Source: Anaerolineaceae bacterium
GTDB taxonomy: Bacteria; Chloroflexota; Anaerolineae; Anaerolineales; Anaerolineaceae
Assembly: GCA_016841365.1 (NCBI GenBank)
Contig: JAENZI010000010.1
Coordinates: 1-64,000 of the forward strand
Direction of reading: 5' to 3'
DNA: 64,000 nucleotides
In this document: piece after piece, positions 1 to 64,000 of the stretch
Numbering within the stretch: the first letter of the stretch is position 1
How the letters are laid out: every line of letters starts with the position of its first letter
Translations under genes and position numbers: made by a program
The notes under the pieces: generated by a model
Database searches by the model: none
Told to the model about the DNA's origin: nothing
Seen by the model: the letters and a program-made list of their open reading frames with translations, nothing else

Positions 1-111
1 TCTGTTTTCAAAAAGTGATTATCCTTCACTGATTAGGCGACGTAGAATCCGGGTATATCATATTTTCAGGCCTTATTTCAAGCTGAAATTGAGCCAAATA
101 ACAAAATAGTT

Positions 112-948
112 TCATTCCGGTGTATTTTTTAACGTGTCCAGCCAAGCGGTGAAGTGCTTGGTTAATTCGGGACGATTGTCCGTATTCAGTGATTGGGCAA
201 CCGCTTCAGACAGGGTGTTAAACCGCCGGATGGTTTCCTCCAGTGCCCGCCAACTGTCAGCGGGGTAAAATCGCCCGAACACGGTCATCAAACTGATGTA
301 AGTGTCCGGGTCGGTCCATTCTTTGATTTCAGCGCCTTCTTCGGTTGTGAAATCTACCTTTCCGCGGCATACATGCGCATGCCAGCCCATCATCTGCAGC
401 AGATGCTGTTTAAGCTGCCAATCATAATGTTTGACGCGCCACAAGTCACCGCGCCACAGGTATTTGGCAAGTGTATGTGCGGTCATCCAAAATGATTCAA
501 GTGTGATCTGGAACATTTCGGGTGACGGCCGTGTGGGTTTGGGGAAAACACCGATAGCCTTTGGGAACCCCCGTGTTTGTTTATCCTTATCCAAGAGCAC
601 CTGGTAACCGCTCTGCATATCAAGCGGCAATTTTTTGGTAAATACCGTCAGTTTCTCGGCGGGATAGATGCGGAAATTCACGCGGAGACCGCCTTCATAG
701 ATTATCTGGTGGACAAGCGTTTCGTCCTTCTGCTGGGTGATTGCCAACCAGACAGGTGCAAATCCGTGAGTCCATTCTTTTTGTTTAAATTGGGGGAGTT
801 CGGTGGCGACTAATGCCAGGTTGATATCTGAATATTTATCCCAATAACCTTTTTTTACCCGTGCGCCGTAAAGGATCACAGACCTTATGCTTTCCTGGCT
901 TTGAGCCCATTTTTTAATTGTCTTGATCAGGTTTTCAGCGTCGGTCAT
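112..948 (-). CDS. AadE-like (ANT(6)-type) nucleotidyltransferase homologue
   Basis: A 278-residue soluble protein resembling the aminoglycoside 6-adenylyltransferase (AadE) family, which transfers AMP to streptomycin-type substrates. The N-terminal nucleotidyltransferase strand is visible as YGAR at residues 27-30 followed by SDIN at 40-43. In active family members these read G-S-R and S-D-x-D, so here the Ser is Ala and the second metal-binding Asp is Asn. The C-terminal half is helical and Trp-rich as in the family. It stands alone, transcribed towards the left edge, with tRNA-Asn upstream. The altered catalytic motif makes antibiotic-modifying activity doubtful; a non-resistance role or an inactive relative is equally possible. 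Family assignment is fairly sure, function is not. Confidence 0.7.
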   Translation of the reverse strand: MTDAENLIKTIKKWAQSQESIRSVILYGARVKKGYWDKYSDINLALVATELPQFKQKEWTHGFAPVWLAITQQKDETLVHQIIYEGGLRVNFRIYPAEKLTVFTKKLPLDMQSGYQVLLDKDKQTRGFPKAIGVFPKPTRPSPEMFQITLESFWMTAHTLAKYLWRGDLWRVKHYDWQLKQHLLQMMGWHAHVCRGKVDFTTEEGAEIKEWTDPDTYISLMTVFGRFYPADSWRALEETIRRFNTLSEAVAQSLNTDNRPELTKHFTAWLDTLKNTPE

Positions 949-1006
949 TTGGCGCCTCTTTCGCGTGAGAGATAGAAAGGGGAAGAGGATGGGTTAAATA
1001 AAAATA

Positions 1007-1079
1007 CTCCTCGACCTGGATTCGAACCAGGAACCTAGCGGTTAACAGCCGCTTGCTCTGCCGGTTGAGCTATCGAGGA
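1007..1079 (-). tRNA. tRNA-Asn(GTT)
   Basis: Read on the minus strand the segment folds as a 73-nt cloverleaf: acceptor TCCTCGA/TCGAGGA, D arm GCTC/GAGC, anticodon stem AGCGG/CCGCT with loop CTGTTAA giving anticodon GTT, T arm CCTGG/CCAGG with loop TTCGAAT, and discriminator G. CCA is not encoded. The same window carries gatCAB, whose product can amidate Asp-tRNA(Asn), so this tRNA is a potential substrate. Confidence 0.97.
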
Positions 1080-1177
1080 ATGCGTATGCAATTATACGGA
1101 ATCTGGTTCGGAGTGTCAAGCAACTCAATGGCGATTTTTTTGACGCGTTAAGCCTCGGAACTTGATGTTTGATGAGG

Positions 1178-2419
1178 TTATGATTGGGTGTTAACATCGT
1201 CCATGATCGACTTTGCCAGCTCATTCAAGGCTTGAATTCGTTCATCTTGAATATCACTGTTGGTTGCCCGCCAATAGGTTTCGAGCATTTCTATATCACT
1301 CAAACTGCCGGCAGTTTTGCCTTCCGGCAGACGCACGCGTGCCTGCATTTGGCGGCGTTTTAAAAGGTGAAATTCAAATGTGTCTTCTGCAAGGCTTCGA
1401 AGGGCGTTCTCATCGATCAGCGGTTCATATTCGCCCGGATATTCAATCACCAGGCGCACAATGGCATCTTTCAGTTTCTCTGGTGCGGGAAAGGCGCTTT
1501 GCAAAGTCTGATTGATGCCCTCATCGGATTCCAGTTTGACAAACAGATCTATGAACGGCCGGATGTTTTCCAGTTGCCGCCAGGTGACCCGGGTTTCACC
1601 TTTAGCGACATCGGCCAGGATAAAGAATTTGTCGTCCTTAACTTCGCCAAAATCAACCCGCTCAATCGAGCCGGGATAAATCACTGGGGGATGGCCGCCT
1701 TCGTTCAAGTTTTGCGGTTTGTGGATGTGCCCGAGGGCAACATAATCCAGGTGCTTGTCTTTCACCAAAGCGGGGGGCAGCACCAGGTCTGTTCCCAACC
1801 TCACTAGTCGTTCAGAGCCATATTCAGCGCCTTCTACAGATGCATGTGCGGTCAAAATGGTGGGAAGGTTGGGGTCTGCTTCGTCGAGCCAGCTTTGGAC
1901 CAGTTCGGATAACAAACCCCCGAGTTGTTCGTAGATTTTATCTGGTTCAACCCCGCCGATTTCCAGGCTGGCCATCATACCCGAACGGGAAACCCAGGGC
2001 AATGCTAAAACCTGCACCGGCAGCCCTTCAAGGTCATCAGGCGTGAGAAATTGCGGTTGATTCACGACCCATACATGGGGCACTTCGAGGGTGTCAAATT
2101 CCTGGATGGCGTGGGCGCGTCCAGTTGCAGGCGAGATGTCGTGATTGCCCGTCAGCAGCAATGTACGGATGCCGGCACGCGACAGGCGCATGATGCGTTT
2201 GCCCCACTCCCGTTGAAAGGTTGGGGCTGGCGAACGGTCTTTATAGGCATCTCCGGCAAAGATCACCAGGTCAACCTGTTCATCCAGCGCCGTTTGGATG
2301 ATGGTGTCCAATGACTGTAAGAAATCAATCACGCGCAGGGGGAGGCCAGTTTCTGGATCGTGCCGGCCGTAATTGGCCATATCAATATGTGCGTCAGCAA
2401 AGTGGAGAATTTTAATCAT
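1178..2419 (-). CDS. sbcD: SbcD/Mre11-type exonuclease subunit D
   Basis: A 413-residue calcineurin-like phosphoesterase of the SbcD/Mre11 family, the Mn-dependent nuclease subunit of the SbcCD complex that trims hairpins and double-strand DNA ends. The metal-site motifs appear in order: D9-x-H11, GDAYKDR at 56-62, GNHD at 91-94, TAHAS at 190-194 and GHIHKPQ at 230-236, followed by the C-terminal capping region. Length is typical of SbcD. The partner ATPase gene sbcC, usually adjacent, is not downstream: tRNA-Asn and the AadE-like gene follow instead. The gene is separated from the upstream phospholipid pair by a terminator at 2461-2489, so it probably has its own promoter in the 40 bases before the start. 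Confidence 0.9.
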   Translation of the reverse strand: MIKILHFADAHIDMANYGRHDPETGLPLRVIDFLQSLDTIIQTALDEQVDLVIFAGDAYKDRSPAPTFQREWGKRIMRLSRAGIRTLLLTGNHDISPATGRAHAIQEFDTLEVPHVWVVNQPQFLTPDDLEGLPVQVLALPWVSRSGMMASLEIGGVEPDKIYEQLGGLLSELVQSWLDEADPNLPTILTAHASVEGAEYGSERLVRLGTDLVLPPALVKDKHLDYVALGHIHKPQNLNEGGHPPVIYPGSIERVDFGEVKDDKFFILADVAKGETRVTWRQLENIRPFIDLFVKLESDEGINQTLQSAFPAPEKLKDAIVRLVIEYPGEYEPLIDENALRSLAEDTFEFHLLKRRQMQARVRLPEGKTAGSLSDIEMLETYWRATNSDIQDERIQALNELAKSIMDDVNTQS

Positions 2420-2460
2420 GTGCGTATTATAACATCGCCTGGAAGGGGCAGGACCCGGGC

Positions 2461-2489
2461 AAAATAAAACTGCCTGGTGAACAGGCAGT
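2461..2489 (-). terminator. Rho-independent terminator of the phospholipid pair
   Basis: An 8-bp stem ACTGCCTG/CAGGCAGT (2469-2476 and 2482-2489) with a 5-nt loop. On the minus strand it is followed by TTTTATTTT (complement of 2461-2469), which makes it a good intrinsic terminator 50 bases downstream of the CDP-alcohol phosphatidyltransferase stop codon. Confidence 0.85.
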
Positions 2490-2539
2490 CTCAGTTTTAA
2501 TATGAAGATAATGATCGGGCGTTGTTGCTGCCCGTAAAC

Positions 2540-3268
2540 TCAGGGCATGTGCTCGGCTTCCATCTTGCGTTGCTTTTCCTGTTTGCGTTCCAGTCGTTTC
2601 CCGTCAAGCAGGGCTAACCTTCGGGCCTGAATGCCGGTGTTGATCATAAAATATAGAAACAGGACGATTGCCACAAATCCGACGAGCAGAGAATACAATG
2701 TGGTCGGGCCGAAAACCGGGATGTTGAAGATCGGATTGCCGATGAAGAAGATCGCAGTGTTGGCAAGGATCGCCAGCAAGCGGATTTCTGTTGGGCCCAG
2801 CCGCATATTCGTTATTTGGAACACATCTGTCACATAAGTGATTAAGTAGACCATGATTGAGACCAGCAGATAACCGATCACACCCATGCAAGCCACCACC
2901 AGGTCAACATAGGGGGAGAGTCCCAATCCGATGAAGATCAGCAAGGCGCTGAGGGCATCCACCCAATGGTCTACCAGGAAGCCATAACGGGGGCGTTCAA
3001 TATGGCGATAGCGCGCCAAGGTGCCGTCAAGGCTGTCACCCACCCAGTTGAGGACGAAACCCAGGCTGGCGAGCCACAAAAAGGCCGGGCTGATGTGGGT
3101 CAGAATATAACTGACAAAGATCATGATCGAAGCAAGAACGCCGAGCCAGGTCATTGTGTCGGGTGTGACCCAGGCTGGCATATGTGCAGCCAACCACTTT
3201 AACGCGGGCCGTTCTAAAAATCCGAGCAGGATATCATTTTCTCTTTTGTGTTTTTCTACTTTTGGCAT
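2540..3268 (-). CDS. CDP-alcohol phosphatidyltransferase (phosphatidylinositol-synthase-like)
   Basis: A 242-residue polytopic membrane enzyme that would join a CDP-activated lipid to an alcohol acceptor with release of CMP. The full family signature D-x2-D-G-x2-A-R-x8-G-x3-D-x3-D is present: D78, D81-G82, A85-R86, G96, D100 and D104. Hydrophobic segments follow the motif, and the C-terminus is a charged tail rich in Lys, Arg and Glu. The gene lies 29 bases after the acyltransferase stop, in the same direction, so the two form an operon. The combination of this enzyme with a PatA/LpxL-type acyltransferase is typical of phosphatidylinositol (mannoside) operons in Actinobacteria, which suggests inositol or a similar polyol as acceptor; the sequence alone does not prove the alcohol. 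Confidence 0.88.
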   Translation of the reverse strand: MPKVEKHKRENDILLGFLERPALKWLAAHMPAWVTPDTMTWLGVLASIMIFVSYILTHISPAFLWLASLGFVLNWVGDSLDGTLARYRHIERPRYGFLVDHWVDALSALLIFIGLGLSPYVDLVVACMGVIGYLLVSIMVYLITYVTDVFQITNMRLGPTEIRLLAILANTAIFFIGNPIFNIPVFGPTTLYSLLVGFVAIVLFLYFMINTGIQARRLALLDGKRLERKQEKQRKMEAEHMP

Positions 3269-3297
3269 GGATTAACCCTTCTGTTTGTAAAAGATGA

Positions 3298-4227
3298 TTA
3301 TACCCCCAAGAAGCGGGGCCACACAGGATAGAACATTGCCCATTGATGCGCATTATGTTTAATAATGGGTTCTGCTTCTTTTAACACCCGGTTGGCGTTT
3401 AACCGAATCTCTGTGTCGAGATCTTCATGCGGTTCGATCCAGATGGGTGGTGAGCCTTCAAGCCTGTATCTGCCATTGGGTTGGGATGTGGCTGCCATGA
3501 TAAACACGGGTGCGTTGACATCTTTGGCCATGCGGATGTAAAACACAGGCAGGCTGCAGGTGTATCCAAAAAATTCAGGCTGGTAATTTTCTTTTTGTTC
3601 GGTCGTCAATGGACGGTCTAGTCCAGTCAGGATGCTGCCGCCTTCATTCAACCGAATGCGTGCCTGCCTGAACGCACTGAAACTGAGGGGTGTCACATTG
3701 ATCCCCACGCCTTCACGGAGCTTGTTCTGCATTTTGTAAGTGCCTTTGGGGTCAGGGTAAGAGAGCACCTGAATTTTGACGCCTTTCAGCGTGAGTGCAT
3801 ACCCCATCAGGTCAAAATTGCTGATGTGGGGGCAAACAACCACGCTGGGTTGGTTGCTATTGATCCGATCGATGGCGGCTTGCGCTTCGGGGCTGAAGTC
3901 AACCACTTCTCTGAGTTTTTCGGGCCGGTTGAGGAAGTAGAAATAATCAAACATGCATCTGGCGGCGGATCTGAAGACCTTAACTGGCATCTCGTCCAGG
4001 GCGTCATCTTCAAGTGATTGCTGGTGGACGACCCATTGATTGGCGCGGATGGCTTTGACCATCGGGCTTTTCTTGTTTTTACCCAGGCATGCACCAATGA
4101 AAGCTGCCAATTTCAGCCCAAATTTTCGAGGGAGGACTTTGCCGATCAGCACGGCAAGCCGAATAACAAAGGTTTGGGTCCAAAAATTCTGAGACACTTT
4201 TTTGTTTGCTTTGTTCTTGTTTACCAT
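3298..4227 (-). CDS. LpxL/HtrB/PatA-family lipid acyltransferase
   Basis: A 309-residue membrane-associated acyltransferase of the lysophospholipid/lauroyl acyltransferase superfamily. The H-x4-D catalytic motif is HISNFD with H134 and D139, and the C-terminus carries the family-typical QWAMFYPVW near residue 298. It would transfer a fatty acyl chain to a glycolipid or phospholipid head group at the cytoplasmic face. It is the first gene of a two-gene minus-strand operon with the CDP-alcohol phosphatidyltransferase. In Actinobacteria the equivalent protein acylates phosphatidylinositol mannosides; in a Chloroflexota cell without classic lipid A this is a likelier role than lipid A acylation. 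The start is the ATG at 4227. Confidence 0.82.
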   Translation of the reverse strand: MVNKNKANKKVSQNFWTQTFVIRLAVLIGKVLPRKFGLKLAAFIGACLGKNKKSPMVKAIRANQWVVHQQSLEDDALDEMPVKVFRSAARCMFDYFYFLNRPEKLREVVDFSPEAQAAIDRINSNQPSVVVCPHISNFDLMGYALTLKGVKIQVLSYPDPKGTYKMQNKLREGVGINVTPLSFSAFRQARIRLNEGGSILTGLDRPLTTEQKENYQPEFFGYTCSLPVFYIRMAKDVNAPVFIMAATSQPNGRYRLEGSPPIWIEPHEDLDTEIRLNANRVLKEAEPIIKHNAHQWAMFYPVWPRFLGV

Positions 4228-4604
4228 GTTTTCCTGTGGTATCCGCTCAGGGGATGTATATTTTACTGCAAAACCGAGAATTTATCCTGCATATTGTAAT
4301 TATGGGAGCGCGCCATCAGGTCAAGGGCAGGTGCTTTTGTGGGTGCTTTCCCCAGGTTATGTGTACATCCTTATTAATTATTATAAACATAAACACCTTG
4401 AATTGCTGATAGTTTTACTTTTATAGCCCTCAGGTGAAGGTAGTTTTTATTTGACGTCACAGGTGAAGGTTATCTTGTGATCAAGCCACCGCATAAACGT
4501 GGCCGATTCAACCATAATGGGTTATTGTGGTATATTTGCAGGCACAGAAAGCAAATCAAACAGTCTAAAACCCTGATCGGTAAAGTTCCAGCAAAGGTGC
4601 GAAG
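4228..4604. promoter_or_regulatory. Divergent intergenic region with repeated CAGGTGAAGGT
   Basis: This 377-base gap separates the minus-strand phospholipid pair from the first plus-strand glycan gene. It contains no convincing gene. Two exact copies of CAGGTGAAGGT lie at 4431-4441 and 4460-4470 (29 bases start to start) with a one-sided match CAGGTCAAGGG at 4317-4327. Between the two exact copies is a TGACGTCA palindrome at 4452-4459. A weak plus-strand promoter, TTCAAC at 4507-4512 and TATATT at 4531-4536 with an 18-base spacer, lies 69 bases before the glycosyltransferase start. The repeats could be operators for the locus. Confidence 0.45.
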
Positions 4605-5729
4605 ATGAAAATTGTTTGTATCGCAGCCTCATTCATTCCAGCCAATACAGCCAACAGCATCCAGGTCATCAAAGCAGCACACGCCCTGGCAGAATTGGGG
4701 CATGATGTGACCCTGCTTGTTCCTGGCCAGTCAAGGACGCCATGGGGAGACCTGGAGATGCATTACGGCTTGCGCACGCCCTTCCAAATCCGCTGGATCA
4801 AAGAGAATTTAACATTTCGCCGTTATGATTTTGCCATCAAGGCACTGCGTGCAGTACGCAAGATGCAGCCAGACATGGTCTATACCTGGGTTTTGCAAGC
4901 GGGTGTACTGACTCTGCGCCGCGGTTTCCCCACTATTCTGGAGTTACACGATCGTGTGACCGGGCGGATCGGCCCCCGGTTATTGAACTGGTTTTGGAAC
5001 GCCAAGACCAAAAAACGGATTTTGACCAATACGGCTGCCTTAAGACGTGTCTTATTGGATGAATATGGTTTGGCAGAGGATACAGCGGCAATCCAGGTTG
5101 CACCCAACGGAGTGGATCTTGAGCGTTACGAAGATTTGCCCTCGCCAGAGCAAGCCCGGAGCAAGCTGGGTTTGCCTGAGGGATTTACAGCAGGCTATAC
5201 AGGCCATTTTTATGCCGGCCGCGGAATGGAGCTGATGTTTGAATTAGCCGTTGCACTGCCGCAGGTGAATTTTTTGTGGGTGGGCGGTGAGCCGGCAGAT
5301 GTTGAATTGTGGCAGAACCGCCTGGACTCACAGGGTGTCAGCAATATCACCCTGACGGGGTTTGTTGATAACGCGTTGCTGCCCCAATATCAGGCGGCTG
5401 CGGATGTGCTGCTGATGCCCTATGGCACCGACATTGCCGGCAGCGGTGGCGGCAATTCGGCAGAGATCGCCAGCCCGATGAAGATGTTTGAATATTTAGC
5501 TGCAGGCCGGGCGATCATCAGCAGTGACCTGCCTGTGATCCATGAGGTGCTGAATGAAGAGACTGCCCTATTTTGCCCGCCTGAAGATTTGAGTGCCTGG
5601 AAAAAAGCACTTTTGCGGGTGCGGGAGGACTCGGGGTTGCGCACTGCGCTTGCTGAAGCAGGCAGGCGGGCGGCACAGGCATACACCTGGCGTGCTCGGG
5701 CGCAAAAAGCTCTCCGCGATTTTATCTGA
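4605..5729 (+). CDS. GT4-family glycosyltransferase
   Basis: A 374-residue cytoplasmic GT-B glycosyltransferase of family GT4, expected to add a nucleotide-activated sugar to a growing lipid-linked glycan. The N-terminal half begins with a Rossmann strand and the small-residue turn SFIPANTANS, followed by the helix with ALAELGHDV that is typical of GT4. The C-terminal half holds the donor-site region: SGGGNSAEIASPMK followed by FEYLAAGRAII, matching the family E-x7-E type motif. It is the first gene of the long plus-strand locus, with a purine-rich AAAGGTGCGAAG ahead of the ATG. The acceptor and donor sugars cannot be read from sequence. Confidence 0.85.
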   Translation: MKIVCIAASFIPANTANSIQVIKAAHALAELGHDVTLLVPGQSRTPWGDLEMHYGLRTPFQIRWIKENLTFRRYDFAIKALRAVRKMQPDMVYTWVLQAGVLTLRRGFPTILELHDRVTGRIGPRLLNWFWNAKTKKRILTNTAALRRVLLDEYGLAEDTAAIQVAPNGVDLERYEDLPSPEQARSKLGLPEGFTAGYTGHFYAGRGMELMFELAVALPQVNFLWVGGEPADVELWQNRLDSQGVSNITLTGFVDNALLPQYQAAADVLLMPYGTDIAGSGGGNSAEIASPMKMFEYLAAGRAIISSDLPVIHEVLNEETALFCPPEDLSAWKKALLRVREDSGLRTALAEAGRRAAQAYTWRARAQKALRDFI

Positions 5730-5751
5730 AACGATCCTATTTTTAATATGA

Positions 5752-7089
5752 ATGATGAAGAATAACGAGAAATCCAAGGAATTTAAGATTTGGCTGGGGA
5801 TTGTCTTAGTGGTTGCTGTTTTAATGCGGGTTGTGTTGTTCATCACCTATCCACCGGTGGACTACAGCGACACAGCCAGTTATTGGCGCTCCGCAGATGC
5901 AATCATCCGTGGATTAGAGACCTATGACGGAACACGCACACCTGGCTACCCGGCTTTTTTAGCGCTTTTTGGGTCTGAACGTGTTGTGTATGGGGCACAG
6001 CTTGTGCTGGGATTGGGGATCACCCTAACATGGTTTTGGATCGGCTGGAAAGCGAGCGGACGCCCCTTATGGGGCGGGTTGGCAGCCCTCGCGCATACCC
6101 TCAACCCGGGTCAATTCTTTTTTGAAGCAAACCTGTTAACCGAGACGTTGTCAACATTTTGGCTTGCCCTCGCGCTGTTAGGGGCGTTTTTTTGGTTGCG
6201 GGATCCAAAGTGCCGGACATTTGAATTAGGGCTGGGGATTGGTGTCAGTGCGGCGCTGGCCGCGATCACGCGGCCGTTATTTATGTTTATGCCGGTTTGG
6301 CTGGCTGTCTTTCTGGCAATTTCCGTTGAAGGGAAAAAGCTAAAATTCAATTGGCGCCTTTTGGTGAGTGTCTTGCTGCCCGCAGTTTTACTGCTTGGAG
6401 GCTGGATGCGCTGGATCCAATCGAATTATCATGTCTTCAGCCTGACAACCATGACGGGCTATCACCTTGTCCAGCATACGGGCTATTATTTTGAGGATGT
6501 TCCTGATGAATATGCGGATTTACGGGATGTCTATCTGGAGTACCGTGAAGCGCGCCTGGCTGAACGCGGCACTCAGGGCAACACGATTTGGGACGCAATC
6601 CCTGCCATGCAGGAAGCGACAGGGATGAACTTTTATGAACTCTCCCGTACGCTGCAAAAAATTTCTGTTCAATTGATCCTCACCCATCCCTGGGCGTATC
6701 TCTCCCGGGTGATTCGCGGCTGGTGGTTGTTCTGGCGTGCGCCGGTCTATTGGGATCCGGGGGCGATTCAATCACCCGGATTAGGGCAGATGCTGCGATA
6801 CGTCATCCTGGGTTCACGTGGGTTAATCTTTGCTGCCAACCTGGTGTTTGTCGTTTCAAGTGCGATCGCGTTGGTCTCCAAACGCGTGCGGATGCTGTGG
6901 GCTTTGCAGCCTTTCCACTGGTTACTGGCAGGCTCCGTATGGGCGACCTCGGTGCTCTCTTCGCTGATCGATCACGGGGATAACCCGCGCTTTTTAGTAC
7001 CCCTGCAGTCCGCCGTAATCTTTTGGGTGTTGTGGGTCCTGCTGACCTCATTGCAAGCCTGGCGTGCAAATCGTGCACAAATGGAGTAA
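5752..7089 (+). CDS. Polytopic GT-C-type membrane glycosyltransferase (GT39/ArnT-like)
   Basis: A 445-residue integral membrane protein with many hydrophobic segments and a first extracytoplasmic loop carrying an acidic motif, DYSDT at 37-41, followed by RTPGYP at 62-67. This arrangement is common in bacterial GT-C enzymes related to protein-O-mannosyl and ArnT-type transferases, which use polyprenyl-phosphate sugars on the outer face of the membrane. A large soluble loop containing the aromatic segment YYFEDVPDEY lies mid-protein. The gene starts 22 bases after the preceding stop and is followed after 9 bases by another polytopic gene, so the three form a transcription unit. No clear Shine-Dalgarno precedes the twin ATG at 5752/5755. 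Confidence 0.7.
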   Translation: MMKNNEKSKEFKIWLGIVLVVAVLMRVVLFITYPPVDYSDTASYWRSADAIIRGLETYDGTRTPGYPAFLALFGSERVVYGAQLVLGLGITLTWFWIGWKASGRPLWGGLAALAHTLNPGQFFFEANLLTETLSTFWLALALLGAFFWLRDPKCRTFELGLGIGVSAALAAITRPLFMFMPVWLAVFLAISVEGKKLKFNWRLLVSVLLPAVLLLGGWMRWIQSNYHVFSLTTMTGYHLVQHTGYYFEDVPDEYADLRDVYLEYREARLAERGTQGNTIWDAIPAMQEATGMNFYELSRTLQKISVQLILTHPWAYLSRVIRGWWLFWRAPVYWDPGAIQSPGLGQMLRYVILGSRGLIFAANLVFVVSSAIALVSKRVRMLWALQPFHWLLAGSVWATSVLSSLIDHGDNPRFLVPLQSAVIFWVLWVLLTSLQAWRANRAQME

Positions 7090-7098
7090 AAATCCATT

Positions 7099-8649
7099 AT
7101 GACTCTCTCTAATCATACAAACAAAACGTTCAAGCATCTATTAATCATCCTCCTGGGAGGGATGGCGGCAGGTGCTGTCTTTCAGTGGATTCTGCCCGTT
7201 GGAGGTTTTTTGCAGGGAGCAGGTGCTGCGGCTTTACTGATTATCCTGTGTGGTGCGGTGCTATATGCTGCCTGGCGCGGTTCTGGCGGCGGGAAGGCGT
7301 TAGCCTGGATGATGCTGGCTGCCTTTCTTCTGCGCATCGCTTTAGGTGTATTCCTCGCCTGGGGGCTTCCAAAATTCGGATATCAGGAACCTCCGCAGCA
7401 AGCGGGTTTTGTTTTTGAAGATGCTTTTCGCAGGGATGAAAACGCCTGGGCTTTAGCCAATAGCCAAACACCTCTGGCCGAAGCCTTCAGCGATACCTAT
7501 GAAACCGATCAATATGGCGGCATGCTGTTTTTGAGCGCTGCCGTATACCGTTACATCAGCCCGGATGCCTACCGGCCGGCTTTGATCTCAATTCTGACAG
7601 CGGGTGCATTCGCGCTGTCAATCCCCTTTTTGTTTTCTGTCCTGAGGTGCAGGTTTGACCGCAAAACTGCCCTGTGGGGTGGGTGGATTTTAGCCCTTTA
7701 CCCGGAAGGTATCTTGCTTGGCGCGGCCCAAATGCGAGAACCGTTCTTCATCCTGTTTTTCTCAGCGATTTTTTGGGCAGTGGATGGGTGGTTAGCAAAT
7801 CACTGGACTGTCAGAAAGCTGGTCATTTTTTTGGTCAGTGCTGTTTTGTTGTTTCTGTTTTCTTACAGGGTTGCCATTCCCATTATTGGTGTGTTGTTGT
7901 TCTGGGTTTGGGTTAATCTGCTCCCTCGCGTGAAGGAAAAATGGGTGCGGATTACCGGCTGGGTGATTCTGGGGTTGGGTATGGCGGGTGTCCTGTACTT
8001 TTTCTGGTACTGGGTGGATGCAGTCTTGCATTGGGATACGCTGCAAACGATCAGACGCTCGGGAATGGTGCAATTTCAGATTGAACGCCTGCCGCAATGG
8101 ATGCATTTCCCGTTCATTCTCATTTATGGGATCTTCCAGCCTGTGCTGCCTGCAGCGATTGCTGCACCTGCTCCGTGGATCTGGAAGAGTGTAGGCATTT
8201 TTAGGGCAGTGGGCTGGTACGCACTTTTGCCGGTTCTGTTTTATGGATTGATTCGGGTTTGGTCAGTCAAAGATAAGGACCAGAAACGTTGGCTGGGCGT
8301 GATTGTTGCCATCGCCGTCATCTGGGTTTTTGTCGCTTCTGCTCGCGCGGGCGGTGACCAGTGGGATAACCCCCGTTACCGGACAATCTTCATGCCGTGG
8401 ATCGCCTTGAGTGCGGCATGGGCAGTGCGCTACGTCGTTCAAACGAAGGATCGCTGGCTAAAGCGGATTTTGCTTGTGGAAGGTGTCTTTCTGGCTTTCA
8501 TCTCTTACTGGTATCTCAGCCGGTACCTGCCACAGTTGCCGGATTTGGACCTCTTGGTTATGTCAGGTGTGATTTTTGTGCTGAGCTTTGTCATCATCGT
8601 TGGCGGATGGATTTGGGATCGCCAAAAGGCTCGCCAGACGCTGGAATAG
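7099..8649 (+). CDS. Polytopic membrane protein, GT-C-like
   Basis: A 516-residue protein with roughly a dozen hydrophobic segments. After two N-terminal helices there is an extracytoplasmic stretch with FRRDENAWALAN and DTYETDQYGG, which by position corresponds to the acidic first loop of GT-C glycosyltransferases. Another conserved-looking loop carries GGDQWDNPRYR around residues 420-430. I do not recognise a defined family from sequence alone; oligosaccharide polymerase or membrane glycosyltransferase are the likely alternatives. It lies 9 bases after the GT39-like gene and is the last gene before a strong internal promoter at 8694-8721. Confidence 0.6.
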   Translation: MTLSNHTNKTFKHLLIILLGGMAAGAVFQWILPVGGFLQGAGAAALLIILCGAVLYAAWRGSGGGKALAWMMLAAFLLRIALGVFLAWGLPKFGYQEPPQQAGFVFEDAFRRDENAWALANSQTPLAEAFSDTYETDQYGGMLFLSAAVYRYISPDAYRPALISILTAGAFALSIPFLFSVLRCRFDRKTALWGGWILALYPEGILLGAAQMREPFFILFFSAIFWAVDGWLANHWTVRKLVIFLVSAVLLFLFSYRVAIPIIGVLLFWVWVNLLPRVKEKWVRITGWVILGLGMAGVLYFFWYWVDAVLHWDTLQTIRRSGMVQFQIERLPQWMHFPFILIYGIFQPVLPAAIAAPAPWIWKSVGIFRAVGWYALLPVLFYGLIRVWSVKDKDQKRWLGVIVAIAVIWVFVASARAGGDQWDNPRYRTIFMPWIALSAAWAVRYVVQTKDRWLKRILLVEGVFLAFISYWYLSRYLPQLPDLDLLVMSGVIFVLSFVIIVGGWIWDRQKARQTLE

Positions 8650-8693
8650 GTTCGCGTTTAGCCAAGGGCGGAGATTGATTCCATCCGCACTTC

Positions 8694-8733
8694 TTGACCA
8701 ATTTGGCATTGAGATTATAATTCAATTGTTGAA
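8694..8733 (+). promoter_or_regulatory. Sigma70-type promoter with overlapping dyad before the MarR-type regulator
   Basis: TTGACC at 8694-8699 and TATAAT at 8716-8721 with a 16-base spacer. Transcription would begin near 8728, only about 9 bases before the ATG at 8737, and no Shine-Dalgarno is present, so the mRNA is predicted to be nearly leaderless. The dyad TTCAA-ttg-TTGAA at 8721-8733 overlaps the -10 end and start site, in the position of an autoregulatory operator. Confidence 0.75.
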
Positions 8734-8736
8734 ATT

Positions 8737-10187
<1,451 letters not shown>

Positions 10188-10199
10188 ACTAAAAGTCTT

Positions 10200-11048
10200 A
10201 TGGAAAGCACCCGACCGAAAAGTAACAACCTTCCTGTGATCACTCTCAAGCCTTCCAAGGGATGGCTTGCGGTTGATTTTAAGGAATTGTGGCGTTACCG
10301 CGAGCTGGTGTTTTTCCTTACCTGGCGGGATATCAAAGTGCGCTATAAGCAGGCGGTACTCGGGATTGGGTGGGCGATTCTTCAACCTCTGCTGACGGTG
10401 CTGATCTTTACAGTGATCTTTGGCATCCTGCTTGAAACGCCTTCTCAGGATTTACCCTACCCCTTGTTTGCGCTGTCTGCCCTGCTGCCGTGGCAGCTCT
10501 TTGCAACCGCCTTGCAGCGCTCGAGCGTCAGCCTGGTGGGGAATGCCAACCTGATCACCAAGATCTACTTCCCGCGCTTAGCCATTCCTCTCTCAACTGT
10601 ATTTGCTGCCCTGGTTGATTTTGGGGTTTCATTGGTGGTTTTGTTTGGCGTGATGGCGTATTATCGTTACTGGCCGACCTGGAACACCTTGTGGTTGGTC
10701 CCGATTGTATTGTTAACCATTTTGACAGCACTGGCTGTTGGCTTGTGGTTTTCAGCGCTCAATGTTCAATATCGGGATATTCAACATATGGTGCCTTTCA
10801 TCATCCAGGTGTGGATGTATGCTTCGCCGATCGTCTACCCAATCGAAACTATCCCGGCAGGCATCTGGCGTGTGCTATACGGCCTCAACCCGATGGTTGG
10901 GGTGATCCAGGGATTCCGTTGGGCGCTGCTGGGCGGCAGCCCGCCGGACCTGACCATGCTGATCTCGGTGGGTGTTGTGTTGGTGCTGTTTGTTAGTGGA
11001 TTGTATTATTTCCGGCGGATGGAAAAGACCTTCGCCGATATTGTGTAG
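10200..11048 (+). CDS. wzm: ABC-2 type polysaccharide export permease (Wzm-like)
   Basis: A 282-residue integral membrane protein with six predicted membrane helices, of the ABC-2 permease family that exports O-antigen, capsule or teichoic-acid polymers. The N-terminal amphipathic region WRYRELVFFLTWRDIKVRYKQ just before the first membrane helix is diagnostic for Wzm/TagG/KpsM permeases. The C-terminus shows the family segment YGLNPMVGVIQGFRWALLG before the last helix. It is 6 bases upstream of the ATPase partner, and both halves of the exporter would act as a homodimeric pair. This transporter means the glycan is completed in the cytoplasm on a lipid and exported whole. Confidence 0.93.
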   Translation: MESTRPKSNNLPVITLKPSKGWLAVDFKELWRYRELVFFLTWRDIKVRYKQAVLGIGWAILQPLLTVLIFTVIFGILLETPSQDLPYPLFALSALLPWQLFATALQRSSVSLVGNANLITKIYFPRLAIPLSTVFAALVDFGVSLVVLFGVMAYYRYWPTWNTLWLVPIVLLTILTALAVGLWFSALNVQYRDIQHMVPFIIQVWMYASPIVYPIETIPAGIWRVLYGLNPMVGVIQGFRWALLGGSPPDLTMLISVGVVLVLFVSGLYYFRRMEKTFADIV

Positions 11049-11054
11049 GGAATT

Positions 11055-12338
11055 ATGTCAGATATTGCCATTCGAGTTGAGAATATCTCCAAACGATACC
11101 GCATCGGGTTGGCCCAGAGCCGCCCGGATACGCTGCGTGACTTGCTGATGGCGAACATCAGGCGGGTTGGGAATCTCTTTCGTCGTGGAGATAACGGCGA
11201 CTCCGACAACCTGTCGCATATCTGGGCGCTTAAGGGTGTTTCATTTGAAGTTGCTCGCGGCCAGGTTTTGGGCATTGTCGGCCGCAACGGCGCCGGGAAA
11301 AGCACCTTGCTGAAAATTCTTTCCCGGGTGACCGATCCCACGGAAGGCTTTGGCGAGATCCACGGTCGTGTGGGGTCGCTGCTGGAGGTGGGCACAGGTT
11401 TTCATCCAGAACTTTCTGGGCGGGAGAATATCTATCTGAACGGCGCCATTTTGGGGATGCGGCGCGAAGAGATCGACCGCAAGTTTGATGAGATCGTGGA
11501 TTTCTCTGAAGTTGAGAAATTTATCGATACGCCAGTTAAGCGCTATTCCAGCGGTATGTATTTGCGTTTGGCGTTTGCCGTCGCTGCACACCTCGAACCT
11601 GAAATTTTAGTGGTAGACGAAGTGCTCGCGGTGGGAGATGCCGAATTCCAGCGGAAATGTCTGGGGAAGATGAGTGATGTCGCCCAGGAAGGGCGCACGG
11701 TGCTCTTTGTGAGCCATAATATGTCTGCCATTCAGCGCCTGACGCAGGAAACGATCGTCCTTGATCAGGGCAAGATCGTGATGCGTGCCCCAACCACCGA
11801 AGCCGTGGACTTTTACCTCAACATGGGCTTGACCAAACAAGGCGAGCGCTTTTGGGAGCCTGAAGAAAGGTCTGATGCCAAATCCCGCTTTGTGCCGGTT
11901 GCCCTGCGGGTGCTTAACCCGGCAGGTGAAGTGGTTGATACCGTCAAGGCGGCAGAGGGGTTTGCGATCGAGTTGGAGTACAATTTAAAGGTACCAATCA
12001 GCGGTTTGCGGGTGGGATTGTATATGATGACCACCCGGGGTGAGTATGTCTTTACCTCCTTTGATACCGATGAACGGGAAAAATTTGAAGACTTTACCAA
12101 CAGGGATGCGGGTCACTACATCAGTCGCTGCTTTATCCCGCCGAATTTGATGAATGAAGGACGTTATGTTCTGGGTGTAAATGCGAGCGTTTACCGCATT
12201 CAGCGTTTCTTTCAGGATGATAAGGCACTCACTTTCACCGTGGATGCGACTGGCGCACCGGGCATGCAATGGCCTGAGCAACGTCTGGGTCCTGTGCGTC
12301 CTAAACTAAACTGGCAAATTGAATTAAAAGAAAAGTAG
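11055..12338 (+). CDS. wzt: ABC exporter ATPase with C-terminal glycan-binding domain (Wzt-like)
   Basis: A 427-residue cytoplasmic ATPase partner of the Wzm-like permease. Walker A GRNGAGKST is at 76-84, the signature YSSGM at 164-168, Walker B LVVDE at 185-189 and the switch SH at 220-221. Beyond the nucleotide-binding domain (about 1-250) there is an extension to 427 that is rich in beta-strand-like sequence. Such an extension is known in Wzt proteins that bind the modified non-reducing end of the polymer, for example a methylated or ulosonic-acid cap. This fits the methyltransferases and ulosonic-acid genes that follow. It lies 6 bases after the permease and 4 bases before the KpsS-like gene. 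Confidence 0.93.
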   Translation: MSDIAIRVENISKRYRIGLAQSRPDTLRDLLMANIRRVGNLFRRGDNGDSDNLSHIWALKGVSFEVARGQVLGIVGRNGAGKSTLLKILSRVTDPTEGFGEIHGRVGSLLEVGTGFHPELSGRENIYLNGAILGMRREEIDRKFDEIVDFSEVEKFIDTPVKRYSSGMYLRLAFAVAAHLEPEILVVDEVLAVGDAEFQRKCLGKMSDVAQEGRTVLFVSHNMSAIQRLTQETIVLDQGKIVMRAPTTEAVDFYLNMGLTKQGERFWEPEERSDAKSRFVPVALRVLNPAGEVVDTVKAAEGFAIELEYNLKVPISGLRVGLYMMTTRGEYVFTSFDTDEREKFEDFTNRDAGHYISRCFIPPNLMNEGRYVLGVNASVYRIQRFFQDDKALTFTVDATGAPGMQWPEQRLGPVRPKLNWQIELKEK

Positions 12339-12342
12339 ATCT

Positions 12343-13926
12343 ATGGACAGAAGAGCAATCAAAGAAATACTCGGAGAACTGCCCTTTACGGCTGAAGTTT
12401 ACTGGCACCTGGTTCAGCGTCATAAAACGTGGCAAGCTCATTTTCACCTGGACTTTCTTGAATCTATACTGCCTACAGCCGTTGCTGAGGCAGAGGCGTA
12501 TATGCGTTCTGCTCCACAGGGCAAAAAGGTCTTCATCTTTACTTCTCTGCACTACTGGATTGAATTTTCGGCATTGCTGGGTGTGGTCTTGGCAGGCAGG
12601 GGACATGATGTCACATTTTCTTTTTTGCCTTATGCCAGTTGGAATGAACCCATTCAGAAATTTGACCTGCGCCGTCAAAACCTGTACGCACGCCAAATTC
12701 TAAGCGCTGCCCGTCCGTTGCTCAAGGTGCAATCATTAATTGATGTGCAGCCATTTTCGGAAACACTTGCGCCTGAACTTGTCCGGGCGGTGGAAGATGT
12801 CAGCATCTACGATACCCAGTATTCGCTGCAGATCGAAGATGTTACTAAACAGGAAGATATCTACAAATTGCGCTATGAACGCAACCTTGAGGCTGCCCAA
12901 AATGCACGTGCGTGGTTGATGGCGCACCGTCCTGATGTCGCGATTATCCCAAATGGCACCATTCAGGAAATGGGCGTTGTGTATCGGGTTGCCCGTCACC
13001 TTAATATCCCTACGATGACCTTCGAATTTGGTGACCAGCGCGAGCGAATTTGGATTGCGCAGGATGCGGAGATCATGCGTCATGAGACGGATGCATTGTG
13101 GGCGGCTAAGGGTGATGAAGCGTTGACTGATGACCAAACCCAGCAACTTGAAGCGCTCTTTTCTGCACGCGAAGGTGCCAAGACCTGGAAAAATTTTGCC
13201 CGTAAATGGCAGGATACCCCCACAAAAGGCGGCGCGGCTGTTAGACAAAAACTTGGATTGGATGACCGTCCTGTGATTCTGCTGGCGACCAATGTGCTTG
13301 GCGACAGCCTGACGCTCGGGCGCCAGGTGTTCAGCCGGACGATGGCAGACTGGATTGAGCAAACGGTTGAGTATTTTATCACGCGTGATGATGTGCAGCT
13401 CATCATCCGGGTTCATCCCGGAGAGACCCTTGCCCACGGCACATCCATGGTGGATGTGGTCAAGGAGAAATTGGGCGAAATCCCGGCGCACATTCACCTC
13501 GTTGAGCCTGAAGAGAAGATCAACACTTATGATGTGCTGGATATCACCGATTTGGGCTTGGTATATACGACCACAGTCGGCTTGGAAATGGCGATGCGCG
13601 GCATCCCAGTGATTGTTTCCGGGCAAACCCATTACCGAGACCGGGGCTTTACCCATGACCCGGACACCTGGGAAGATTATTACATGATGTTGGAAGGCCT
13701 GTTGAAAGCGCCAGCAGAGGCAAGGTTGACGGAGAAACAGGTTGAACTTGCCTGGCGTTATGCATATTTATTCTTCTTCACCTTCCCCGAACCTTTCCCG
13801 TGGCACTTGCTGGATTTGCGAGAGGATTTGACAGAACGTTCTGTCGAGTTTGTGCTGGGCGAAGAAGGTGAGGCGCGCTACGGTAAGACCTTTGAATTCC
13901 TGACGGGCAAGCCGCTCGAATGGTAG
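12343..13926 (+). CDS. KpsS/KpsC-like capsule polysaccharide protein
   Basis: A 527-residue cytoplasmic protein related to the capsule polysaccharide synthesis family (KpsC/KpsS, PF05159-type), whose characterised members are Kdo transferases that use CMP-Kdo. The recognisable region is in the C-terminal half: IRVHPGET near 365, then DLGLVYTTTVGLEMAMRGIPVIV and THYRDRGFTHDP near 425-440, the typical donor-site and H/R-containing segments. It starts 4 bases after wzt, so its product is probably part of assembly of the exported polymer. Because the locus makes CMP-activated ulosonic-acid-like sugars, it is a candidate cap or linker transferase. The exact substrate is inferred, not visible. Confidence 0.7.
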   Translation: MDRRAIKEILGELPFTAEVYWHLVQRHKTWQAHFHLDFLESILPTAVAEAEAYMRSAPQGKKVFIFTSLHYWIEFSALLGVVLAGRGHDVTFSFLPYASWNEPIQKFDLRRQNLYARQILSAARPLLKVQSLIDVQPFSETLAPELVRAVEDVSIYDTQYSLQIEDVTKQEDIYKLRYERNLEAAQNARAWLMAHRPDVAIIPNGTIQEMGVVYRVARHLNIPTMTFEFGDQRERIWIAQDAEIMRHETDALWAAKGDEALTDDQTQQLEALFSAREGAKTWKNFARKWQDTPTKGGAAVRQKLGLDDRPVILLATNVLGDSLTLGRQVFSRTMADWIEQTVEYFITRDDVQLIIRVHPGETLAHGTSMVDVVKEKLGEIPAHIHLVEPEEKINTYDVLDITDLGLVYTTTVGLEMAMRGIPVIVSGQTHYRDRGFTHDPDTWEDYYMMLEGLLKAPAEARLTEKQVELAWRYAYLFFFTFPEPFPWHLLDLREDLTERSVEFVLGEEGEARYGKTFEFLTGKPLEW

Positions 13927-13977
13927 GGCTGACTAAAAAATATCCGACTGATCAAAAAAAGTTGAAAAACCAATTTA

Positions 13978-14883
13978 ATGAGTGACGAAAACGTAAAAAA
14001 GAACGTACGCGAATTTTATGACCGGGTGGGCTGGCAGAAGGATGATGATGTCCATTATCAAAATGCCCAGTATGAAGACCTGCGCCCGGTTTCGCAAGAA
14101 TACATCCACCGCTGCCATATGCGTGTCAAACGCCATTTGCCAGCCGAAGGCGCTTATCTGCTGGATGCTGGTTCGGGGCCGGTGCAGTACCCCGAGTATG
14201 AAGCTTATTCGGAGGGTTATCATGCCCGGGTGTGTATGGATATTTCGATCGTCGCCCTGCAGGAAGCCAGGAAGCGGTTGGGTGAGCACGGTCTGTATGT
14301 GGTCGGCGATGTCGCTCATTTGCCTTTCCTTTCGGATGCGTTCGATGGGATTGTTTCGCTGCATACGATCCACCATGTGCCCATGGAAGACAAAATTGGC
14401 GCCTATGAAGAGCTTTACCGCACGCTGACACCCGGCAAGCAGATGGTGGTGGTCAATGGCTGGACGAATGCACCGCTGATGGTTCGTCTGGACGGATTCA
14501 GACGGTTTGTCAAACGGATGCATGATGGCTGGCTGCGAAATATCAAGAAGCAGACACCGAAGAAAGCGGTTAATCCTGCGGCGGAATCGTCAACACCAGC
14601 ACAGGATGAGGATGAAGCAGAGCGAAAAGTACCGAGCGGCACCTACGTTCAGAAATTGAACGCCAAATGGCTTACGAATGCCCTTGAAGGCAAGATGGAT
14701 TTCAGGATTCATGTTTGGCGCAGCGTCAGTGTGCCGTTTTTACGTTCGGTTTTTTATGCAGATTGGAGCGGGCGCTTTTGGCTGAAAGTCTTATATGCCC
14801 TTGAGGAGATATTCCCTGAAGTGTTGGGACGTTTAGGGCAATATCCGCTGATCGTGATCTCGAAACCTGATCAGAGCGAGTGA
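13978..14883 (+). CDS. Class I SAM-dependent methyltransferase
   Basis: A 301-residue protein with a Rossmann methyltransferase core. Motif I is LLDAGSGP at 61-68; the acidic end of beta-2 follows as VCMDIS, and motif for the third strand is VVGDVAHLPF with SLHTIHHVP downstream. A variable, charged insertion rich in Lys and Glu lies near residues 185-220, then a C-terminal region with WRSVSVPFLRSVFY. The location after wzt and a KpsS-like gene suggests O-methylation of a glycan residue, possibly the terminal modification recognised by the exporter. It is separated from the following PseB gene by 53 bases that contain a possible -10 box. Confidence 0.8.
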   Translation: MSDENVKKNVREFYDRVGWQKDDDVHYQNAQYEDLRPVSQEYIHRCHMRVKRHLPAEGAYLLDAGSGPVQYPEYEAYSEGYHARVCMDISIVALQEARKRLGEHGLYVVGDVAHLPFLSDAFDGIVSLHTIHHVPMEDKIGAYEELYRTLTPGKQMVVVNGWTNAPLMVRLDGFRRFVKRMHDGWLRNIKKQTPKKAVNPAAESSTPAQDEDEAERKVPSGTYVQKLNAKWLTNALEGKMDFRIHVWRSVSVPFLRSVFYADWSGRFWLKVLYALEEIFPEVLGRLGQYPLIVISKPDQSE

Positions 14884-14904
14884 GCGCCAGCCTGTGCACT
14901 GCAG

Positions 14905-14910
14905 TATAAT
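14905..14910 (+). promoter_or_regulatory. Possible -10 box before pseB
   Basis: TATAAT at 14905-14910, 26 bases before the PseB start codon. No convincing -35 hexamer is seen at the right spacing, so it would need an activator or is chance. An AGGAG Shine-Dalgarno at 14925-14929 follows. Confidence 0.35.
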
Positions 14911-14936
14911 TTTACAAAACCTCCAGGAGAAGACTA

Positions 14937-15935
14937 ATGGATTGGACCAATAAAAATATTTTAGTGACCGGCGGCACCGGTTCCTTCGGCAAGAAGTTTG
15001 TAGAGATTATGCTCAAGGAATACAACCCCGCCCGGTTGATCATTTATAGCCGTGATGAATTGAAACAGCACGAAATGCGCATGGCAGGGTTTAACCACCC
15101 AAACCTGCGTTATTTCATCGGGGATGTACGCGACTTACCCAGGCTGAAGCGGGCATTTAACGGTGTTGATATTGTGGTGCATGCAGCGGCGCTCAAACAG
15201 GTGCCTGCCTGCGAATACAATCCAATGGAGGCGATCAAAACCAATATCCTTGGCAGCAGCAACGTGGTCGATGCCGCCCTGGATGCCGGCGTGAAAAAGG
15301 TATTAGCGCTCAGCACGGATAAGGCGGTTAACCCGGTCAACCTTTACGGTGCCACCAAACTGGCGGCAGAAAAATTGATGGTGCAGAGCAATTCCTACGC
15401 TGGTGGGATGATGACCCGCTTTAGCTGTGTGCGCTATGGCAATGTGGTCGGCTCACGCGGCAGCGTGGTTCCCTTGTTCATCCAGCAGCGCGAATCCGGT
15501 GTGGTCACGCTGACGGATGAGCGTATGACTCGATTTTGGATCTCGCTCGATCAGGGTGTGCGCTTTGTGATCCGCTGTATTGAAGAAATGCACGGCGGCG
15601 AAGTGTTTGTGCCAAAGATCCCCAGTATGAAGATGGTAGACCTGGCGAAAGCCATCGCTCCCCAAGCGGAGATCCGCATGATCGGCATCCGTCCTGGCGA
15701 GAAGCTCCATGAGGTGCTGATCTCGGAAGATGAGGCGCGCACAACGGTAGAGCTGGAGGATATGTATGTTGTTCAACCCGCGGCCGCGTTGTGGTTTGGT
15801 CATTACTGGTCGGATATAGGCGACCCGCTGCCGGACGGCTATCATTACGCCAGCGATAATAACTCAAAATGGCTGACGATGGCAGAGATCCAGGAGATGG
15901 TTGCTCCCATCGAAGCCGATTTAGAGAAGAAATAA
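14937..15935 (+). CDS. pseB: UDP-N-acetylglucosamine 4,6-dehydratase (inverting), PseB
   Basis: A 332-residue SDR enzyme that would convert UDP-GlcNAc to UDP-2-acetamido-2,6-dideoxy-L-arabino-hexos-4-ulose, the first step to pseudaminic acid. The glycine motif TGGTGSFG is at 11-18. Catalytic residues fit PseB: T127-D128-K129 in LSTDKAVNP and Y137-x3-K141 in LYGATK. SRDELKQ at 38-44, ALKQVPACEYNP near 86-97 and the C-terminal DGYHYASDNN near 302 are specific for PseB rather than FnlA/CapE-type dehydratases. A strong AGGAG ribosome site precedes the ATG. It is 10 bases from an RmlD-like reductase. PseC, PseH and PseG homologues are absent from the window. Confidence 0.9.
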   Translation: MDWTNKNILVTGGTGSFGKKFVEIMLKEYNPARLIIYSRDELKQHEMRMAGFNHPNLRYFIGDVRDLPRLKRAFNGVDIVVHAAALKQVPACEYNPMEAIKTNILGSSNVVDAALDAGVKKVLALSTDKAVNPVNLYGATKLAAEKLMVQSNSYAGGMMTRFSCVRYGNVVGSRGSVVPLFIQQRESGVVTLTDERMTRFWISLDQGVRFVIRCIEEMHGGEVFVPKIPSMKMVDLAKAIAPQAEIRMIGIRPGEKLHEVLISEDEARTTVELEDMYVVQPAAALWFGHYWSDIGDPLPDGYHYASDNNSKWLTMAEIQEMVAPIEADLEKK

Positions 15936-15945
15936 AGAAAGCCTT

Positions 15946-16863
15946 ATGCGCTTGATTGTGACGGGTGCGACAGGATTGTTAGGCCTGAACCTGAGCCTCA
16001 CAGCAGCAGCGCAAGGCCATGCTGTGACCGGGTTGGCGCATACGCGTCAACTGAACGGGATTCCCTTTACACTAAAAAATGTTGATTTACTGAACATGGA
16101 TCGGGCGCTGGCCATGATGACTGCGCTTGAACCAGAAGCGGTCATCCACTGCGCAGCGATTGCGAATTTGGGCGTGGCTGAGAACAACCCGGACTTAGCA
16201 TACCAGGTGAATGCTGCTGTCCCCGGACGGCTGGCGAAATGGGCTGCTGAGGCGGGTATTCCCTTTGTTCATATTTCAACCGATGCTGTTTTTGATGGGG
16301 CAGTGGGCGGCTATCGAGAAGATGATTCGACACATCCGTTGAGCGTCTATGCCCAAACAAAGCTGGCAGGCGAAGAGGCGGTCGGAGATGCCAATCCGGA
16401 TGCCCTGATTGCCAGAGTGGTTTTTTATGGTTGGAGCCTTTCGGGCAAGCGCAGCTTATCGGAATTTTTCTTTAACCAATTGAAAGCAGGTAATCGGCTC
16501 AAAGGGTTTGTGGATGCAATCTTTTGCCCTCTGTATGTTGAAGACCTGGCTGAAACCTTGTTAGAGATGCTTTTGCATAAGCTCACAGGCATCTATCACG
16601 TGGTCAGCCCCGAAAGTTTGAGCAAGTATGATTTCGGTGTGGGCATCGCACAGCGTTTTGGGTTTGACCCGGGATTGATTGAACCCGTGGAGATGCGCAG
16701 CCTGGACCGGGATGCACCACGCGCACTCAATCTGACCTTAAGCACAGATAAAGTCCAGGCTGACCTCGGTCATGCCCTGCCTTCAATTGCTGAGGGCATT
16801 GAGAGGCTTTATCAACGCTGGCAGGAGGGGTATCCAGCGCAACTGCAAACCTATGGAAAATAA
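15946..16863 (+). CDS. RmlD-like nucleotide-sugar 4-ketoreductase
   Basis: A 305-residue extended SDR of the dTDP-4-dehydrorhamnose reductase (RmlD) type. It has the NAD(P) motif GATGLLG at 7-13, the conserved HISTDAVFDG near 109-118 and the catalytic Y135-x3-K139 in VYAQTKLAG. Family members reduce the 4-keto group of a deoxy nucleotide sugar. Its position 10 bases after PseB suggests it acts on the PseB product, giving a 6-deoxy-N-acetylaminosugar such as an L-talosamine or L-fucosamine derivative. rmlA, rmlB and rmlC are not in the window, so a rhamnose role is less likely. Confidence 0.78.
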   Translation: MRLIVTGATGLLGLNLSLTAAAQGHAVTGLAHTRQLNGIPFTLKNVDLLNMDRALAMMTALEPEAVIHCAAIANLGVAENNPDLAYQVNAAVPGRLAKWAAEAGIPFVHISTDAVFDGAVGGYREDDSTHPLSVYAQTKLAGEEAVGDANPDALIARVVFYGWSLSGKRSLSEFFFNQLKAGNRLKGFVDAIFCPLYVEDLAETLLEMLLHKLTGIYHVVSPESLSKYDFGVGIAQRFGFDPGLIEPVEMRSLDRDAPRALNLTLSTDKVQADLGHALPSIAEGIERLYQRWQEGYPAQLQTYGK

Positions 16864-16892
16864 TATGAATTGTAGAAGTTGAAGGAGGCACG

Positions 16893-17963
16893 ATGACGTT
16901 TAAGATTGGAAACCACCTGATTGGTGAGGATCACCCAACTTATTTTATTGCAGACATTGCAGCCAACCACGATGGCAGCCTGGAACGGGCAAAGTTGTTG
17001 ATCCGTTTGGCGAAAGAGGCTGGCGCAGACGCTGCGAAATTCCAGAACTTCCAGGCGCCGAAGATTGTTTCGGATTATGGTTTCTCTCACATGAATGCAC
17101 AGGTTTCTCATCAAGCCAAATGGGAGAAACCGGTCACAGAAGTATATGCCTCCGCCTCAATCCCCTTTGAATGGTCACCGATTTTGAAGCAAACCTGCGA
17201 TGAGGAAGGTATCGATTATTTCTCATCGCCCTATGATTTTGAGGCGATTGATATGCTGGATGATTATGTCCCGGCATACAAAATCGGCTCGGGGGATATC
17301 ACCTGGATCGAATCCTGTGAGCGGATTGCGCGCAAAGGCAAACCGGTGCTGTTGGCAACGGGCGCTTCATCCATTGCTGATGTGCAGCGGGCGGTTCATG
17401 CCATTCTCGCCCTCAACCCGCAGTTGGTGCTAATGCAATGCAACACCAATTACACCGCCGAGGACGGGAATTTTGATAATATCCATTTGAATGTGCTCAA
17501 AACCTATCAAAACATGTTCCCGCAGGTCATTCTGGGGCTTTCAGACCATACCCACGGGCATGCCACGGTGCTTGGGGCGGTTGCCCTGGGTGCGCGCGTG
17601 ATTGAAAAACACTTCACCGACGATAATGATCGCGTTGGTCCTGATCATCCCTTTGCGATGAACCCTGAGACATGGTCTGCCATGGTGAAGGCGACCCGCC
17701 AATTGGAGCGCGCCATGGGGTCGGGCGATAAATTTGTGACTGAGAACGAAAAAGAGACAGTCATCATCCAGCGGCGCTGCCTTCGGGCGGCCAGGGAGAT
17801 CGAACCGGGCGAAATCATCACCCGTGAGATGATCGATGTCTTGCGTCCGGCAGCGCAGGGTGCCATCATGCCCTACGAAATCCAGGATGTGATTGGATTG
17901 AAAGCACTGGAGCGGATATTTGCCGGGCAGGAATTGCGCTGGACGCAATTTGGACATCCTTAA
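16893..17963 (+). CDS. NeuB-family nonulosonic acid synthase with SAF domain (NeuB1)
   Basis: A 356-residue PEP-dependent synthase of the NeuB/PseI/SpsE family, which condenses phosphoenolpyruvate with a six-carbon sugar to make a nine-carbon ulosonic acid. The TIM-barrel part shows AANHDGS at 23-29, the KFQ motif at 49-51, GSGDITW near 132 and LSDHT near 215. Residues about 290-350 form the antifreeze-like SAF domain (AREIEPGEIITREMI...RPAAQGA). A GAAGGAGG ribosome site precedes the ATG. It is distinct from the second synthase at 30383, which lacks SAF. Substrate is not certain: EKHFTDDN and GPDHPFA are unlike typical PseI. Confidence 0.85.
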   Translation: MTFKIGNHLIGEDHPTYFIADIAANHDGSLERAKLLIRLAKEAGADAAKFQNFQAPKIVSDYGFSHMNAQVSHQAKWEKPVTEVYASASIPFEWSPILKQTCDEEGIDYFSSPYDFEAIDMLDDYVPAYKIGSGDITWIESCERIARKGKPVLLATGASSIADVQRAVHAILALNPQLVLMQCNTNYTAEDGNFDNIHLNVLKTYQNMFPQVILGLSDHTHGHATVLGAVALGARVIEKHFTDDNDRVGPDHPFAMNPETWSAMVKATRQLERAMGSGDKFVTENEKETVIIQRRCLRAAREIEPGEIITREMIDVLRPAAQGAIMPYEIQDVIGLKALERIFAGQELRWTQFGHP

Positions 17964-17998
17964 GCGTCACCAATTTAACCATCAACGATTGAGGCTTG

Positions 17999-19093
17999 AT
18001 GCGCGTTTTATATTTTACCGAGAAGGATAGCCCGCACGATCGGCGTTTCTTGACCGCGTTGGCGGGTACGTCGCATACGGTTTTTACCTTGCGTCAAAAT
18101 ATGGCAGCACCAGCAACACCACCGGGGATCGTTGAACTCGACTGGCCGGGTGGACAGCCTGATTGGAAGGCTTGGGCTGGCTGGGAAGATGGAAAGCGCA
18201 AACTACAGCAGATCATCGAGGAGATCCAGCCTGACCTGGTGCATGCCGGCCCGGTGCAGGGGCCTGCACTGTTGGTGGCATTGGCGGGATTTCACCCGCT
18301 GGTGACGATGTCCTGGGGGTTTGATATGCTCAACAGGGTAAACCGCAGTCCGTGGATGCGAACGGCAACAGCCTATACGCTGGCGCATAGCGACGTCTTT
18401 TTGGGCGACTGCCAGACAGTAGTGGACGAAGCGCTCAGCTATGGATTTCCCCCAGATCGGGTGGTGCAATTCCCATGGGGTGTGGACCTGGACCTGTTTT
18501 CACCGCAGCGCGGGGGTGCAGAAGCGCGAGACCTCCGGCAGCGGTTGGGATGGGACGATAAGTTTGTGATCCTGTGCAACCGCACCTGGTCACCTATCTA
18601 TGGTGTGGACCTTATGGCGCAAGCCTTTGTGCAAGCCGCTGGCAAAGATCAACACTTGCGGTTGATTTTAGCAGGGGATGGTCGGCAGGCAGATTTCATC
18701 CACGAGACACTCGCGCCAGTTGCTGATAAGGTTTATTTCCCGGGTTGGGTAGCAATGGATGATTTACCGGGTGTGTATAACGCCGCAGATTTGTTCGTAA
18801 GCCCTTCACACTGTGACGGGTCTTCCGTTTCGCTGCTTGAGGCGTTGGCATGCGGTTTGCCGGCATTGGTCTCGGATATCCCCAGCAATCAGGAATGGGT
18901 CACGCCAGGCAAGAACGGCGCTCTTTTTCGTGATGGGGATGTTGACAATCTGAGCCGTGCCCTTTTGCAGATGGCAGCAGACGCTAACCTGGAAGCCTAC
19001 GGTGAGTGTGCGCGCCTGCTGGCGGAAGCACGGGCGAACTGGCAGGTGAATTTCAGCATGCTTCTTGATGCTTATCAGATGGCTATAGGTTAG
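17999..19093 (+). CDS. GT4-family glycosyltransferase
   Basis: A 364-residue GT-B glycosyltransferase of the GT4 type. The N-terminal domain opens with RVLYFTEKDSPHDRRFL, and the C-terminal domain has VILCNRTWSPIYGVDL, LVDP-like PWGVDLDLF and the donor-binding region SLLEALACGLPALVSDIP near 275-295 with the E-x7-E type pattern. A TTG lies 3 bases before the ATG chosen at 17999; GAGG at 17991-17994 could serve either. It lies between NeuB1 and the lipoprotein/SpsF pair, which suggests it transfers a sugar made in this module, but the donor cannot be deduced. Confidence 0.8.
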   Translation: MRVLYFTEKDSPHDRRFLTALAGTSHTVFTLRQNMAAPATPPGIVELDWPGGQPDWKAWAGWEDGKRKLQQIIEEIQPDLVHAGPVQGPALLVALAGFHPLVTMSWGFDMLNRVNRSPWMRTATAYTLAHSDVFLGDCQTVVDEALSYGFPPDRVVQFPWGVDLDLFSPQRGGAEARDLRQRLGWDDKFVILCNRTWSPIYGVDLMAQAFVQAAGKDQHLRLILAGDGRQADFIHETLAPVADKVYFPGWVAMDDLPGVYNAADLFVSPSHCDGSSVSLLEALACGLPALVSDIPSNQEWVTPGKNGALFRDGDVDNLSRALLQMAADANLEAYGECARLLAEARANWQVNFSMLLDAYQMAIG

Positions 19094-19200
19094 ACCGGTT
19101 TTTATCAAGAAGCTCACTTTGCAGACACAAACTTGTGAATTTGAATCTCCGGGTTCCATATTTTTCAAATTGTGTTGGTATAGAATTGAAATTCGCGGGT

Positions 19201-19229
19201 TTGGTAGATGGTCATAAATGCGTTAGAAT
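19201..19229 (+). promoter_or_regulatory. Candidate promoter before the lipoprotein gene
   Basis: TTGGTA at 19201-19206 and TAGAAT at 19224-19229 with a 17-base spacer, 52 bases ahead of the lipoprotein start. It would let the lipoprotein, SpsF-like and following genes be transcribed separately from module A. Confidence 0.5.
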
Positions 19230-19257
19230 CCATTTCATATTAGAACATCAGGGAAAT

Positions 19258-19284
19258 ATGAAAAGAGAAAGCTTAAACTTATGA
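19258..19284 (+). CDS. Possible 8-codon leader ORF coupled to the lipoprotein gene
   Basis: ATG at 19258, then eight codons in all (MKRESLNL) and a TGA at 19282-19284 that overlaps the lipoprotein ATG at 19281 as ATGA. GGGA at 19251-19254 is a modest ribosome site. The overlap is the classic arrangement for translational coupling. Whether the peptide is made is unknown. Confidence 0.3.
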   Translation: MKRESLNL

Positions 19285-20012
19285 TGAAAAAATATTCGTG
19301 GACTGGCTTGTTGATGATCCTTGTTTTAGCAGGTGTGGCGTGTAACTTTCCGTTTATCAGCCAAAGATCTGCTGCACAGACCCAGGTGCCGGCTTTTCAG
19401 CAGCCGACGCTCACCTTGCCTGTACTGCCGGAAGCAGATACTTCACCCACTGAAACCCTTGCACCAACCCTTGCGCCGACGACAGACCAGGCACAACCCC
19501 AGGTGCTAAGTGATAACGGGGTTCAGATCACCCTGCCAGGCACTTATGTTTTAGGCGATGTTGAATCAGACCTTGAAACTTTAGTGGATGGTATTTCCGG
19601 CGAAGGGGCTGATGAAATCAGACAGTTATATGAATCTAATAAAGAAGATATCGTGTTTTTGGCTTACGATTTCACCGGTTCGGACACCTATCAGAGCAGT
19701 ATGCTGGTGCTGAAAAATGAACAATTTTCAGGGATGTCCCTGGGGATGATCTCATCAGTTGCCAATATTTTGTTTGGCGACGCCGTGGACTCCATGTCGC
19801 AGGAACGTTTGGATTTGGGAGGACGTGACACCTTACGCTTTGTCACATCTGTTGAAGCCAGCGGCAGCACGAGCAGCCAGTTGATCTACCTGCTGAAGGA
19901 TTCGGGGAAGTTATGGGTGCTTGGCTTTTTGACCACGCAGCCTCAAGAGGATGTGCTAATTTCGGACTACGATCAAATTGTTGCCAGTTTTGAAGTCATC
20001 TCTGCGGAGTGA
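19281..20012 (+). CDS. Putative surface lipoprotein with Pro/Thr-rich linker
   Basis: A 243-residue protein with an N-terminal signal: Lys-Lys, a hydrophobic core LLMILVLAGV and a Cys at 22 in GVACNFPF, giving a probable lipobox. Residues about 32-72 form a low-complexity Pro/Thr/Gln linker (for example TETLAPTLAPTT). The C-terminal 150 residues look like a small soluble domain with alternating strands (VQITLPGTYVLGD, DTLRFVTSVEASG, GKLWVLGFLTTQP). I do not recognise this domain. It sits between glycosyltransferase and CMP-sugar synthetase genes and is probably surface anchored; a direct part in glycan synthesis is not indicated. Confidence 0.7.
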   Translation: MMKKYSWTGLLMILVLAGVACNFPFISQRSAAQTQVPAFQQPTLTLPVLPEADTSPTETLAPTLAPTTDQAQPQVLSDNGVQITLPGTYVLGDVESDLETLVDGISGEGADEIRQLYESNKEDIVFLAYDFTGSDTYQSSMLVLKNEQFSGMSLGMISSVANILFGDAVDSMSQERLDLGGRDTLRFVTSVEASGSTSSQLIYLLKDSGKLWVLGFLTTQPQEDVLISDYDQIVASFEVISAE

Positions 20013-20022
20013 GGTTTAGCTA

Positions 20023-20799
20023 ATGTCCCTTCAACCACGTGATCCCTCAGTTGTTGCGATCATCCAGGCGCGGATGGGCTCAAGCCGCCTGCCTGGTAAG
20101 GTGCTCAAAAAGATTAGCGGTGAACCGATGTTGTTTCATGTGGTCGTACGGGCAAGGCAAGCACAGGGAGTTGGGCAGGTTGTGGTCGCGACCACAACAG
20201 ATGAGAGTGATGACCCGGTATTCGAATTCTGCCGCCAACGCGGCTTCCCGTGTTACCGCGGTGATCCGTATGATGTGCTTGACCGTTATTACCAGGCGGC
20301 CAAATTGTATGAGGCACGCACCATCGTGCGCCTGACGGGTGATTGCCCGCTGATCGACCCACAGGAAGTCGATCGCACGATTCGCGCTTTTTTTGATGCC
20401 AGTGTGGATTTTGCCGCCAACCGCCTGCCGCCACCCTGGAAACGCACCACGCCGATTGGCATGGATACAGAGGTTGCTACCTTCGATGCCCTGTCTCGCG
20501 CCTGGCGAGAGGCACAGGCGAAATATGAGCGTGAGCATGTCATGCCCTATTTATACGATCAACCCGGGCGTTTCTCGGTTCTGCTGGCAGATCACGATCC
20601 GGATTATGGCCGCTTCCGTCTGGCAGTGGATACGCCGGAAGACCTGGAATTAATTCGAAACATCTTTGATCACTTTGGCGGCACGCAGGCGTTTACTATG
20701 CGTGACATCGTGGAATTGTTGGAAGAACACCCGGAATGGTTGCAAATCAACGCCGCGATTCAGCATAAATCCTTTACGGACGTCGACGATCGGAGCTGA
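20023..20799 (+). CDS. SpsF-like cytidylyltransferase
   Basis: A 258-residue protein of the SpsF/COG1861 family, homologous to CMP-Kdo and CMP-sialate synthetases. The nucleotide-binding signature IIQARMGSSRLPGKVL is at 13-28, followed by VVVATTTDESDDPV and YRGDPYDVLDRYYQ, then the conserved RLTGDCPLIDP near 105-115 that carries the metal-binding Asp residues. In Bacillus the SpsF protein belongs to spore-coat glycan synthesis with an SpsE (NeuB-like) enzyme. The gene is 10 bases after the lipoprotein and 6 bases before a polytopic gene. It is the probable CTP-dependent activator in module A, for the NeuB1 product. Confidence 0.82.
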   Translation: MSLQPRDPSVVAIIQARMGSSRLPGKVLKKISGEPMLFHVVVRARQAQGVGQVVVATTTDESDDPVFEFCRQRGFPCYRGDPYDVLDRYYQAAKLYEARTIVRLTGDCPLIDPQEVDRTIRAFFDASVDFAANRLPPPWKRTTPIGMDTEVATFDALSRAWREAQAKYEREHVMPYLYDQPGRFSVLLADHDPDYGRFRLAVDTPEDLELIRNIFDHFGGTQAFTMRDIVELLEEHPEWLQINAAIQHKSFTDVDDRS

Positions 20800-20805
20800 G
20801 CATTT

Positions 20806-22533
20806 ATGCAAACCGATAGCGTAAACAGCGGATCAATCACAAGCAAAGACCAACCTGCCTTGTTGTGGGCGCTGCTGGTTTTGTTCCTGGCGGTGATTGC
20901 CTGGTGCGCTCGGTATTGGATGAGCGGGTCTTTTGGGTTGTATGAAGATGACCTGACTTTCTTGCCCATGGCAATGGAAGCCGATTTCAACACCATCCTC
21001 AGCACCATTTCAGGCTATTTTTCAACACTGGCTGAACAGGGACGCCCTCTGATGTGGTCCTGGGTGGTATTTTTGGGTCACTTGGGTTGGCGGTTAGGTG
21101 GTTTGCAGGGCATGTATGTGCTTGCCTACCTGATGTGGTTGTTGAATATCACTTTATTTGTCACCTTGCTTCGTAGAATTTATCCCAACCTTTTGTTTGG
21201 TGTTGCTGCCGGTATGGCGTATGTCGTGTTCGCAGCGGATACAACCCAGTCGTTTTTGTTTAACGCTTACGGTCTGCAGACGGCCATCACTTTGCTGCTG
21301 ATTGCGCTGCATCTGTATATTTCTGGATCGAAGATCCGCTGGCTGTCTTACATTTTCCTCACATTGGTGCTCTTTAATTACGAAACCCCGTTCCTTTTGT
21401 TTTTAGCCGCTCCGCTTCTCACTAAACAACGGGGCAAGGTGCTGCTCAAATACCTCGTGTTGAACGCGCTGATTGTTGGTGCGATTTTCCTGGGGGTTTA
21501 TTTCTTGCGCCTGACTGTGGGCGAGTCCCGCGTGGCCAGCCTGGGTTTCACAGAAATGATCCAGATTGGGTTCCGGCACATGGCTATCGGTCCGTTTGTC
21601 GCCTTGGGGAGTTATGGGCTGCGCCCTCTGCAGGTTGCCCGGCATCTTTCTCTTGAGGTCATTATCTGGATGTTTTTAGGGGTACTGGCATTTTTTGGGA
21701 TGCTTTATTGGGCATTTCGCCAGCACAACCGACCACGTTCAAACCTATTAACTATTAAACAGGGCTGGTGGTCCAGCTTAACTGGTGAGACTCAGCGGGA
21801 ACTGCGTTTGCTGGCAGCCGGCTTGCTGATGCTGATCATGGCTTATCCGCTAACCGTGATTTTACGCCCCCAGTCGATCAGCGGACGGGCGACCCGTGTG
21901 CACCTGGCGGCTGTGGTCGGGGCTGCGCTGATCATTGGCTGCCTTGTGACATTGCTCCTGCACGGGCTGAGGAAGAAGGGCTGGCAAATCGGATTCATCG
22001 TTTTGGTGAGCCTGGGCTTGGCGACGAATTTTGCTTATGGATGGCGCATCCAGGGTGATTACAGCCAGGCGTGGACGCTCCAAAAAGATTTTTGGGCTGA
22101 TCTGCTGCCGCTTATTCAGGATGCAGGCGAAAACACGGCAATCCTGGTTGACCCTTCAGGATTGGCAGACGTCCCCTCGATTAATGCGAACACCTGGAAT
22201 TTGCCGCGCATGCTGCGCCTTTTATTCGTCATTCCGGAAGATTGGGAATCCCCGCCGCAAGTCTTCAGGCTGGTGGATGGATGGGAAGAGAATATCATCA
22301 GGGTGGAGCGCTATTTTACCCTTGATGGCACCAATACCTTCGCAAATATGGTTCGCTTTGGCGACTTTTTACAGCGCGAGACGATATTCATCACGACTGA
22401 TGGCGGTGAGCTGAACCGCTTGCTTTCTATCCCAATTCAGGGGCAGACGATAACATTGAAACCAGTCGGGAAGCCCGTGCTGCCAGCGCTTGACACACGC
22501 TTGCTGTATGATCTGATGATCCCGCTCAATTAA
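20806..22533 (+). CDS. Polytopic membrane protein, GT-C-like
   Basis: A 575-residue integral membrane protein with about ten hydrophobic segments. Its first extracytoplasmic loop carries FGLYEDDLTF, with E47-D48-D49 in the position used by GT-C glycosyltransferases for catalysis. The C-terminal 130 residues are hydrophilic (ILVDPSGLADVPSINANTWN) and probably extracytoplasmic. The fold suggests a membrane glycosyltransferase that uses a lipid-phosphate sugar; no specific family name can be given. It is in the same operon as SpsF (6-base gap). Confidence 0.6.
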   Translation: MQTDSVNSGSITSKDQPALLWALLVLFLAVIAWCARYWMSGSFGLYEDDLTFLPMAMEADFNTILSTISGYFSTLAEQGRPLMWSWVVFLGHLGWRLGGLQGMYVLAYLMWLLNITLFVTLLRRIYPNLLFGVAAGMAYVVFAADTTQSFLFNAYGLQTAITLLLIALHLYISGSKIRWLSYIFLTLVLFNYETPFLLFLAAPLLTKQRGKVLLKYLVLNALIVGAIFLGVYFLRLTVGESRVASLGFTEMIQIGFRHMAIGPFVALGSYGLRPLQVARHLSLEVIIWMFLGVLAFFGMLYWAFRQHNRPRSNLLTIKQGWWSSLTGETQRELRLLAAGLLMLIMAYPLTVILRPQSISGRATRVHLAAVVGAALIIGCLVTLLLHGLRKKGWQIGFIVLVSLGLATNFAYGWRIQGDYSQAWTLQKDFWADLLPLIQDAGENTAILVDPSGLADVPSINANTWNLPRMLRLLFVIPEDWESPPQVFRLVDGWEENIIRVERYFTLDGTNTFANMVRFGDFLQRETIFITTDGGELNRLLSIPIQGQTITLKPVGKPVLPALDTRLLYDLMIPLN

Positions 22534-22583
22534 GTCGTTGACGGCAAATGATATAATTTTTTTACCTCTCTTTGAAAGATATA

Positions 22584-23468
22584 ATGATGGCTTGCATGTT
22601 ATGTGGATCAGCACAAAAGAAGCAGTTTGACCGGGTGAGGTCATTTGGTTTCCCTTTGGTTTATTACCAGTGTGAGCGGTGTGGCTTGGTGTTTCAGTCC
22701 ACAGAAGAAAGCCAGGCTGTTGACCCTGTTTTTTATGCAGAAACCTACCGCAAGGTTTACCAGGCAAGCGCAGAGCCAACCGCCAAGGATCTTTGGGTTC
22801 AATCGCAGCGGGCGGCTCACCTGCTGTCTCTTTTGCGCGGGCAAAACATCCCCGATCCGCAGCGCGTGTTGGATGTAGGCGCATCGGCAGGTGTGCTGCT
22901 GGCAGCCTTTCAGAAGGCGTTGGGGAGTGATGTGATGGGTGTGGAGCCAGGGGATGCCTATCGCGCCTATGCAGAGAGTCAGGGTATCCCGATGATGGCG
23001 TCGCTCGACGCGTTGATTAGCGCAAACCCGCAGCGATTTAACCTGATCACGATGATGCACGTTTTAGAACATTTACCAGACCCGGTGAAAACCCTGCGAA
23101 TGCTGCGCACGCAGCTGCTGGCAGAGGATGGTTACTTGCTGTTGGAGGTGCCGAATTTTTACGAGCACGATAGTTATGAGCTGGCGCACCTGGTGTGCTA
23201 CACGCCCCACACTCTGCGAGAAACGCTGCGGCAGGGCGGTTTCAGGGTGCTCAAAGTCTGGCGGCATGGCGTGCCGCGTTCGGCACGGTTGAATCTGTAT
23301 CTCACCATCCTGGCGCAACCGCAGCCAGATACAAACGAGATCGCGCCAGTGAAGCCGGAGCGTTTTGTGAGACTGAAACGTCAGGCAGGGATGTTATATC
23401 GCCGCGTTGTCCAGAAAATCTTGCCGCACCAGGCATGGCTGCCCCTGCCAGAAGACCACGAGGTTTGA
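22584..23468 (+). CDS. SAM methyltransferase with N-terminal zinc-ribbon-like motif
   Basis: A 294-residue protein. The N-terminus holds two C-x2-C pairs, CMLC at 4-7 and CERC about 24 residues later, resembling the zinc-binding module of sugar C-methyltransferases and related TylF/NovU-like proteins. The methyltransferase core has motif I RVLDVGASAG near 93-102, GVEPGDAYRAYAE, and LITMMHVLEHLPDP, the canonical VLEHL segment of Methyltransf_11/23-type enzymes. The ATG at 22584 is preferred over an upstream TTG because the CxxC pair then lies close to the N-terminus. It probably methylates a nucleotide sugar or glycan residue of the exported polymer. Confidence 0.8.
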   Translation: MMACMLCGSAQKKQFDRVRSFGFPLVYYQCERCGLVFQSTEESQAVDPVFYAETYRKVYQASAEPTAKDLWVQSQRAAHLLSLLRGQNIPDPQRVLDVGASAGVLLAAFQKALGSDVMGVEPGDAYRAYAESQGIPMMASLDALISANPQRFNLITMMHVLEHLPDPVKTLRMLRTQLLAEDGYLLLEVPNFYEHDSYELAHLVCYTPHTLRETLRQGGFRVLKVWRHGVPRSARLNLYLTILAQPQPDTNEIAPVKPERFVRLKRQAGMLYRRVVQKILPHQAWLPLPEDHEV

Positions 23469-23471
23469 GCA

Positions 23472-24401
23472 ATGCCCCTGATTACCCTGTTTACCGCGCC
23501 CAAACCCTTCACGAACCCGCACATTGATCTGATCCAGCGCAACGCGCTGCGTAATTGGCTTGCTTTGGGCGACGATGTTGAAGTTGTCGTGATCGGCAAT
23601 GAGGATGGGATCGAAGCGGTTTGCCGAGAGCTCGGGGTTCATCACATCCCGGATGTGGATTGTAACGAAATGGGCACCCCGCTAATCAGTTCCATCTTCA
23701 GCTTGGGGCGGCAGGTCAACGACTCGCCGTTTTTAGTGTATGTCAACGCTGATATTTTATTCCTCCCCGAGTTGGTTGATGGGGTTCGGGTATTGGCAGA
23801 TGAGCAGACAGCTTTTCTTGGCGTCGGGCAGCGTTATGATTTGGATGTCACCTCCAACCTTGATTTTTCAGGGGATTGGGCGGATGAATTACGGCAGCGA
23901 GCCCAGAACGAAGGCAAATTACATGGGCAGACGGGCAGTGATTATTTTGTTTTTCCCCGCAGTTGTTTCAAAGAAATCCCGGATTTTGCAGTCGGCAGGG
24001 CGGGCTGGGATAACTGGATGATCTTCAGAGCGCGCTGGCAGGGCTGGCCTGTGATTGATATGACGGACGCCGTAACCATCGTTCATCAGAACCATGATTA
24101 TGCCCACCTGCCCGGCGGGATTGTTCACTTCCACCAGCCAGAAACAGCCGTCAATGTGCGCATCGGGGGCGGTCGCCGGACGATCTTCACCCTGGCGGAT
24201 GTCACCCATCGTCTTTCGGCGGCAGGCCTCAAGCGCAAGACGATGACTTGGAAGTCTTTTTGGCGGGAGGTGGAGATCTTCCCATTGGTGCGGCTGCACT
24301 CAAAACCCTTAGGCTGGCTGTTTTTCGCGCTGTTTCACCCGGTCAAGGCCTTCAAGGAAGTGAGAGGCTGGTTGGCTTATAAACTCAAAAGTACGAAATG
24401 A
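23472..24401 (+). CDS. GT-A-type glycosyltransferase-like protein
   Basis: A 309-residue soluble protein that starts LITLFTAPKPF and reads as a GT-A Rossmann fold: NALRNWLALGDDVEVVVIGNEDG, then FLVYVNADILFLPE near 90-105, where NAD is in the position of the DxD metal motif, and the conserved SDYFVFPRSCF and GRAGWDNWM downstream, typical of small glycosyltransferase-like proteins of plant and bacterial glycan loci. It begins 3 bases after the methyltransferase stop. The function as glycosyltransferase is likely but donor and acceptor are unknown. Confidence 0.65.
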   Translation: MPLITLFTAPKPFTNPHIDLIQRNALRNWLALGDDVEVVVIGNEDGIEAVCRELGVHHIPDVDCNEMGTPLISSIFSLGRQVNDSPFLVYVNADILFLPELVDGVRVLADEQTAFLGVGQRYDLDVTSNLDFSGDWADELRQRAQNEGKLHGQTGSDYFVFPRSCFKEIPDFAVGRAGWDNWMIFRARWQGWPVIDMTDAVTIVHQNHDYAHLPGGIVHFHQPETAVNVRIGGGRRTIFTLADVTHRLSAAGLKRKTMTWKSFWREVEIFPLVRLHSKPLGWLFFALFHPVKAFKEVRGWLAYKLKSTK

Positions 24402-24426
24402 TGATGCTGATGATTGGATCAAACTA

Positions 24427-25422
24427 ATGCCGAGAATTGGAATTAACCCCTCTCGGGGACAGACACTGGATTTTGCACCCGCACGCACGACCGTCGCGGT
24501 GTTGGTTTATGCACCTCATCAAGCCGGCTATTTTGAGAACCGGTTGGATGTGACCCGCATGACCATTGAGAGCATTCTAGCAAACACGCAGGAGCCATTT
24601 GATCTGCTTGTTTTTGATAACGGCAGCTGCCCCGAGATGGTGGCATATCTCCAGTTGTTGCATGAACAAGGCAAAATTGATATTTTGATCCTTTCCAAGC
24701 GCAACATTGGCAAGCTGAATGCTCTCAAGATCATCTTCAACAGTGCGCCCGGCGAGATTGTCGCCTACACCGATGATGATGTGTTTCACCTGCCGGGCTG
24801 GCTTGGGGCGCATCTGGCGGTGATCGATATGTTCCCCAATGTGGGTGCGGTGACGGGTTTTTATATCCGCCAGCGGGTGGTGATGAGTTCTGATAGCACA
24901 GTAGCCTTTGCCAATCAGCCAGAGATGGATGTGAAACGCGGTGATCTGATCCCTAAGAAGTGGGAAGAGGAATACGTGGTCAACACAGGCCGCACCTGGG
25001 AGCATTATGAATCGGAGGTAGCAGGTATTGAGGATATGATCGTCACATATCATGGGCTTGAAGCCTGGGTGTCTGCACACCATTATCAAATGGTTTGCCC
25101 CAAGCGTGTGGTGCAGGAAGTGCTGGCAGAAATGATGCCTGAGGGGTGGAGTGACCGTGTGATGGGGCGCATGGTCGAGCTCGATGACCGGATGGATGCT
25201 AAAGGGTATCTGCGATTCTGCACTCGGGAGCAGACGGTGCGCTTAATGGGCAATGCTATCTCTGACGAGGTGGCTGAGCTGGCGCAGCAGTCAGGTTTAT
25301 CCGTCAGGGCTGCAGCCGTTTATGCGGAACAAAACGGCTTAATGCACCGCTTGGCGCAGGTTAAATGGGTCAGGTATGTGATGCAGGGCATCGTTAACCG
25401 CATCTATAAATGGTTGAATTGA
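24427..25422 (+). CDS. GT2-family glycosyltransferase
   Basis: A 331-residue GT-A enzyme of family GT2. Strand 1 is VAVLVYAP, then TIESILANTQEPFDLLVFDNGSC and the metal motif TDDDVFHLPGW near 115-125. The long acceptor region contains GLEAWVSAHHYQMVCPKRVVQ. The C-terminus ends in a basic helical segment. It is in a run of closely spaced plus-strand genes and would add a sugar to the lipid-linked glycan in the cytoplasm. Confidence 0.78.
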   Translation: MPRIGINPSRGQTLDFAPARTTVAVLVYAPHQAGYFENRLDVTRMTIESILANTQEPFDLLVFDNGSCPEMVAYLQLLHEQGKIDILILSKRNIGKLNALKIIFNSAPGEIVAYTDDDVFHLPGWLGAHLAVIDMFPNVGAVTGFYIRQRVVMSSDSTVAFANQPEMDVKRGDLIPKKWEEEYVVNTGRTWEHYESEVAGIEDMIVTYHGLEAWVSAHHYQMVCPKRVVQEVLAEMMPEGWSDRVMGRMVELDDRMDAKGYLRFCTREQTVRLMGNAISDEVAELAQQSGLSVRAAAVYAEQNGLMHRLAQVKWVRYVMQGIVNRIYKWLN

Positions 25423-25470
25423 ATTGTTTTTTCTTGATGTTTGATTAGATCGATTGGGGAATGGATTTTT

Positions 25471-26871
25471 ATGGCAACAGATCAGATCAATGAGGCTGGT
25501 TCTTTTAGAGACCCGAGCGGTTTTTTGTTTTACCGCGCAGAGGAGCTTTACCGTCAGGTCAATCAGGTTTATCAGCCGCATTATGACCATCTGATGGAAT
25601 CGGGTTTGTATGCTGATCTGGTTGAACAGGGCTTGCTCATCTCGCATGAAGAGGTCGGTTTGATGGATGCACTTGATCCCGAATCGGTTTATCAGATCAT
25701 CAAACCCGAAATGGTCGATTTTATTTCCTACCCTTACGAATGGTCGTTCTTGCAGCTGCGCAGCGCTGCCTTGACCACGTTACGCATAGCGCGGACCGCT
25801 CTTTCTCACGGGATGATCTTGAAGGATGCCAGCGCATATAATCTGCAATTTCACCGAGGCCGGTGGCAGTTGATCGATACGCTTTCGTTTGAAATCTACA
25901 CTGAAGGCGAACCCTGGGTCGCCTATAAGCAATTTTGCCAACATTTTTTAGCCCCTTTGGCGTTGATGGCTTACCGTGACCCCCGCATGAACCTGATGAG
26001 TCGCGTTTTTATTGACGGCATCCCATTGGATGTCGCTGCCAAGGTGCTGCCTTTCAGATCTAAATTACGCCTGAGCTTGCTGACCCACATCCATTTGCAT
26101 GCACGCAGCCAAAAACGTTATGCTAATCTTCAGGTCCGTAAGCAGGAGATGCAGGGTAAGGTCAGCCGCAAGGCACTGGTGGGTTTATTAGAAAGTTTGC
26201 GTAATGCCGTCAAAAGCCTCAGTATCCGCATGGATGAGACCGAATGGGCAAACTATTATGAGGACACCAACTATTCGCAGGATGCCTTTGAGAAAAAGAA
26301 AGCCATCGTCAGCGAGTTTATCACCCGGGTGAAGCCAAGCCGTGTGTGGGATTTGGGTGCAAATAATGGCGAGTTCAGCCGTTTGTCGAGTGATAAGGGC
26401 CTTTTTACCGTTGCCTTTGATGTGGACCCTGGGGCTGTGATGCGTAATTATGTTCAGGTGCGGAAAGCGGGCGAGCAGAACCTACTGCCGCTGGTGATGG
26501 ACCTGACCAATCCTTCGCCCAGTTTGGGTTGGGCGCACAATGAACGTCAGTCGCTCTTAGCGCGGGGGCCAGCACCGCTTGTGTTAGCCCTGGCGCTGAT
26601 CCACCACCTGGCGATTTCGAACAACGTCCCGCTCGTCCAGGCAGCGCAATTCTTTCGTCAGGCAGGTGATAACCTGATCATTGAATTCGTCCCGAAATCC
26701 GATTCGCAGGTTCAGCGCTTGCTGCGTTCTCGTGAGGATATCTTTGAGAACTACACCGTCGCAGGTTTTGAAGAAGCATTCAGTCATTATTTTGAGATTG
26801 TAGAACGCCGTCCGCTTTCAGGGTCCGAACGGATTATATATTTAATGAGAGCAAACGGGCAAACCAGTTGA
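25471..26871 (+). CDS. Kinase-like domain fused to SAM methyltransferase (NoeA-like)
   Basis: A 466-residue protein with the start placed at the ATG at 25471, preceded by GGGGA, rather than an upstream TTG. The C-terminal half is a class I methyltransferase, with motif I VWDLGANNG at 292-300, DVDPGAVMRNY, and ALALIHHLAI. It resembles NoeA/nodulation-related methyltransferases. The N-terminal half has the spacing of a protein/sugar kinase catalytic site: LKDASAYN with D119 and N124, then LIDTLSFE with D136 in the DFG-like position. Thus it looks like a kinase-like or pseudokinase domain fused to a methyltransferase. Context suggests glycan-tailoring. This domain reading is an inference from motif order. 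Confidence 0.7.
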   Translation: MATDQINEAGSFRDPSGFLFYRAEELYRQVNQVYQPHYDHLMESGLYADLVEQGLLISHEEVGLMDALDPESVYQIIKPEMVDFISYPYEWSFLQLRSAALTTLRIARTALSHGMILKDASAYNLQFHRGRWQLIDTLSFEIYTEGEPWVAYKQFCQHFLAPLALMAYRDPRMNLMSRVFIDGIPLDVAAKVLPFRSKLRLSLLTHIHLHARSQKRYANLQVRKQEMQGKVSRKALVGLLESLRNAVKSLSIRMDETEWANYYEDTNYSQDAFEKKKAIVSEFITRVKPSRVWDLGANNGEFSRLSSDKGLFTVAFDVDPGAVMRNYVQVRKAGEQNLLPLVMDLTNPSPSLGWAHNERQSLLARGPAPLVLALALIHHLAISNNVPLVQAAQFFRQAGDNLIIEFVPKSDSQVQRLLRSREDIFENYTVAGFEEAFSHYFEIVERRPLSGSERIIYLMRANGQTS

Positions 26872-26897
26872 GAAAAATTTTGTGAAATGAGGCATTA

Positions 26898-27122
26898 ATG
26901 AAGATAATTTTGTTTTTACGACCGATGATGTACCTTGACCCTGGTTCAGGTAGTTTCCTGATCCAGATCCTTTTGGCAGGGCTGCTCGGCATCGGGGTAG
27001 CGGTGCGCATCTATTGGAAGAAGATCGTCTCTTTTTTCAAGAGAGACAAAGGAGAAGGCATTCAGGAGGAACTGGATACACTGGATGAGTATGGCGGCGA
27101 CCAGGACGATGATGTTGCGTGA
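26898..27122 (+). CDS. Small membrane protein with YLDPGSGS motif
   Basis: A 74-residue protein. It has the short motif YLDPGSGSFLIQ at 12-23, a single hydrophobic segment ILLAGLLGIGVAVRIYW, a basic cytoplasmic stretch KKIVSFFKR and an acidic tail rich in Asp/Glu (DEYGGDQDDD). TGAGG at 26888-26892 supports the ATG at 26898; an internal ATG at 26928 would give a shorter form. I recognise this type as a small conserved membrane protein near glycan genes but know no function. It directly follows the kinase/methyltransferase fusion, suggesting a partner protein. Confidence 0.65.
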   Translation: MKIILFLRPMMYLDPGSGSFLIQILLAGLLGIGVAVRIYWKKIVSFFKRDKGEGIQEELDTLDEYGGDQDDDVA

Positions 27123-27178
27123 TCAAACCGCCAATAGTTTGAAGGTTGGATGGTTCATCAAGAGATAGGAATTGAAAA

Positions 27179-28168
27179 TTGAAATTCTTGATTGCTGGTT
27201 TTGGTTCGATTGGTAGACGACATTTGAGAAATTTGCTGGCATTGGGGCAAACCGATATTGTTCTTTACCGGACGCATCACAGCACCCTCCCCGATCATGA
27301 ACTGGCCCCATTTACGGTTGAAACGGACCTTGAGGCAGCCCTGGCACATCAGCCGGATGGGGTGATCATTTCCAATCCGAGCGCTTTGCACCTGGATGTT
27401 GCGATCCCAGCAGTCCACGGGGGCGGGCACCTGCTGATTGAAAAGCCCGTAACCGACATTCGCGATGCGCGGTTGGCTGAACTTGAGCAGGTCGTGGATG
27501 AGATGAAGGTGAGAACACTGGTCGGGTTCCAATTCCGCTTTCACCCGGTGTTGAACCAGATCCGCAAGCTGCTGGCCTCCAACAGTTTAGGGCGGGTTTA
27601 TTCATTTCAGGTGCATTGGGGTGAATATCTGCCTGGCTGGCACCCCTGGGAGGATTACCGCCAGAGTTATGCCGCCCGCCGAGACCTGGGCGGCGGTGTA
27701 GTCAATACGCTCTGCCATCCGTTGGATTACGCCCGTTGGTTGTTTGGCGAGGTCAGCAGCGTTTCGGCTGTCACCGGGCAGGTCTCAGAACTGGAGCTGG
27801 ATGTGGAAGATGTGGCAGAGATCACACTCAAATTTGAGAGCGGCTGCCTGGGCGCCATTCACCTTGATTATTTTCAGCGGCCGGGGTCACACTGGATGAC
27901 GATCACCTGCGAGCAGGGTTTCATCGAATGGCATAACGATACCGGGATCGCCCGGGTCTATCACACCCAGGATGAAAGCTGGTCCACACTTTTTCCGCCG
28001 GAAGGCTTTGAGCGCAACGATCTGTTTTTAGAGGAGATGCGTCATTTCTTAGCATTGGTTTCAGGCGAAACGCAGTCCGTGTGTGATATCTCTGAGGGAA
28101 TCCGGACACTGGTTTTAACCGAAGCAGTGCATGAATCCGGTCGGAAAGGTTCAGTCATCGAAGTTTAA
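27179..28168 (+). CDS. Gfo/Idh/MocA-family NAD-dependent oxidoreductase
   Basis: A 329-residue oxidoreductase with a Rossmann GFGSIGRRH at 7-15 and the family EKPVTD near 97-102 (Lys of the active site), followed by a beta-sheet substrate domain including GGGVVNTLCHPLDYARWLFG near 175-195, which carries the catalytic H. The start is TTG at 27179: an in-frame TGA lies at 27173-27175, leaving no upstream ATG, and TAGGA at 27166-27170 is a suitable ribosome site. Such enzymes oxidise or reduce sugar hydroxyls. It heads the second ulosonic-acid module and may prepare the hexose or ketose precursor for NeuB2. Confidence 0.82.
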   Translation: MKFLIAGFGSIGRRHLRNLLALGQTDIVLYRTHHSTLPDHELAPFTVETDLEAALAHQPDGVIISNPSALHLDVAIPAVHGGGHLLIEKPVTDIRDARLAELEQVVDEMKVRTLVGFQFRFHPVLNQIRKLLASNSLGRVYSFQVHWGEYLPGWHPWEDYRQSYAARRDLGGGVVNTLCHPLDYARWLFGEVSSVSAVTGQVSELELDVEDVAEITLKFESGCLGAIHLDYFQRPGSHWMTITCEQGFIEWHNDTGIARVYHTQDESWSTLFPPEGFERNDLFLEEMRHFLALVSGETQSVCDISEGIRTLVLTEAVHESGRKGSVIEV

Positions 28169-28227
28169 TTTAATATCAAGGAAAAAAATGTTCTGCTGGT
28201 GGATTTTGGCAAACGGTCAGCACCTGC

Positions 28228-28260
28228 CTCGGCTGTAGATTCTACACCCGAGGGTATAAT
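28228..28260 (+). promoter_or_regulatory. Dyad operator candidate abutting a -10 box
   Basis: A perfect inverted repeat CTCGG-C-TGTAGA-T-TCTACA-C-CCGAG at 28228-28252 ends 2 bases before TATAAT at 28255-28260. The dyad covers the -35/spacer region, where no good -35 hexamer is visible. It precedes the SDR/NeuA-KdsC/NeuB2/KpsS-like group by 42 bases from the SDR start, so this group may be regulated separately from the rest. Confidence 0.55.
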
Positions 28261-28301
28261 TGGAATGGCTCATTGCGAATTTTAATCACAAGGATTCACG
28301 G

Positions 28302-29126
28302 ATGACAACGATCATGGATAAATTTTCTTTAGGGGGGCGCACAGCCCTGGTGACGGGTGGTGCTGGATTAATCGGCAAGCAATTCACCCGTGCTTTGGGG
28401 CAGGCAGGGGCGAAGGTGGTGGTTGCCGACCTGGCGGGTGAGGCTGCCCAGTTGCACGCGCAAGCACTGACCCAGGAGGGCATTGATGCCATGGCTGTCC
28501 GGGTGGATGTGACCGATCCGGAGTCGGTTTCAGATATGGTGCAGCGAGCGGTCGCTCGTTTTGGAAGCGTAGATATCTTGGTTAACAGCGCGGCGCTTGA
28601 CCCGAAATTTGACCCGGAAAATGTGTCGGCGCAATCTGCCAATGCCTTTGAAACCTACCCCCTTGACTCATGGCGTGAAGCCCTTGATGTCAACCTGACG
28701 GGGATGTTCTTAACCTGCCAGGCTTCTGCCCGGCAGATGTTGCTGCAGGATTATGGCGTGATCATCAATATTTGTTCGACTTATGGGTTGGTTGGCCCTG
28801 ACCAGCGTTTGTATGAACGCCCAGAGGGTCCGCGGCAGTATAAACCCGTGTACTACACCGTCAGCAAGGCTGGTGTCTTGGGGCTGACCCGTTACCTGGC
28901 GACCTATTATGCCGGCAAACCCATCCGGGTGAATGCGCTCACCCCGGGCGGAATCTATCATCAGCATGATGACGCCTTTCTCAAAGCCTATTCCGCACGA
29001 ACGGTGATGGGGCGTATGGCGAATCTGGATGAAATGAATGGTGCGGTGGTCTTTTTAGCCTCTGAAGGCTCTTCTTATATGACCGGCGCCAACTTAATTG
29101 TGGATGGAGGCTGGACGGCATGGTAG
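28302..29126 (+). CDS. Short-chain dehydrogenase/reductase
   Basis: A 274-residue classical SDR with NAD(P) motif TGGAGLIG near 15-22, NSAA near 94 and the catalytic triad Ser in NICSTYG (about 157-163) and Y-x3-K in YYTVSKAG (about 184-191). The ATG at 28302 is chosen over the upstream TTG because AAGGA at 28290-28294 is well placed and the promoter would overlap the longer form. The stop overlaps the following NeuA-KdsC start by 7 bases, indicating co-translation. Probably oxidises or reduces a sugar intermediate in module B. Confidence 0.82.
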   Translation: MTTIMDKFSLGGRTALVTGGAGLIGKQFTRALGQAGAKVVVADLAGEAAQLHAQALTQEGIDAMAVRVDVTDPESVSDMVQRAVARFGSVDILVNSAALDPKFDPENVSAQSANAFETYPLDSWREALDVNLTGMFLTCQASARQMLLQDYGVIINICSTYGLVGPDQRLYERPEGPRQYKPVYYTVSKAGVLGLTRYLATYYAGKPIRVNALTPGGIYHQHDDAFLKAYSARTVMGRMANLDEMNGAVVFLASEGSSYMTGANLIVDGGWTAW

Positions 29127-30349
29127 ATCAACCTGAAATCCTGGCGATCATCCCTGCACGGGGAGGATCGAAGGGCATCCCCAAGAAGAACATTCGCGAA
29201 TTTGCCGGCTACCCGCTGATCGCTTACAGCATTGCAGCAGGTCAGCGATCGAAACTCGTCACGCGAGTGTTGGTCTCAACCGATGACCCTGAAATCGCCG
29301 AAGTCGCACGCGAATTTAGGGCGGAGGTGCCCTTTTTGCGGCCAGCGGCATTGGCCCAGGATGACACACTGGACCATCCCGTTTTTGAGCACGCACTGCA
29401 ATGGCTCAAAGAAAATGAGGGCTATGAACCAGACCTTGTGGTGCAATTGAGGCCGACCTCGCCGATTCGACCGGTTAGGCTGGTTGATGAAGCTATTCAA
29501 ATCCTGCTCAATCATCCCGAGGCGGACTCCGTGCGCGGGGTGGTGCCTGCCGGTCAGAACCCGCATAAAATGTGGCGCATTGGAGTAGATGGACAGATGC
29601 AGCCATTGCTTGAAGTAGAAGGCATCACGGAGCCGTATAATGCCCCGCGTCAAAGCCTGCCGCCAGTTTATTGGCAGACGGGGCACATTGATGTGATCCG
29701 CCCCCAGGTCATTCTTCAGAAGGGTTCTATGAGCGGGAATGTGATCCTGCCGGTGATCATCGCGCCTGAATTCACGGTCGATATTGACACCATGCGCGAC
29801 TGGGAACGGTATGAAGGCCTCGTGCGAGAGCAAAATCTTGAGATGATCTACCCGGGCACACCTCCCAGACCCTGGCCTGAAAAAGTCAGCCTGGTTGTGT
29901 TTGATTTCGATGGCGTGATGACGGATAACCGTGTATGGGTCAATCGTGATGGCGAGGAATTTGTTGCTGCCAATCGGGGGGACGGTATGGGGATTGCGAT
30001 GCTGCTTAAAGCCGGGTTTAAGGCGGTGATCATCTCGACCGAGAAGAACCCTGTGGTTGCTGCCCGGGCTGAGAAGCTTAAACTGCCCTACTTCTTCGGT
30101 GTTGGGGATAAAGCGCGCACCCTCACGCAGTATCTTGAAAAGGAAAACATTGCCCCATCAGAGACGATCTATGTCGGCAATGATGTTAACGATTTACCCT
30201 GCTTCCCGCTGGTGGCTTGTGCGATCGCCGTGGCGGATGCCCAGCCAGAGGTGCGTCGTCTGGCTGACCAGGTTCTAAAGAACGCCGGTGGGTATGGCGC
30301 AGTGCGTGCGGTTTGTGATATCCTGCTAAACCGCTATTCGGCAGCATAA
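29120..30349 (+). CDS. CMP-sialic acid synthetase fused to KdsC-type phosphatase
   Basis: A 409-residue bifunctional protein. Residues 1-240 are an acylneuraminate cytidylyltransferase: IPARGGSKGIPKKN at 11-24, VSTDDPEIA near 52-60, QLRPTSPIR at 109-117 and VDIDTMRDW at 220-228. Residues 255-409 are a HAD phosphatase of the KdsC type, with intact motifs: DFDGVMTD at 262-269 (D262, D264), S306 in IISTEK, K331, and GNDVND at 353-358 with D355 and D358. In human CMAS the matching C-terminal domain lacks activity; here the catalytic residues are kept. The order suggests dephosphorylation of an ulosonic-acid 9-phosphate followed by CTP activation. Overlaps the SDR by 7 bases. Confidence 0.9.
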   Translation: MVDQPEILAIIPARGGSKGIPKKNIREFAGYPLIAYSIAAGQRSKLVTRVLVSTDDPEIAEVAREFRAEVPFLRPAALAQDDTLDHPVFEHALQWLKENEGYEPDLVVQLRPTSPIRPVRLVDEAIQILLNHPEADSVRGVVPAGQNPHKMWRIGVDGQMQPLLEVEGITEPYNAPRQSLPPVYWQTGHIDVIRPQVILQKGSMSGNVILPVIIAPEFTVDIDTMRDWERYEGLVREQNLEMIYPGTPPRPWPEKVSLVVFDFDGVMTDNRVWVNRDGEEFVAANRGDGMGIAMLLKAGFKAVIISTEKNPVVAARAEKLKLPYFFGVGDKARTLTQYLEKENIAPSETIYVGNDVNDLPCFPLVACAIAVADAQPEVRRLADQVLKNAGGYGAVRAVCDILLNRYSAA

Positions 30350-30382
30350 TTGGATATCTTTATTTGATCCTAAGGAGACTTA

Positions 30383-31258
30383 ATGACACGAGAAATTAAA
30401 ATTGGCGATCGCCTGGTGGGGGAAGGGCATCCGACTTACATCATTGCGGAGATTGGGATCAACCACAACGGCAGCATCGAAATTGCCAAAGAGTTGATCA
30501 AATCCTCGTTTGACGCCGGCGTAGACGCAGTCAAATTCCAAAAACGCACCCCTGAGTTATGTGTGCCCGAGCACCAGAAAAATCAAATGCGAGATACCCC
30601 CTGGGGCTACATCTCCTATCTCGATTACCGCTATCAGGTGGAATTCGGCCAGGAGGAATATGAAGAAATCGATGCATACTGCAAGTCTTTGGGCATCGAT
30701 TGGCTGGCAAGCGCCTGGGATATCCCGTCACTTGAGTTTATCGATGCGTTTGCGCCGCCTGCCCATAAGGTGCCGTCAGCCTTGCTCACCGATCACAAAC
30801 TGTTGCGCGCGATGAAAGACACTGGCCGAGCGGTGATCCTCTCTACCGGGATGTCAACCATGGAGGAGATTAGAGGTGCTGTTGAGATCCTTGGCTTGGA
30901 AAATTTATTGATCTGTCATACCACCAGCAGCTACCCCTGCCCGCCCGATGAATTGAATTTGAAGATGATCCACACGCTCCAGGCAGAATTTGACTGCCCG
31001 ATCGGTTATTCAGGGCACGAAGTAGGCTTGGTGCCATCTGCTTTGGCGGTAGCATTGGGTGCATCCCTTGTGGAGCGCCATGTGACTCTTGACCGCGCCA
31101 TGTGGGGGTCGGATCAGGCAGCATCGATCGAGCCGCACGGCGTCAGGACGCTGGTCAAATATATCCGTGTCACTGAAAAATCAATGGGCGATGGCGAAAA
31201 GCAGGTTTATGAAAGTGAACAGTCGTCACTTAAAAAACTGCGACGTTACAGCCGCTAA
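30383..31258 (+). CDS. NeuB-family nonulosonic acid synthase without SAF domain (NeuB2)
   Basis: A 291-residue TIM-barrel synthase of the NeuB family. INHNG at 26-30, KFQKRTPE at 51-58, TPWGYISYLDYR near 72-83, SAWDIPS near 112 and STGMST near 156 are conserved. It ends soon after the barrel (SLKKLRRYSR) and so lacks the antifreeze-like domain that NeuB1 has. SAF loops normally complete the active site of the partner subunit in the dimer, so its absence is notable though short NeuB-like proteins are known. AAGGAG precedes the ATG. It follows NeuA-KdsC by 33 bases; together they could make, dephosphorylate and activate a KDN- or Neu-type acid. Confidence 0.85.
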   Translation: MTREIKIGDRLVGEGHPTYIIAEIGINHNGSIEIAKELIKSSFDAGVDAVKFQKRTPELCVPEHQKNQMRDTPWGYISYLDYRYQVEFGQEEYEEIDAYCKSLGIDWLASAWDIPSLEFIDAFAPPAHKVPSALLTDHKLLRAMKDTGRAVILSTGMSTMEEIRGAVEILGLENLLICHTTSSYPCPPDELNLKMIHTLQAEFDCPIGYSGHEVGLVPSALAVALGASLVERHVTLDRAMWGSDQAASIEPHGVRTLVKYIRVTEKSMGDGEKQVYESEQSSLKKLRRYSR

Positions 31259-31272
31259 CCGCTGGATAAGAA

Positions 31273-32880
31273 ATGAAATTAATCGAACGAGCCACTGATT
31301 TTCTGCAAACCCAGCCTGTTCGGCTGGGTGTCAATGCCGATATCCGCAAGATGGCTAAGGCTGTTGCCAAGGCTGCCCCCAAACCGGATGACCGGAAGAT
31401 TGTGGTGTCGTTCAATGCGTCCACACGCATCACCGGGTTAAGCCTGAATGCGGCCTTTGCCATGCTGACGGGGTGGTCTTTGCGCCTGCAGGGCGTCAGG
31501 GTGGCGCATTTCACCTGCAAGCGCGGGATGACCCGCTGTGTGCTGGGCACGGACAATAATGATGTCAGGCGGTTGCCGCCCTGCCAGCAGTGCGTGATGC
31601 AATCTGCCGCCATCTATGACCGATCAGACGTGATTTGGATGGATTTTTACAACACCACCGACTTCGCTAAGTCGCTGCACGGCACGAATTTAGCGGAATT
31701 GCGGAATTTCGAATATGAAGGTATACCGCTCGGCGAGTTATGTCTGCCCTCAATGCGCTGGATCCTGCGCCGGCATCATCTGCAAGATGACGAGGACACG
31801 TGCATCCTTTACCGCCACTATATCCTCTCGGCATATAAGGTCGCCAAGAAATTCGAACGGCTGCTCGGTGAAATTGAGCCGCGCTCGGTGATGGTGTTCA
31901 ACGGCATGCAGTTCCCGGAAGCGACTACCCGCTGGGTCGCGCATCAACATGAGCTGCCGGTTTACTCACACGAAGTCGGTTTGAGGCCATTTTCTGCCTT
32001 CTTCACCGAGGGGGAGGCAACCGCTTACCCGGTAAACATCCCCGACACCTTCCAGCTTTCTGATGAACAGAACCGGGAATTGGACGATTATCTTTCCAAG
32101 CGGTTTAAGGGTGATTTCTCCATGGCTGGGGTCTCATTCTGGCCTGAAATGACAGGACTGGATGAGGCATTTGTTGAAAAGATCACCCGCTTCAAACAGG
32201 TCGTTCCGATCTTCACCAATGTGATCTTCGACACCAGCCAGCCGCATGCCAATGTGCTCTTTTCAGATATGTTCAGCTGGCTGGATAGCGTACTGGAAGT
32301 GGTCAGGGCGCATCCTGAGACCTTGTTTGTGATCCGAGCCCACCCCGACGAATCACGCCCCGGTAAGGAAAGCCGTGAGAGCGTGACGGATTGGGTCAAT
32401 GCCCGGAATGCGGAACAACTGCCGAATTTGGTCTTTGTGGGGCCGGATGCCTATTTCAGCTCTTACGAGATGATCCAACGGGCGAAATTTGTGATGATCT
32501 ACAACTCCACCATTGGCATGGAAGCCTCGATCATGGGTGCACCGGTGTTATGTGCTGGCAAAGCCCGCTTCACGCAATTGGATACGGTCTTTTTCCCCGA
32601 GTCGCGGGAGGCCTATTTGGCGCAGCTCCAGTCTTTTTTGGTGGCAGATGAGGTGCAAGCGCCTGAAGCTTACCGGCTGAATGCCCGCCGGTTTTTGTAT
32701 TATCAGCTTTACCGCACATCGCTCCCCTTCGATCAATTCTTAAAACCGGATGGCATCTGGCCTGGTTTTGTGCGTTTAAAGGATTTTGGCCCGCAGGAGC
32801 TTTTGCCTGAAAATTCCCCCACGTTGAAGGTCATCTCTCAGGGTTTGCTGGAAGGGAAGGACTTTTTGCTGCCTGAGTGA
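31273..32880 (+). CDS. KpsS/KpsC-like capsule biosynthesis protein
   Basis: A 535-residue cytoplasmic protein with the capsule-synthesis (KpsC/KpsS-like) C-terminal region: FVIRAHPDESRPGK near 355-368, then RAKFVMIYNSTIGMEASIMGAPVLCAGKAR near 410-440, the donor-site signature. The N-terminal half is unlike the 12343-13926 homologue and has a Cys-rich piece (CKRGMTRCVLG and CQQC near 75-110). It is 14 bases after NeuB2 and is the last gene before a terminator. The neighbouring CMP-sugar synthetase fits the family role, since characterised KpsC/KpsS use CMP-Kdo. It may transfer the sugar made by module B. Confidence 0.7.
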   Translation: MKLIERATDFLQTQPVRLGVNADIRKMAKAVAKAAPKPDDRKIVVSFNASTRITGLSLNAAFAMLTGWSLRLQGVRVAHFTCKRGMTRCVLGTDNNDVRRLPPCQQCVMQSAAIYDRSDVIWMDFYNTTDFAKSLHGTNLAELRNFEYEGIPLGELCLPSMRWILRRHHLQDDEDTCILYRHYILSAYKVAKKFERLLGEIEPRSVMVFNGMQFPEATTRWVAHQHELPVYSHEVGLRPFSAFFTEGEATAYPVNIPDTFQLSDEQNRELDDYLSKRFKGDFSMAGVSFWPEMTGLDEAFVEKITRFKQVVPIFTNVIFDTSQPHANVLFSDMFSWLDSVLEVVRAHPETLFVIRAHPDESRPGKESRESVTDWVNARNAEQLPNLVFVGPDAYFSSYEMIQRAKFVMIYNSTIGMEASIMGAPVLCAGKARFTQLDTVFFPESREAYLAQLQSFLVADEVQAPEAYRLNARRFLYYQLYRTSLPFDQFLKPDGIWPGFVRLKDFGPQELLPENSPTLKVISQGLLEGKDFLLPE

Positions 32881-32912
32881 TTAATCTTTAAAATGATCTA
32901 TATTTAATTCAT

Positions 32913-32947
32913 ATGCTGGTAAGGCACATCGCTCACCAGCATTTTTT
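32913..32947 (+). terminator. Rho-independent terminator after module B
   Basis: Stem ATGCTGGT (32913-32920) and ACCAGCAT (32935-32942) with a 14-nt loop, followed by T residues to 32947. It ends transcription after the second KpsS-like gene and separates it from the convergent membrane-protein gene. Confidence 0.85.
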
Positions 32948-32965
32948 ATTTGTTGTTACAAAAAG

Positions 32966-34600
32966 TCAATTAACCTGATAGAAGTCCCACCCATAACTGA
33001 AGGGGCGCAAATCAATTGTTGGGTCGGGCTCAGTGCAGAAACCCCTTTCACCCACAATCGGGCAGGCGATCACCGGCAGGTTAAGGTTTGACAATCTGAA
33101 ATCATAGTGGCGCTCTCGTAAACCGGTTTGCCGACCTTCCATAGTGCGGAGGATGATGTCCGACCAGGTCATGGTGAAATATTCATCCACCCCGGTGCGT
33201 GGGATGAGGTTAGGGAGGTTTGAAACATGCGGGATGATCACAATGGCATCTGAATACCAGTGCAGCGTTTCAAGCGTTTCGACGCTCAGATAGTCGTAGG
33301 TGATGTCAGCCCGCCCTAAATGCTCTTGTAGAAAATAACGGATGTTTTGTACATACTCATTTTCTTTATCAAGCCCGATGAACACCCGGCCATTTCTCGG
33401 CGCCAGTTCGACGGCATCCGTCAGCATTTGATAATTGGCGCGGTCGATAGCGAGCTGGGTCATGGCATGAGTGCGGTAGTTGGGGAGCGTTGCCAGAAAA
33501 AGCAACCCGCTGACGATGGATAAACCAATTAAAAAATGACGCAGGGGTTTTGGACTGTTTCGAATGGCTTCTAAAACGCCAGGCATTGCATGGCCAACCA
33601 AAACCGAGATGCCCAAACTGAGAGGCAGCAGGTAGTATGCCTCAGCGTATCCCCAAGGGATCAATGATATAACCCAAAACGACGACCATATACTCCAGTC
33701 AAAGGTGCGTTTTGCCCGATGGGGGTTGTCAGATTGGTTTCTGAAGAAGTAAATTACGCCAATGATTGCTAATGGAACCAGGTAATGAAAATAATGCGCA
33801 AGGAGCGTTATCCACCGGGTGGCTTTGACCAGGATCAGTTGAATGGAAAATGTATAGCGTTCGGTGTAGGTTCCGCCAGTGAGCGGCGCAGCCCCCCATA
33901 TTTCCCGCAGGATGAAAAAAACAATAGCGGCCGCCACTGCCGATGCAAAAAAGACCAGGTGGGCGGTTCGTTCCTGTTTCGCGAAACGTTCTTTTTTCAG
34001 CAGAACATATAGCGCCCAGGCCCCTCCCATGAGAGTCATGATAATCGCGGTTTCCTTTACAAGGATGGCCCCCAGGATGTAGAGGAATGATGTAATGCCA
34101 GTTAACCAGTAAGCTTTATGTTTCTGCTTGAGCCTTTCTAAACACAACAAGGCTGCCAGCAGAAAAACAAGCTGAAGGACTTCTCCTTTTGAAAGGGTGT
34201 AAAAATTTTCCACAACAGGGATTGAAAAGATAAAAAGCAGGCTGGCAAGCAAGATCTGCCAATCTGTCGCATTCATCTTTTTCATCAGGGACCTGATTTG
34301 GATGAGCAAGATCAGGAACAACAGCAAGTGGCCAAAGAAAAACCAGAAAGGTCTCATGCCGACGCCTGCATAAATGACCGCAAAATAAAGCCAGTAAAGC
34401 GGGCGGAAGCGGCCGGCTTGCAGATCGTCTTGGAAAGAAAGATCGCCATTGAGGATCTCTTTAACCTTCAGCAGCATGGTGCCATCATCCAGTAAACCGA
34501 ATTGTGGACTGATCAGCCTGGGGGTCATGATGGCTATAGCAACCACCAGCGGCAGGACGATCAGGATATAGGACGTGGCTCGAGACGATTTTTTATTCAT
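32966..34600 (-). CDS. Polytopic membrane protein, GT-C-like
   Basis: A 544-residue integral membrane protein with about ten hydrophobic segments. LLDDGTM with D38-D39 in the first loop, then RFRPLYW, fits the acidic catalytic loop of GT-C glycosyltransferases. The C-terminal 110 residues are hydrophilic and extracytoplasmic-like. It is the only minus-strand gene inside the otherwise plus-strand glycan locus between 4.6 and 43.9 kb, flanked by a terminator on one side and a divergent promoter region on the other. Family-level identification only. Confidence 0.6.
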   Translation of the reverse strand: MNKKSSRATSYILIVLPLVVAIAIMTPRLISPQFGLLDDGTMLLKVKEILNGDLSFQDDLQAGRFRPLYWLYFAVIYAGVGMRPFWFFFGHLLLFLILLIQIRSLMKKMNATDWQILLASLLFIFSIPVVENFYTLSKGEVLQLVFLLAALLCLERLKQKHKAYWLTGITSFLYILGAILVKETAIIMTLMGGAWALYVLLKKERFAKQERTAHLVFFASAVAAAIVFFILREIWGAAPLTGGTYTERYTFSIQLILVKATRWITLLAHYFHYLVPLAIIGVIYFFRNQSDNPHRAKRTFDWSIWSSFWVISLIPWGYAEAYYLLPLSLGISVLVGHAMPGVLEAIRNSPKPLRHFLIGLSIVSGLLFLATLPNYRTHAMTQLAIDRANYQMLTDAVELAPRNGRVFIGLDKENEYVQNIRYFLQEHLGRADITYDYLSVETLETLHWYSDAIVIIPHVSNLPNLIPRTGVDEYFTMTWSDIILRTMEGRQTGLRERHYDFRLSNLNLPVIACPIVGERGFCTEPDPTIDLRPFSYGWDFYQVN

Positions 34601-34642
34601 AATTGGTTCTCCACCGTTTATAAATTATAATTCATGATGAAA

Positions 34643-34669
34643 TTGAGCATTTTAAATCAGCGGTATAAT
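34643..34669 (+). promoter_or_regulatory. Promoter for module C
   Basis: TTGAGC at 34643-34648 and TATAAT at 34664-34669 with a 15-base spacer, 41 bases before the NeuA-like ATG. Immediately upstream, TTATAATTCA (34625-34634) and TGAAATT (34638-34644) repeat the two words seen at the regulator promoter (8715-8724 and 8730-8736), with a different gap between them. Confidence 0.55.
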
Positions 34670-34710
34670 GTTTACCCTGAAACTGGTCAAACGACATAGA
34701 AAGCAAGCAT

Positions 34711-35388
34711 ATGAGTGAAAGAATTGTTGCCCTGGTGCCCATGCGGCATCATTCTGAGCGCGTTAAAGGAAAAAATTATCGTCCCCTGGCAGGGAAGCCG
34801 CTGTTCCATCACATTCTCAACACCCTGAGCGCTGTCCCTGAGCTGGATGAAATCCTGGTGGATACCGACAGCCCTGAAATTATAGATGGATTGGCTGAGA
34901 ATTTCCCCAAAGTGCGCAGCGTTGTCCGACCCGAGGAATTGCGCGGGGATCATGTGCCGATGAATGAGATCCTGATCCACGACACTTCGCTGATCGAGGC
35001 CGACTACTATTTGCAGACCCATTCAACCAATCCATTGCTGCGAGCAGAAACGATTTCTCAGGCGATCCAGACCTTCACTGCAGCCATACCTGAAAACGAT
35101 TCGCTGTTCGGCGTTACCCGCCTGCACACCCGGCTTTACGATCAGCTCGGGCGGGCGATTAATCACAACCCCACCGTACTGCTGCGCACACAGGACCTTC
35201 CGCCAGTGTTCGAAGAAAATTCTTGCATTTATATCTTCGCGCGGCAGACGCTGCTTTCACGCCGCAACCGGCTGGGTGAGCGTCCTCTGATGTTTGAGAT
35301 CCCCTCGATTGAAGCCTGGGATATCGATGAGGAATTGGACTTCACCATTGCAGACACCCTCTACCGTCACCTATATGGGCAGTCGTAA
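34711..35388 (+). CDS. Short NeuA-like CMP-sugar synthetase
   Basis: A 225-residue cytidylyltransferase of the acylneuraminate/CMP-Kdo synthetase superfamily. The signature ALVPMRHHSERVKGKNY at 7-23 replaces the more usual R-x-G-S-K with H-x-E-R-V-K-G-K-N, as in some family members. LVDTDSPE is at 49-56 and HSTNPLLRAETI near 107-118. Near the end WDIDEELDF supplies the metal-binding Asp pair. It follows a promoter and heads a tight group with 2-hydroxyacid dehydrogenase, SDR and DUF115-like genes. This is the third CMP-sugar synthetase-like gene in the locus. Confidence 0.82.
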   Translation: MSERIVALVPMRHHSERVKGKNYRPLAGKPLFHHILNTLSAVPELDEILVDTDSPEIIDGLAENFPKVRSVVRPEELRGDHVPMNEILIHDTSLIEADYYLQTHSTNPLLRAETISQAIQTFTAAIPENDSLFGVTRLHTRLYDQLGRAINHNPTVLLRTQDLPPVFEENSCIYIFARQTLLSRRNRLGERPLMFEIPSIEAWDIDEELDFTIADTLYRHLYGQS

Positions 35389-35427
35389 CAAGCCACCCGC
35401 ACCCCCATTGGACACAGGAGAATGCAC

Positions 35428-36405
35428 ATGAAAACGGTTTTGATTTCAGCGCCGTACATTTTGCCCGAAATGGAACGTTTCGGACCGGTGTTGTCATCCT
35501 TCGACCTGGAATTGATCGTTGCAGACGTGAATGAACGTTTGTCGGAGGAAGAGCTATTGGCTTATGCCGGGCAGTTTGACGGCACCATCTGCGGTGATGA
35601 CCGCTACACGCGCCGGGTGATTGAAGCTTGCGCGCCCCGCTTGCGTGTTATCTCAAAATGGGGCACCGGGATTGATTCGATTGATCAAACGGCTGCGGCG
35701 AACATCGGTATTCTGGTTGGGAACACACCAAATGCCTTCACGGTGCCGGTGGCGGAAAGCGTGATCGGCTACATGTTAGCCTTTGCCCGTCAAATCCCCT
35801 GGCTGGATGAGCAGATGAAAGCCGGGCAGTGGGATAAGATCAACGGCAAGACCCTCAGCGAGTGCACTCTGGGAGTGGTTGGCGTTGGCAATGTGGGCAA
35901 GGCTGTCTTGCGCCGGGCACGAGCTTTCGGAATGAAATTGCTGGGTAACGATATTGTGGATATCGCACCGGACTTCTTGCTGGAAAATGGCGTGACAATG
36001 ACCAGCCTGGAAGACTTACTTTCACAATCGGATTTTATCAGCCTGAACTGCACGCTCAACCCAACCAGCCATCATCTGATCAATGCTGAACGCCTGGCGC
36101 AGTGCAAGCAGGGCTCGGTGTTGGTCAACACGGCACGCGGCCCGGTGATGGATCAGCCGGCAGTGATCGATGCATTGCAGCGCGGCGTGTTGGGCGGCGC
36201 GGCGTTGGATGTGTTTGAAGACGAACCCCTGCCGGATGGCAGTCCGCTGCGGGGGATGTCAAATGTTTTGCTGGCGCCGCACAACTCAAATTCAAGCCCC
36301 AGGTTCTGGGAGCGGGTGCATTGGAATACGATCAGGAATTTGTTGATCGGGTTGAATATTCCCACGGATGGACTGGAAGAACATAAAGCGCGTTATGCCG
36401 CCTGA
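35428..36405 (+). CDS. D-isomer-specific 2-hydroxyacid dehydrogenase (phosphoglycerate-dehydrogenase-like)
   Basis: A 325-residue NAD-dependent dehydrogenase. Dinucleotide motif GVVGVGNVGKAV lies near 150-161; the catalytic residues appear as R in NTARGPVMD (near 233-241), E in DVFEDEPLP (near 260) and H in LAPHNS (near 283). No regulatory ACT domain follows, unlike standard SerA. AGGAG at 35416-35420 lies 7 bases from the ATG at 35428 and only 1 base from the upstream ATG, so the shorter start is chosen. In this context it may act on a carboxylic or phosphorylated sugar precursor instead of serine synthesis. Confidence 0.8.
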   Translation: MKTVLISAPYILPEMERFGPVLSSFDLELIVADVNERLSEEELLAYAGQFDGTICGDDRYTRRVIEACAPRLRVISKWGTGIDSIDQTAAANIGILVGNTPNAFTVPVAESVIGYMLAFARQIPWLDEQMKAGQWDKINGKTLSECTLGVVGVGNVGKAVLRRARAFGMKLLGNDIVDIAPDFLLENGVTMTSLEDLLSQSDFISLNCTLNPTSHHLINAERLAQCKQGSVLVNTARGPVMDQPAVIDALQRGVLGGAALDVFEDEPLPDGSPLRGMSNVLLAPHNSNSSPRFWERVHWNTIRNLLIGLNIPTDGLEEHKARYAA

Positions 36406-36475
36406 TAGTCCAGTCGGGCAAGTCTAATATTGCTAAACATGTAAATTAAAAAACGCACGGGTAGAAGGAAAGCGA

Positions 36476-37246
36476 ATGATGACTGAAAAAGAATCTCGCA
36501 TATTGTTGATCACAGGCGCTGCAGGGGGGATTGGCAGGGCGACGGTTGAAATCTTTTCACAAAAGGGATGGCGGGTGATCGGCGTGGATCGCAGCCCGAG
36601 ATATGACGCCTTCCCTGAGGACGGAATTTATATCCAGGCGGATATCTCATTGCCGGAAAAGATTGAAGAGATTTACGAAAAAGCTTCATCATACACTGAT
36701 ACGCTTGACGCAGTGGTCAATAATGCAGCGGTTCAAATTGCCAAGCCCCTGATTGATACCACAGCCGATGAGTGGGATATGGTGATGGCGTCCAACTTAC
36801 GTTCGGTCTTTTTAGGCGCTAAATTAGCCTATCCGCTGCTCAAAGCCAGGGGTGGGGGCGCGATTGTCAATGTGTCTTCGGTGCATGCCGTGGCGACTTC
36901 TGCGAATATTGCCGCTTATGCCGCCAGCAAAGGCGGTTTGCTGGCACTGACCCGCGCCATGGCGATCGAATTTGCCCCGGATGAGATCCGGGTGAACGCC
37001 ATTTTACCCGGTGCAGTTGATACGCCTATGCTGCGGGCAGGCTTTAACCGCGGCCACCTTGGTGCGGGTGATGTTCTGGACCGGCTGGAAAACCTGGCGC
37101 GGAAGACCGTCAATGGGCGCGTTGGTCAACCGGAGGAAATTGCCCGATCTATTTATTTCCTTGCCGACAGCACTCAATCCTCTTTTATGACCGGGCAGGC
37201 GTTGATTGTGGACGGCGGGGCGACCGCCCGATTGAGCACGGAGTGA
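36476..37246 (+). CDS. Short-chain dehydrogenase/reductase
   Basis: A 256-residue classical SDR. TGAAGGIG near 14-21 binds the cofactor, NNAA near 82-85 is conserved, and the catalytic Ser-Tyr-Lys are in VNVSSVHA and YAASKGG (about 139-165). The C-terminus ends QALIVDGGATAR. It lies 70 bases after the hydroxyacid dehydrogenase and 3 bases before the DUF115-like gene. It is a second SDR in the ulosonic-acid core and would act on a sugar of module C. A purine-rich GAAGGA precedes the twin ATG. Confidence 0.82.
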   Translation: MMTEKESRILLITGAAGGIGRATVEIFSQKGWRVIGVDRSPRYDAFPEDGIYIQADISLPEKIEEIYEKASSYTDTLDAVVNNAAVQIAKPLIDTTADEWDMVMASNLRSVFLGAKLAYPLLKARGGGAIVNVSSVHAVATSANIAAYAASKGGLLALTRAMAIEFAPDEIRVNAILPGAVDTPMLRAGFNRGHLGAGDVLDRLENLARKTVNGRVGQPEEIARSIYFLADSTQSSFMTGQALIVDGGATARLSTE

Positions 37247-37249
37247 GCG

Positions 37250-38065
37250 ATGAAGATTAAACAATCTCTAAAAGAAATTGTGCCGGAACCCTTATGGGAA
37301 ATGGCATCGGGCCGCTATTGGGCTTGGTATAACCGTGACCGGCATTTGCTGGCCCGGGTTTTCTCGCCAACCTGGTTCAAGAACAAGCAACGCTTGGAAA
37401 CCTGGCGTAACCGCTTTGCCGGGCAGCGCTGTTTTGTGGTTGGCAACGGCCCCAGCCTGCGCAACACCGACCTGAGCAAGTTGGCTGGGTCATTTTCGAT
37501 TGGGATGAACCGGATCTATCTAGCATTTGATGAATACCAATTCAAGACATCCTGTGTTGTCTCGGTCAACGACCTGGTACTGGAGCAATGCCATCAGGAT
37601 TTGCAGGCGCTGGACATCCCGGTTTTTGTGAGCTGGCGTGCGCGCAAGTTATTCGAACCCGGCCCAAAGATGCTGTTCTTGGATTCAGACTACACCCTCC
37701 CTGAAAATTTCAACGGGGATGCTACAGGACGCTTGTTTGAAGGCTTCACGGTGACCTATATCAGCCTGCAGTTGGCTTATTTTTTGGGGTTTTCTGAGGT
37801 CATTCTGATTGGCGTTGATCACAACTTCGCGACTAAAGGCCCAGCCAATGCTGTGGTCACATCACAGGGGGATGACCCCAACCATTTCGCCGCCAATTAT
37901 TTCGGCAAGGGTTTTCGCTGGCAGTTGCCGGATTTAGAGGGCTCTGAACGCGCTTACCGGATGGCAAAAGCAGCCTATGAAGCCGATGGGCGTAAGATTT
38001 TAGATGCAACAGTGGATGGGAAACTCACCATTTTCCCGAAAGTTGACTTCAACACATTGTTTTAA
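37250..38065 (+). CDS. DUF115/GT42-like putative CMP-sugar glycosyltransferase
   Basis: A 271-residue protein of the DUF115/MptE-like group. The core starts at FVVGNGPSL (62-70), with NRIYLAF following, then SLQLAYFLGFSEVILIGVDHNF (172-193; GVD at 188-190) and H212 in PNHF. The order (GNGPSL, a long helix, IGxDxxF, a His before a conserved Tyr/Phe) parallels the GT42 sialyltransferases such as Cst-II and the Maf flagellar glycosyltransferases. I infer a CMP-nonulosonic-acid transferase. The gene is 3 bases after the SDR, in the same unit as a NeuA-like gene, so donor and transferase would be made together. The assignment rests on motif order, not on close similarity. Confidence 0.62.
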   Translation: MKIKQSLKEIVPEPLWEMASGRYWAWYNRDRHLLARVFSPTWFKNKQRLETWRNRFAGQRCFVVGNGPSLRNTDLSKLAGSFSIGMNRIYLAFDEYQFKTSCVVSVNDLVLEQCHQDLQALDIPVFVSWRARKLFEPGPKMLFLDSDYTLPENFNGDATGRLFEGFTVTYISLQLAYFLGFSEVILIGVDHNFATKGPANAVVTSQGDDPNHFAANYFGKGFRWQLPDLEGSERAYRMAKAAYEADGRKILDATVDGKLTIFPKVDFNTLF

Positions 38066-38095
38066 TTTAGGTCCGCAAATTTGGAGTTGGGACCG

Positions 38096-40072
38096 ATGGC
38101 TATATTTGCAATGCTCCCATTGATCACTTTTTTGCTGCTTTGGCTGTGGTTGATTGGCCACGCGCCAGCAGATAAGGGGGGTAATGTCGATCTACGCAAG
38201 CCATTAATTCAGGCTGGGCTGATTTGGTCTGCTTTTTTGGTGATCGGGACGGAACTCCTGAGCCTGGTGCGCGGTTTGACGGCGTTAGGTTTGGTTATCA
38301 TGTGGACTGGTGCCGTGATCTGCCTGGCTGTTTTCGGCTGGCGCACAGGAACGCTCTCTGTCGGTGTGGAGAAACTCGGTAACACTTGCAAACATCTAAA
38401 ATTCAGTTGGTTTGATAGGTTAATGGTGACAGTGGTGCTGGCGACCCTGCTCATCTTGTTGATCACGGGCATTCTCTCACCCCCAAACATTCACGATATT
38501 CTAGCTTATCACATGAGCCGGGTGATGCACTGGATCCAAAACCGCTCTTTGGCATTTTATCCAACATCCATGACCTGGCAGTTATGGATGCCGCCGTTTA
38601 GTGAGTTTACTCAACTGCACTGGCAGATTTTGAGCGGTGGAGATCACCTATCCTCCTTTCATCAATGGGGCAGCTTACTCCTGACCATGGCGTCGGCTTC
38701 ACTGACTGCCAAACGGTTGGGTGCTGCGCGCCGGGGACAGTGGTTGGCTGCACTGTTCGTTCTGACATTACCGATCGTGGTTTTGCAGGTTACCGGCGGA
38801 AAGAACGATGTTGTGCTGGCATTTGCCTTTTCTGGGTTGGTCTTCTACGTTGTAGAAGCCGACATATCAGAATCAGGCTGGCTGGATTGGGTTTGCGCCG
38901 GGTTAGCTGTGGGGATCGGCGTGTTGACCAAGGGAACATTTTTATTCTTTGCTCTGCCGCTGCTCCTCTGGCTGCTGGTGAGGATGTTGACGAAAGCCGG
39001 TTGGCGCAAAACGCTGGCCTTTGCCGGGATTGGTCTTGTGGCTGTGCTTATGCTCAACGGGGGTCATTGGGCGCGGAATTGGCTGGGTTTTGGCAATCCG
39101 GTCTACACTGGCAATGAGAAGTTCCTGATCAATGGTTACTTTGGCTGGGATGTGACTTTTTCCAATTTGTCCCGCCACGCGGCAGTGCAGATGAACGGCA
39201 AATATGGCTTGATCAACGAAGCCGTGCAGAGGGTATTGGCTCGCATCCATGAATGGATCAATTTACCATTGTTTGATCCTCAACTTACCCACGGGCCAGC
39301 GGAGTTTTATTATGTGCCCACCCGAGAAGAGGTTGCAGGTAACCCGCTGCATTTTGCGCTGTCAGGCTTGATGCTAATCCTGGCACCACTCGGCTTGATC
39401 CGGAAGCATCAACGCCAGAGCACTTTAGGTGTGATCGCTTTAGCCTTGTGTGGTTTGGCAGGGGCGGTTATCTTTTCCTCGGTTTTCCGCTGGCAATCTT
39501 GGAGCACGCGCTTTTTTATCCCTTATTTTGTGATTTTTGCATCGGTGTTTGGTATCATATTTGGAAAGTGGTCACCAAAAATTGTCTCTTGGGTGATGGC
39601 TGGGCTGCTGCTTGTGGTGCTGATCAACCCCCTGTTAAATAATTATTCCAGGTCATTTTCGTGGTCACCAGAGAATCGTAACAGCATCTGGCACATGTCA
39701 CGGCGAGGGCTGCGTTTTGCCAATAATCAGAACATTGAAGGCGCCGTTCTGGAACTGACCTACCTGATGGAGGTCTCTGGATGCCGCACTTATGGGCTGA
39801 TCATCCGCCAAAATGCGCCGGAGTACCTGCTGTGGGGCACGCTCACCCCGAGTTCGGGTGATTATCGCATTGAACATGTCGCAGTGGAGAACACGTCATC
39901 CGCGTTTGCTGACCCAAATTTTGACCCATGTGGTATCGTCTTATTTGAAGTGACTGAAACGGATTTTGTTGACGAAGTGCAATATCAATTGGCGCAGCGC
40001 TGGCAGATTGGTGAAATTTATCCTCTTTCTTTATTCCTGAAACCCGCTTATGTGATTGATGAAATGGATTAA
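38096..40072 (+). CDS. Polytopic membrane protein, GT-C (GT39-like)
   Basis: A 658-residue integral membrane protein with about 12 hydrophobic segments. The ATG at 38096, after GGAG at 38082, is preferred to an upstream TTG. The first large loop carries [12 protein letters not shown] (D134, Y138, H139), which resembles the conserved D-x-L-x-Y-H loop of GT-C proteins from Chloroflexota and other bacteria that glycosylate lipid or protein at the outer membrane face. The C-terminal 150 residues are extracytoplasmic. It overlaps the following GT2 gene by 14 bases. Confidence 0.65.
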
Positions 40073-41069
40073 TAGATTGAAGACTGAACCGCTTGTTTCT
40101 ATCATTACGCCCTCATATAACCAGGCGCTTTATTTAGAGCAGACGCTGCTTTCGGTATTGTGCCAGGACTATTCCCATCTGGAGTATATCGTGATCGATG
40201 GTGGTTCAACCGATGGCAGCCAGGCGATCATCGAACGCTATCAAGATCGGTTAGCCTACTGGACTTCAGAAAAAGACCAGGGGCAGGCGGATGCGATCAA
40301 TAAGGGCTTTAGACGCGCCACAGGGGAGATAATCGCCTGGATCAATTCGGATGATGTGTATTACCGCTGTGATGTGGTCAGCCAGGCAGTGAAAACGTTG
40401 ACGGAAAATCCCAATCTGGGCATGGTGTATGGTAATGGTGTGATGGTGGATGCACAGGGGCGATTGCTGGATTGGCATCCATACAGGCAATACAACCTGG
40501 AAGACATACTGGCTTTTAAAGTCTTGCTGCAACCTGCGGTTTTCATGCGTTATGAGGCTTTAAGGCACGCCGGGTATTTGCGCCCGGAAAGCCATCTGAT
40601 TTTGGATCATGAATTGTGGGTGCGGATTGCATCGGCTTATCCCATCCGGCATGTGGATGCCTTTTGGGCGGTAGAGCGCACCCACGAGGAAGCTAAAACG
40701 ATTGCCATGGCAGGCAATTTTGTGGATGAGGCGTTTAAGTTTGTGGAAAGCCTGCGGACAGAAAAAGCCTTTGAGCCTGTTTTTGCTGCGCACGATCAAA
40801 AAATTCGGGCTGGGTTGCATGTCTTTTCTGCCCGGCGCCTGATCGATGCGGGCAAACCGAAACAAGCCTTGCAGCACTTTGCGAAAGCCTGGAAGATCGC
40901 CCCGAAGGCTGTTTTGGCTGTATGGTATAAGTGGGTGCAGGCACTGGGCGGCTTGCTTGGTCTGCGGGGCTTGTTTGTATGGTATCGCAATCTGCGCCGC
41001 AAGCTGCAGCATTCAAACCGGCGGCTGGTTGTTGATCAGCAGGGCATCCGCTGGACAGAAACCGAATAA
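40059..41069 (+). CDS. GT2-family glycosyltransferase
   Basis: A 336-residue GT-A enzyme. [18 protein letters not shown] at the N-terminus, [10 protein letters not shown] near 48-57, the metal motif [10 protein letters not shown] near 92-101 and [16 protein letters not shown] near 160-175 show family GT2. A C-terminal tail (about 270-336) is basic and helical. It overlaps the end of the preceding membrane protein by 14 bases, so translation is coupled. It is paralogous to the GT2 at 43057; the two share most of their first 75 residues. Confidence 0.85.
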
Positions 41070-41154
41070 GTGAGACTGAGAATCAAGCAGTATCAGTTCT
41101 AAAGCAAACCCTTGAAAAACAGCAGTATCTGTGCCCTTGAGAAAAAGGCGACAA

Positions 41155-42945
41155 ATGACGAAAAAGAAACCATCGACTAAACCATCGACAAAACCATTTA
41201 ATAGCGTTTGGCAGTGGCTGAAAGCAAGCGCAGCCAGCCTGATCAGGCAGCCGGCATTTTATATCTACCTGATCGCTGTTTTGATCAACCTGCCGTGGTT
41301 CTCGCCCAATTTGAGTGACATCGCCCCCTGGGACGAAACCTATTACATCGTCAACGGCAAAGAGTTTTTTTCTGGCCAGTTGCCTTTCCTTGCGGATGGC
41401 CCATTCTATAATTTTATTGCCGGTTTTATAACCCTGTTTTTCGAGCGTTCCCCGTTTTGGTTGATCCATGTCAATTCGGTGATGCGTTTCTTACTCTTTA
41501 CGCTGCTCTTTGTGGGCACGTGGCAGGTGGGACGGGCTTTTACAGACGAGTACAATCCGATCATTCTCTTTGGGTTTTTAGTGATCTCGCCCGTACTGAC
41601 CCAAAATTTCGAATATCCCGCAGACTTGCTATTTGCTGCGCTTTCTGCGATCGCCTTTGGGCAAATGGTGACTTTTATTAAAACGAAACGCATCAAACAT
41701 GTCTGGTGGGCCTCCTTCTGGCTGGGGCTGGGCATGCTAACACGCGGCGACGCGATGATCCTGATCATTGCACTGGCTATTTTTGTTCTCTGGTTTGGCG
41801 CCAAACACCACCGCTGGTGGCGATTGCTGCTGGCAGTGTTGGTGCCCTTTCTATCGCTCAGCGTGGGTTATGTGCTGCTGCGAGGCGCTATCACCGGGGA
41901 TTTCGAAACAGGCATGGCTTCCCGTTCTTATATGGCTTTTGAGCAGGGACAGGAAGTGGATATGCCGGAGGGGGAAGGGCGGTTTGCTGCCCCAACCGAG
42001 AGTTATTACGTTGCCCGGGAGTTGTTCGGTACGCCAGAAGAAAACGATTATTCGGCCTTCCGCGCCATTTCCCGCAATCCGCAGGCTTACCTGAGTCGGG
42101 TGATCAATGTGCTAAAATCACTGCCCGGTTTATTTATGACGGCATTTTACCGGCGGGATGCGATCTTCCTTGCCTTATTGGCTTTAAGAGGTTGGATCGC
42201 ACTTGTGCGGAAAAAGAAGACACGCCCTATTGCGATACTTGGATTGGTCTGGATGCTGCCATTGAGCGCCGGTATTGCCCGTACGCTGGTGCGGGTGGGT
42301 TACTTCCGCGTGTTTTATTTTGTCATTTTTGTGTTTGCGATATTTGGCCTGAAGGCGCTGTTAGACAGCCTGCGGAAAACCCGTGAGGGGCTGGTTTGGG
42401 CAATTCTCATGGGAAGTGTGATGATCCTGGCGCTGGTCAAGGGTGAAGAAGCCGTTCAAATCGGGATGCTGGTTTATTTGAGCTGGCTGCTGCTGGTCTA
42501 TTTACTCTCAAAGAGGTCGAAGAAATATCCGCAGTGGCAGTATATGGCCATGCTGCTGTTGTTGGTTTCGGGTTACTTCTTGCGCACCGGGGTTATCGTC
42601 TATAAACCTCGCCAACTGGGGCAAGAACCAGGTGAGCAGGCTGCGTTGATCTTACGTGAGGTGACCGAGCCCGGTGATGAGGTGTTGACCTGCACACCGT
42701 CCGTCGTCTTTTTAGCTGACCGCGAGGTTGCCAATTTCTGCGGTGCAGATATTCCGGAATTTGAGTCCTCTGAAGCCTTTATCGAATGGGTACGGGCTCA
42801 GGGTTTTGAGGCAATTTATTTCGACAGCGCTGCCCCGGATGTGCTGCGCGATCTCAGCCTGGATCAGCGGGATAAAGCGCTCAGGCAGGCCTTTGGCACC
42901 TACGATGGGGACGCGTATATCTTTTTAGTCGAGCCGGCGGATTGA
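41155..42945 (+). CDS. Polytopic membrane protein, GT39/ArnT-like
   Basis: A 596-residue integral membrane protein. The ATG at 41155 with AAAAAGG upstream is chosen over a GTG 24 bases earlier. The N-terminus has KPSTKPSTKP, a short repeat before the first helix. The first extracytoplasmic loop holds DIAPWDETYY (D60-E61), the common PMT/ArnT-type DE motif, followed by FFSGQLPFLADGPFYN. The C-terminal 130 residues are soluble and extracytoplasmic. It would transfer a sugar from a polyprenyl phosphate to an external acceptor. Placed between two paralogous GT2 genes. Confidence 0.72.
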   Translation: MTKKKPSTKPSTKPFNSVWQWLKASAASLIRQPAFYIYLIAVLINLPWFSPNLSDIAPWDETYYIVNGKEFFSGQLPFLADGPFYNFIAGFITLFFERSPFWLIHVNSVMRFLLFTLLFVGTWQVGRAFTDEYNPIILFGFLVISPVLTQNFEYPADLLFAALSAIAFGQMVTFIKTKRIKHVWWASFWLGLGMLTRGDAMILIIALAIFVLWFGAKHHRWWRLLLAVLVPFLSLSVGYVLLRGAITGDFETGMASRSYMAFEQGQEVDMPEGEGRFAAPTESYYVARELFGTPEENDYSAFRAISRNPQAYLSRVINVLKSLPGLFMTAFYRRDAIFLALLALRGWIALVRKKKTRPIAILGLVWMLPLSAGIARTLVRVGYFRVFYFVIFVFAIFGLKALLDSLRKTREGLVWAILMGSVMILALVKGEEAVQIGMLVYLSWLLLVYLLSKRSKKYPQWQYMAMLLLLVSGYFLRTGVIVYKPRQLGQEPGEQAALILREVTEPGDEVLTCTPSVVFLADREVANFCGADIPEFESSEAFIEWVRAQGFEAIYFDSAAPDVLRDLSLDQRDKALRQAFGTYDGDAYIFLVEPAD

Positions 42946-42978
42946 CCTAAGGATGTGGTGTTGACCCAGCCTCACACT

Positions 42979-43005
42979 TTGATTCCGGAAGGTTGTCAGT
43001 ATAAT
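42979..43005 (+). promoter_or_regulatory. Candidate promoter before GT2
   Basis: TTGATT at 42979-42984 and TATAAT at 43000-43005 with a 15-base spacer (16 if the -35 is read as TTTGAT), about 50 bases before the GT2 start. It begins the last short plus-strand group of the locus. Confidence 0.5.
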
Positions 43006-43056
43006 TAGGGTGTTGCCGGTTTTGGTCAGCATGTGTTCAACCTTTTTTTCTGAGTG

Positions 43057-43869
43057 ATGTCAAAATCAATGAATTCTAATAAACCGCTTGTTTCCATCAT
43101 AACCCCCTCTTTCAACCAGGCGAAATTTTTGCGTCAGACCATTGAATCGGTGCTCACGCAGGATTACCCAAACCTGGAATATATCATCATTGACGGGGGA
43201 TCAACCGATGGCAGCCAGGAAATCATCAAAGAATATGAGGACCGGCTGGCGTATTGGGAATCGATCTCCGACCGAGGTCAAACCGATGCGATCAATAAAG
43301 GATTTGCTAAAGCGAATGGGGAATATCTGGCCTGGCTGAACTCGGACGATGTTTATCAACCCGGGGCTGTGGCACAAGCTGTGGATTACCTTGAATCACA
43401 TCCTGATGTGGGACTGGTCTACAGTGATTGCACATTCATTGATGCCGAAGGGCGTACGATTGGGCAGTTCCCTGCAGCGCAGACGGATTATCAACGGCTG
43501 CGGCGGGGTTTTGTGCACATCCCGCAGCAATCGGCTTTTTTTAGGGGAGATCTTTGGCGAAAAGTAGGGCCTTTGGACCCATCCTTTTATTTTGCGATGG
43601 ATTATGATTTGTGGGTGCGCTTGGCTGCGCAAGCGCCAGTGGTTTATTTGGCAGGGCGTGTTTGGGCGAGCTTCCGCTTGCATGGTGACGCAAAAACGAT
43701 CGCTGCGGATGCACGGTGCTGGCCTGAGATGCTGCGTGTGCACTACCGAGAGGGCGGCAAGTGGCTTTCGCCGATTGTGATCAAGTATGGATTGAGAAGA
43801 TTGGCAGCGCCGCTGATCAACTGGCGTCGAAAGCGTATGGTTGGCAGTGAACCAAAAGATGAGAAATAG
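43057..43869 (+). CDS. GT2-family glycosyltransferase
   Basis: A 270-residue GT-A enzyme. [28 protein letters not shown] and the metal motif AWLNSDDVY near 90-98 identify family GT2; FRGDLWRKVGPLDPSFYFAMDYDLWVR near 160-187 is the conserved acceptor region. It is shorter than its paralogue at 40059 and lacks that protein's C-terminal tail. The ATG at 43057 is chosen over the GTG at 43054; an alternative ATG at 43069 would be close to the first conserved residues. It ends the run of glycan genes. Confidence 0.82.
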   Translation: MSKSMNSNKPLVSIITPSFNQAKFLRQTIESVLTQDYPNLEYIIIDGGSTDGSQEIIKEYEDRLAYWESISDRGQTDAINKGFAKANGEYLAWLNSDDVYQPGAVAQAVDYLESHPDVGLVYSDCTFIDAEGRTIGQFPAAQTDYQRLRRGFVHIPQQSAFFRGDLWRKVGPLDPSFYFAMDYDLWVRLAAQAPVVYLAGRVWASFRLHGDAKTIAADARCWPEMLRVHYREGGKWLSPIVIKYGLRRLAAPLINWRRKRMVGSEPKDEK

Positions 43870-43896
43870 TGATTAGCTAAAGAAAAGGGAGTCAGT

Positions 43897-44256
43897 ATGG
43901 CTGATAAAAGTAAGTTCGGATTTGATAAATTCAGAAACTCGGATCAAAATTTGATTGGGATGCTTTATAAAAACCTGCGATTAATTATCCGGTTGTTGAA
44001 AGACCCCCGGATTAATGTTTTGCTGAAACTGCTGCCAATCGGCGCGTTGATTTACCTGGTGGTACCTTTTGACCTGATCCCGATCATCCCGATCGATGAT
44101 GGGTTGGTGATATGGCTGGGTGGTTACCTCTTCCTCGAACTGTGTCCGCAGGAGATTGTTGAGGAACATCGCCGAGCGTTGAATGGGCAGGATATCCCGG
44201 TGGGCGAAGGCTCAAAATCGGTGGTAGACGGAGAGTTCAAGGATATTTCTGAGTGA
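43897..44256 (+). CDS. YkvA/DUF1232-family small membrane protein
   Basis: A 119-residue protein of the YkvA/DUF1232 type, with the characteristic VPFDLIPIIPIDDG at about 58-71 after a hydrophobic segment LLPIGALIYLVV. A short N-terminal helical region and a hydrophilic C-terminal tail complete it. Function is unknown for the family. AGGGAG upstream at 43887-43892 is a good ribosome site. It lies in the intergenic zone following the glycan genes. Confidence 0.8.
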   Translation: MADKSKFGFDKFRNSDQNLIGMLYKNLRLIIRLLKDPRINVLLKLLPIGALIYLVVPFDLIPIIPIDDGLVIWLGGYLFLELCPQEIVEEHRRALNGQDIPVGEGSKSVVDGEFKDISE

Positions 44257-44295
44257 TCTTTTCCGGTTTAACAGGGCGTTATAACCTTTAATAAC

Positions 44296-44323
44296 TTGTT
44301 AAATTGGCTCGATGTGTTATAAT
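44296..44323 (+). promoter_or_regulatory. Extended -10 promoter before the Cys-rich protein
   Basis: TTGTTA at 44296-44301 and TATAAT at 44318-44323 with a 16-base spacer, and TG at 44315-44316 in the extended -10 position. Start of transcription near 44330, giving a leader of about 44 bases before the GTG start. Confidence 0.7.
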
Positions 44324-44373
44324 CCAGGTGTTGAATACTGGTAGATGTCGATTTTGTAAATGGAGGTAATCCT

Positions 44374-44622
44374 GTGGCTTATCGAAATTGGGAAGTCATC
44401 AAAATTTCCTATTGTGAACGTGCAGATGAAGAAGTTGCCTTAGAAGCTGAAATTGTCTATCCGGCGACCTTTTTACCGGAGCAGGCACCTCGCATCATGG
44501 CACACCGCTGCTCACGCGGGCTGGCATGCAACAGTTTTAAGCAACCTGGGTGCTGCTGGTCGGGAACGAACCCTGACTATGACCCCTTCAAGGAACCTAA
44601 AAAAGAAAAACCTGCTGTCTGA
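44374..44622 (+). CDS. Small cysteine-rich protein, unknown
   Basis: An 82-residue protein starting at GTG 44374 behind an excellent GGAGGTAATCCT ribosome site. Cys residues at 14, 46, 52, 60 and 61 and His at 44 (HRCSRGLAC, PGCCWSG) suggest a metal or Fe-S site. The N-terminal half has two strand-like stretches (NWEVIKISYC, EIVYPATF). The C-terminus is charged. I do not recognise the family. It has its own promoter and shares a bidirectional terminator with the glycine C-acetyltransferase gene. Confidence 0.72.
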   Translation: MAYRNWEVIKISYCERADEEVALEAEIVYPATFLPEQAPRIMAHRCSRGLACNSFKQPGCCWSGTNPDYDPFKEPKKEKPAV

Positions 44623-44637
44623 TACGTTTGATCTCAC

Positions 44638-44672
44638 AAGCACAAAGCGCCCATGACGGGCGCTTTGTGCTT
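44638..44672. terminator. Bidirectional Rho-independent terminator
   Basis: Perfect 15-bp stem AAGCACAAAGCGCCC (44638-44652) and GGGCGCTTTGTGCTT (44658-44672) with a 5-nt loop ATGAC, between convergent genes. T-rich sequence follows on the plus strand (TTAATTAATA), less on the minus. Confidence 0.88.
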
Positions 44673-44696
44673 AATTAATAATTGATTGATTAATAC

Positions 44697-45881
44697 TCAG
44701 GAGATCACATTAAATTCTTTGCCTACTTTGGCAAAGGCTTTTAATGATTGGTCGAGGTCGTCTTCTGAGTGTGTGGCTGAGATCATCACCCGGATGCGGG
44801 CTAACCCGCGGGGAACGGTTGGGAATCCCAATGCCATCGCGAACACACCCTCTTCGTAGAGCCTACGGCTGAATTCTCGGGCTAATTTGGCGTCGCCGAG
44901 CATGACCGGCGTGATCGGGGTCATCGTTTTCCCGGTATCAAAGCCCAGTTTCTTCATCTCGTTTTTGAAGATATCAGCATTGGACCACAACTTATCGACC
45001 AGCTCAGTGGATTCTTCCAAAAGGTCTACGGAGGCAATGGTCGCTGCGACATCGGGCACGGTGACAGCAGAGGAGAATAAGAACGGACGACCGCGCTGCC
45101 GGAGCCATTCGATGATCTTGGCGTTGCCGGCGACAACGCCGCCCATCACGCCAAATGCCTTTGAGAAGGTGCCGACTTCGACATCCACCTGGTTGTGCAG
45201 CTTAAAGTGGTCCACAATGCCGCGCCCGCCTTCGCCTAACACACCTTCACCGTGGGCATCGTCCACCATCAACATCAGGTTGTGATCTTTGGCGATTTGG
45301 ACCAGTTTGTCGAGGGGCGGAAAGTCTCCATCCATCGAAAAGACGCCATCGGTAATGACCAATCCGCGTCGGTAATTGCCTTCATTTTGGCGGATTACCG
45401 TTTCTAACGAGCTTGGGTTGGCGTGCTCGTAGCGGGTGATGGTTGCACCCGAAAGTCGGCTTCCGTCGATGATTGAGGCGTGGTTGAGCTCATCGGAGAA
45501 GATCATATCGCCTTTGCCGACCAGCGCCGGGATGGTGCCCAGGTTGGCAGTGAACCCGGATTGGAAGGTGATCGCGTCTTCCACCCGCTTGAATTTTGCC
45601 ATGCGCTTTTCGAGCTCAAGGTGAATATCCATGGTGCCGGCGATGGTGCGGACTGCGCCGGGGCCAACGCCGAATTTATCCATTGCCTCTTTGGCGGCCT
45701 GCACCAGGTGCGGGTGGTTGGCAAGACCCAGGTAGTTGTTTGAGCAAAAATTCAGCACCCGTTTGCCATCGACAACAAGCCATGCACCCTGGGGTGATCC
45801 TAAGGTGCGGATTTTGTTATACAGGCCTGAATCCTTCAGGTTTTCAAGTTCTTCATCAATCCAGTTGAGTTTGGTTGACAT
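44697..45881 (-). CDS. kbl: Glycine C-acetyltransferase / 2-amino-3-ketobutyrate CoA ligase
   Basis: A 394-residue PLP enzyme of the alpha-oxoamine synthase family, joining CoA and 2-amino-3-ketobutyrate in threonine breakdown. [15 protein letters not shown] near 44-58, [12 protein letters not shown] near 205-216 (Asp for the pyridine nitrogen) and GTFSKAFG near 239-246 with the PLP Lys are present. The start is the ATG at 45881 with GAGGGAG upstream; an upstream in-frame ATG at 45938 gives an unlikely longer form. The gene overlaps nothing and its minus-strand -10 TATAAT is at 45921-45926. The partner Tdh is not in the window. BioF is an alternative family member, but [15 protein letters not shown] and overall match favour Kbl. 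Confidence 0.85.
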
Positions 45882-45920
45882 AGCTCCCTCGCTAATTATG
45901 GTTGGTTTATTTGTGTTTCC

Positions 45921-45926
45921 ATTATA
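45921..45926 (-). promoter_or_regulatory. -10 box for kbl
   Basis: TATAAT on the minus strand at 45926-45921, about 40 bases before the kbl start. The expected -35 position reads CCAAAC or GCCAAA, so the promoter is weak or activated. Confidence 0.4.
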
Positions 45927-45962
45927 CCTGCACTTCACCCGGCGTTTGGCTCATTTTGCGGT

Positions 45963-48074
45963 CTATTCCAGGATGATTTCCCACAGGTGAACATGCGCAA
46001 TCTCGCCATCATGCGGGTTGAAAATGGTGATTTCCAGTGTGTCGATGGTCAGTGCCTGATCGAAGGATAATTCGACCTGGCGTGTGACGGTTGCTACTTC
46101 GACCTGCGCAGTTGCCATCCCTACCTCTTCCTCGTCTTTGTAGGCTCTGGCGGTCAACTCGGTGGGCGTCCCGCCGATAATGGCTGTGATTGTGGTCACC
46201 TGCTGGGGCTCGGCGAAGGTCAGGATCAGCCTGAGCGGGTTGGCTTCGAGGGTGCGGATCAGGGTATTTGGGTCGCCATCGAAGGCATGGACGATTTCGT
46301 TGATATCTAAAATAGGATACTGCACTTTGACTTTCTGCCTGTTGAGGTTGATAATTTCCAGTTGCAGGGCTTGCCGTGCCACGCGTTCGGCTTCAAGGAT
46401 TGCTCGGATATCCTCAACATACTCCAGGCGGACGAAATAAAAGCCGTCAGAGCCATCAGGATAGGGGAGAGTTTCTTCGATGCGGACATTGGTGAACTTC
46501 CTGGACTCATCAATGAAATCCAGGTCTTCTTCGGTCATTACAAATAACATGTTACGGTCAAGGGGGCGGTATTGCATGCTAAAAGCGTTGATGTTGCCCA
46601 TCTTGAGGTTCGGGGTATCCCCTGCGAAGTAGTCCATCAGCACATCTGTGCCATTGGCCCAGGTTGAGCTAACCAGCACCTTTGTTTGCGGATCCAAGCG
46701 GGCGATCTCGGCTGCCCGAGTGAAAACCTGCTGTGCGCCGTGTTGCATACCGCTCATACCATAATCGTCATACCAGGTCGGTCCGTTTGTGAGCGCGTCC
46801 GCCAACATACCCAGGCTGAGGACGGCGAAGATGATGAAGATTAGGGCTGAAAGGTGCCGATGTTGAATACGCCGCCAATTCCGGCTGATGCTGTGAAGAA
46901 CCGCATCCAACCCCAGGGCGGTGAATAAGGTGATCGGGACGATCATTGCCAGCCCGCGTGTGATCCCCCAATCCACGATCGCCGCGCCGCTGGGGATTGC
47001 CAATGTTACCAGGAGCAGGGTGCGATGGTGAAATTCTTTAAAGCGCTGAATGCTGCGGATCAGCCCAACCAGGAAAAACGGGAAAGTGAATAACAGGAGA
47101 TGCCCGTAGCCCTTCATGGTGTGCCGCGCCAGATCGTGCTGGTAAGAAAACAGCCAGCTCGGCAGTTTGATTTCGGGCCAGGTGCTTTCGATGATAGACG
47201 GGTTGGGCCAGAACCAGTAGATGGGGTTGAGACCTTTGAGATACCGGCTGATATACATCAGGATCTTTTCGTAGAGCGGGATAGGCTTGACCCAGTAGGA
47301 GTTGAGCAGGACCAGATGCTGCAGCCGCTGCTGAGTGTGTGATAAGCTGAAGCGTAAGAAGGGGAGGAGGAGAATAACCAGTAATCCTGCGCCTAACAGA
47401 ACTAGTTTGCGGTGCTGCCAGTGATAACGGGCATCAGCGATCAGCAAAAACACGCCTGTCAGCGGGACGATCAGTTGGGCAGGGCTGTAGGCGTAGAAAG
47501 ATGCAGCACCGAAGAGGATGGCTGGAAATAAGGCATTGATTCGCCCCTGACGGTATAGCAGGTAGCAATAAAGAAAACCCGCATACAATGATGCCATCAT
47601 CACGGTCTCGAAAGCTGTGCGTGAATGCAGGAACCAGGCAGGTGCAGCAGACAGCAAAAGCGCCCCCAGCCACCAGCAACGGATTTTGAAAATGTTGCGT
47701 AAGGTCAGCCCGGTTGAGATTGCTGCGATCAGTGAGATCAGGGCTGAGACCCCCCGCGTCACCCACACGGATTTGCCAAACAGCAGGGTGGGCAGCACCT
47801 GGGCGTAGACTGAAAGGCTCAGGTTAAATTGGCCGCCATTCTCGAAATAGACGGGGAAAAGGACCCCGTCCAGCCCACGGAAACTGGATTGGATCAGGGC
47901 TGCAGCATGCTGGGTTTGAATGGCTTCATCGGTAAAGAAATAAATCGGAAAATCCGGCAGGCGTACCAAGCGCGTGACGGTGTAGACCAGGAGTGCCAGC
48001 ACAAACAGAACCATGGATGAATTTGGGTGTGCGTTGTCGTTGATTCCATCTGGGGGTCTCTCAGCCTGGGACAT
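45963..48074 (-). CDS. Polytopic GT-C-like membrane protein with C-terminal discoidin-like domain
   Basis: A 703-residue protein. After a short N-terminal tail, multiple hydrophobic segments include a first loop with FFTDEA (D49-E50), as in GT39/PMT-like GT-C enzymes. After a further extracytoplasmic region, the last ~140 residues contain VHAFDGDPNTLIRTL, LILTFAEPQQVTTITAII and IDTLEITIFNP, typical of an F5/8 type C (discoidin-like) carbohydrate-binding fold. A glycosyltransferase with an external carbohydrate-binding tail is therefore inferred. A TGCTATAAT extended -10 lies on the minus strand near 48104-48112, with an AGGAG ribosome site before the ATG. Confidence 0.65.
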   Translation of the reverse strand: MSQAERPPDGINDNAHPNSSMVLFVLALLVYTVTRLVRLPDFPIYFFTDEAIQTQHAAALIQSSFRGLDGVLFPVYFENGGQFNLSLSVYAQVLPTLLFGKSVWVTRGVSALISLIAAISTGLTLRNIFKIRCWWLGALLLSAAPAWFLHSRTAFETVMMASLYAGFLYCYLLYRQGRINALFPAILFGAASFYAYSPAQLIVPLTGVFLLIADARYHWQHRKLVLLGAGLLVILLLPFLRFSLSHTQQRLQHLVLLNSYWVKPIPLYEKILMYISRYLKGLNPIYWFWPNPSIIESTWPEIKLPSWLFSYQHDLARHTMKGYGHLLLFTFPFFLVGLIRSIQRFKEFHHRTLLLVTLAIPSGAAIVDWGITRGLAMIVPITLFTALGLDAVLHSISRNWRRIQHRHLSALIFIIFAVLSLGMLADALTNGPTWYDDYGMSGMQHGAQQVFTRAAEIARLDPQTKVLVSSTWANGTDVLMDYFAGDTPNLKMGNINAFSMQYRPLDRNMLFVMTEEDLDFIDESRKFTNVRIEETLPYPDGSDGFYFVRLEYVEDIRAILEAERVARQALQLEIINLNRQKVKVQYPILDINEIVHAFDGDPNTLIRTLEANPLRLILTFAEPQQVTTITAIIGGTPTELTARAYKDEEEVGMATAQVEVATVTRQVELSFDQALTIDTLEITIFNPHDGEIAHVHLWEIILE

Positions 48075-48103
48075 ACTTTTGCTCCTGAAATGACTGTGCT
48101 CAG

Positions 48104-48112
48104 ATTATAGCA
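48104..48112 (-). promoter_or_regulatory. Extended -10 promoter for the GT-C/discoidin-like gene
   Basis: On the minus strand TGC-TATAAT spans 48112-48104, about 30 bases before the ATG at 48074. No strong -35 hexamer is seen, which fits an extended -10 promoter. Confidence 0.55.
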
Positions 48113-48280
48113 TGGGAGGGATCAAAATTTTGCTGAAGGTCATTTTTTCTGTCGACAGGATATCCGCAGAAGGTTTTAGTTTAAGGTATGATATAACATC
48201 AGTAGAAACGGGTCAGCTTTTATGATGAGTGACCTGATTTGATAGCAATCCATACTCTTTTTGATGGAAAGAATAACGTT

Positions 48281-48601
48281 ATGAATGATGAAATTTCACC
48301 TGAATTATTTGAACATCTTGTGTCTTTGGCGGCTTTTGCCTTTGACCCCGAAGAGGCTGAATATTTGCGGCGAGAGCTCAATCATCAATTAAAGGCTGTT
48401 CGTCAGCTTGAAGCGGTACCGCTGGATGCGGATGTGCCGCCAGCCATGCACGGTGTGCCATACACTGACCAAACCCGCCCGCCATTGCGCGAGGATGTTT
48501 GGGAGCCCTGCGATAACCCGGATGAGATTTTGGCACAAGCGCCGCAGGTGGAAGACGGCTATATTATCGTTCCTGATATCCCCCATACAGAACTGGACTG
48601 A
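48281..48601 (+). CDS. gatC: Asp/Glu-tRNA amidotransferase subunit C
   Basis: A 106-residue small subunit GatC, which holds GatA and GatB together. The chain starts MNDEISPELFEHLVSLAAF, with the following YLRRELNHQLKAVRQLEAV helix, GVP and a C-terminal DGYIIVPDI, as in GatC. The ATG at 48281 fits GatC length and has GGAAAG nearby; an upstream TTG would add 14 residues. It is 4 bases before gatA. The complex converts Asp-tRNA(Asn) and/or Glu-tRNA(Gln) to the amidated forms. Confidence 0.85.
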   Translation: MNDEISPELFEHLVSLAAFAFDPEEAEYLRRELNHQLKAVRQLEAVPLDADVPPAMHGVPYTDQTRPPLREDVWEPCDNPDEILAQAPQVEDGYIIVPDIPHTELD

Positions 48602-48605
48602 CCCC

Positions 48606-50210
48606 ATGTCTTTATTCGATACTTCTGCATATACTATTGCTAAAAAAGTTCGATCAGGCGAGCTTTCGGCTGTGGCTGTTTTGGATGAAGCGCTTTCGCA
48701 CATCCAGGCGATTGATGGCAGCCCGGGCACGCTGGATGGGGACTGGCTCACCAATGGTGAGCTACTAACCGATGATGAGAAGAACAAAGTGCATGCCTTT
48801 ATCACATTGACGGCAGAACGCGCCCGTCAGCAAGCGGTGTCGATTGACGCACGCGTCAAGGCAGGTGAGCCAGTGGGCCCTCTGGCAGGTGTGCCGCTGA
48901 CCATCAAAGACATCTTCTGTGTTAGGGGCATCCGAACCACGGCAGCCTCACGCATACTGGCGAACTTTACTGCGCCCTATACAGCGACGGCCGTCGAGCG
49001 GTTGGAAGCAGCGGACGCGCTGACCCTTGGCAAGGTCAACCTGGATGAATTTACTTACGGTTCATCAACTGAATCTTCAGCCTTTAAACCCTCCACCCGC
49101 AACCCTTGGGACACCACCCGTGTGCCGGGGGGATCATCGGGCGGCTCGACGGCATCTGTTGCGGCAGGCGAAGCCTCCCTCTCTTTGGGGACGGACACCG
49201 CCGGCTCGATCCGTCAGCCAGCCGCCTTTTGCGGTGTTGTTGGTCTCAAACCCACCTATGGCCGAGTTTCCCGATATGGCTTGATCGCCTTTGGCTCGTC
49301 GCTGGATTGCCCTGGGCCTGTCTCACGCGATGTGCGTGATGCGGCTTTGATGCTTTCCGCCATGGCTGGAGAAGATAGTCGCGACAGCACGGCTGCGCGC
49401 CAGCCCGTGCCGGATTATGTGGCAGAACTGGATAAGGGCGTTAAAGGAATGCGGATCGGTCTCTCACCAGATTATATGCAAATTACCTTTCCGGACCCGC
49501 AAACAGGCGAATTGGTCACACAGCATCTGCCGGATGAGATTCGACAAGCCACCCTGCAAGCAGCAGAAGCGTTGGCAGCGCAGGGCGCAGAGATCGTGGA
49601 AGACATCCCCATGCCCAACACGGCTTACGGCATCCCCGCTTATTTCGTCATCAGCCGTGTGGAGGCTGCCTCCAACCTGCATCGCTTTGACGGCGTGAAA
49701 TACGGCTACCGTACCCAATCGGATTTTGAGGATCTGCATGAGATGTATCGCAAAACCCGAGCAGAGGGCTTTGGGCTGCAGCCCAAGCTGCGTATTTTGA
49801 TGGGCATGTATGTCAGCGCGGCGCAATACAGCGAACAGTATTATCAGCGAGCCTTGCGGGTGCGAAGCATGATCCGGAATGACTTCGAAGCGGCATTCGA
49901 CCCCGATGGCGCCTACCGCGTGGATGCTTTGCTCACCCCGACCACGCCTACCACAGCCTTCAAGATGGCGGACGTATATGGCGACTCGGTGTTGATGCAA
50001 TACGCCGACCAGTTCACCGTCCCGGCTAACCACGCCGGCATACCAGGAATTTCAATTCCGGGCGGGTTAGATGCGGACGGGCTCCCCATCGGCATTCAAC
50101 TGCTTGCCCCCGATTTTATGGAAGAGACCCTCTTCAGGGCAGGATATGCCTTTGAGCAGGCTACCGCTGACGCTGTCTGGCGCAAGCAACGCCCCCAGGT
50201 TTTGCGGTAG
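48606..50210 (+). CDS. gatA: Asp/Glu-tRNA amidotransferase subunit A
   Basis: A 534-residue amidase-signature enzyme which releases ammonia from glutamine for GatB. The Lys of the Ser-cisSer-Lys triad is in LTIKDIF (about residue 101), the first Ser in GGSSGGST (about 178) and the nucleophile in DTAGSIRQPA (about 203), where DTGGS is more usual. Start ATG at 48606 gives normal GatA length; the longer in-frame reading overlaps gatC in another frame. It is followed, 16 bases later, by a membrane-protein gene and then gatB. Confidence 0.92.
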   Translation: MSLFDTSAYTIAKKVRSGELSAVAVLDEALSHIQAIDGSPGTLDGDWLTNGELLTDDEKNKVHAFITLTAERARQQAVSIDARVKAGEPVGPLAGVPLTIKDIFCVRGIRTTAASRILANFTAPYTATAVERLEAADALTLGKVNLDEFTYGSSTESSAFKPSTRNPWDTTRVPGGSSGGSTASVAAGEASLSLGTDTAGSIRQPAAFCGVVGLKPTYGRVSRYGLIAFGSSLDCPGPVSRDVRDAALMLSAMAGEDSRDSTAARQPVPDYVAELDKGVKGMRIGLSPDYMQITFPDPQTGELVTQHLPDEIRQATLQAAEALAAQGAEIVEDIPMPNTAYGIPAYFVISRVEAASNLHRFDGVKYGYRTQSDFEDLHEMYRKTRAEGFGLQPKLRILMGMYVSAAQYSEQYYQRALRVRSMIRNDFEAAFDPDGAYRVDALLTPTTPTTAFKMADVYGDSVLMQYADQFTVPANHAGIPGISIPGGLDADGLPIGIQLLAPDFMEETLFRAGYAFEQATADAVWRKQRPQVLR

Positions 50211-50226
50211 CAGAAAGTATTCAGTG

Positions 50227-50700
50227 ATGGATGATGTCAGTCGGGATGTTCAGACCGATCAAAAAATTTTATCGGGTTTCGCTTATTTGCTTGGCTTAAT
50301 CCCGGCTTTTCTAATTTGGCTACTAAAAAGAGAAGATTCATCCTATGTAAAATTCCATGCAATGCAGGCAGCGCTTTATTCTGGAGCGGTAAGCCTTACT
50401 GCGGCATGCATGATATCAGTACAAATATTTTTGGCAGGTTTGATGATGACAGGTGCATTTATCATGACGAACCTGATCGCTGACACACTCCAGCCTGAAA
50501 GCCCGCTGATATTTCTGGTTATTTCTGGGATGATGATCATGGCCATCATAGCGGAGGCTGCCATAATGGCTTTTTTAATGATAAGTCTAAAAGTTGTCAA
50601 CCTCATACTGGCTGTTTCTGCATTTATTGGGAAAGATTGGCGTTTGCCGGTTTTAGGGGACTGGGTACTTAGCGTGAATAAAAAATTGTGTGCTTCCTAA
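50227..50700 (+). CDS. DUF4870-like small membrane protein
   Basis: A 157-residue integral membrane protein inserted between gatA and gatB. ILSGFAYLLGLIPAFLIWLL, then SSYVKFHAMQAALYSGAV, resemble the DUF4870/Tic20-like family, followed by two more hydrophobic segments. It lies 16 bases after gatA and 11 bases before gatB, so it is in the same operon. The A+T content is visibly higher than in the gat genes on either side. Family function is unknown; no link to amidotransferase is known. Confidence 0.65.
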   Translation: MDDVSRDVQTDQKILSGFAYLLGLIPAFLIWLLKREDSSYVKFHAMQAALYSGAVSLTAACMISVQIFLAGLMMTGAFIMTNLIADTLQPESPLIFLVISGMMIMAIIAEAAIMAFLMISLKVVNLILAVSAFIGKDWRLPVLGDWVLSVNKKLCAS

Positions 50701-50711
50701 AGGATTTAAAG

Positions 50712-52151
50712 ATGACTGACTACGAAACCGTAATCGGGCTTGAAACCCATATTCAACTTAACACCACCACCAAAATCTTCTGTGGATGCAAGGCGGATTC
50801 ATGGGAGCAACCGCCTAACACCAATATCTGCCCGGTGTGCAGCGGACTTCCGGGTGTGTTGCCCGTCTTGAACGAAGCGGCAGTGCGGAAAGGTGCATTG
50901 CTGGCGGCTGCCATGCATTCTGAGATCCGCTTAACGTCTTATTTCGACCGGAAAAACTACTTCTACCCCGACCTGCCCAAAGGCTACCAGATTTCGCAAT
51001 ACGATATTTCGCTGGGCGGCGGCGGTTTCCTTGACCTGCCCATGCCCGACGGCAGTATGCGCCGGGTGAACATCGCCAAACTGCACCTTGAGGAAGATGC
51101 CGGCAAGACCAAGTATGAGAACGGCGTACGCTATGTGGACTTTAACCGCTGCGGTGTGCCGCTGGTTGAGATGGTCACCGGGCCGGATTTGCGCTCGGCG
51201 GACGAAGCCGCGCAATACTTGATCAGGCTGCGCCAATTACTGCGCTGGCTGGGCGTCTCTGAAGCGGATATGGAAAAAGGACATCTGCGCTGCGACGCCA
51301 ACGTCTCGATTCGCGAGATGGGCAGCACCGTTCTGAATACCAAGACGGAGATCAAGAACATCAACTCGATTGAAGCCGTGCGCACAGCGATCAACACCGA
51401 AGTTGAACGCCAGATCGCGCTGGTCGAGGCGGGCGGCAGGGTGGAAGCCTGGACACTCGATTGGGATGATGCCCTCAAACGGCTGAAAAAAATGCGCTCC
51501 AAGGAGACCGAAGCCGATTACCGCTACTTCAGAGAGCCCGATTTGCTCCCGCTAAAACTGGACGAAGCCTGGCGGGATGAGGTTTTGGAATTACTGCCCG
51601 AGCTGCCTCTGGCACGCCGCACACGCTTTATGACCGATTATGACCTGCCGGAGTATGACGCTGATATCCTGACTGGTGACCGCCCGATTTCGGAGTATTT
51701 CGAGGCTGCTGTGAAGGCATATGGGGGCGACCCCAAGGCTGTATCCAACTGGATCATGAATGAGATATTGCGCATGTTGAACGACCTGGGCCTGGCCGCG
51801 GATGAGCTGACCATCACCCCCGAACACCTGGCAGCGGTGATCCGCATGGTGGACGCCGGAACAATCAACAACGCCACCGGCAAAGCCGTGCTGGCTAAGG
51901 CGCAGACCAGCGGCAAATCGCCCGAGTCGATTGTGGAAGAGGAAGGCCTGGCACAGGTCAGCGATGATTCAGCCCTGCAAGCAGTGATCGACCAGGTGTT
52001 GGCGGCGAACCCCGACGAACTGAACAGTTACCGCAACGGCAAAGAAGGGCTCTTCGGCTGGTTCATGGGGCAGGTGATGCGTGAGACACGCGGCAAAGCT
52101 GACCCCCAGCTCACCCGGCAGCTACTGGCGAAGGCGCTCAAAGGGGAATAA
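50712..52151 (+). CDS. gatB: Asp/Glu-tRNA amidotransferase subunit B
   Basis: A 479-residue GatB. The N-terminal kinase/ammonia-transfer domain starts YETVIGLETHIQL and continues with NTNICPVCSGLPGVLP, YFYPDLPKGYQISQYD and CGVPLVEMVTGPD. A Cys cluster (CGC near 26-28 and CPVC near 43-46) binds zinc in family members. The C-terminal Yqey-like tail ends with GWFMGQVMRETRGKADP. Start ATG at 50712, with AAGGA upstream, removes 8 residues of the longer frame. It ends the gat operon, convergent with the CPBP gene. Confidence 0.93.
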   Translation: MTDYETVIGLETHIQLNTTTKIFCGCKADSWEQPPNTNICPVCSGLPGVLPVLNEAAVRKGALLAAAMHSEIRLTSYFDRKNYFYPDLPKGYQISQYDISLGGGGFLDLPMPDGSMRRVNIAKLHLEEDAGKTKYENGVRYVDFNRCGVPLVEMVTGPDLRSADEAAQYLIRLRQLLRWLGVSEADMEKGHLRCDANVSIREMGSTVLNTKTEIKNINSIEAVRTAINTEVERQIALVEAGGRVEAWTLDWDDALKRLKKMRSKETEADYRYFREPDLLPLKLDEAWRDEVLELLPELPLARRTRFMTDYDLPEYDADILTGDRPISEYFEAAVKAYGGDPKAVSNWIMNEILRMLNDLGLAADELTITPEHLAAVIRMVDAGTINNATGKAVLAKAQTSGKSPESIVEEEGLAQVSDDSALQAVIDQVLAANPDELNSYRNGKEGLFGWFMGQVMRETRGKADPQLTRQLLAKALKGE

Positions 52152-52183
52152 ATTTTGGGCTGGTAGACGTTCTGGAATAAAAA

Positions 52184-52993
52184 TTATTTGCGATTTTGGC
52201 CCGTCAGCGTGTGGGGACCGTTCAGCAGGATGACCAACCCGGCGGAGATTATTAATAATGCAACCAGAATCCAAGCGGGCCTCAGAGAGCCGCTGGCTGC
52301 TTCAGGCAGGATTGGTAGAACGCCAAAGGCGGTGTTGCTTGCGGCGTGCAGAAGTAGGATCATCCATAAACTGCCCTGGGTTGCGTTGTAGATCCAGGTG
52401 TAGAGGATCGTGATCGACATCGTTTGCAGAAGGAACCAGAGCAATGGGAGCTGCTGGTGAAAATCCCCCGGCAGCCAGAAAAGGGGCAGGTGCCAGATCG
52501 CCCAGATCAAACCCAGGATCAGGCTGCTGGGTAAAGCATTGTATCGTTTTTGAAGCCATGGCAGGGCAAACCCACGCCAGCCTATTTCCTCACCCAGAAC
52601 GCTAAAAAATAATACCAGGAGAAACACTGGGATCACGCGGTAAATTTCAGCCGGGTCGTTATAAGCCAACCCGCTGCCACCAAGCAGGGTGTGAGCCCAA
52701 AGCGCTAAGAGCATCAACAGGGGCGGTGCGATAAGGCTGATGACGTACCATTTCCAGTGAACCCTGAAATGGGTTAATTGTTTCCATAAATGATGCAACC
52801 CTGGCCACCCGGAATCGATGAAAATCACCAGCAGGCCTGCAAGGCTCGGACCAAAGGCAGCTAATAACTTCCACGGATTGAAGAAACCTGGTGCGGTGTC
52901 GGTGATGATCAGAACCAGCCACCCCGCCCATGAGATTGCGAAGGCGAAAATGACATACACAAGAAAGATGTTTTTCTTTATCCAATTTTTCAT
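52184..52993 (-). CDS. CPBP-family intramembrane protease (Abi/CAAX type)
   Basis: A 269-residue polytopic protein of the CPBP family of intramembrane metalloproteases. The conserved motif 1, EEIGWRGF near 132-139, and motif 2, IWAIWHLPLFW near 164-174 with its His, are present, and a third motif region lies further on. Members are linked to bacteriocin immunity or lipoprotein/prenyl processing; the specific substrate is unknown. It stands alone and convergent with gatB, with 32 bases between the stops. Confidence 0.82.
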   Translation of the reverse strand: MKNWIKKNIFLVYVIFAFAISWAGWLVLIITDTAPGFFNPWKLLAAFGPSLAGLLVIFIDSGWPGLHHLWKQLTHFRVHWKWYVISLIAPPLLMLLALWAHTLLGGSGLAYNDPAEIYRVIPVFLLVLFFSVLGEEIGWRGFALPWLQKRYNALPSSLILGLIWAIWHLPLFWLPGDFHQQLPLLWFLLQTMSITILYTWIYNATQGSLWMILLLHAASNTAFGVLPILPEAASGSLRPAWILVALLIISAGLVILLNGPHTLTGQNRK

Positions 52994-53115
52994 AAGATAA
53001 TCATACTGTAAAAATTATGGTCATTCGCCGATTGACGAAGATCTTTAGAATAGTAATTTCTGGTAAACAGGCGAGTTGACCATTAGGGGGAGTTCGCGTA
53101 AAATATAGAGGCTGT

Positions 53116-53187
53116 GCGGGCGTCGCCAAGTGGTAAGGCATCAGCCTTCCAAGCTGACATTCGCGAGTTCGAATCTCGTCGCCCGCT
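53116..53187 (+). tRNA. tRNA-Gly(TCC)
   Basis: A 72-nt cloverleaf: acceptor GCGGGCG/CGCCCGC with discriminator T, D arm GCC/GGC, anticodon stem TCAGC/GCTGA with loop CTTCCAA, anticodon TCC, T arm GCGAG/CTCGT with TTCGAAT loop. CCA is not encoded. Its 3' half and terminator are partly repeated in tandem directly downstream (see 53181-53440). Confidence 0.95.
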
Positions 53188-53199
53188 CTTAAATCAAGG

Positions 53200-53230
53200 A
53201 ACACCCTCATTCTGTTGGGGGTGTTTTTTC
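53200..53230 (+). terminator. Terminator 1 after tRNA-Gly
   Basis: Stem AACACCC (53200-53206) with GGGTGTT (53219-53225) and a T run to 53229. First of three copies, each within one repeat unit. Confidence 0.8.
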
Positions 53231-53301
53231 TTTCCAACGCCGGTTCGAATACCCGCAAGGGATAGGTTTGATCTCGCCGGTCGCCCGCTCTAAAATCAAG
53301 G

Positions 53302-53330
53302 AACACCCTCATTCTGTTGGGGGTGTTTTT
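53302..53330 (+). terminator. Terminator 2, repeat copy
   Basis: Stem AACACCC (53302-53308) with GGGTGTT (53321-53327), then T residues. Nearly identical to terminator 1, one repeat unit further on. Confidence 0.75.
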
Positions 53331-53404
53331 CGTTTCCAAAGGCGAGTTCGAATACCCGCAAGGGGTAGGCTCGATCACTCCGGTCGCCCGCTCTAAAATC
53401 AAGA

Positions 53405-53434
53405 AACACCCTCCGTCTGCTGGGGGTGTTTTTC
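53405..53434. terminator. Terminator 3, repeat copy
   Basis: Stem AACACCC (53405-53411) with GGGTGTT (53424-53430), T residues after it. On the minus strand the complement can also act after the prepilin peptidase gene. Confidence 0.7.
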
Positions 53435-53463
53435 GTTTCATCTTATCTACCTTAATTCCCACC

Positions 53464-54252
53464 CTACAACATATAAAAAATGATGACCACGCCCAGGATT
53501 AGGAAGGGGGTGAAAGGCTGCGCGCTGGCAAAGGCGCGGTAACGCTTCGACAGCACCAACCCCGCCAGCAGCACCAGCGAGAACGCGCCGAAGATCAGCA
53601 CGGCCAGCACGATCGCACCCGCGATGCCCGGCCACCCCACCAGCAGACCGAGGAAGATGCCCGCCATCACGTCGCCAAAGCCAAACGCCACCTCGTTGAT
53701 TTGCTTGCTCCGCATCCGGCCGACCACTTTCACGAAGACGACCCCCAGCAGGTAAAACGCGAACATGATCAGGAACCCGGCCAGCGCCCCCAACAGCGTG
53801 ACCCGCAAGCCGTGCAGCAAAATCCCGTAGACGAGGAACAGCGCTATCCCGAACAGGCTGGTTTCGAACAGCACCAGGCGGTGCTCGATGTCGATCACCA
53901 GGATCACGCCCAGGAAGACCAGCACCGGCAGTGACGCCCAGTAGCCCAGCCCAAACAGCGGGAAGACCCGCAGCAGAAGGCTGCACACCACCGCGCCGAC
54001 CAATACCAGCAATGACCTGACACTGGGTTTCGCGCTGCAGTTGGGGCAGCGGAAGGCGAATAGGTACCCCTTCAGGCTAAAGGGCTGACTGCAGGCGCGG
54101 CACACCGGGCGCGACAGGCGGCGTGACCCGGGCAGCACGTCTGCCAGATAGTTGATCAGCACGCCGGCCAGCCCGCCCATCACCGCCGCGAGGATCAGCA
54201 CGAGGGGCTTGAGTGAGGGAGGAACGGTTGGGAGCAGGGTGTGGAAGGGCAT
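53464..54252 (-). CDS. Type IV prepilin peptidase (A24 family)
   Basis: A 262-residue polytopic membrane peptidase that cleaves and, in complete forms, N-methylates type IV pilin-like signal peptides. Two C-x2-C pairs (CRAC at 51-54 and CPNC at 69-72) make the zinc-containing cytoplasmic domain. The two catalytic aspartates are in DIEHR (D121) and GFGD (D194). Hydrophobic segments separate them. The gene is isolated: pilin and assembly ATPase genes are not near. It is followed on the right by an A+T-rich pair. Confidence 0.88.
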   Translation of the reverse strand: MPFHTLLPTVPPSLKPLVLILAAVMGGLAGVLINYLADVLPGSRRLSRPVCRACSQPFSLKGYLFAFRCPNCSAKPSVRSLLVLVGAVVCSLLLRVFPLFGLGYWASLPVLVFLGVILVIDIEHRLVLFETSLFGIALFLVYGILLHGLRVTLLGALAGFLIMFAFYLLGVVFVKVVGRMRSKQINEVAFGFGDVMAGIFLGLLVGWPGIAGAIVLAVLIFGAFSLVLLAGLVLSKRYRAFASAQPFTPFLILGVVIIFYML

Positions 54253-54356
54253 GCGGGTTTCACCTGTGGGTCACGGTTGAATTTTATCCCTCAAGTATAT
54301 CACCGGGTGAAAAGATGATTGCGCAAAGGTTAAAGGGTTATAACATTCATTAGCAT

Positions 54357-55952
54357 TTATTCAAGTTCTGTATCTACCAAAGTGAAATCGAATAAATTAG
54401 TATAATTGGAGTAATAATGTTTGTCAGGTAATAATGATTTGTCAATCCCTAAATATTGATCAAAGACAACCCTGAATGTGTTTACCGGAGAAATTTGTTG
54501 ATATAGTTGTTCGTAATTTTCGTCATAGAAGTAAATCGCATTTAAGATACCAAACCTTTCTTTTAGGTTTGTGCCTTCAATATCAAGTTGGTTTGTCTCC
54601 ATTCCCGGTCCATGGTCTGCTTGAATGATAATTATTAATGGTTCTTTTGCTGAGGAGATTATTTGGTCTATGGTTTTGAGAATTCTTTCTTGAATAAATA
54701 AAACCTGATCATAATACCCAAGCTTGTATTCCTCTGGTGTACCTGTTGCCATATATCTATTTGCGTCATGGATTGTGAACAACCGATCTGATTTTTTTAG
54801 AATACCATCAGAGGTAAATATAAAAGGTGGATGGGGACATAGAATATGAGAAAAAATAAATTGCGGACCCTGTAAATTTGTTGTTAAGGGAAGGGATTCT
54901 AAAACAAAATTTACACTGTCATAATGCCAACGATACAATTGAGAATTCATGAAAACCGAAAAACCGGTTGTGTTGAAAAAGGTCTGTGTAAAGCTATCGG
55001 GAATATTTTTTTTATGGTAGTAGACATCCCAATCAGAGAAATCTAAAAAATTTACTTCTGCTTGGAAGCTGACCATGTCATAGCCAATATTCTTAAGTGA
55101 TTGTTCAATTATGCTGTTATCAATCATGTGATAAGCGGGATAATAATAGTAAGGATTTCCTTCGCTGATAATATTTGCTATTTCATCTAAGTATTGCATG
55201 TTCAAAGAACTCGCTAACGAAAGCCTTGTTTGCACATAATTTGTGGAAGATCCATTAGGTATGTAGAATTTTCTGTTCCAAAGTTCTTGAATAAAATCAG
55301 AATTATCGAGCCCATATAATTTATTTAGAACTTCACTGTTTCCAAAACCGTCCAAAATGATGTAATAAATATCAGGTTTAACTGAATATGATGGATGAAT
55401 ATTTAGATGATTTTTATCAAGCTCACTCTGCCAATACTTTACGAAATTGTTTTTATCTACATTATTGTAAAAATGAATATCCAAATAACCACGAATAAAA
55501 ACACCACTTAGCAAAACTATTGAAAATAGATTTAATGAGAAAATGATTAATGGATTAATGCGATCAATTTTTTTTATAATTAGAAAAATAAATGCTAAAA
55601 TTAGTAATATTTGACCAAAGACAATTCTTTGGCCAGGGTTGGTGAGCCAAAATCTTGCCAGATTTATGTTCTTAGATTCTGCAGCTAGCACACGCAATAC
55701 ATTGATCATATTCTGGAAGTTTAGGAAAAAGAATAAAAAGATAAAGACGAAAACAGCAGATTTTTGATTATTTTTAAATACATGATATGCAAGTAACCAA
55801 ATAACGAAAATTACTAAAAATGAAATAAAAAATATCGAAAGTAATCCCTTCAATGTTGAATCAAAAAAATTTTTAAAATAAAAATATGTGACAAAATATC
55901 CGGCAAATAAAAAAGGGAAAATCAGCCATTTACTAAGACAGTTATTTTTCAT
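54357..55952 (-). CDS. Membrane-anchored sulfatase-fold (alkaline phosphatase superfamily) protein
   Basis: A 531-residue protein. Four or five N-terminal hydrophobic segments are followed by a soluble sulfatase-like domain. Motifs: ILDGF with D201-G202 (metal Asp), TNYVQTRLSLASSLN near 237-251 where the T242 or nearby S is the presumed nucleophile, and IIIIQADHGPG in the C-terminal third, with the metal DHG. The C-terminus carries SPVNTFRVVFDQYLG. The topology resembles phosphoethanolamine or phosphoglycerol transferases and the LTA-synthase family. Codon use is strongly A+T-rich. Its neighbour at 56051 is a paralogue of almost equal length. Confidence 0.75.
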   Translation of the reverse strand: MKNNCLSKWLIFPFLFAGYFVTYFYFKNFFDSTLKGLLSIFFISFLVIFVIWLLAYHVFKNNQKSAVFVFIFLFFFLNFQNMINVLRVLAAESKNINLARFWLTNPGQRIVFGQILLILAFIFLIIKKIDRINPLIIFSLNLFSIVLLSGVFIRGYLDIHFYNNVDKNNFVKYWQSELDKNHLNIHPSYSVKPDIYYIILDGFGNSEVLNKLYGLDNSDFIQELWNRKFYIPNGSSTNYVQTRLSLASSLNMQYLDEIANIISEGNPYYYYPAYHMIDNSIIEQSLKNIGYDMVSFQAEVNFLDFSDWDVYYHKKNIPDSFTQTFFNTTGFSVFMNSQLYRWHYDSVNFVLESLPLTTNLQGPQFIFSHILCPHPPFIFTSDGILKKSDRLFTIHDANRYMATGTPEEYKLGYYDQVLFIQERILKTIDQIISSAKEPLIIIIQADHGPGMETNQLDIEGTNLKERFGILNAIYFYDENYEQLYQQISPVNTFRVVFDQYLGIDKSLLPDKHYYSNYTNLFDFTLVDTELE

Positions 55953-56050
55953 GCTTCTACCTTACATGATGAAATCTATTAATTAAGATAAAGTTATTTT
56001 CATTATACTGTAAGCAAATATAATTTTTTGTTTATAAGTATGTTTAATCC

Positions 56051-57640
56051 TTAATCGAGTAAAGCGTCAACCTGGGTGAAGTTAAACAAGGTCCAATATT
56101 CAGAAAAATAATGTGTATCCTTTAATATTGGTTTGAAGGTGTTAAAGTAATTTGTGAAAATGCTTCTAAATGTGTTCACGGGTGAAATTTCTGGATACAA
56201 ATCATTATAATTTTGGTCGTAGTAGTAAATCGCATTTAGAATTGCAAGCCTTTCTTTTATGTTTGTATTTGATAGATTCCCTAAATCAACTTGCAACCCA
56301 GAACCGTGATCGCCTTGAATGATAATTATTAATGGTTCTTTTGCATTATCCATTATCCGATCTATTGATTCAATTATTGAATTCTGAATAAAAATTACCT
56401 GGTCTTTATAGCCATTTTTGTATTCTTCGGGTGTCCCGGATGATAGAAAATAATTCGCGTCCTGTTTTGTAAATAATCGATCTGCTTGTTTCAGTGTCCC
56501 ATTCCTTTCAAATATGAATGGAGGATGAGGGCACATTATGTGAGCGAAAATAAATTGTGGACCCTCTAAAACCGTGGTTGTCGGTAGTGTTTCAGTGGTA
56601 TAAGTAATCGTATCGTAATGCCATTGATATAGCTGGGGATTTATAAAAACTGAAAAGGCTGTTGTACTAAGAAAAGTTTGAGAGAAACTATCTGGGATGT
56701 ATTTGGGTTTATAATAAATATCCCAGTCATTGTGTTCTGAGTAGCTAATCCCCGAAAAAAAACTGACTAATTCATAATCTATTGATCGTAGGGTTCGTTC
56801 AAGAATACTGTTATCGATCATGTGATATGCCGGATAATAATTTGATTTGTTTTCTCCAACAAAATCAGCTACACCATTAAGGTACATCAAATTTAATGAA
56901 CTTGCTAATGAAGATCTTGTTTGTGTGTAATTTGAGTAACTTTGTGATGCAACATAAAACCCTCTATCTTCAAGTGCTCTGACAAATTTTGAGTTGTCAA
57001 GTTCATAAAGATCTTGTAGGATATCACTACGAGTAAAACCATCAAGGATGATGTAATAAATGTCAGGTCTCTCTAAATTATTTATATTGAGTTCAAATGT
57101 GTTGTTGGATAATTGGTTCTCCCAGTAAATCTCAAAACGTTTTTTCTCTGTCCTGTGTTGGCTTACTAAAAGTACCCCATTAAATCCTGTGAATAATAAA
57201 AAGCTTATTGAAATGATGTTTAAAAAAATAACCAAACGAGGGTTGAAAAAATTGGAATTTTTTATCATCACCAAAACTATCATTAGGAGTAAAAAGATAA
57301 TACAAAATACGATATTTTGTCCTAAGTTGCTGTGCCAAAATCGAAGAAGAGAATTATTTGTTAAATTTGCTGATATTTTTCGAAGGTGAAATATGAAATT
57401 TTGAAAATTGAAGAATAAAATCGCAAACACAAACGTGAACGTTGCGGCTTTGGGTAAATCTCTTAAAGTTAAAAATGAAAGTCCGCAAACAATAACGATT
57501 ATAGAAATTGTAAATAAAGCTGAACTCAACAATCCACCCGTTGATGCCTCACGATGATACGAAAAGAAGAAATATAAGACGGAATTTATTCCATATAAAA
57601 TTGGAAAGAGTAGCCATCGACTTAAAATTTTGTTTATCAT
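56051..57640 (-). CDS. Membrane-anchored sulfatase-fold protein, tandem paralogue
   Basis: A 529-residue protein paralogous to the one at 54357: the same N-terminal hydrophobic segments, ILDGF near 199-203, SNYTQTRSSLASSLN, PAYHMIDNSI, FAHIMCPHPPFIF, IIIIQGDHGSG and SPVNTFRSIF. The two differ throughout, so the duplication is old. AGAGG precedes its ATG. It lies 139 bases downstream of the GT87 gene, with nothing recognisable in the gap. The pair probably transfers phosphoethanolamine-, phosphoglycerol- or sulfate-like groups; chemistry cannot be fixed by sequence. Confidence 0.75.
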   Translation of the reverse strand: MINKILSRWLLFPILYGINSVLYFFFSYHREASTGGLLSSALFTISIIVIVCGLSFLTLRDLPKAATFTFVFAILFFNFQNFIFHLRKISANLTNNSLLRFWHSNLGQNIVFCIIFLLLMIVLVMIKNSNFFNPRLVIFLNIISISFLLFTGFNGVLLVSQHRTEKKRFEIYWENQLSNNTFELNINNLERPDIYYIILDGFTRSDILQDLYELDNSKFVRALEDRGFYVASQSYSNYTQTRSSLASSLNLMYLNGVADFVGENKSNYYPAYHMIDNSILERTLRSIDYELVSFFSGISYSEHNDWDIYYKPKYIPDSFSQTFLSTTAFSVFINPQLYQWHYDTITYTTETLPTTTVLEGPQFIFAHIMCPHPPFIFERNGTLKQADRLFTKQDANYFLSSGTPEEYKNGYKDQVIFIQNSIIESIDRIMDNAKEPLIIIIQGDHGSGLQVDLGNLSNTNIKERLAILNAIYYYDQNYNDLYPEISPVNTFRSIFTNYFNTFKPILKDTHYFSEYWTLFNFTQVDALLD

Positions 57641-57779
57641 TTTTCCTCTTTATTTAATTTACAAGAGATAGTTTTTGTAGTGTGTAGATTGCGAATGAAT
57701 TTTTCATTTAAATTACTCATGAAAAATATTTTTAGATCTTACGCAGAGAAAATTTTGATTGTGAGGGGCCCTACAAAAT

Positions 57780-59057
57780 TTACAATTCATCGTTCTCCCA
57801 AAAGGTCATTTTTCCTTTTCTAAACGAAATCATTGCCCAACCCAAAAATGCAAGGTTAAAAACAAACCCGCTTCCGCCTTCAATAAATTGAATTAATTGA
57901 ATGTCTAACTGGAAAAGGGCAGTTACGATAAAAGCAATAAAAATTAATAAAATTGGTGCGAATGTCCACAATGAAAAGAGGTTCTGATCAAAACGATCTT
58001 GCAAAATCAGATAGAGCATGGGTGGGATCAAGATCAGGGACATGTGGATATGGGCGTGCCAGGCTACAGTACCAGTAGCAGCAAGAATGCCTAACAACGC
58101 AGTAGTATTATGGGAGTTATTAGTTTTGCCCCCTCGACTAAAAATAATCAAAGTAGTGGAGATCGTAAGAACAATCCCTATAACGGCAATAACTAATCCA
58201 ATAGTGGTTGAGTTAAATGTGTTGATATGCCAACCCAACATGCGCCAATTCATCATTACCGGGGGGTTGCTTGCGGTACCTCCTGAGGCAGACCCCAGCA
58301 AAATATCTTTAAGTCCTAGAAGTCCCTCAACACCAACCAGAATGAAAGAAGTCAACCCAATGGCAAAAGCAGATAGACCAAATCCGACAAGCACCTTGAA
58401 TTTTCGCCGGAATAGCAGAAATGGGAGGATCAGGATCAATAATTGCGGTTTTAGTAACCACCCACCCAGCCAAGCGCCCGCTTTGAGGGGCTTTTCGGAG
58501 AACAGAGCACGCATGAACTCACCAGAGCAAATTATCAACCATAGGTTAACCTGTCCGTTATAAAAATTTCTAAAAACCGGGAAGGAGAGAATAAGCATCA
58601 GGGCTATCCTTAACGAAAGTGACTGTCCAGATGTTTTTAATGAAAAGAATCGAAGATATATGATGAACCCGATTAGATTGATCACTGACCACACTGAAAA
58701 GCTGTATGGTAAACTGATCAAAGATAAGAATTTAAAAGGCAATAAAAATACAGGTGGGTACATAACAGAAAATGGCTCGAATGTTGATATGCTCGATTTT
58801 GTGTAAATCTTTCTTTGTATTTGAGTCAATTTTTCCAGGTTATAAATATCAGCAAAATGATGTTCGTTTATGACTTTGCCTGCACTCCAAAATGCACAAT
58901 AATCGATTGCATAGTCATTGCATATATGGGTCTGGGAAAAATTAGTTAGGAAAATGCCGAGTAAGATTGTGTAGAGAGTTAGGACCGCTGCAAGACCAAT
59001 TTTCTGCCAGTGTTTTGTGGTCATATTATGAAAAGATAGAATTTGTTTTCTTTGCAT
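57780..59057 (-). CDS. GT87/DUF2029-family membrane glycosyltransferase (paralogue 3)
   Basis: A 425-residue integral membrane protein of the DUF2029/GT87 family, related to mycobacterial polyprenol-phosphate-mannose-dependent transferases. The first loop holds AIDYCAFWSAGKVI near 50-63, then YPPVFLLPF, and the recurrent NGQVNLWLII and GAWLGGWLLKPQLLIL segments. The start is ATG 59057; the upstream stop and this start share TGATG. It is the last and most A+T-rich of three tandem copies. The conserved Asp-Tyr in the first loop is the likely catalytic region. Sugar and acceptor unknown. Confidence 0.78.
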   Translation of the reverse strand: MQRKQILSFHNMTTKHWQKIGLAAVLTLYTILLGIFLTNFSQTHICNDYAIDYCAFWSAGKVINEHHFADIYNLEKLTQIQRKIYTKSSISTFEPFSVMYPPVFLLPFKFLSLISLPYSFSVWSVINLIGFIIYLRFFSLKTSGQSLSLRIALMLILSFPVFRNFYNGQVNLWLIICSGEFMRALFSEKPLKAGAWLGGWLLKPQLLILILPFLLFRRKFKVLVGFGLSAFAIGLTSFILVGVEGLLGLKDILLGSASGGTASNPPVMMNWRMLGWHINTFNSTTIGLVIAVIGIVLTISTTLIIFSRGGKTNNSHNTTALLGILAATGTVAWHAHIHMSLILIPPMLYLILQDRFDQNLFSLWTFAPILLIFIAFIVTALFQLDIQLIQFIEGGSGFVFNLAFLGWAMISFRKGKMTFWENDEL

Positions 59058-60352
59058 CACTGATCCCCAAACTCATTTATTTTCCTGAATTGAATATCTC
59101 GTTGAAACAAATTTGTAATTGCCCACCAGAACAATAAGATATTGGAAAACAATCCGGTTATACCGCCGAAAAGATACACCAGAAAAATTCCATCCAAATA
59201 ATTATTTATTTCAATCGTCGCTGCCAGAATATAGCCCACAAATTGAAAAAATGGTGGCACGAACAGCCATAAGGAAAAGAGCTTCTGGTTTAGGCGATGA
59301 TTGAGTAACAGGTAAAGGATAGGCGGTATGAGGATTACGGCGGTGTGCACATGGGCATGCCAGGCGATTACACATGTTGCGGTGAAAAGCCCGAGGAGGG
59401 CGATGGCAAAGCGGTCGTTATCCCATTCCTTTTTGTTTAAAAAGAAAACCAGGGCTAAACTGATCGTTAGCAGGGTGCCGAGGATGATCACTGCCCATCC
59501 GACAGTTGGGGTAGTTAAGCGCCCAATATTTTCCCCCAGCATACGCCAGTTCATCATCACGCCGGCGTTGCTGGCTTGGCCGCCCGCGCTGGAATCCAGC
59601 CAAATATCTTTCAGGGCGAGAGCACCCTCCATCCCCACCAGGGCAAAGGAGGTTCCTAACACAGCCAGTGTTGACACGGCAAACCCGGCCAGCGTCTTTA
59701 ATTCCCGCCGGAACAATAAGAAAGGCAGGATCAGGATCAGGATCTGGGGTTTGAGCAGCCAACCGCCCAGCCACAAACCGGCTTTGAGGGGTTTTTCTGC
59801 AAGCATCCCCCGCATGAATTCGCCCGCGCAGACCATCAACAACAGGTTCAACTGCCCCTGATAAAGGTTCACAAACACCGGCAGGGAGAGGGTTAGCATC
59901 AGGATCAACCTGGCAGGTGGTGATGCGCTCATTGTTTTTTGGGCAAAGAAACGCAGATAGAGGATTAGCCCAACCAGGTTGATCAGCGTCCACAGAGCAA
60001 AGCTGACTGACGGCGAAAATAACGAGAGCGGATAAAAGGGGAGGAGGAACACCGGCAGGTAGGGAAGCGGAATCACCTCAAATGGGATATCAGGGTGATC
60101 TGATTGAGGAAAGAGATTTTCTTGCAGGGGGAGTAATCGCTCGGGGTTGTAAATTGCCCCAAAACTTTCTTCTCGCATGATCTTTCCAGCACTCCAGTAA
60201 GCGCAGTAATCATGTCCAAGATGCCCGCAAAATTCGGTGTTGACCAGGAAGATGCTCAGAACGAGGTAGAAAGTTAGTGTGGCTGCCAGGGCCAGGTTTT
60301 GCCAGCCTTTTGGGGTTGTGTGCTTGAATAGATGCAAGGTCTTAAAGTTCAT
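59057..60352 (-). CDS. GT87/DUF2029-family membrane glycosyltransferase (paralogue 2)
   Basis: A 431-residue paralogue with the same segments: GHDYCAYWSAGKIM near 45-58, YLPVFLLPFYPL, LYQGQLNLLLM, LWLGGWLLKPQILIL, and MMNWRMLG near 265. It overlaps the preceding paralogue by 11 bases (60342-60352) and shares a base with the next start. Compared with its neighbours the base composition is intermediate. The retained motifs in all three copies argue against decay; they may use different donors or acceptors. Confidence 0.78.
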   Translation of the reverse strand: MNFKTLHLFKHTTPKGWQNLALAATLTFYLVLSIFLVNTEFCGHLGHDYCAYWSAGKIMREESFGAIYNPERLLPLQENLFPQSDHPDIPFEVIPLPYLPVFLLPFYPLSLFSPSVSFALWTLINLVGLILYLRFFAQKTMSASPPARLILMLTLSLPVFVNLYQGQLNLLLMVCAGEFMRGMLAEKPLKAGLWLGGWLLKPQILILILPFLLFRRELKTLAGFAVSTLAVLGTSFALVGMEGALALKDIWLDSSAGGQASNAGVMMNWRMLGENIGRLTTPTVGWAVIILGTLLTISLALVFFLNKKEWDNDRFAIALLGLFTATCVIAWHAHVHTAVILIPPILYLLLNHRLNQKLFSLWLFVPPFFQFVGYILAATIEINNYLDGIFLVYLFGGITGLFSNILLFWWAITNLFQRDIQFRKINEFGDQ

Positions 60353-61619
60353 TTGCTTCCCCTTTTTGGGGTATCTTTCTGATGTAAGTGGTTTGAAGTA
60401 TTGCCCAACCCAGCACCAGCAGGTTGAGGGCTAGGCCGCGTATGCCGTTGACCAGCTGCACCGCCTGGTCACTCACACCCACCAAAATGTTGAGCGCGAT
60501 CATCAAGAACAGGATCAGCGGCGGCGTGAAAACCCAGGCTGAGAAGACCCGCTGGCTGAAACGTCCTTCTATCAGCACCAGCAGCATGGGCGGGATCAGG
60601 ATCATCGCCGCCGAGAAATGGGCGTGCCAGGTGAAAGCCGCCGTGGCGGCCAGCGTGCCCAGCATGGCAATGGAGTCCAAGTCTTCATTCGGTGTGTGCA
60701 CCCGGCTGAAGACGATTAGCGATGCGCCGGCGGTCAGCAGCATGCCCAGCAGGGCCACACCCCAGCCAACCGCAGGGGGCGCCACCGTGTTGAGGTGCTC
60801 ACCCAGCATACGCCAGTTCATCATGATGAAGGGGTTACTCTGCACATCACCGCCTCCCGCGGCAGTCAGGGTTTCCCACAGGCGCATCAGGCCGCTTGTG
60901 CCGAGCAGCGCAAAGGAGGCCAGCCCGATCGCGCCGGCAGTTGCGGCAAACCCCGCCAGGGTCTTGAAGGCTTTGCGGAAGAGCAGGATCGGCAGGATCA
61001 GCACCAATAGCTGCGGTTTGAGCAGCAATCCGCCCAGCCACAGGCCGGCTTTTAGGGGCTTACCCGCACGGCTTGCCCGCAGGAATTCGCCAATGCAGAT
61101 CACCAGCCACAAGTTTACCTGACCGTAGAAGAAGTTCATCAGCACAGGCAGGGAGAGGGTCAGCATCAGCATCACCCGCAGGGGCGGGGGTGTGCCAACC
61201 AGGTTCTTGGCGAAGAAGCGCAGATAGAGGATCAGCCCGGCAAAGTTGACCAGCGACCACAGCCAGAAGCTGAGGGGCAGGCTGAGCCGCGCCAGGGCGG
61301 CAAAGGGCAGGATGAAGGGCGGCGGGTACATAACGGCAACGGTCTCAAAGCCGGGTGAATCCGCGCCCGGGTAGACCGACCGCTGGAATTCGGTCATTAC
61401 TTCCAGGTCGTAGACCGCGCCCACGCCCTGTTCGTTAATGATCCGCCCTGCGCTCCAAAAGGCACAGTAATCATAGCCCAGCCCTTCACATAATTTTGCC
61501 TGGTCGGCATTCATCAGGTAGATGCCAGCCAGCAGGGCGTAAAACGTCAGCATCAGCATCAGACCTAAATTCTGGCGCTTTTGCGGGGTCATCCCACTGA
61601 AAAGTCGGGGTCGGGTCAT
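60342..61619 (-). CDS. GT87/DUF2029-family membrane glycosyltransferase (paralogue 1)
   Basis: A 425-residue paralogue, the most G+C-rich of the three. It has GLGYDYCAFWSAGRII near 46-61, MYPPPFILPF, FFYGQVNLWLVI, LWLGGLLLKPQLLVL and MMNWRMLGEHL near 266. It follows the DPM1-like gene by 28 bases, so a polyprenyl-phosphate sugar made by that protein could be its donor. This is inference from neighbourhood, as GT87 enzymes use polyprenol-phosphate mannose in mycobacteria. Confidence 0.8.
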   Translation of the reverse strand: MTRPRLFSGMTPQKRQNLGLMLMLTFYALLAGIYLMNADQAKLCEGLGYDYCAFWSAGRIINEQGVGAVYDLEVMTEFQRSVYPGADSPGFETVAVMYPPPFILPFAALARLSLPLSFWLWSLVNFAGLILYLRFFAKNLVGTPPPLRVMLMLTLSLPVLMNFFYGQVNLWLVICIGEFLRASRAGKPLKAGLWLGGLLLKPQLLVLILPILLFRKAFKTLAGFAATAGAIGLASFALLGTSGLMRLWETLTAAGGGDVQSNPFIMMNWRMLGEHLNTVAPPAVGWGVALLGMLLTAGASLIVFSRVHTPNEDLDSIAMLGTLAATAAFTWHAHFSAAMILIPPMLLVLIEGRFSQRVFSAWVFTPPLILFLMIALNILVGVSDQAVQLVNGIRGLALNLLVLGWAILQTTYIRKIPQKGEANEL

Positions 61620-61647
61620 GTGCGTGTCACTCCATATTCAGGCGCGT

Positions 61648-62334
61648 TCAATCCACAAAGCGGTACTTGATCAGCGTCCACAGGGCGATCAGCCCGTCTT
61701 TGGCTTTGATCTTCTTGCCCTCGCCGTAATCGCGCGGGTTGAAGGAGATCGGCAGCTCGTAGATGCGCACCTTGCGTTTGAGCAGCTTGGCGGTGAACTC
61801 GGGTTCGAAGTCGAAACGTTTGCTGTTAAGGGGCATGCCGGCCACCACCTCGCGTTTGAAGACCTTGTAACCCGTCTCCATATCGGTCAGGATGTTGTTG
61901 TAGAGGATGTTGGTGACCAGGGTCAGGAGCTTGTTGGCGACCATGTTCCAGAACAGGATCGGGCGCCGTCCGCCGCCCAAAAAGCGGGAGCCATAAACCA
62001 CATCGGCGATGCCCTCTTCGATCGGTCGCAGCAGGTTGGGGTATTCGCGCGGGTCATATTCAAGGTCGGCGTCCTGGATCAGGAGCACCTCGCCCTCGGC
62101 GGCTTCGATGCCTGTGCGCACCGCGGCGCCCTTGCCTTTATTGTGTTCGTGGCGCAGGGCGCGGATGCCCGCCTGCTGTTCAAGGTCCGAGAGTATTTGG
62201 GGCGTGCCGTCGGTCGAGCCGTCGTCCACCAGCAGGATTTCGTGCGCCAGGCCGGTCGCCTGCACCCGCCGGACGATCTCCTGCAGGGTGTTTTCTTCGT
62301 TGTAGACCGGGATGATCACGGATAATTTGAGCAA
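61648..62334 (-). CDS. DPM1-like polyprenyl-phosphate glycosyltransferase (GT2)
   Basis: A 228-residue GT2 enzyme resembling dolichyl/polyprenyl-phosphate mannose synthase. LSVIIPVYNEENTL, LLVDDGSTDGT, GKGAAVRTGIEAA and the metal motif IQDADLEYDP near 89-98 are present, with SRFLGGGRR and TDMETGYKVFKREVV near 145-160. The short C-terminus lacks membrane helices. It would charge a lipid phosphate with a sugar for the GT87 and other GT-C enzymes. It is 36 bases after the polytopic gene at 62371. Confidence 0.85.
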   Translation of the reverse strand: MLKLSVIIPVYNEENTLQEIVRRVQATGLAHEILLVDDGSTDGTPQILSDLEQQAGIRALRHEHNKGKGAAVRTGIEAAEGEVLLIQDADLEYDPREYPNLLRPIEEGIADVVYGSRFLGGGRRPILFWNMVANKLLTLVTNILYNNILTDMETGYKVFKREVVAGMPLNSKRFDFEPEFTAKLLKRKVRIYELPISFNPRDYGEGKKIKAKDGLIALWTLIKYRFVD

Positions 62335-62370
62335 AATTGCCTCCCTTGAACGGAATCAGATGATGATGAA

Positions 62371-63891
62371 TTATGGCCGCTGCAGGATGATGGCGGTGTC
62401 GTCCTGGTAGACCGCTGCCCATCCCAGTTCGTTTTGAATGAAGTGAACGGCTATCTCATCGGGCGGCAGGAGGGCATAGCCGACATCGTATTTGTCCAGC
62501 ACATCCTCCCAGCCTGGTTTAAGCTGCAAGACTGAGGCATATTCGCCGGTCAGCGCCTCGCCGTAGAAGTCGGTCTGCCCGTCGATGAACACCAGCTCAT
62601 CGGGCCACTGGCTGTGCAGCAGGTAACCGCCCCAGATGAACAGGTTGAACACCTCGCCCTCCTGGGGGTTATCCTTCAGCCAGTCCACCGCTTCCACGGG
62701 GAATACCTCAGGATCGAATCTGTAGGGCTGGCGGTCGTAGCTGAAGTTGACGCCCGCGGCAAAGCCGACCAATGCGATCACGACGCTCAGGGCGGGCCAG
62801 ACCCAGACCTTGAGCATCTGATCCACCCCAAGAATCCGGGCATCGGCGTCTTTGATGCGCCTGACGAGGGAGGAACGGGGTGCGGCATCCAGCAGGAGGT
62901 CTTCCACGCCCTGCGCCAGCAGGGGGGCGGCCACGATGGTGAACAGGGGGATGTTGCGGGCGCTGTAAAGCCCCATCGCCAGCCAGGCGGTAGCGTTGAA
63001 CAGCAGCGGGGCGCGCATCTTGTTCTTGTTCAGGCCCAGCACCACCACCAGCAGGACGATAAAGAATAAAAAGATCAACCCGGAGAGGTTGTGAAAGTCG
63101 GGTGATTTATATTCCATGGTGTAATCCACCAGGCTGGTGCCGAGGTAACCGATGCTGGTGCGCCACAGGTCCAGCCCGGAGGGGTTGATCAGGGTCACCG
63201 CCAGGGCGGAGACGCCGCCCAGCCCGTAGGCGCGCCAGAAACCTTTAGGCAGCTGCGCCTTGTGCCAGATGGCATCCCAGGCGACGCCGAAACCGTAAAT
63301 GAACCACACAGTAAAGCCGGCAATGTAGGCGCCGTGCAGGTTCGCCCACAGCAGCATCAGGACGGGAAGCTGCCACCAGCGGCGCAGTTCGCCGCGGTGC
63401 AGTTGGTAGAGTGTGCCCATCCACAGCGCCAGCAGGAGGAAGGTGAACAGGTGCGGGCGAGAAAGCCAGTGGATGGCGGATGTGAACAATGCCAGGAAGG
63501 CTGCCAGCACGACCGGCAGCAGGGTGCGCCTTTGGCCCCGCACCTGGCGGTAGAGGATCAGGAAGGTCGTCGCGATCAGCAGGGCGCACAGCAGGATTAC
63601 CCCATTGAAGCCCAGCAGCCGCTCAGCGAGGGCAAACAGCACCTGCGCCAGCCATTCGTGGGGGGTGAGGGGCTGGCCGAGCATGGTATGGGAGAACAGG
63701 TCCTCCAGGGGAATGCTGTGGGAATCGAGGATGGTGGCGCCGATGGTCAGGTGGCGGCCCAGGTCGCCGTCCTTGTTCATCATGCTCCGGCCAAAAGTAA
63801 GCACGGCAAAGAAGGAGGTTATCCACAAGGCACTCCCCAGGCTGGGAAGCACATAACCGAGAATTTGAGTGCGTTTGTTCTTTGTCTCCAT
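62371..63891 (-). CDS. Polytopic membrane protein, probable GT-C-type
   Basis: A 506-residue integral membrane protein with many hydrophobic segments. The early loop MNKDGDLGRHLTIG (D-x-D-x2-R-H) and PHEWLAQVLFAL, then WLSRPHLF, HGAYIAGF, and the soluble C-terminal region with FNLFIWGGYLLHSQWPDELVFIDGQTD form a pattern found in a family of unassigned bacterial membrane proteins. I do not know a specific function. It is the first gene of the minus-strand operon ending with the GT87 genes. Confidence 0.65.
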   Translation of the reverse strand: METKNKRTQILGYVLPSLGSALWITSFFAVLTFGRSMMNKDGDLGRHLTIGATILDSHSIPLEDLFSHTMLGQPLTPHEWLAQVLFALAERLLGFNGVILLCALLIATTFLILYRQVRGQRRTLLPVVLAAFLALFTSAIHWLSRPHLFTFLLLALWMGTLYQLHRGELRRWWQLPVLMLLWANLHGAYIAGFTVWFIYGFGVAWDAIWHKAQLPKGFWRAYGLGGVSALAVTLINPSGLDLWRTSIGYLGTSLVDYTMEYKSPDFHNLSGLIFLFFIVLLVVVLGLNKNKMRAPLLFNATAWLAMGLYSARNIPLFTIVAAPLLAQGVEDLLLDAAPRSSLVRRIKDADARILGVDQMLKVWVWPALSVVIALVGFAAGVNFSYDRQPYRFDPEVFPVEAVDWLKDNPQEGEVFNLFIWGGYLLHSQWPDELVFIDGQTDFYGEALTGEYASVLQLKPGWEDVLDKYDVGYALLPPDEIAVHFIQNELGWAAVYQDDTAIILQRP

Positions 63892-63928
63892 GAAGCCTTT
63901 CCAATCGTTGCGCCGCCCAAAATTTTAT

Positions 63929-63956
63929 TTGACGGGAGTCACTTTCATAGTATAAT
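63929..63956 (+). promoter_or_regulatory. Strong plus-strand promoter at the right edge
   Basis: TTGACG at 63929-63934 and TATAAT at 63951-63956 with a 16-base spacer. It is divergent from the 62371-63891 gene and should transcribe a gene beginning beyond the window. Confidence 0.7.
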
Positions 63957-64000
63957 CGAAGTTAAGAGTTTTAAAGAAGGACTTGACTCTTTATTTTAAT

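Follow-up and report, generated by a model that had tools for sequence, protein, structure and literature searches.

The window analysed here is a 64,000-nucleotide stretch of contig JAENZI010000010.1 from an Anaerolineaceae bacterium, whose genome is a 97.99% complete draft of 2.86 Mb in 19 contigs. Positions 14937-38065 of the window appear to be the sugar-making part of an ABC-exported surface polysaccharide locus, with genes in three modules (A, B and C) preceded by an exporter:

10200..12338, forward strand: ABC exporter, permease and ATPase with a Wzt_C domain (PF01061; PF00005, PF14524)
12343..13926, forward strand: second Capsule_synth (KpsS-like) protein (PF05159, 20.8 bits, cut-off 20)
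14937..15935, forward strand: module A PseB, UDP-GlcNAc 4,6-dehydratase (inverting) (TIGR03589)
15946..16863, forward strand: module A RmlD-like reductase (PF04321, 206.1 bits)
16893..17963, forward strand: module A NeuB1, nonulosonate synthase with a SAF domain (PF03102, 239.5 bits; PF08666)
17996..19093, forward strand: module A GT4-type protein (PF13692/PF00534)
20023..20799, forward strand: module A SpsF-type cytidylyltransferase (PF02348, CTP_transf_3, 128.4 bits)
27179..28168, forward strand: module B Gfo/Idh/MocA dehydrogenase (PF22725/PF02894/PF01408)
28260..29126, forward strand: module B SDR1 (PF13561)
29120..30349, forward strand: module B NeuA-KdsC fusion, CMP-sugar synthetase plus HAD phosphatase (PF02348, 80.7 bits; HAD matches)
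30383..31258, forward strand: module B NeuB2, SAF-less synthase (PF03102 only, 250.4 bits)
31273..32880, forward strand: KpsS-like protein (Capsule_synth; PF05159, 25.1 bits)
34711..35388, forward strand: module C NeuA2, third CMP-sugar synthetase-like protein (PF02348, 91.6 bits)
35422..36405, forward strand: module C 2-hydroxyacid dehydrogenase (PF02826/PF00389)
36476..37246, forward strand: module C SDR2 (PF13561)
37250..38065, forward strand: module C DUF115 protein (PF01973)

The genes named in the original prediction, including two NeuB and three CMP-sugar-synthetase-type genes, lie where it had placed them and pass the Pfam cut-offs. Genome-wide, only two NeuB and three CTP_transf_3 proteins exceed these cut-offs, all of them in the window. 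About 6.4 kb with other, mostly glycan-related genes lies between modules A and B, and a reverse-strand gene (32966-34600) separates modules B and C. The locus is kept across the Anaerolineaceae and one sister family, and the second KpsS-like gene is found upstream of PseB in most of the relatives' loci examined. These relatives have the gene sets in syntenic order too, so chance does not explain the grouping. By some record titles, the relatives come partly from metagenome-assembled genomes (MAGs) from anoxic habitats, digesters among them. The ABC exporter presumably exports the polymer. We infer all substrates and products below, next to what was observed or computed: gene content, conservation, domain architecture, predicted folds and alternative genes not found. 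With two unlike NeuB and three genes for activating enzymes, at least two ulosonic acids are likely, in line with the earlier suggestion of several. We lean towards separate routes for at least two nonulosonic acids in this locus, a Kdn-type acid from module B and a 9-deoxy acid from module A, with module C probably modifying or transferring one of them.

The SAF domain is absent from NeuB2-type synthases in all 80 relatives kept. In 62 of 66 loci, a KdsC-type phosphatase gene is found no more than 3 kb from NeuB2, and 60 of 61 loci have the NeuA-KdsC fusion as a single reading frame (5/5 in Streptomyces). The fusion, in which the NeuA part is N-terminal, scores 154.7 bits against the PseF model (under the cut-off of 205.7) and 104.2 bits against the KdsC-phosphatase model (just under 106.95), and its phosphatase half reaches 78.8 bits against NF058599, a model with a cut-off of 180 built on the Kdn-9-P phosphatase of Bacteroides thetaiotaomicron. 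In passages of one paper, the Kdn route runs from mannose-6-phosphate and PEP through a phosphatase to CMP-Kdn (PMC6200933). In B. thetaiotaomicron and Prymnesium parvum it comprises, like module B, a synthase, a HAD phosphatase and a CMP-sugar synthetase with no amino-sugar enzymes, a likeness drawn at the level of function from the same passages (PMC6200933). The core of module B fits this phosphorylated route, in which aminotransferase, acetyltransferase and UDP-sugar hydrolase have no part. Unlike that route, module B has NeuA and KdsC fused, and it carries SDR1 and Gfo/Idh in addition to what plain Kdn synthesis uses.

A NeuA-KdsC fusion placed directly ahead of a NeuB lacking SAF is also present in five Streptomyces species other than S. 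coelicolor (5/5 loci), where the NeuB is 61-63% identical to NeuB2 and is the sole NeuB match in each of the five genomes. Kdn occurs in the cell walls of Streptomyces, whose teichulosonic acid is described, in the passages available, as Gal plus Kdn (PMC11481543) and as the product of SCO4873-SCO4882 (PMC13011467). The five Streptomyces loci differ from the module B locus in that no SDR1, Gfo/Idh or KpsS-like match was seen, and one of them (L142) has a DUF6716 protein, of which there is none among the 50 window ORFs scanned. In the host genome, the phosphomannose isomerase model PF20511 has a 58.5-bit match, and PF10432 and PF01238 have none. Module B is probably a Kdn-type route. NeuB2 would join PEP to a hexose 6-phosphate that bears no acetamido group, most likely mannose-6-phosphate; the KdsC half of the fusion would strip the 9-phosphate, and the NeuA half would yield CMP-Kdn or an isomer of it. 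The original prediction knew of no described pathway with this gene set. For module B that view is not supported, its core being the described Kdn route and matching the Streptomyces pair, but for module A the doubt stands; about half of the puzzle is solved.

Among the named NeuB2 loci, SDR1 is present in 49 of the 66 that extend at least 3 kb upstream, and Gfo/Idh in 27 of the 48 that extend at least 9.5 kb upstream. These two enzymes may be optional tailoring that oxidises and re-reduces, and so alters, one hydroxyl centre. A competing reading, with perhaps a one-in-three standing in our judgement, is that they act ahead of NeuB2 and change the hexose (phosphate), which would make the product a stereoisomer or deoxy variant of Kdn, not Kdn. 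The run of Gfo/Idh, SDR1, NeuA-KdsC and NeuB2 recurs in two Poribacteria-titled MAGs (L114 and L117) and a KSB1-titled MAG (L119), and another locus (L129) has SDR1 beside NeuB2 and an aminotransferase, as this reading would lead one to expect. However, the genus has two other genomes (G243 and G600) that carry neither gene at this position, although NeuB2 and the fusion stay, and the five Streptomyces loci likewise keep NeuB2 and the fusion with neither match seen. NeuB2-type synthases also lie beside transketolase or aminotransferase genes in MAGs titled Ignavibacteria and Melioribacter, which suggests that the NeuB2 clade need not always make Kdn.

Module A resembles the pseudaminic acid pathway (PseB-C-H-G-I-F) in having PseB, a SAF-bearing NeuB and a cytidylyltransferase. 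It departs from that pathway in its RmlD-like reductase and in the deviant specificity residues of NeuB1, and the genome has no PseG and no PseC that passes the cut-off. PseB scores 502 bits against TIGR03589 (NCBIfam cut-off 407.75), whereas its score of 247 bits against FnlA is far under the cut-off of 730; the RmlD-like reductase reaches 199.3 bits against TIGR01214, under the cut-off of 224.05. All 34 genomes with a close NeuB1 (the window and 33 others) have PseB and RmlD with it, and the RmlD-like gene adjoins NeuB1 in all 33 other loci examined. No intact PseC-like (DegT) gene is near NeuB1 in these 33 neighbourhoods: one carries a decayed DegT/PseC-like remnant and 32 have no DegT. A KdsC-type gene within 3.5 kb of NeuB1 is found in 0/33 loci. 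Of the evaluable loci, 29 of 30 have the GT4-type gene after NeuB1 and 23 of 25 have SpsF after it; SpsF also lies within 20 kb in three PseB-DegT loci (L212-L214).

NeuB1 aligns Arg318 with Arg314 of 1xuu and carries Gly and Thr at two specificity positions. At one of these, Phe marks Pse synthases and Gly marks Neu/Leg synthases, according to passages of PMC7371886. NeuB1 has Gly there in 34/34 genomes, and the PseB-DegT loci L212, L213 and L214 have Tyr, Tyr and Phe, respectively. The Gly in place of Phe speaks against an altro-type (Pse-like) substrate, and NeuB1 scores 242.9 bits against the PseI model, under the cut-off of 340.25. We tentatively propose, at somewhat less than even chance, that PseB, the RmlD-like reductase, NeuB1 and SpsF yield a 9-deoxy acid with a hydroxyl instead of nitrogen at C7. 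PseB would form a UDP-4-keto-6-deoxy sugar, whose 4-ketone the RmlD-like reductase would reduce to a hydroxyl, replacing amination by PseC. After release of UDP, a step with no gene assigned, NeuB1 would join a 2-acetamido-6-deoxyhexose and PEP into a 5-acetamido-3,5,9-trideoxy nonulosonic acid, and SpsF, a proposed CMP-nonulosonate synthetase, would activate it. No UDP-release candidate with a PseG or NeuC signature was found in the genome. Among the papers listed in a literature search, titles, abstracts and some passages gave no description of PseB with an RmlD-like enzyme and NeuB without PseC.

PseB-family and RmlD-like enzymes also open routes of the UDP-L-FucNAc type, and the pair could make a UDP-6-deoxy-amino sugar (FucNAc-like) for a glycosyltransferase without feeding NeuB1. 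We consider this unlikely. The only Epimerase_2 protein of the genome over the cut-off is a WecB equivalog (479.3 bits) about 38 kb past the window on the same contig, in keeping with such a route, and the Gly of NeuB1 fits a manno-type substrate; but none of 33 loci shows a WecB match inside the 6-7 kb around NeuB1, the pair stays with NeuB1 throughout, PseB scores as PseB and not as FnlA, and NeuB1 would otherwise have no known substrate source here, as that epimerase is not a hydrolysing 2-epimerase of the NeuC/LegG kind. An ordinary pseudaminic acid route, with PseC, PseH and PseG functions from unlinked or unrecognised genes, is improbable: PseB is genuine, the draft genome is 98% complete, and a DegT protein on another contig (C13) gives the best PseC score, yet that score (359.9 bits) is under the cut-off of 423.5, PseG has no match at E ≤ 1, DegT is missing beside NeuB1 as noted, and NeuB1 falls short as PseI and has no Phe. 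In searches for PseC, PseG and NeuC, no standard pseudaminic/legionaminic set turned up elsewhere in the genome. The statement that the window holds no aminotransferase or UDP-sugar hydrolase has to be amended for a class I/II aminotransferase at 44697-45938, but holds for DegT-type sugar aminotransferases, PseG and NeuC among those 50 of its ORFs to which Pfam was applied.

In module C, the five best solved relatives of NeuA2 are all NeuA-type (33-44 bits). NeuA2 is followed by the 2-hydroxyacid dehydrogenase gene in 15/15 evaluable loci and by SDR2 in 12/15. The predicted model of the DUF115 protein is closest to Maf (5mu5; Z 14.6), with CstII/CstI at Z ≤ 12.8 and HPPK close behind at 12.0; identity to Maf and CstII/CstI is 13-21% among the matches listed, and the protein has 271 residues versus 632 in 5mu5. 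Its predicted Maf/CstII fold makes it a candidate CMP-nonulosonate transferase, and module C, with NeuA2, two dehydrogenases and this protein, probably acts on one of the acids, by modification or transfer. For the model of the KpsS-like protein at 31273..32880, KpsC takes ranks 1-5 in VIA-align (Z 14.8-16.0), whereas Foldseek E-values put UDP-GlcNAc 2-epimerases first; it is a candidate ulosonic-acid transferase. KDO8P synthase has no match in the genome, which makes an ulosonic acid other than Kdo the likelier donor sugar. Three candidate CMP-sugar transferases had been predicted; two would be the DUF115 protein and the Capsule_synth protein at 31273-32880, and the third, presumably the GT4-type protein, falls by Pfam among ordinary GT-B transferases and may be a transferase or a candidate for the missing UDP-release step.

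Most likely the neighbouring gene sets build two distinct surface sugars of the sialic-acid kind: one along a route that other microbes are known to use, the other without the usual nitrogen-adding steps. It is a more speculative and, taken whole, rather doubtful idea that module A is an additional nonulosonic pathway of the Anaerolineaceae and their sister family, descended from the pseudaminic route by loss of PseC and takeover of its step by the RmlD-like enzyme to give the 9-deoxy, C7-hydroxyl acid, and that, in an organism with no Kdo synthase match, KpsC-like transferases work with module B's Kdn-type acid in place of the Kdo used by other bacteria. Fusaminic acid of Fusobacterium nucleatum 25586 is of the same predicted substance class as the module A product, a trideoxy acid reported to share one O-chain with 2-acetamido-2,6-dideoxy-L-altrose, a likeness taken from a title cited in PMC12940168. 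Within passages of a granular-sludge study, Kdn and acids of Pse/Leg mass were measured in the polymers, and annotation could not separate Neu5Ac from Kdn synthases (PMC10483923). The absence of SAF together with a KdsC-type phosphatase gene offers a sequence marker, open to testing, for the Kdn-type route. The titles, abstracts and some passages searched yielded no gene set for 7-hydroxy, 9-deoxy acids such as fusaminic acid, and the PseC-free PseB/RmlD/NeuB route, if true, would be a first genetic handle on them.

The two NeuB and three CTP_transf_3 proteins that score above cut-off genome-wide are all encoded in this one locus, and Pfam and NCBIfam profile searches found every gene named in the original prediction in its place. 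The window takes up the opening 64 kb of a contig of 115,864 bases, part of a 2.86 Mb draft genome (97.99% complete). We searched this genome for PseC, PseG and NeuC as members of a standard gene set outside the window. PseG gives no match at E ≤ 1 in this draft, and the sole Epimerase_2 protein above cut-off is a WecB equivalog. Seven DegT matches (four strong and three weak) are all located on contigs other than the window's, and none of the four strong proteins attains the cut-off of either the PseC or the LegC model. With PseG, NeuC and a cut-off-passing PseC or LegC not found, we reject the possibility that another part of the genome encodes a complete Pse, Neu or Leg pathway.

Module A is widely conserved. 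A search of 400 genomes of the phylum identified NeuB1 relatives of at least 61% identity in 34 genomes, including the window's own: nine in the window's family (for which no genome without NeuB1 is listed), 23 in a sister family (one genome of which, G622, is without NeuB1) and two others. Of the neighborhoods in the other 33 genomes, 32 have PseB and RmlD upstream of NeuB1 at no more than the distances set; in the remaining locus, L155, they lie somewhat farther upstream (5.9 and 4.8 kb, respectively). In counts in which one genome may figure twice, GT4 is present downstream in 29 of the 30 loci that could be evaluated, and SpsF in 23 of 25. L155 also carries a partial second NeuB1 match adjoining the full gene at around 8.4 kb and, between GT4 and SpsF (L155:11659-13873), genes for an AAC(3)-family acetyltransferase and a DUF4910 protein, with similar open reading frames in several other sister-family loci. 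With three proteins of the window's genome as tblastn queries for DegT and WecB around NeuB1, no WecB match lay within 6-7 kb in the 33 loci, and DegT was matched only in L198, which comes from a different class of the phylum. The matching fragment (L198:13507-14091), located between PseB and a NeuA gene, contains in-frame stops and has no C-terminal half; it seems to be the remains of a PseC, provided that the draft assembly is correct here. Three loci with more distant NeuB proteins (L212-L214, 37-38% identity) have PseB, DegT and SpsF within the same 20 kb, on the other strand in two of them, and look like an ordinary Pse-type set. Their co-occurrence supports SpsF as the activating enzyme, a role also proposed for a Vibrio cluster (PMC7371886).

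In the simplest reading of module A, the RmlD-like reductase would have taken over the place of PseC, leaving an oxygen at the future C7 position. It counts against this reading that it leaves UDP release without explanation. A second point against it comes from active-site residues of NeuB1. At one active-site position, Pse synthases have Phe, and Neu and Leg synthases have Gly, according to a published comparison (PMC7371886). NeuB1 has Gly there in 34 of 34 sequences, and its substrate may thus have a Neu/Leg-like orientation at C2, with no configuration claimed; L212-L214 have Tyr, Tyr and Phe, respectively. The Asn184 position is Thr in all 34 NeuB1 sequences, which differs from each of the residues given for Pse, Neu and Leg in that paper. 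In meningococcal NeuB, Arg314 in the C-terminal domain helps to position the N-acetyl group of ManNAc (PMC6795526), and its equivalent is retained in the NeuB1 alignment (34 of 34), which is what an acetamido substrate would call for. Module A is treated here as a conserved variant without PseC, whose products are predicted only. The original doubt that any described pathway has this set stands for module A, as none matching it was found in those parts of the literature covered by our search. For fusaminic acid the literature searched gave names and structures and no genes, and a literature search for Chloroflexi nonulosonic acids found nothing relevant.

For module B, the same doubt was not borne out, because a Kdn-type route is of a known kind. 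The known route starts from mannose-6-phosphate and PEP and employs a phosphatase and a CMP synthetase (PMC6200933), so for this module the lack of amino-sugar enzymes needs no special explanation. NeuB2 stops where the SAF domain would start. This short form of 288-314 residues was found in all 80 relatives kept (59-84% identity), which are the best 80 of at least 585 confirmed; among the matches listed, NeuB2 shares 84% identity with a protein of a metagenome-assembled genome (MAG) titled Brevefilum sp. and 69% with one of Bellilinea caldifistulae, and such named relatives place the window's genome in or near the Anaerolineaceae. Since Arg314 of the C-terminal domain places the N-acetyl group, a synthase without this domain would fit a substrate without an acetamido group. 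Meningococcal NeuB refuses mannose, and the human enzyme accepts mannose-6-phosphate (PMC6795526). In tallies that may count one genome twice (L066 and L199 are on contigs of equal length, as are L075 and the Bellilinea locus L047), 62 of the 66 loci whose upstream sequence is long enough have a KdsC-type phosphatase gene no more than 3 kb from NeuB2, and none of 33 loci has one within 3.5 kb of NeuB1; NeuA and KdsC form a single open frame in 60 of the 61 loci having both, including all five Streptomyces loci. The SAF-less protein is the only NeuB match in each of these five Streptomyces genomes; in one of the loci, L142, some open reading frames without a Pfam match may be wrong reading frames. 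The teichulosonic acid of Streptomyces cell walls consists of galactose and Kdn (PMC11481543) and is assigned to SCO4873-SCO4882 (PMC13011467), where the sialic acid synthase is given as SCO4880 (PMC8269224) and NeuB as SCO4881 (PMC2367054). The Serratia Kdn capsule was set aside as a model; its arrangement differs, and its NeuB has an additional isomerase domain (PMC9000132). Two results count against a full fit to the Kdn route. The phosphatase half of the fusion scores 78.8 against a cut-off of 180 for the Bacteroides thetaiotaomicron Kdn-9-phosphate phosphatase model, and only one of three isomerase models has a match in the genome. We conclude that module B is probably a Kdn-type route plus extra enzymes, with the product name a prediction.

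The extra enzymes are Gfo/Idh and SDR1, neither of which belongs to the Kdn route in its plain form. In the window they form a run with NeuA-KdsC and NeuB2. This run is also found in many Anaerolineales loci, often with intervening genes, as well as in MAGs titled Poribacteria and KSB1. Neither enzyme has a match in the five Streptomyces loci or, at the module B place, in the other two genomes from the window's genus. The pair may be PtmF/PtmA-like enzymes of the legionaminic route. SDR1 and NeuB2 are accompanied by a class-III aminotransferase in a MAG titled Melioribacter and by transketolase halves in one titled Ignavibacteria. SDR1 could form a ketone that would be reduced to the other epimer by Gfo/Idh or aminated by an aminotransferase. 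Two SAF-less NeuB clusters that also contain SpsF, one with transketolase halves (L126:5262-10882) and one with a class-III aminotransferase (L129:6459-10906), may represent another route. Among relatives outside the window's family, module B includes an ATP-sulfurylase/APS-kinase-like gene in four of the eight loci asked and a sulfotransferase-like gene in four of four; one of each was checked with Pfam (L054:3697-5421 and L052:10661-11515). The polymer of those relatives may be sulfated.

In module C, the five best solved relatives of NeuA2 are all NeuA-type proteins, with low scores. In counts among which a genome may again figure twice, NeuA2 is followed by the hydroxyacid dehydrogenase in 15 of 15 evaluable loci and by SDR2 and DUF115 in 12 of 15 each. 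A Kdo route was rejected for this module, the genome having no match to KDO8P synthase; a Lipid A acyltransferase-family protein is encoded at 3298-4227 of the window. The best match of the predicted DUF115 model (pLDDT 87.1) is the Maf glycosyltransferase 5mu5 (Z 14.6, rmsd 5.2, 227 aligned); next come the sialyltransferases CstII and CstI (Z up to 12.8, rmsd 3.5, 184 aligned), and the pterin kinase HPPK reaches Z 12.0. For the predicted KpsS-like model (pLDDT 88.6), KpsC beta-Kdo transferases occupy VIA-align ranks 1-5 (Z 14.8-16.0), and UDP-GlcNAc 2-epimerases come first by Foldseek E-value. These models support, and do not prove, the two proteins as transferase candidates.

Elsewhere in the window, a Streptomycin adenylyltransferase-family protein is encoded at the contig start (112-948; PF04439, 132.9 bits), a low-GC island (54357-57640; 0.32-0.35 GC versus about 0.51) encodes a sulfatase-family protein and a 529-residue protein without a Pfam match, and three GT87-family proteins are encoded in tandem on the reverse strand (57780-61619). 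Upstream of the modules, Pfam identifies an ABC permease, an ATPase with a Wzt_C domain and a second Capsule_synth protein, and we therefore read the whole stretch as a probable locus for an ABC-exported surface polymer. The search for a Kdo synthase in the genome gave no match. A KpsC-like enzyme in this locus would therefore need a different ulosonic acid, for which the Kdn predicted from module B would be the obvious candidate.
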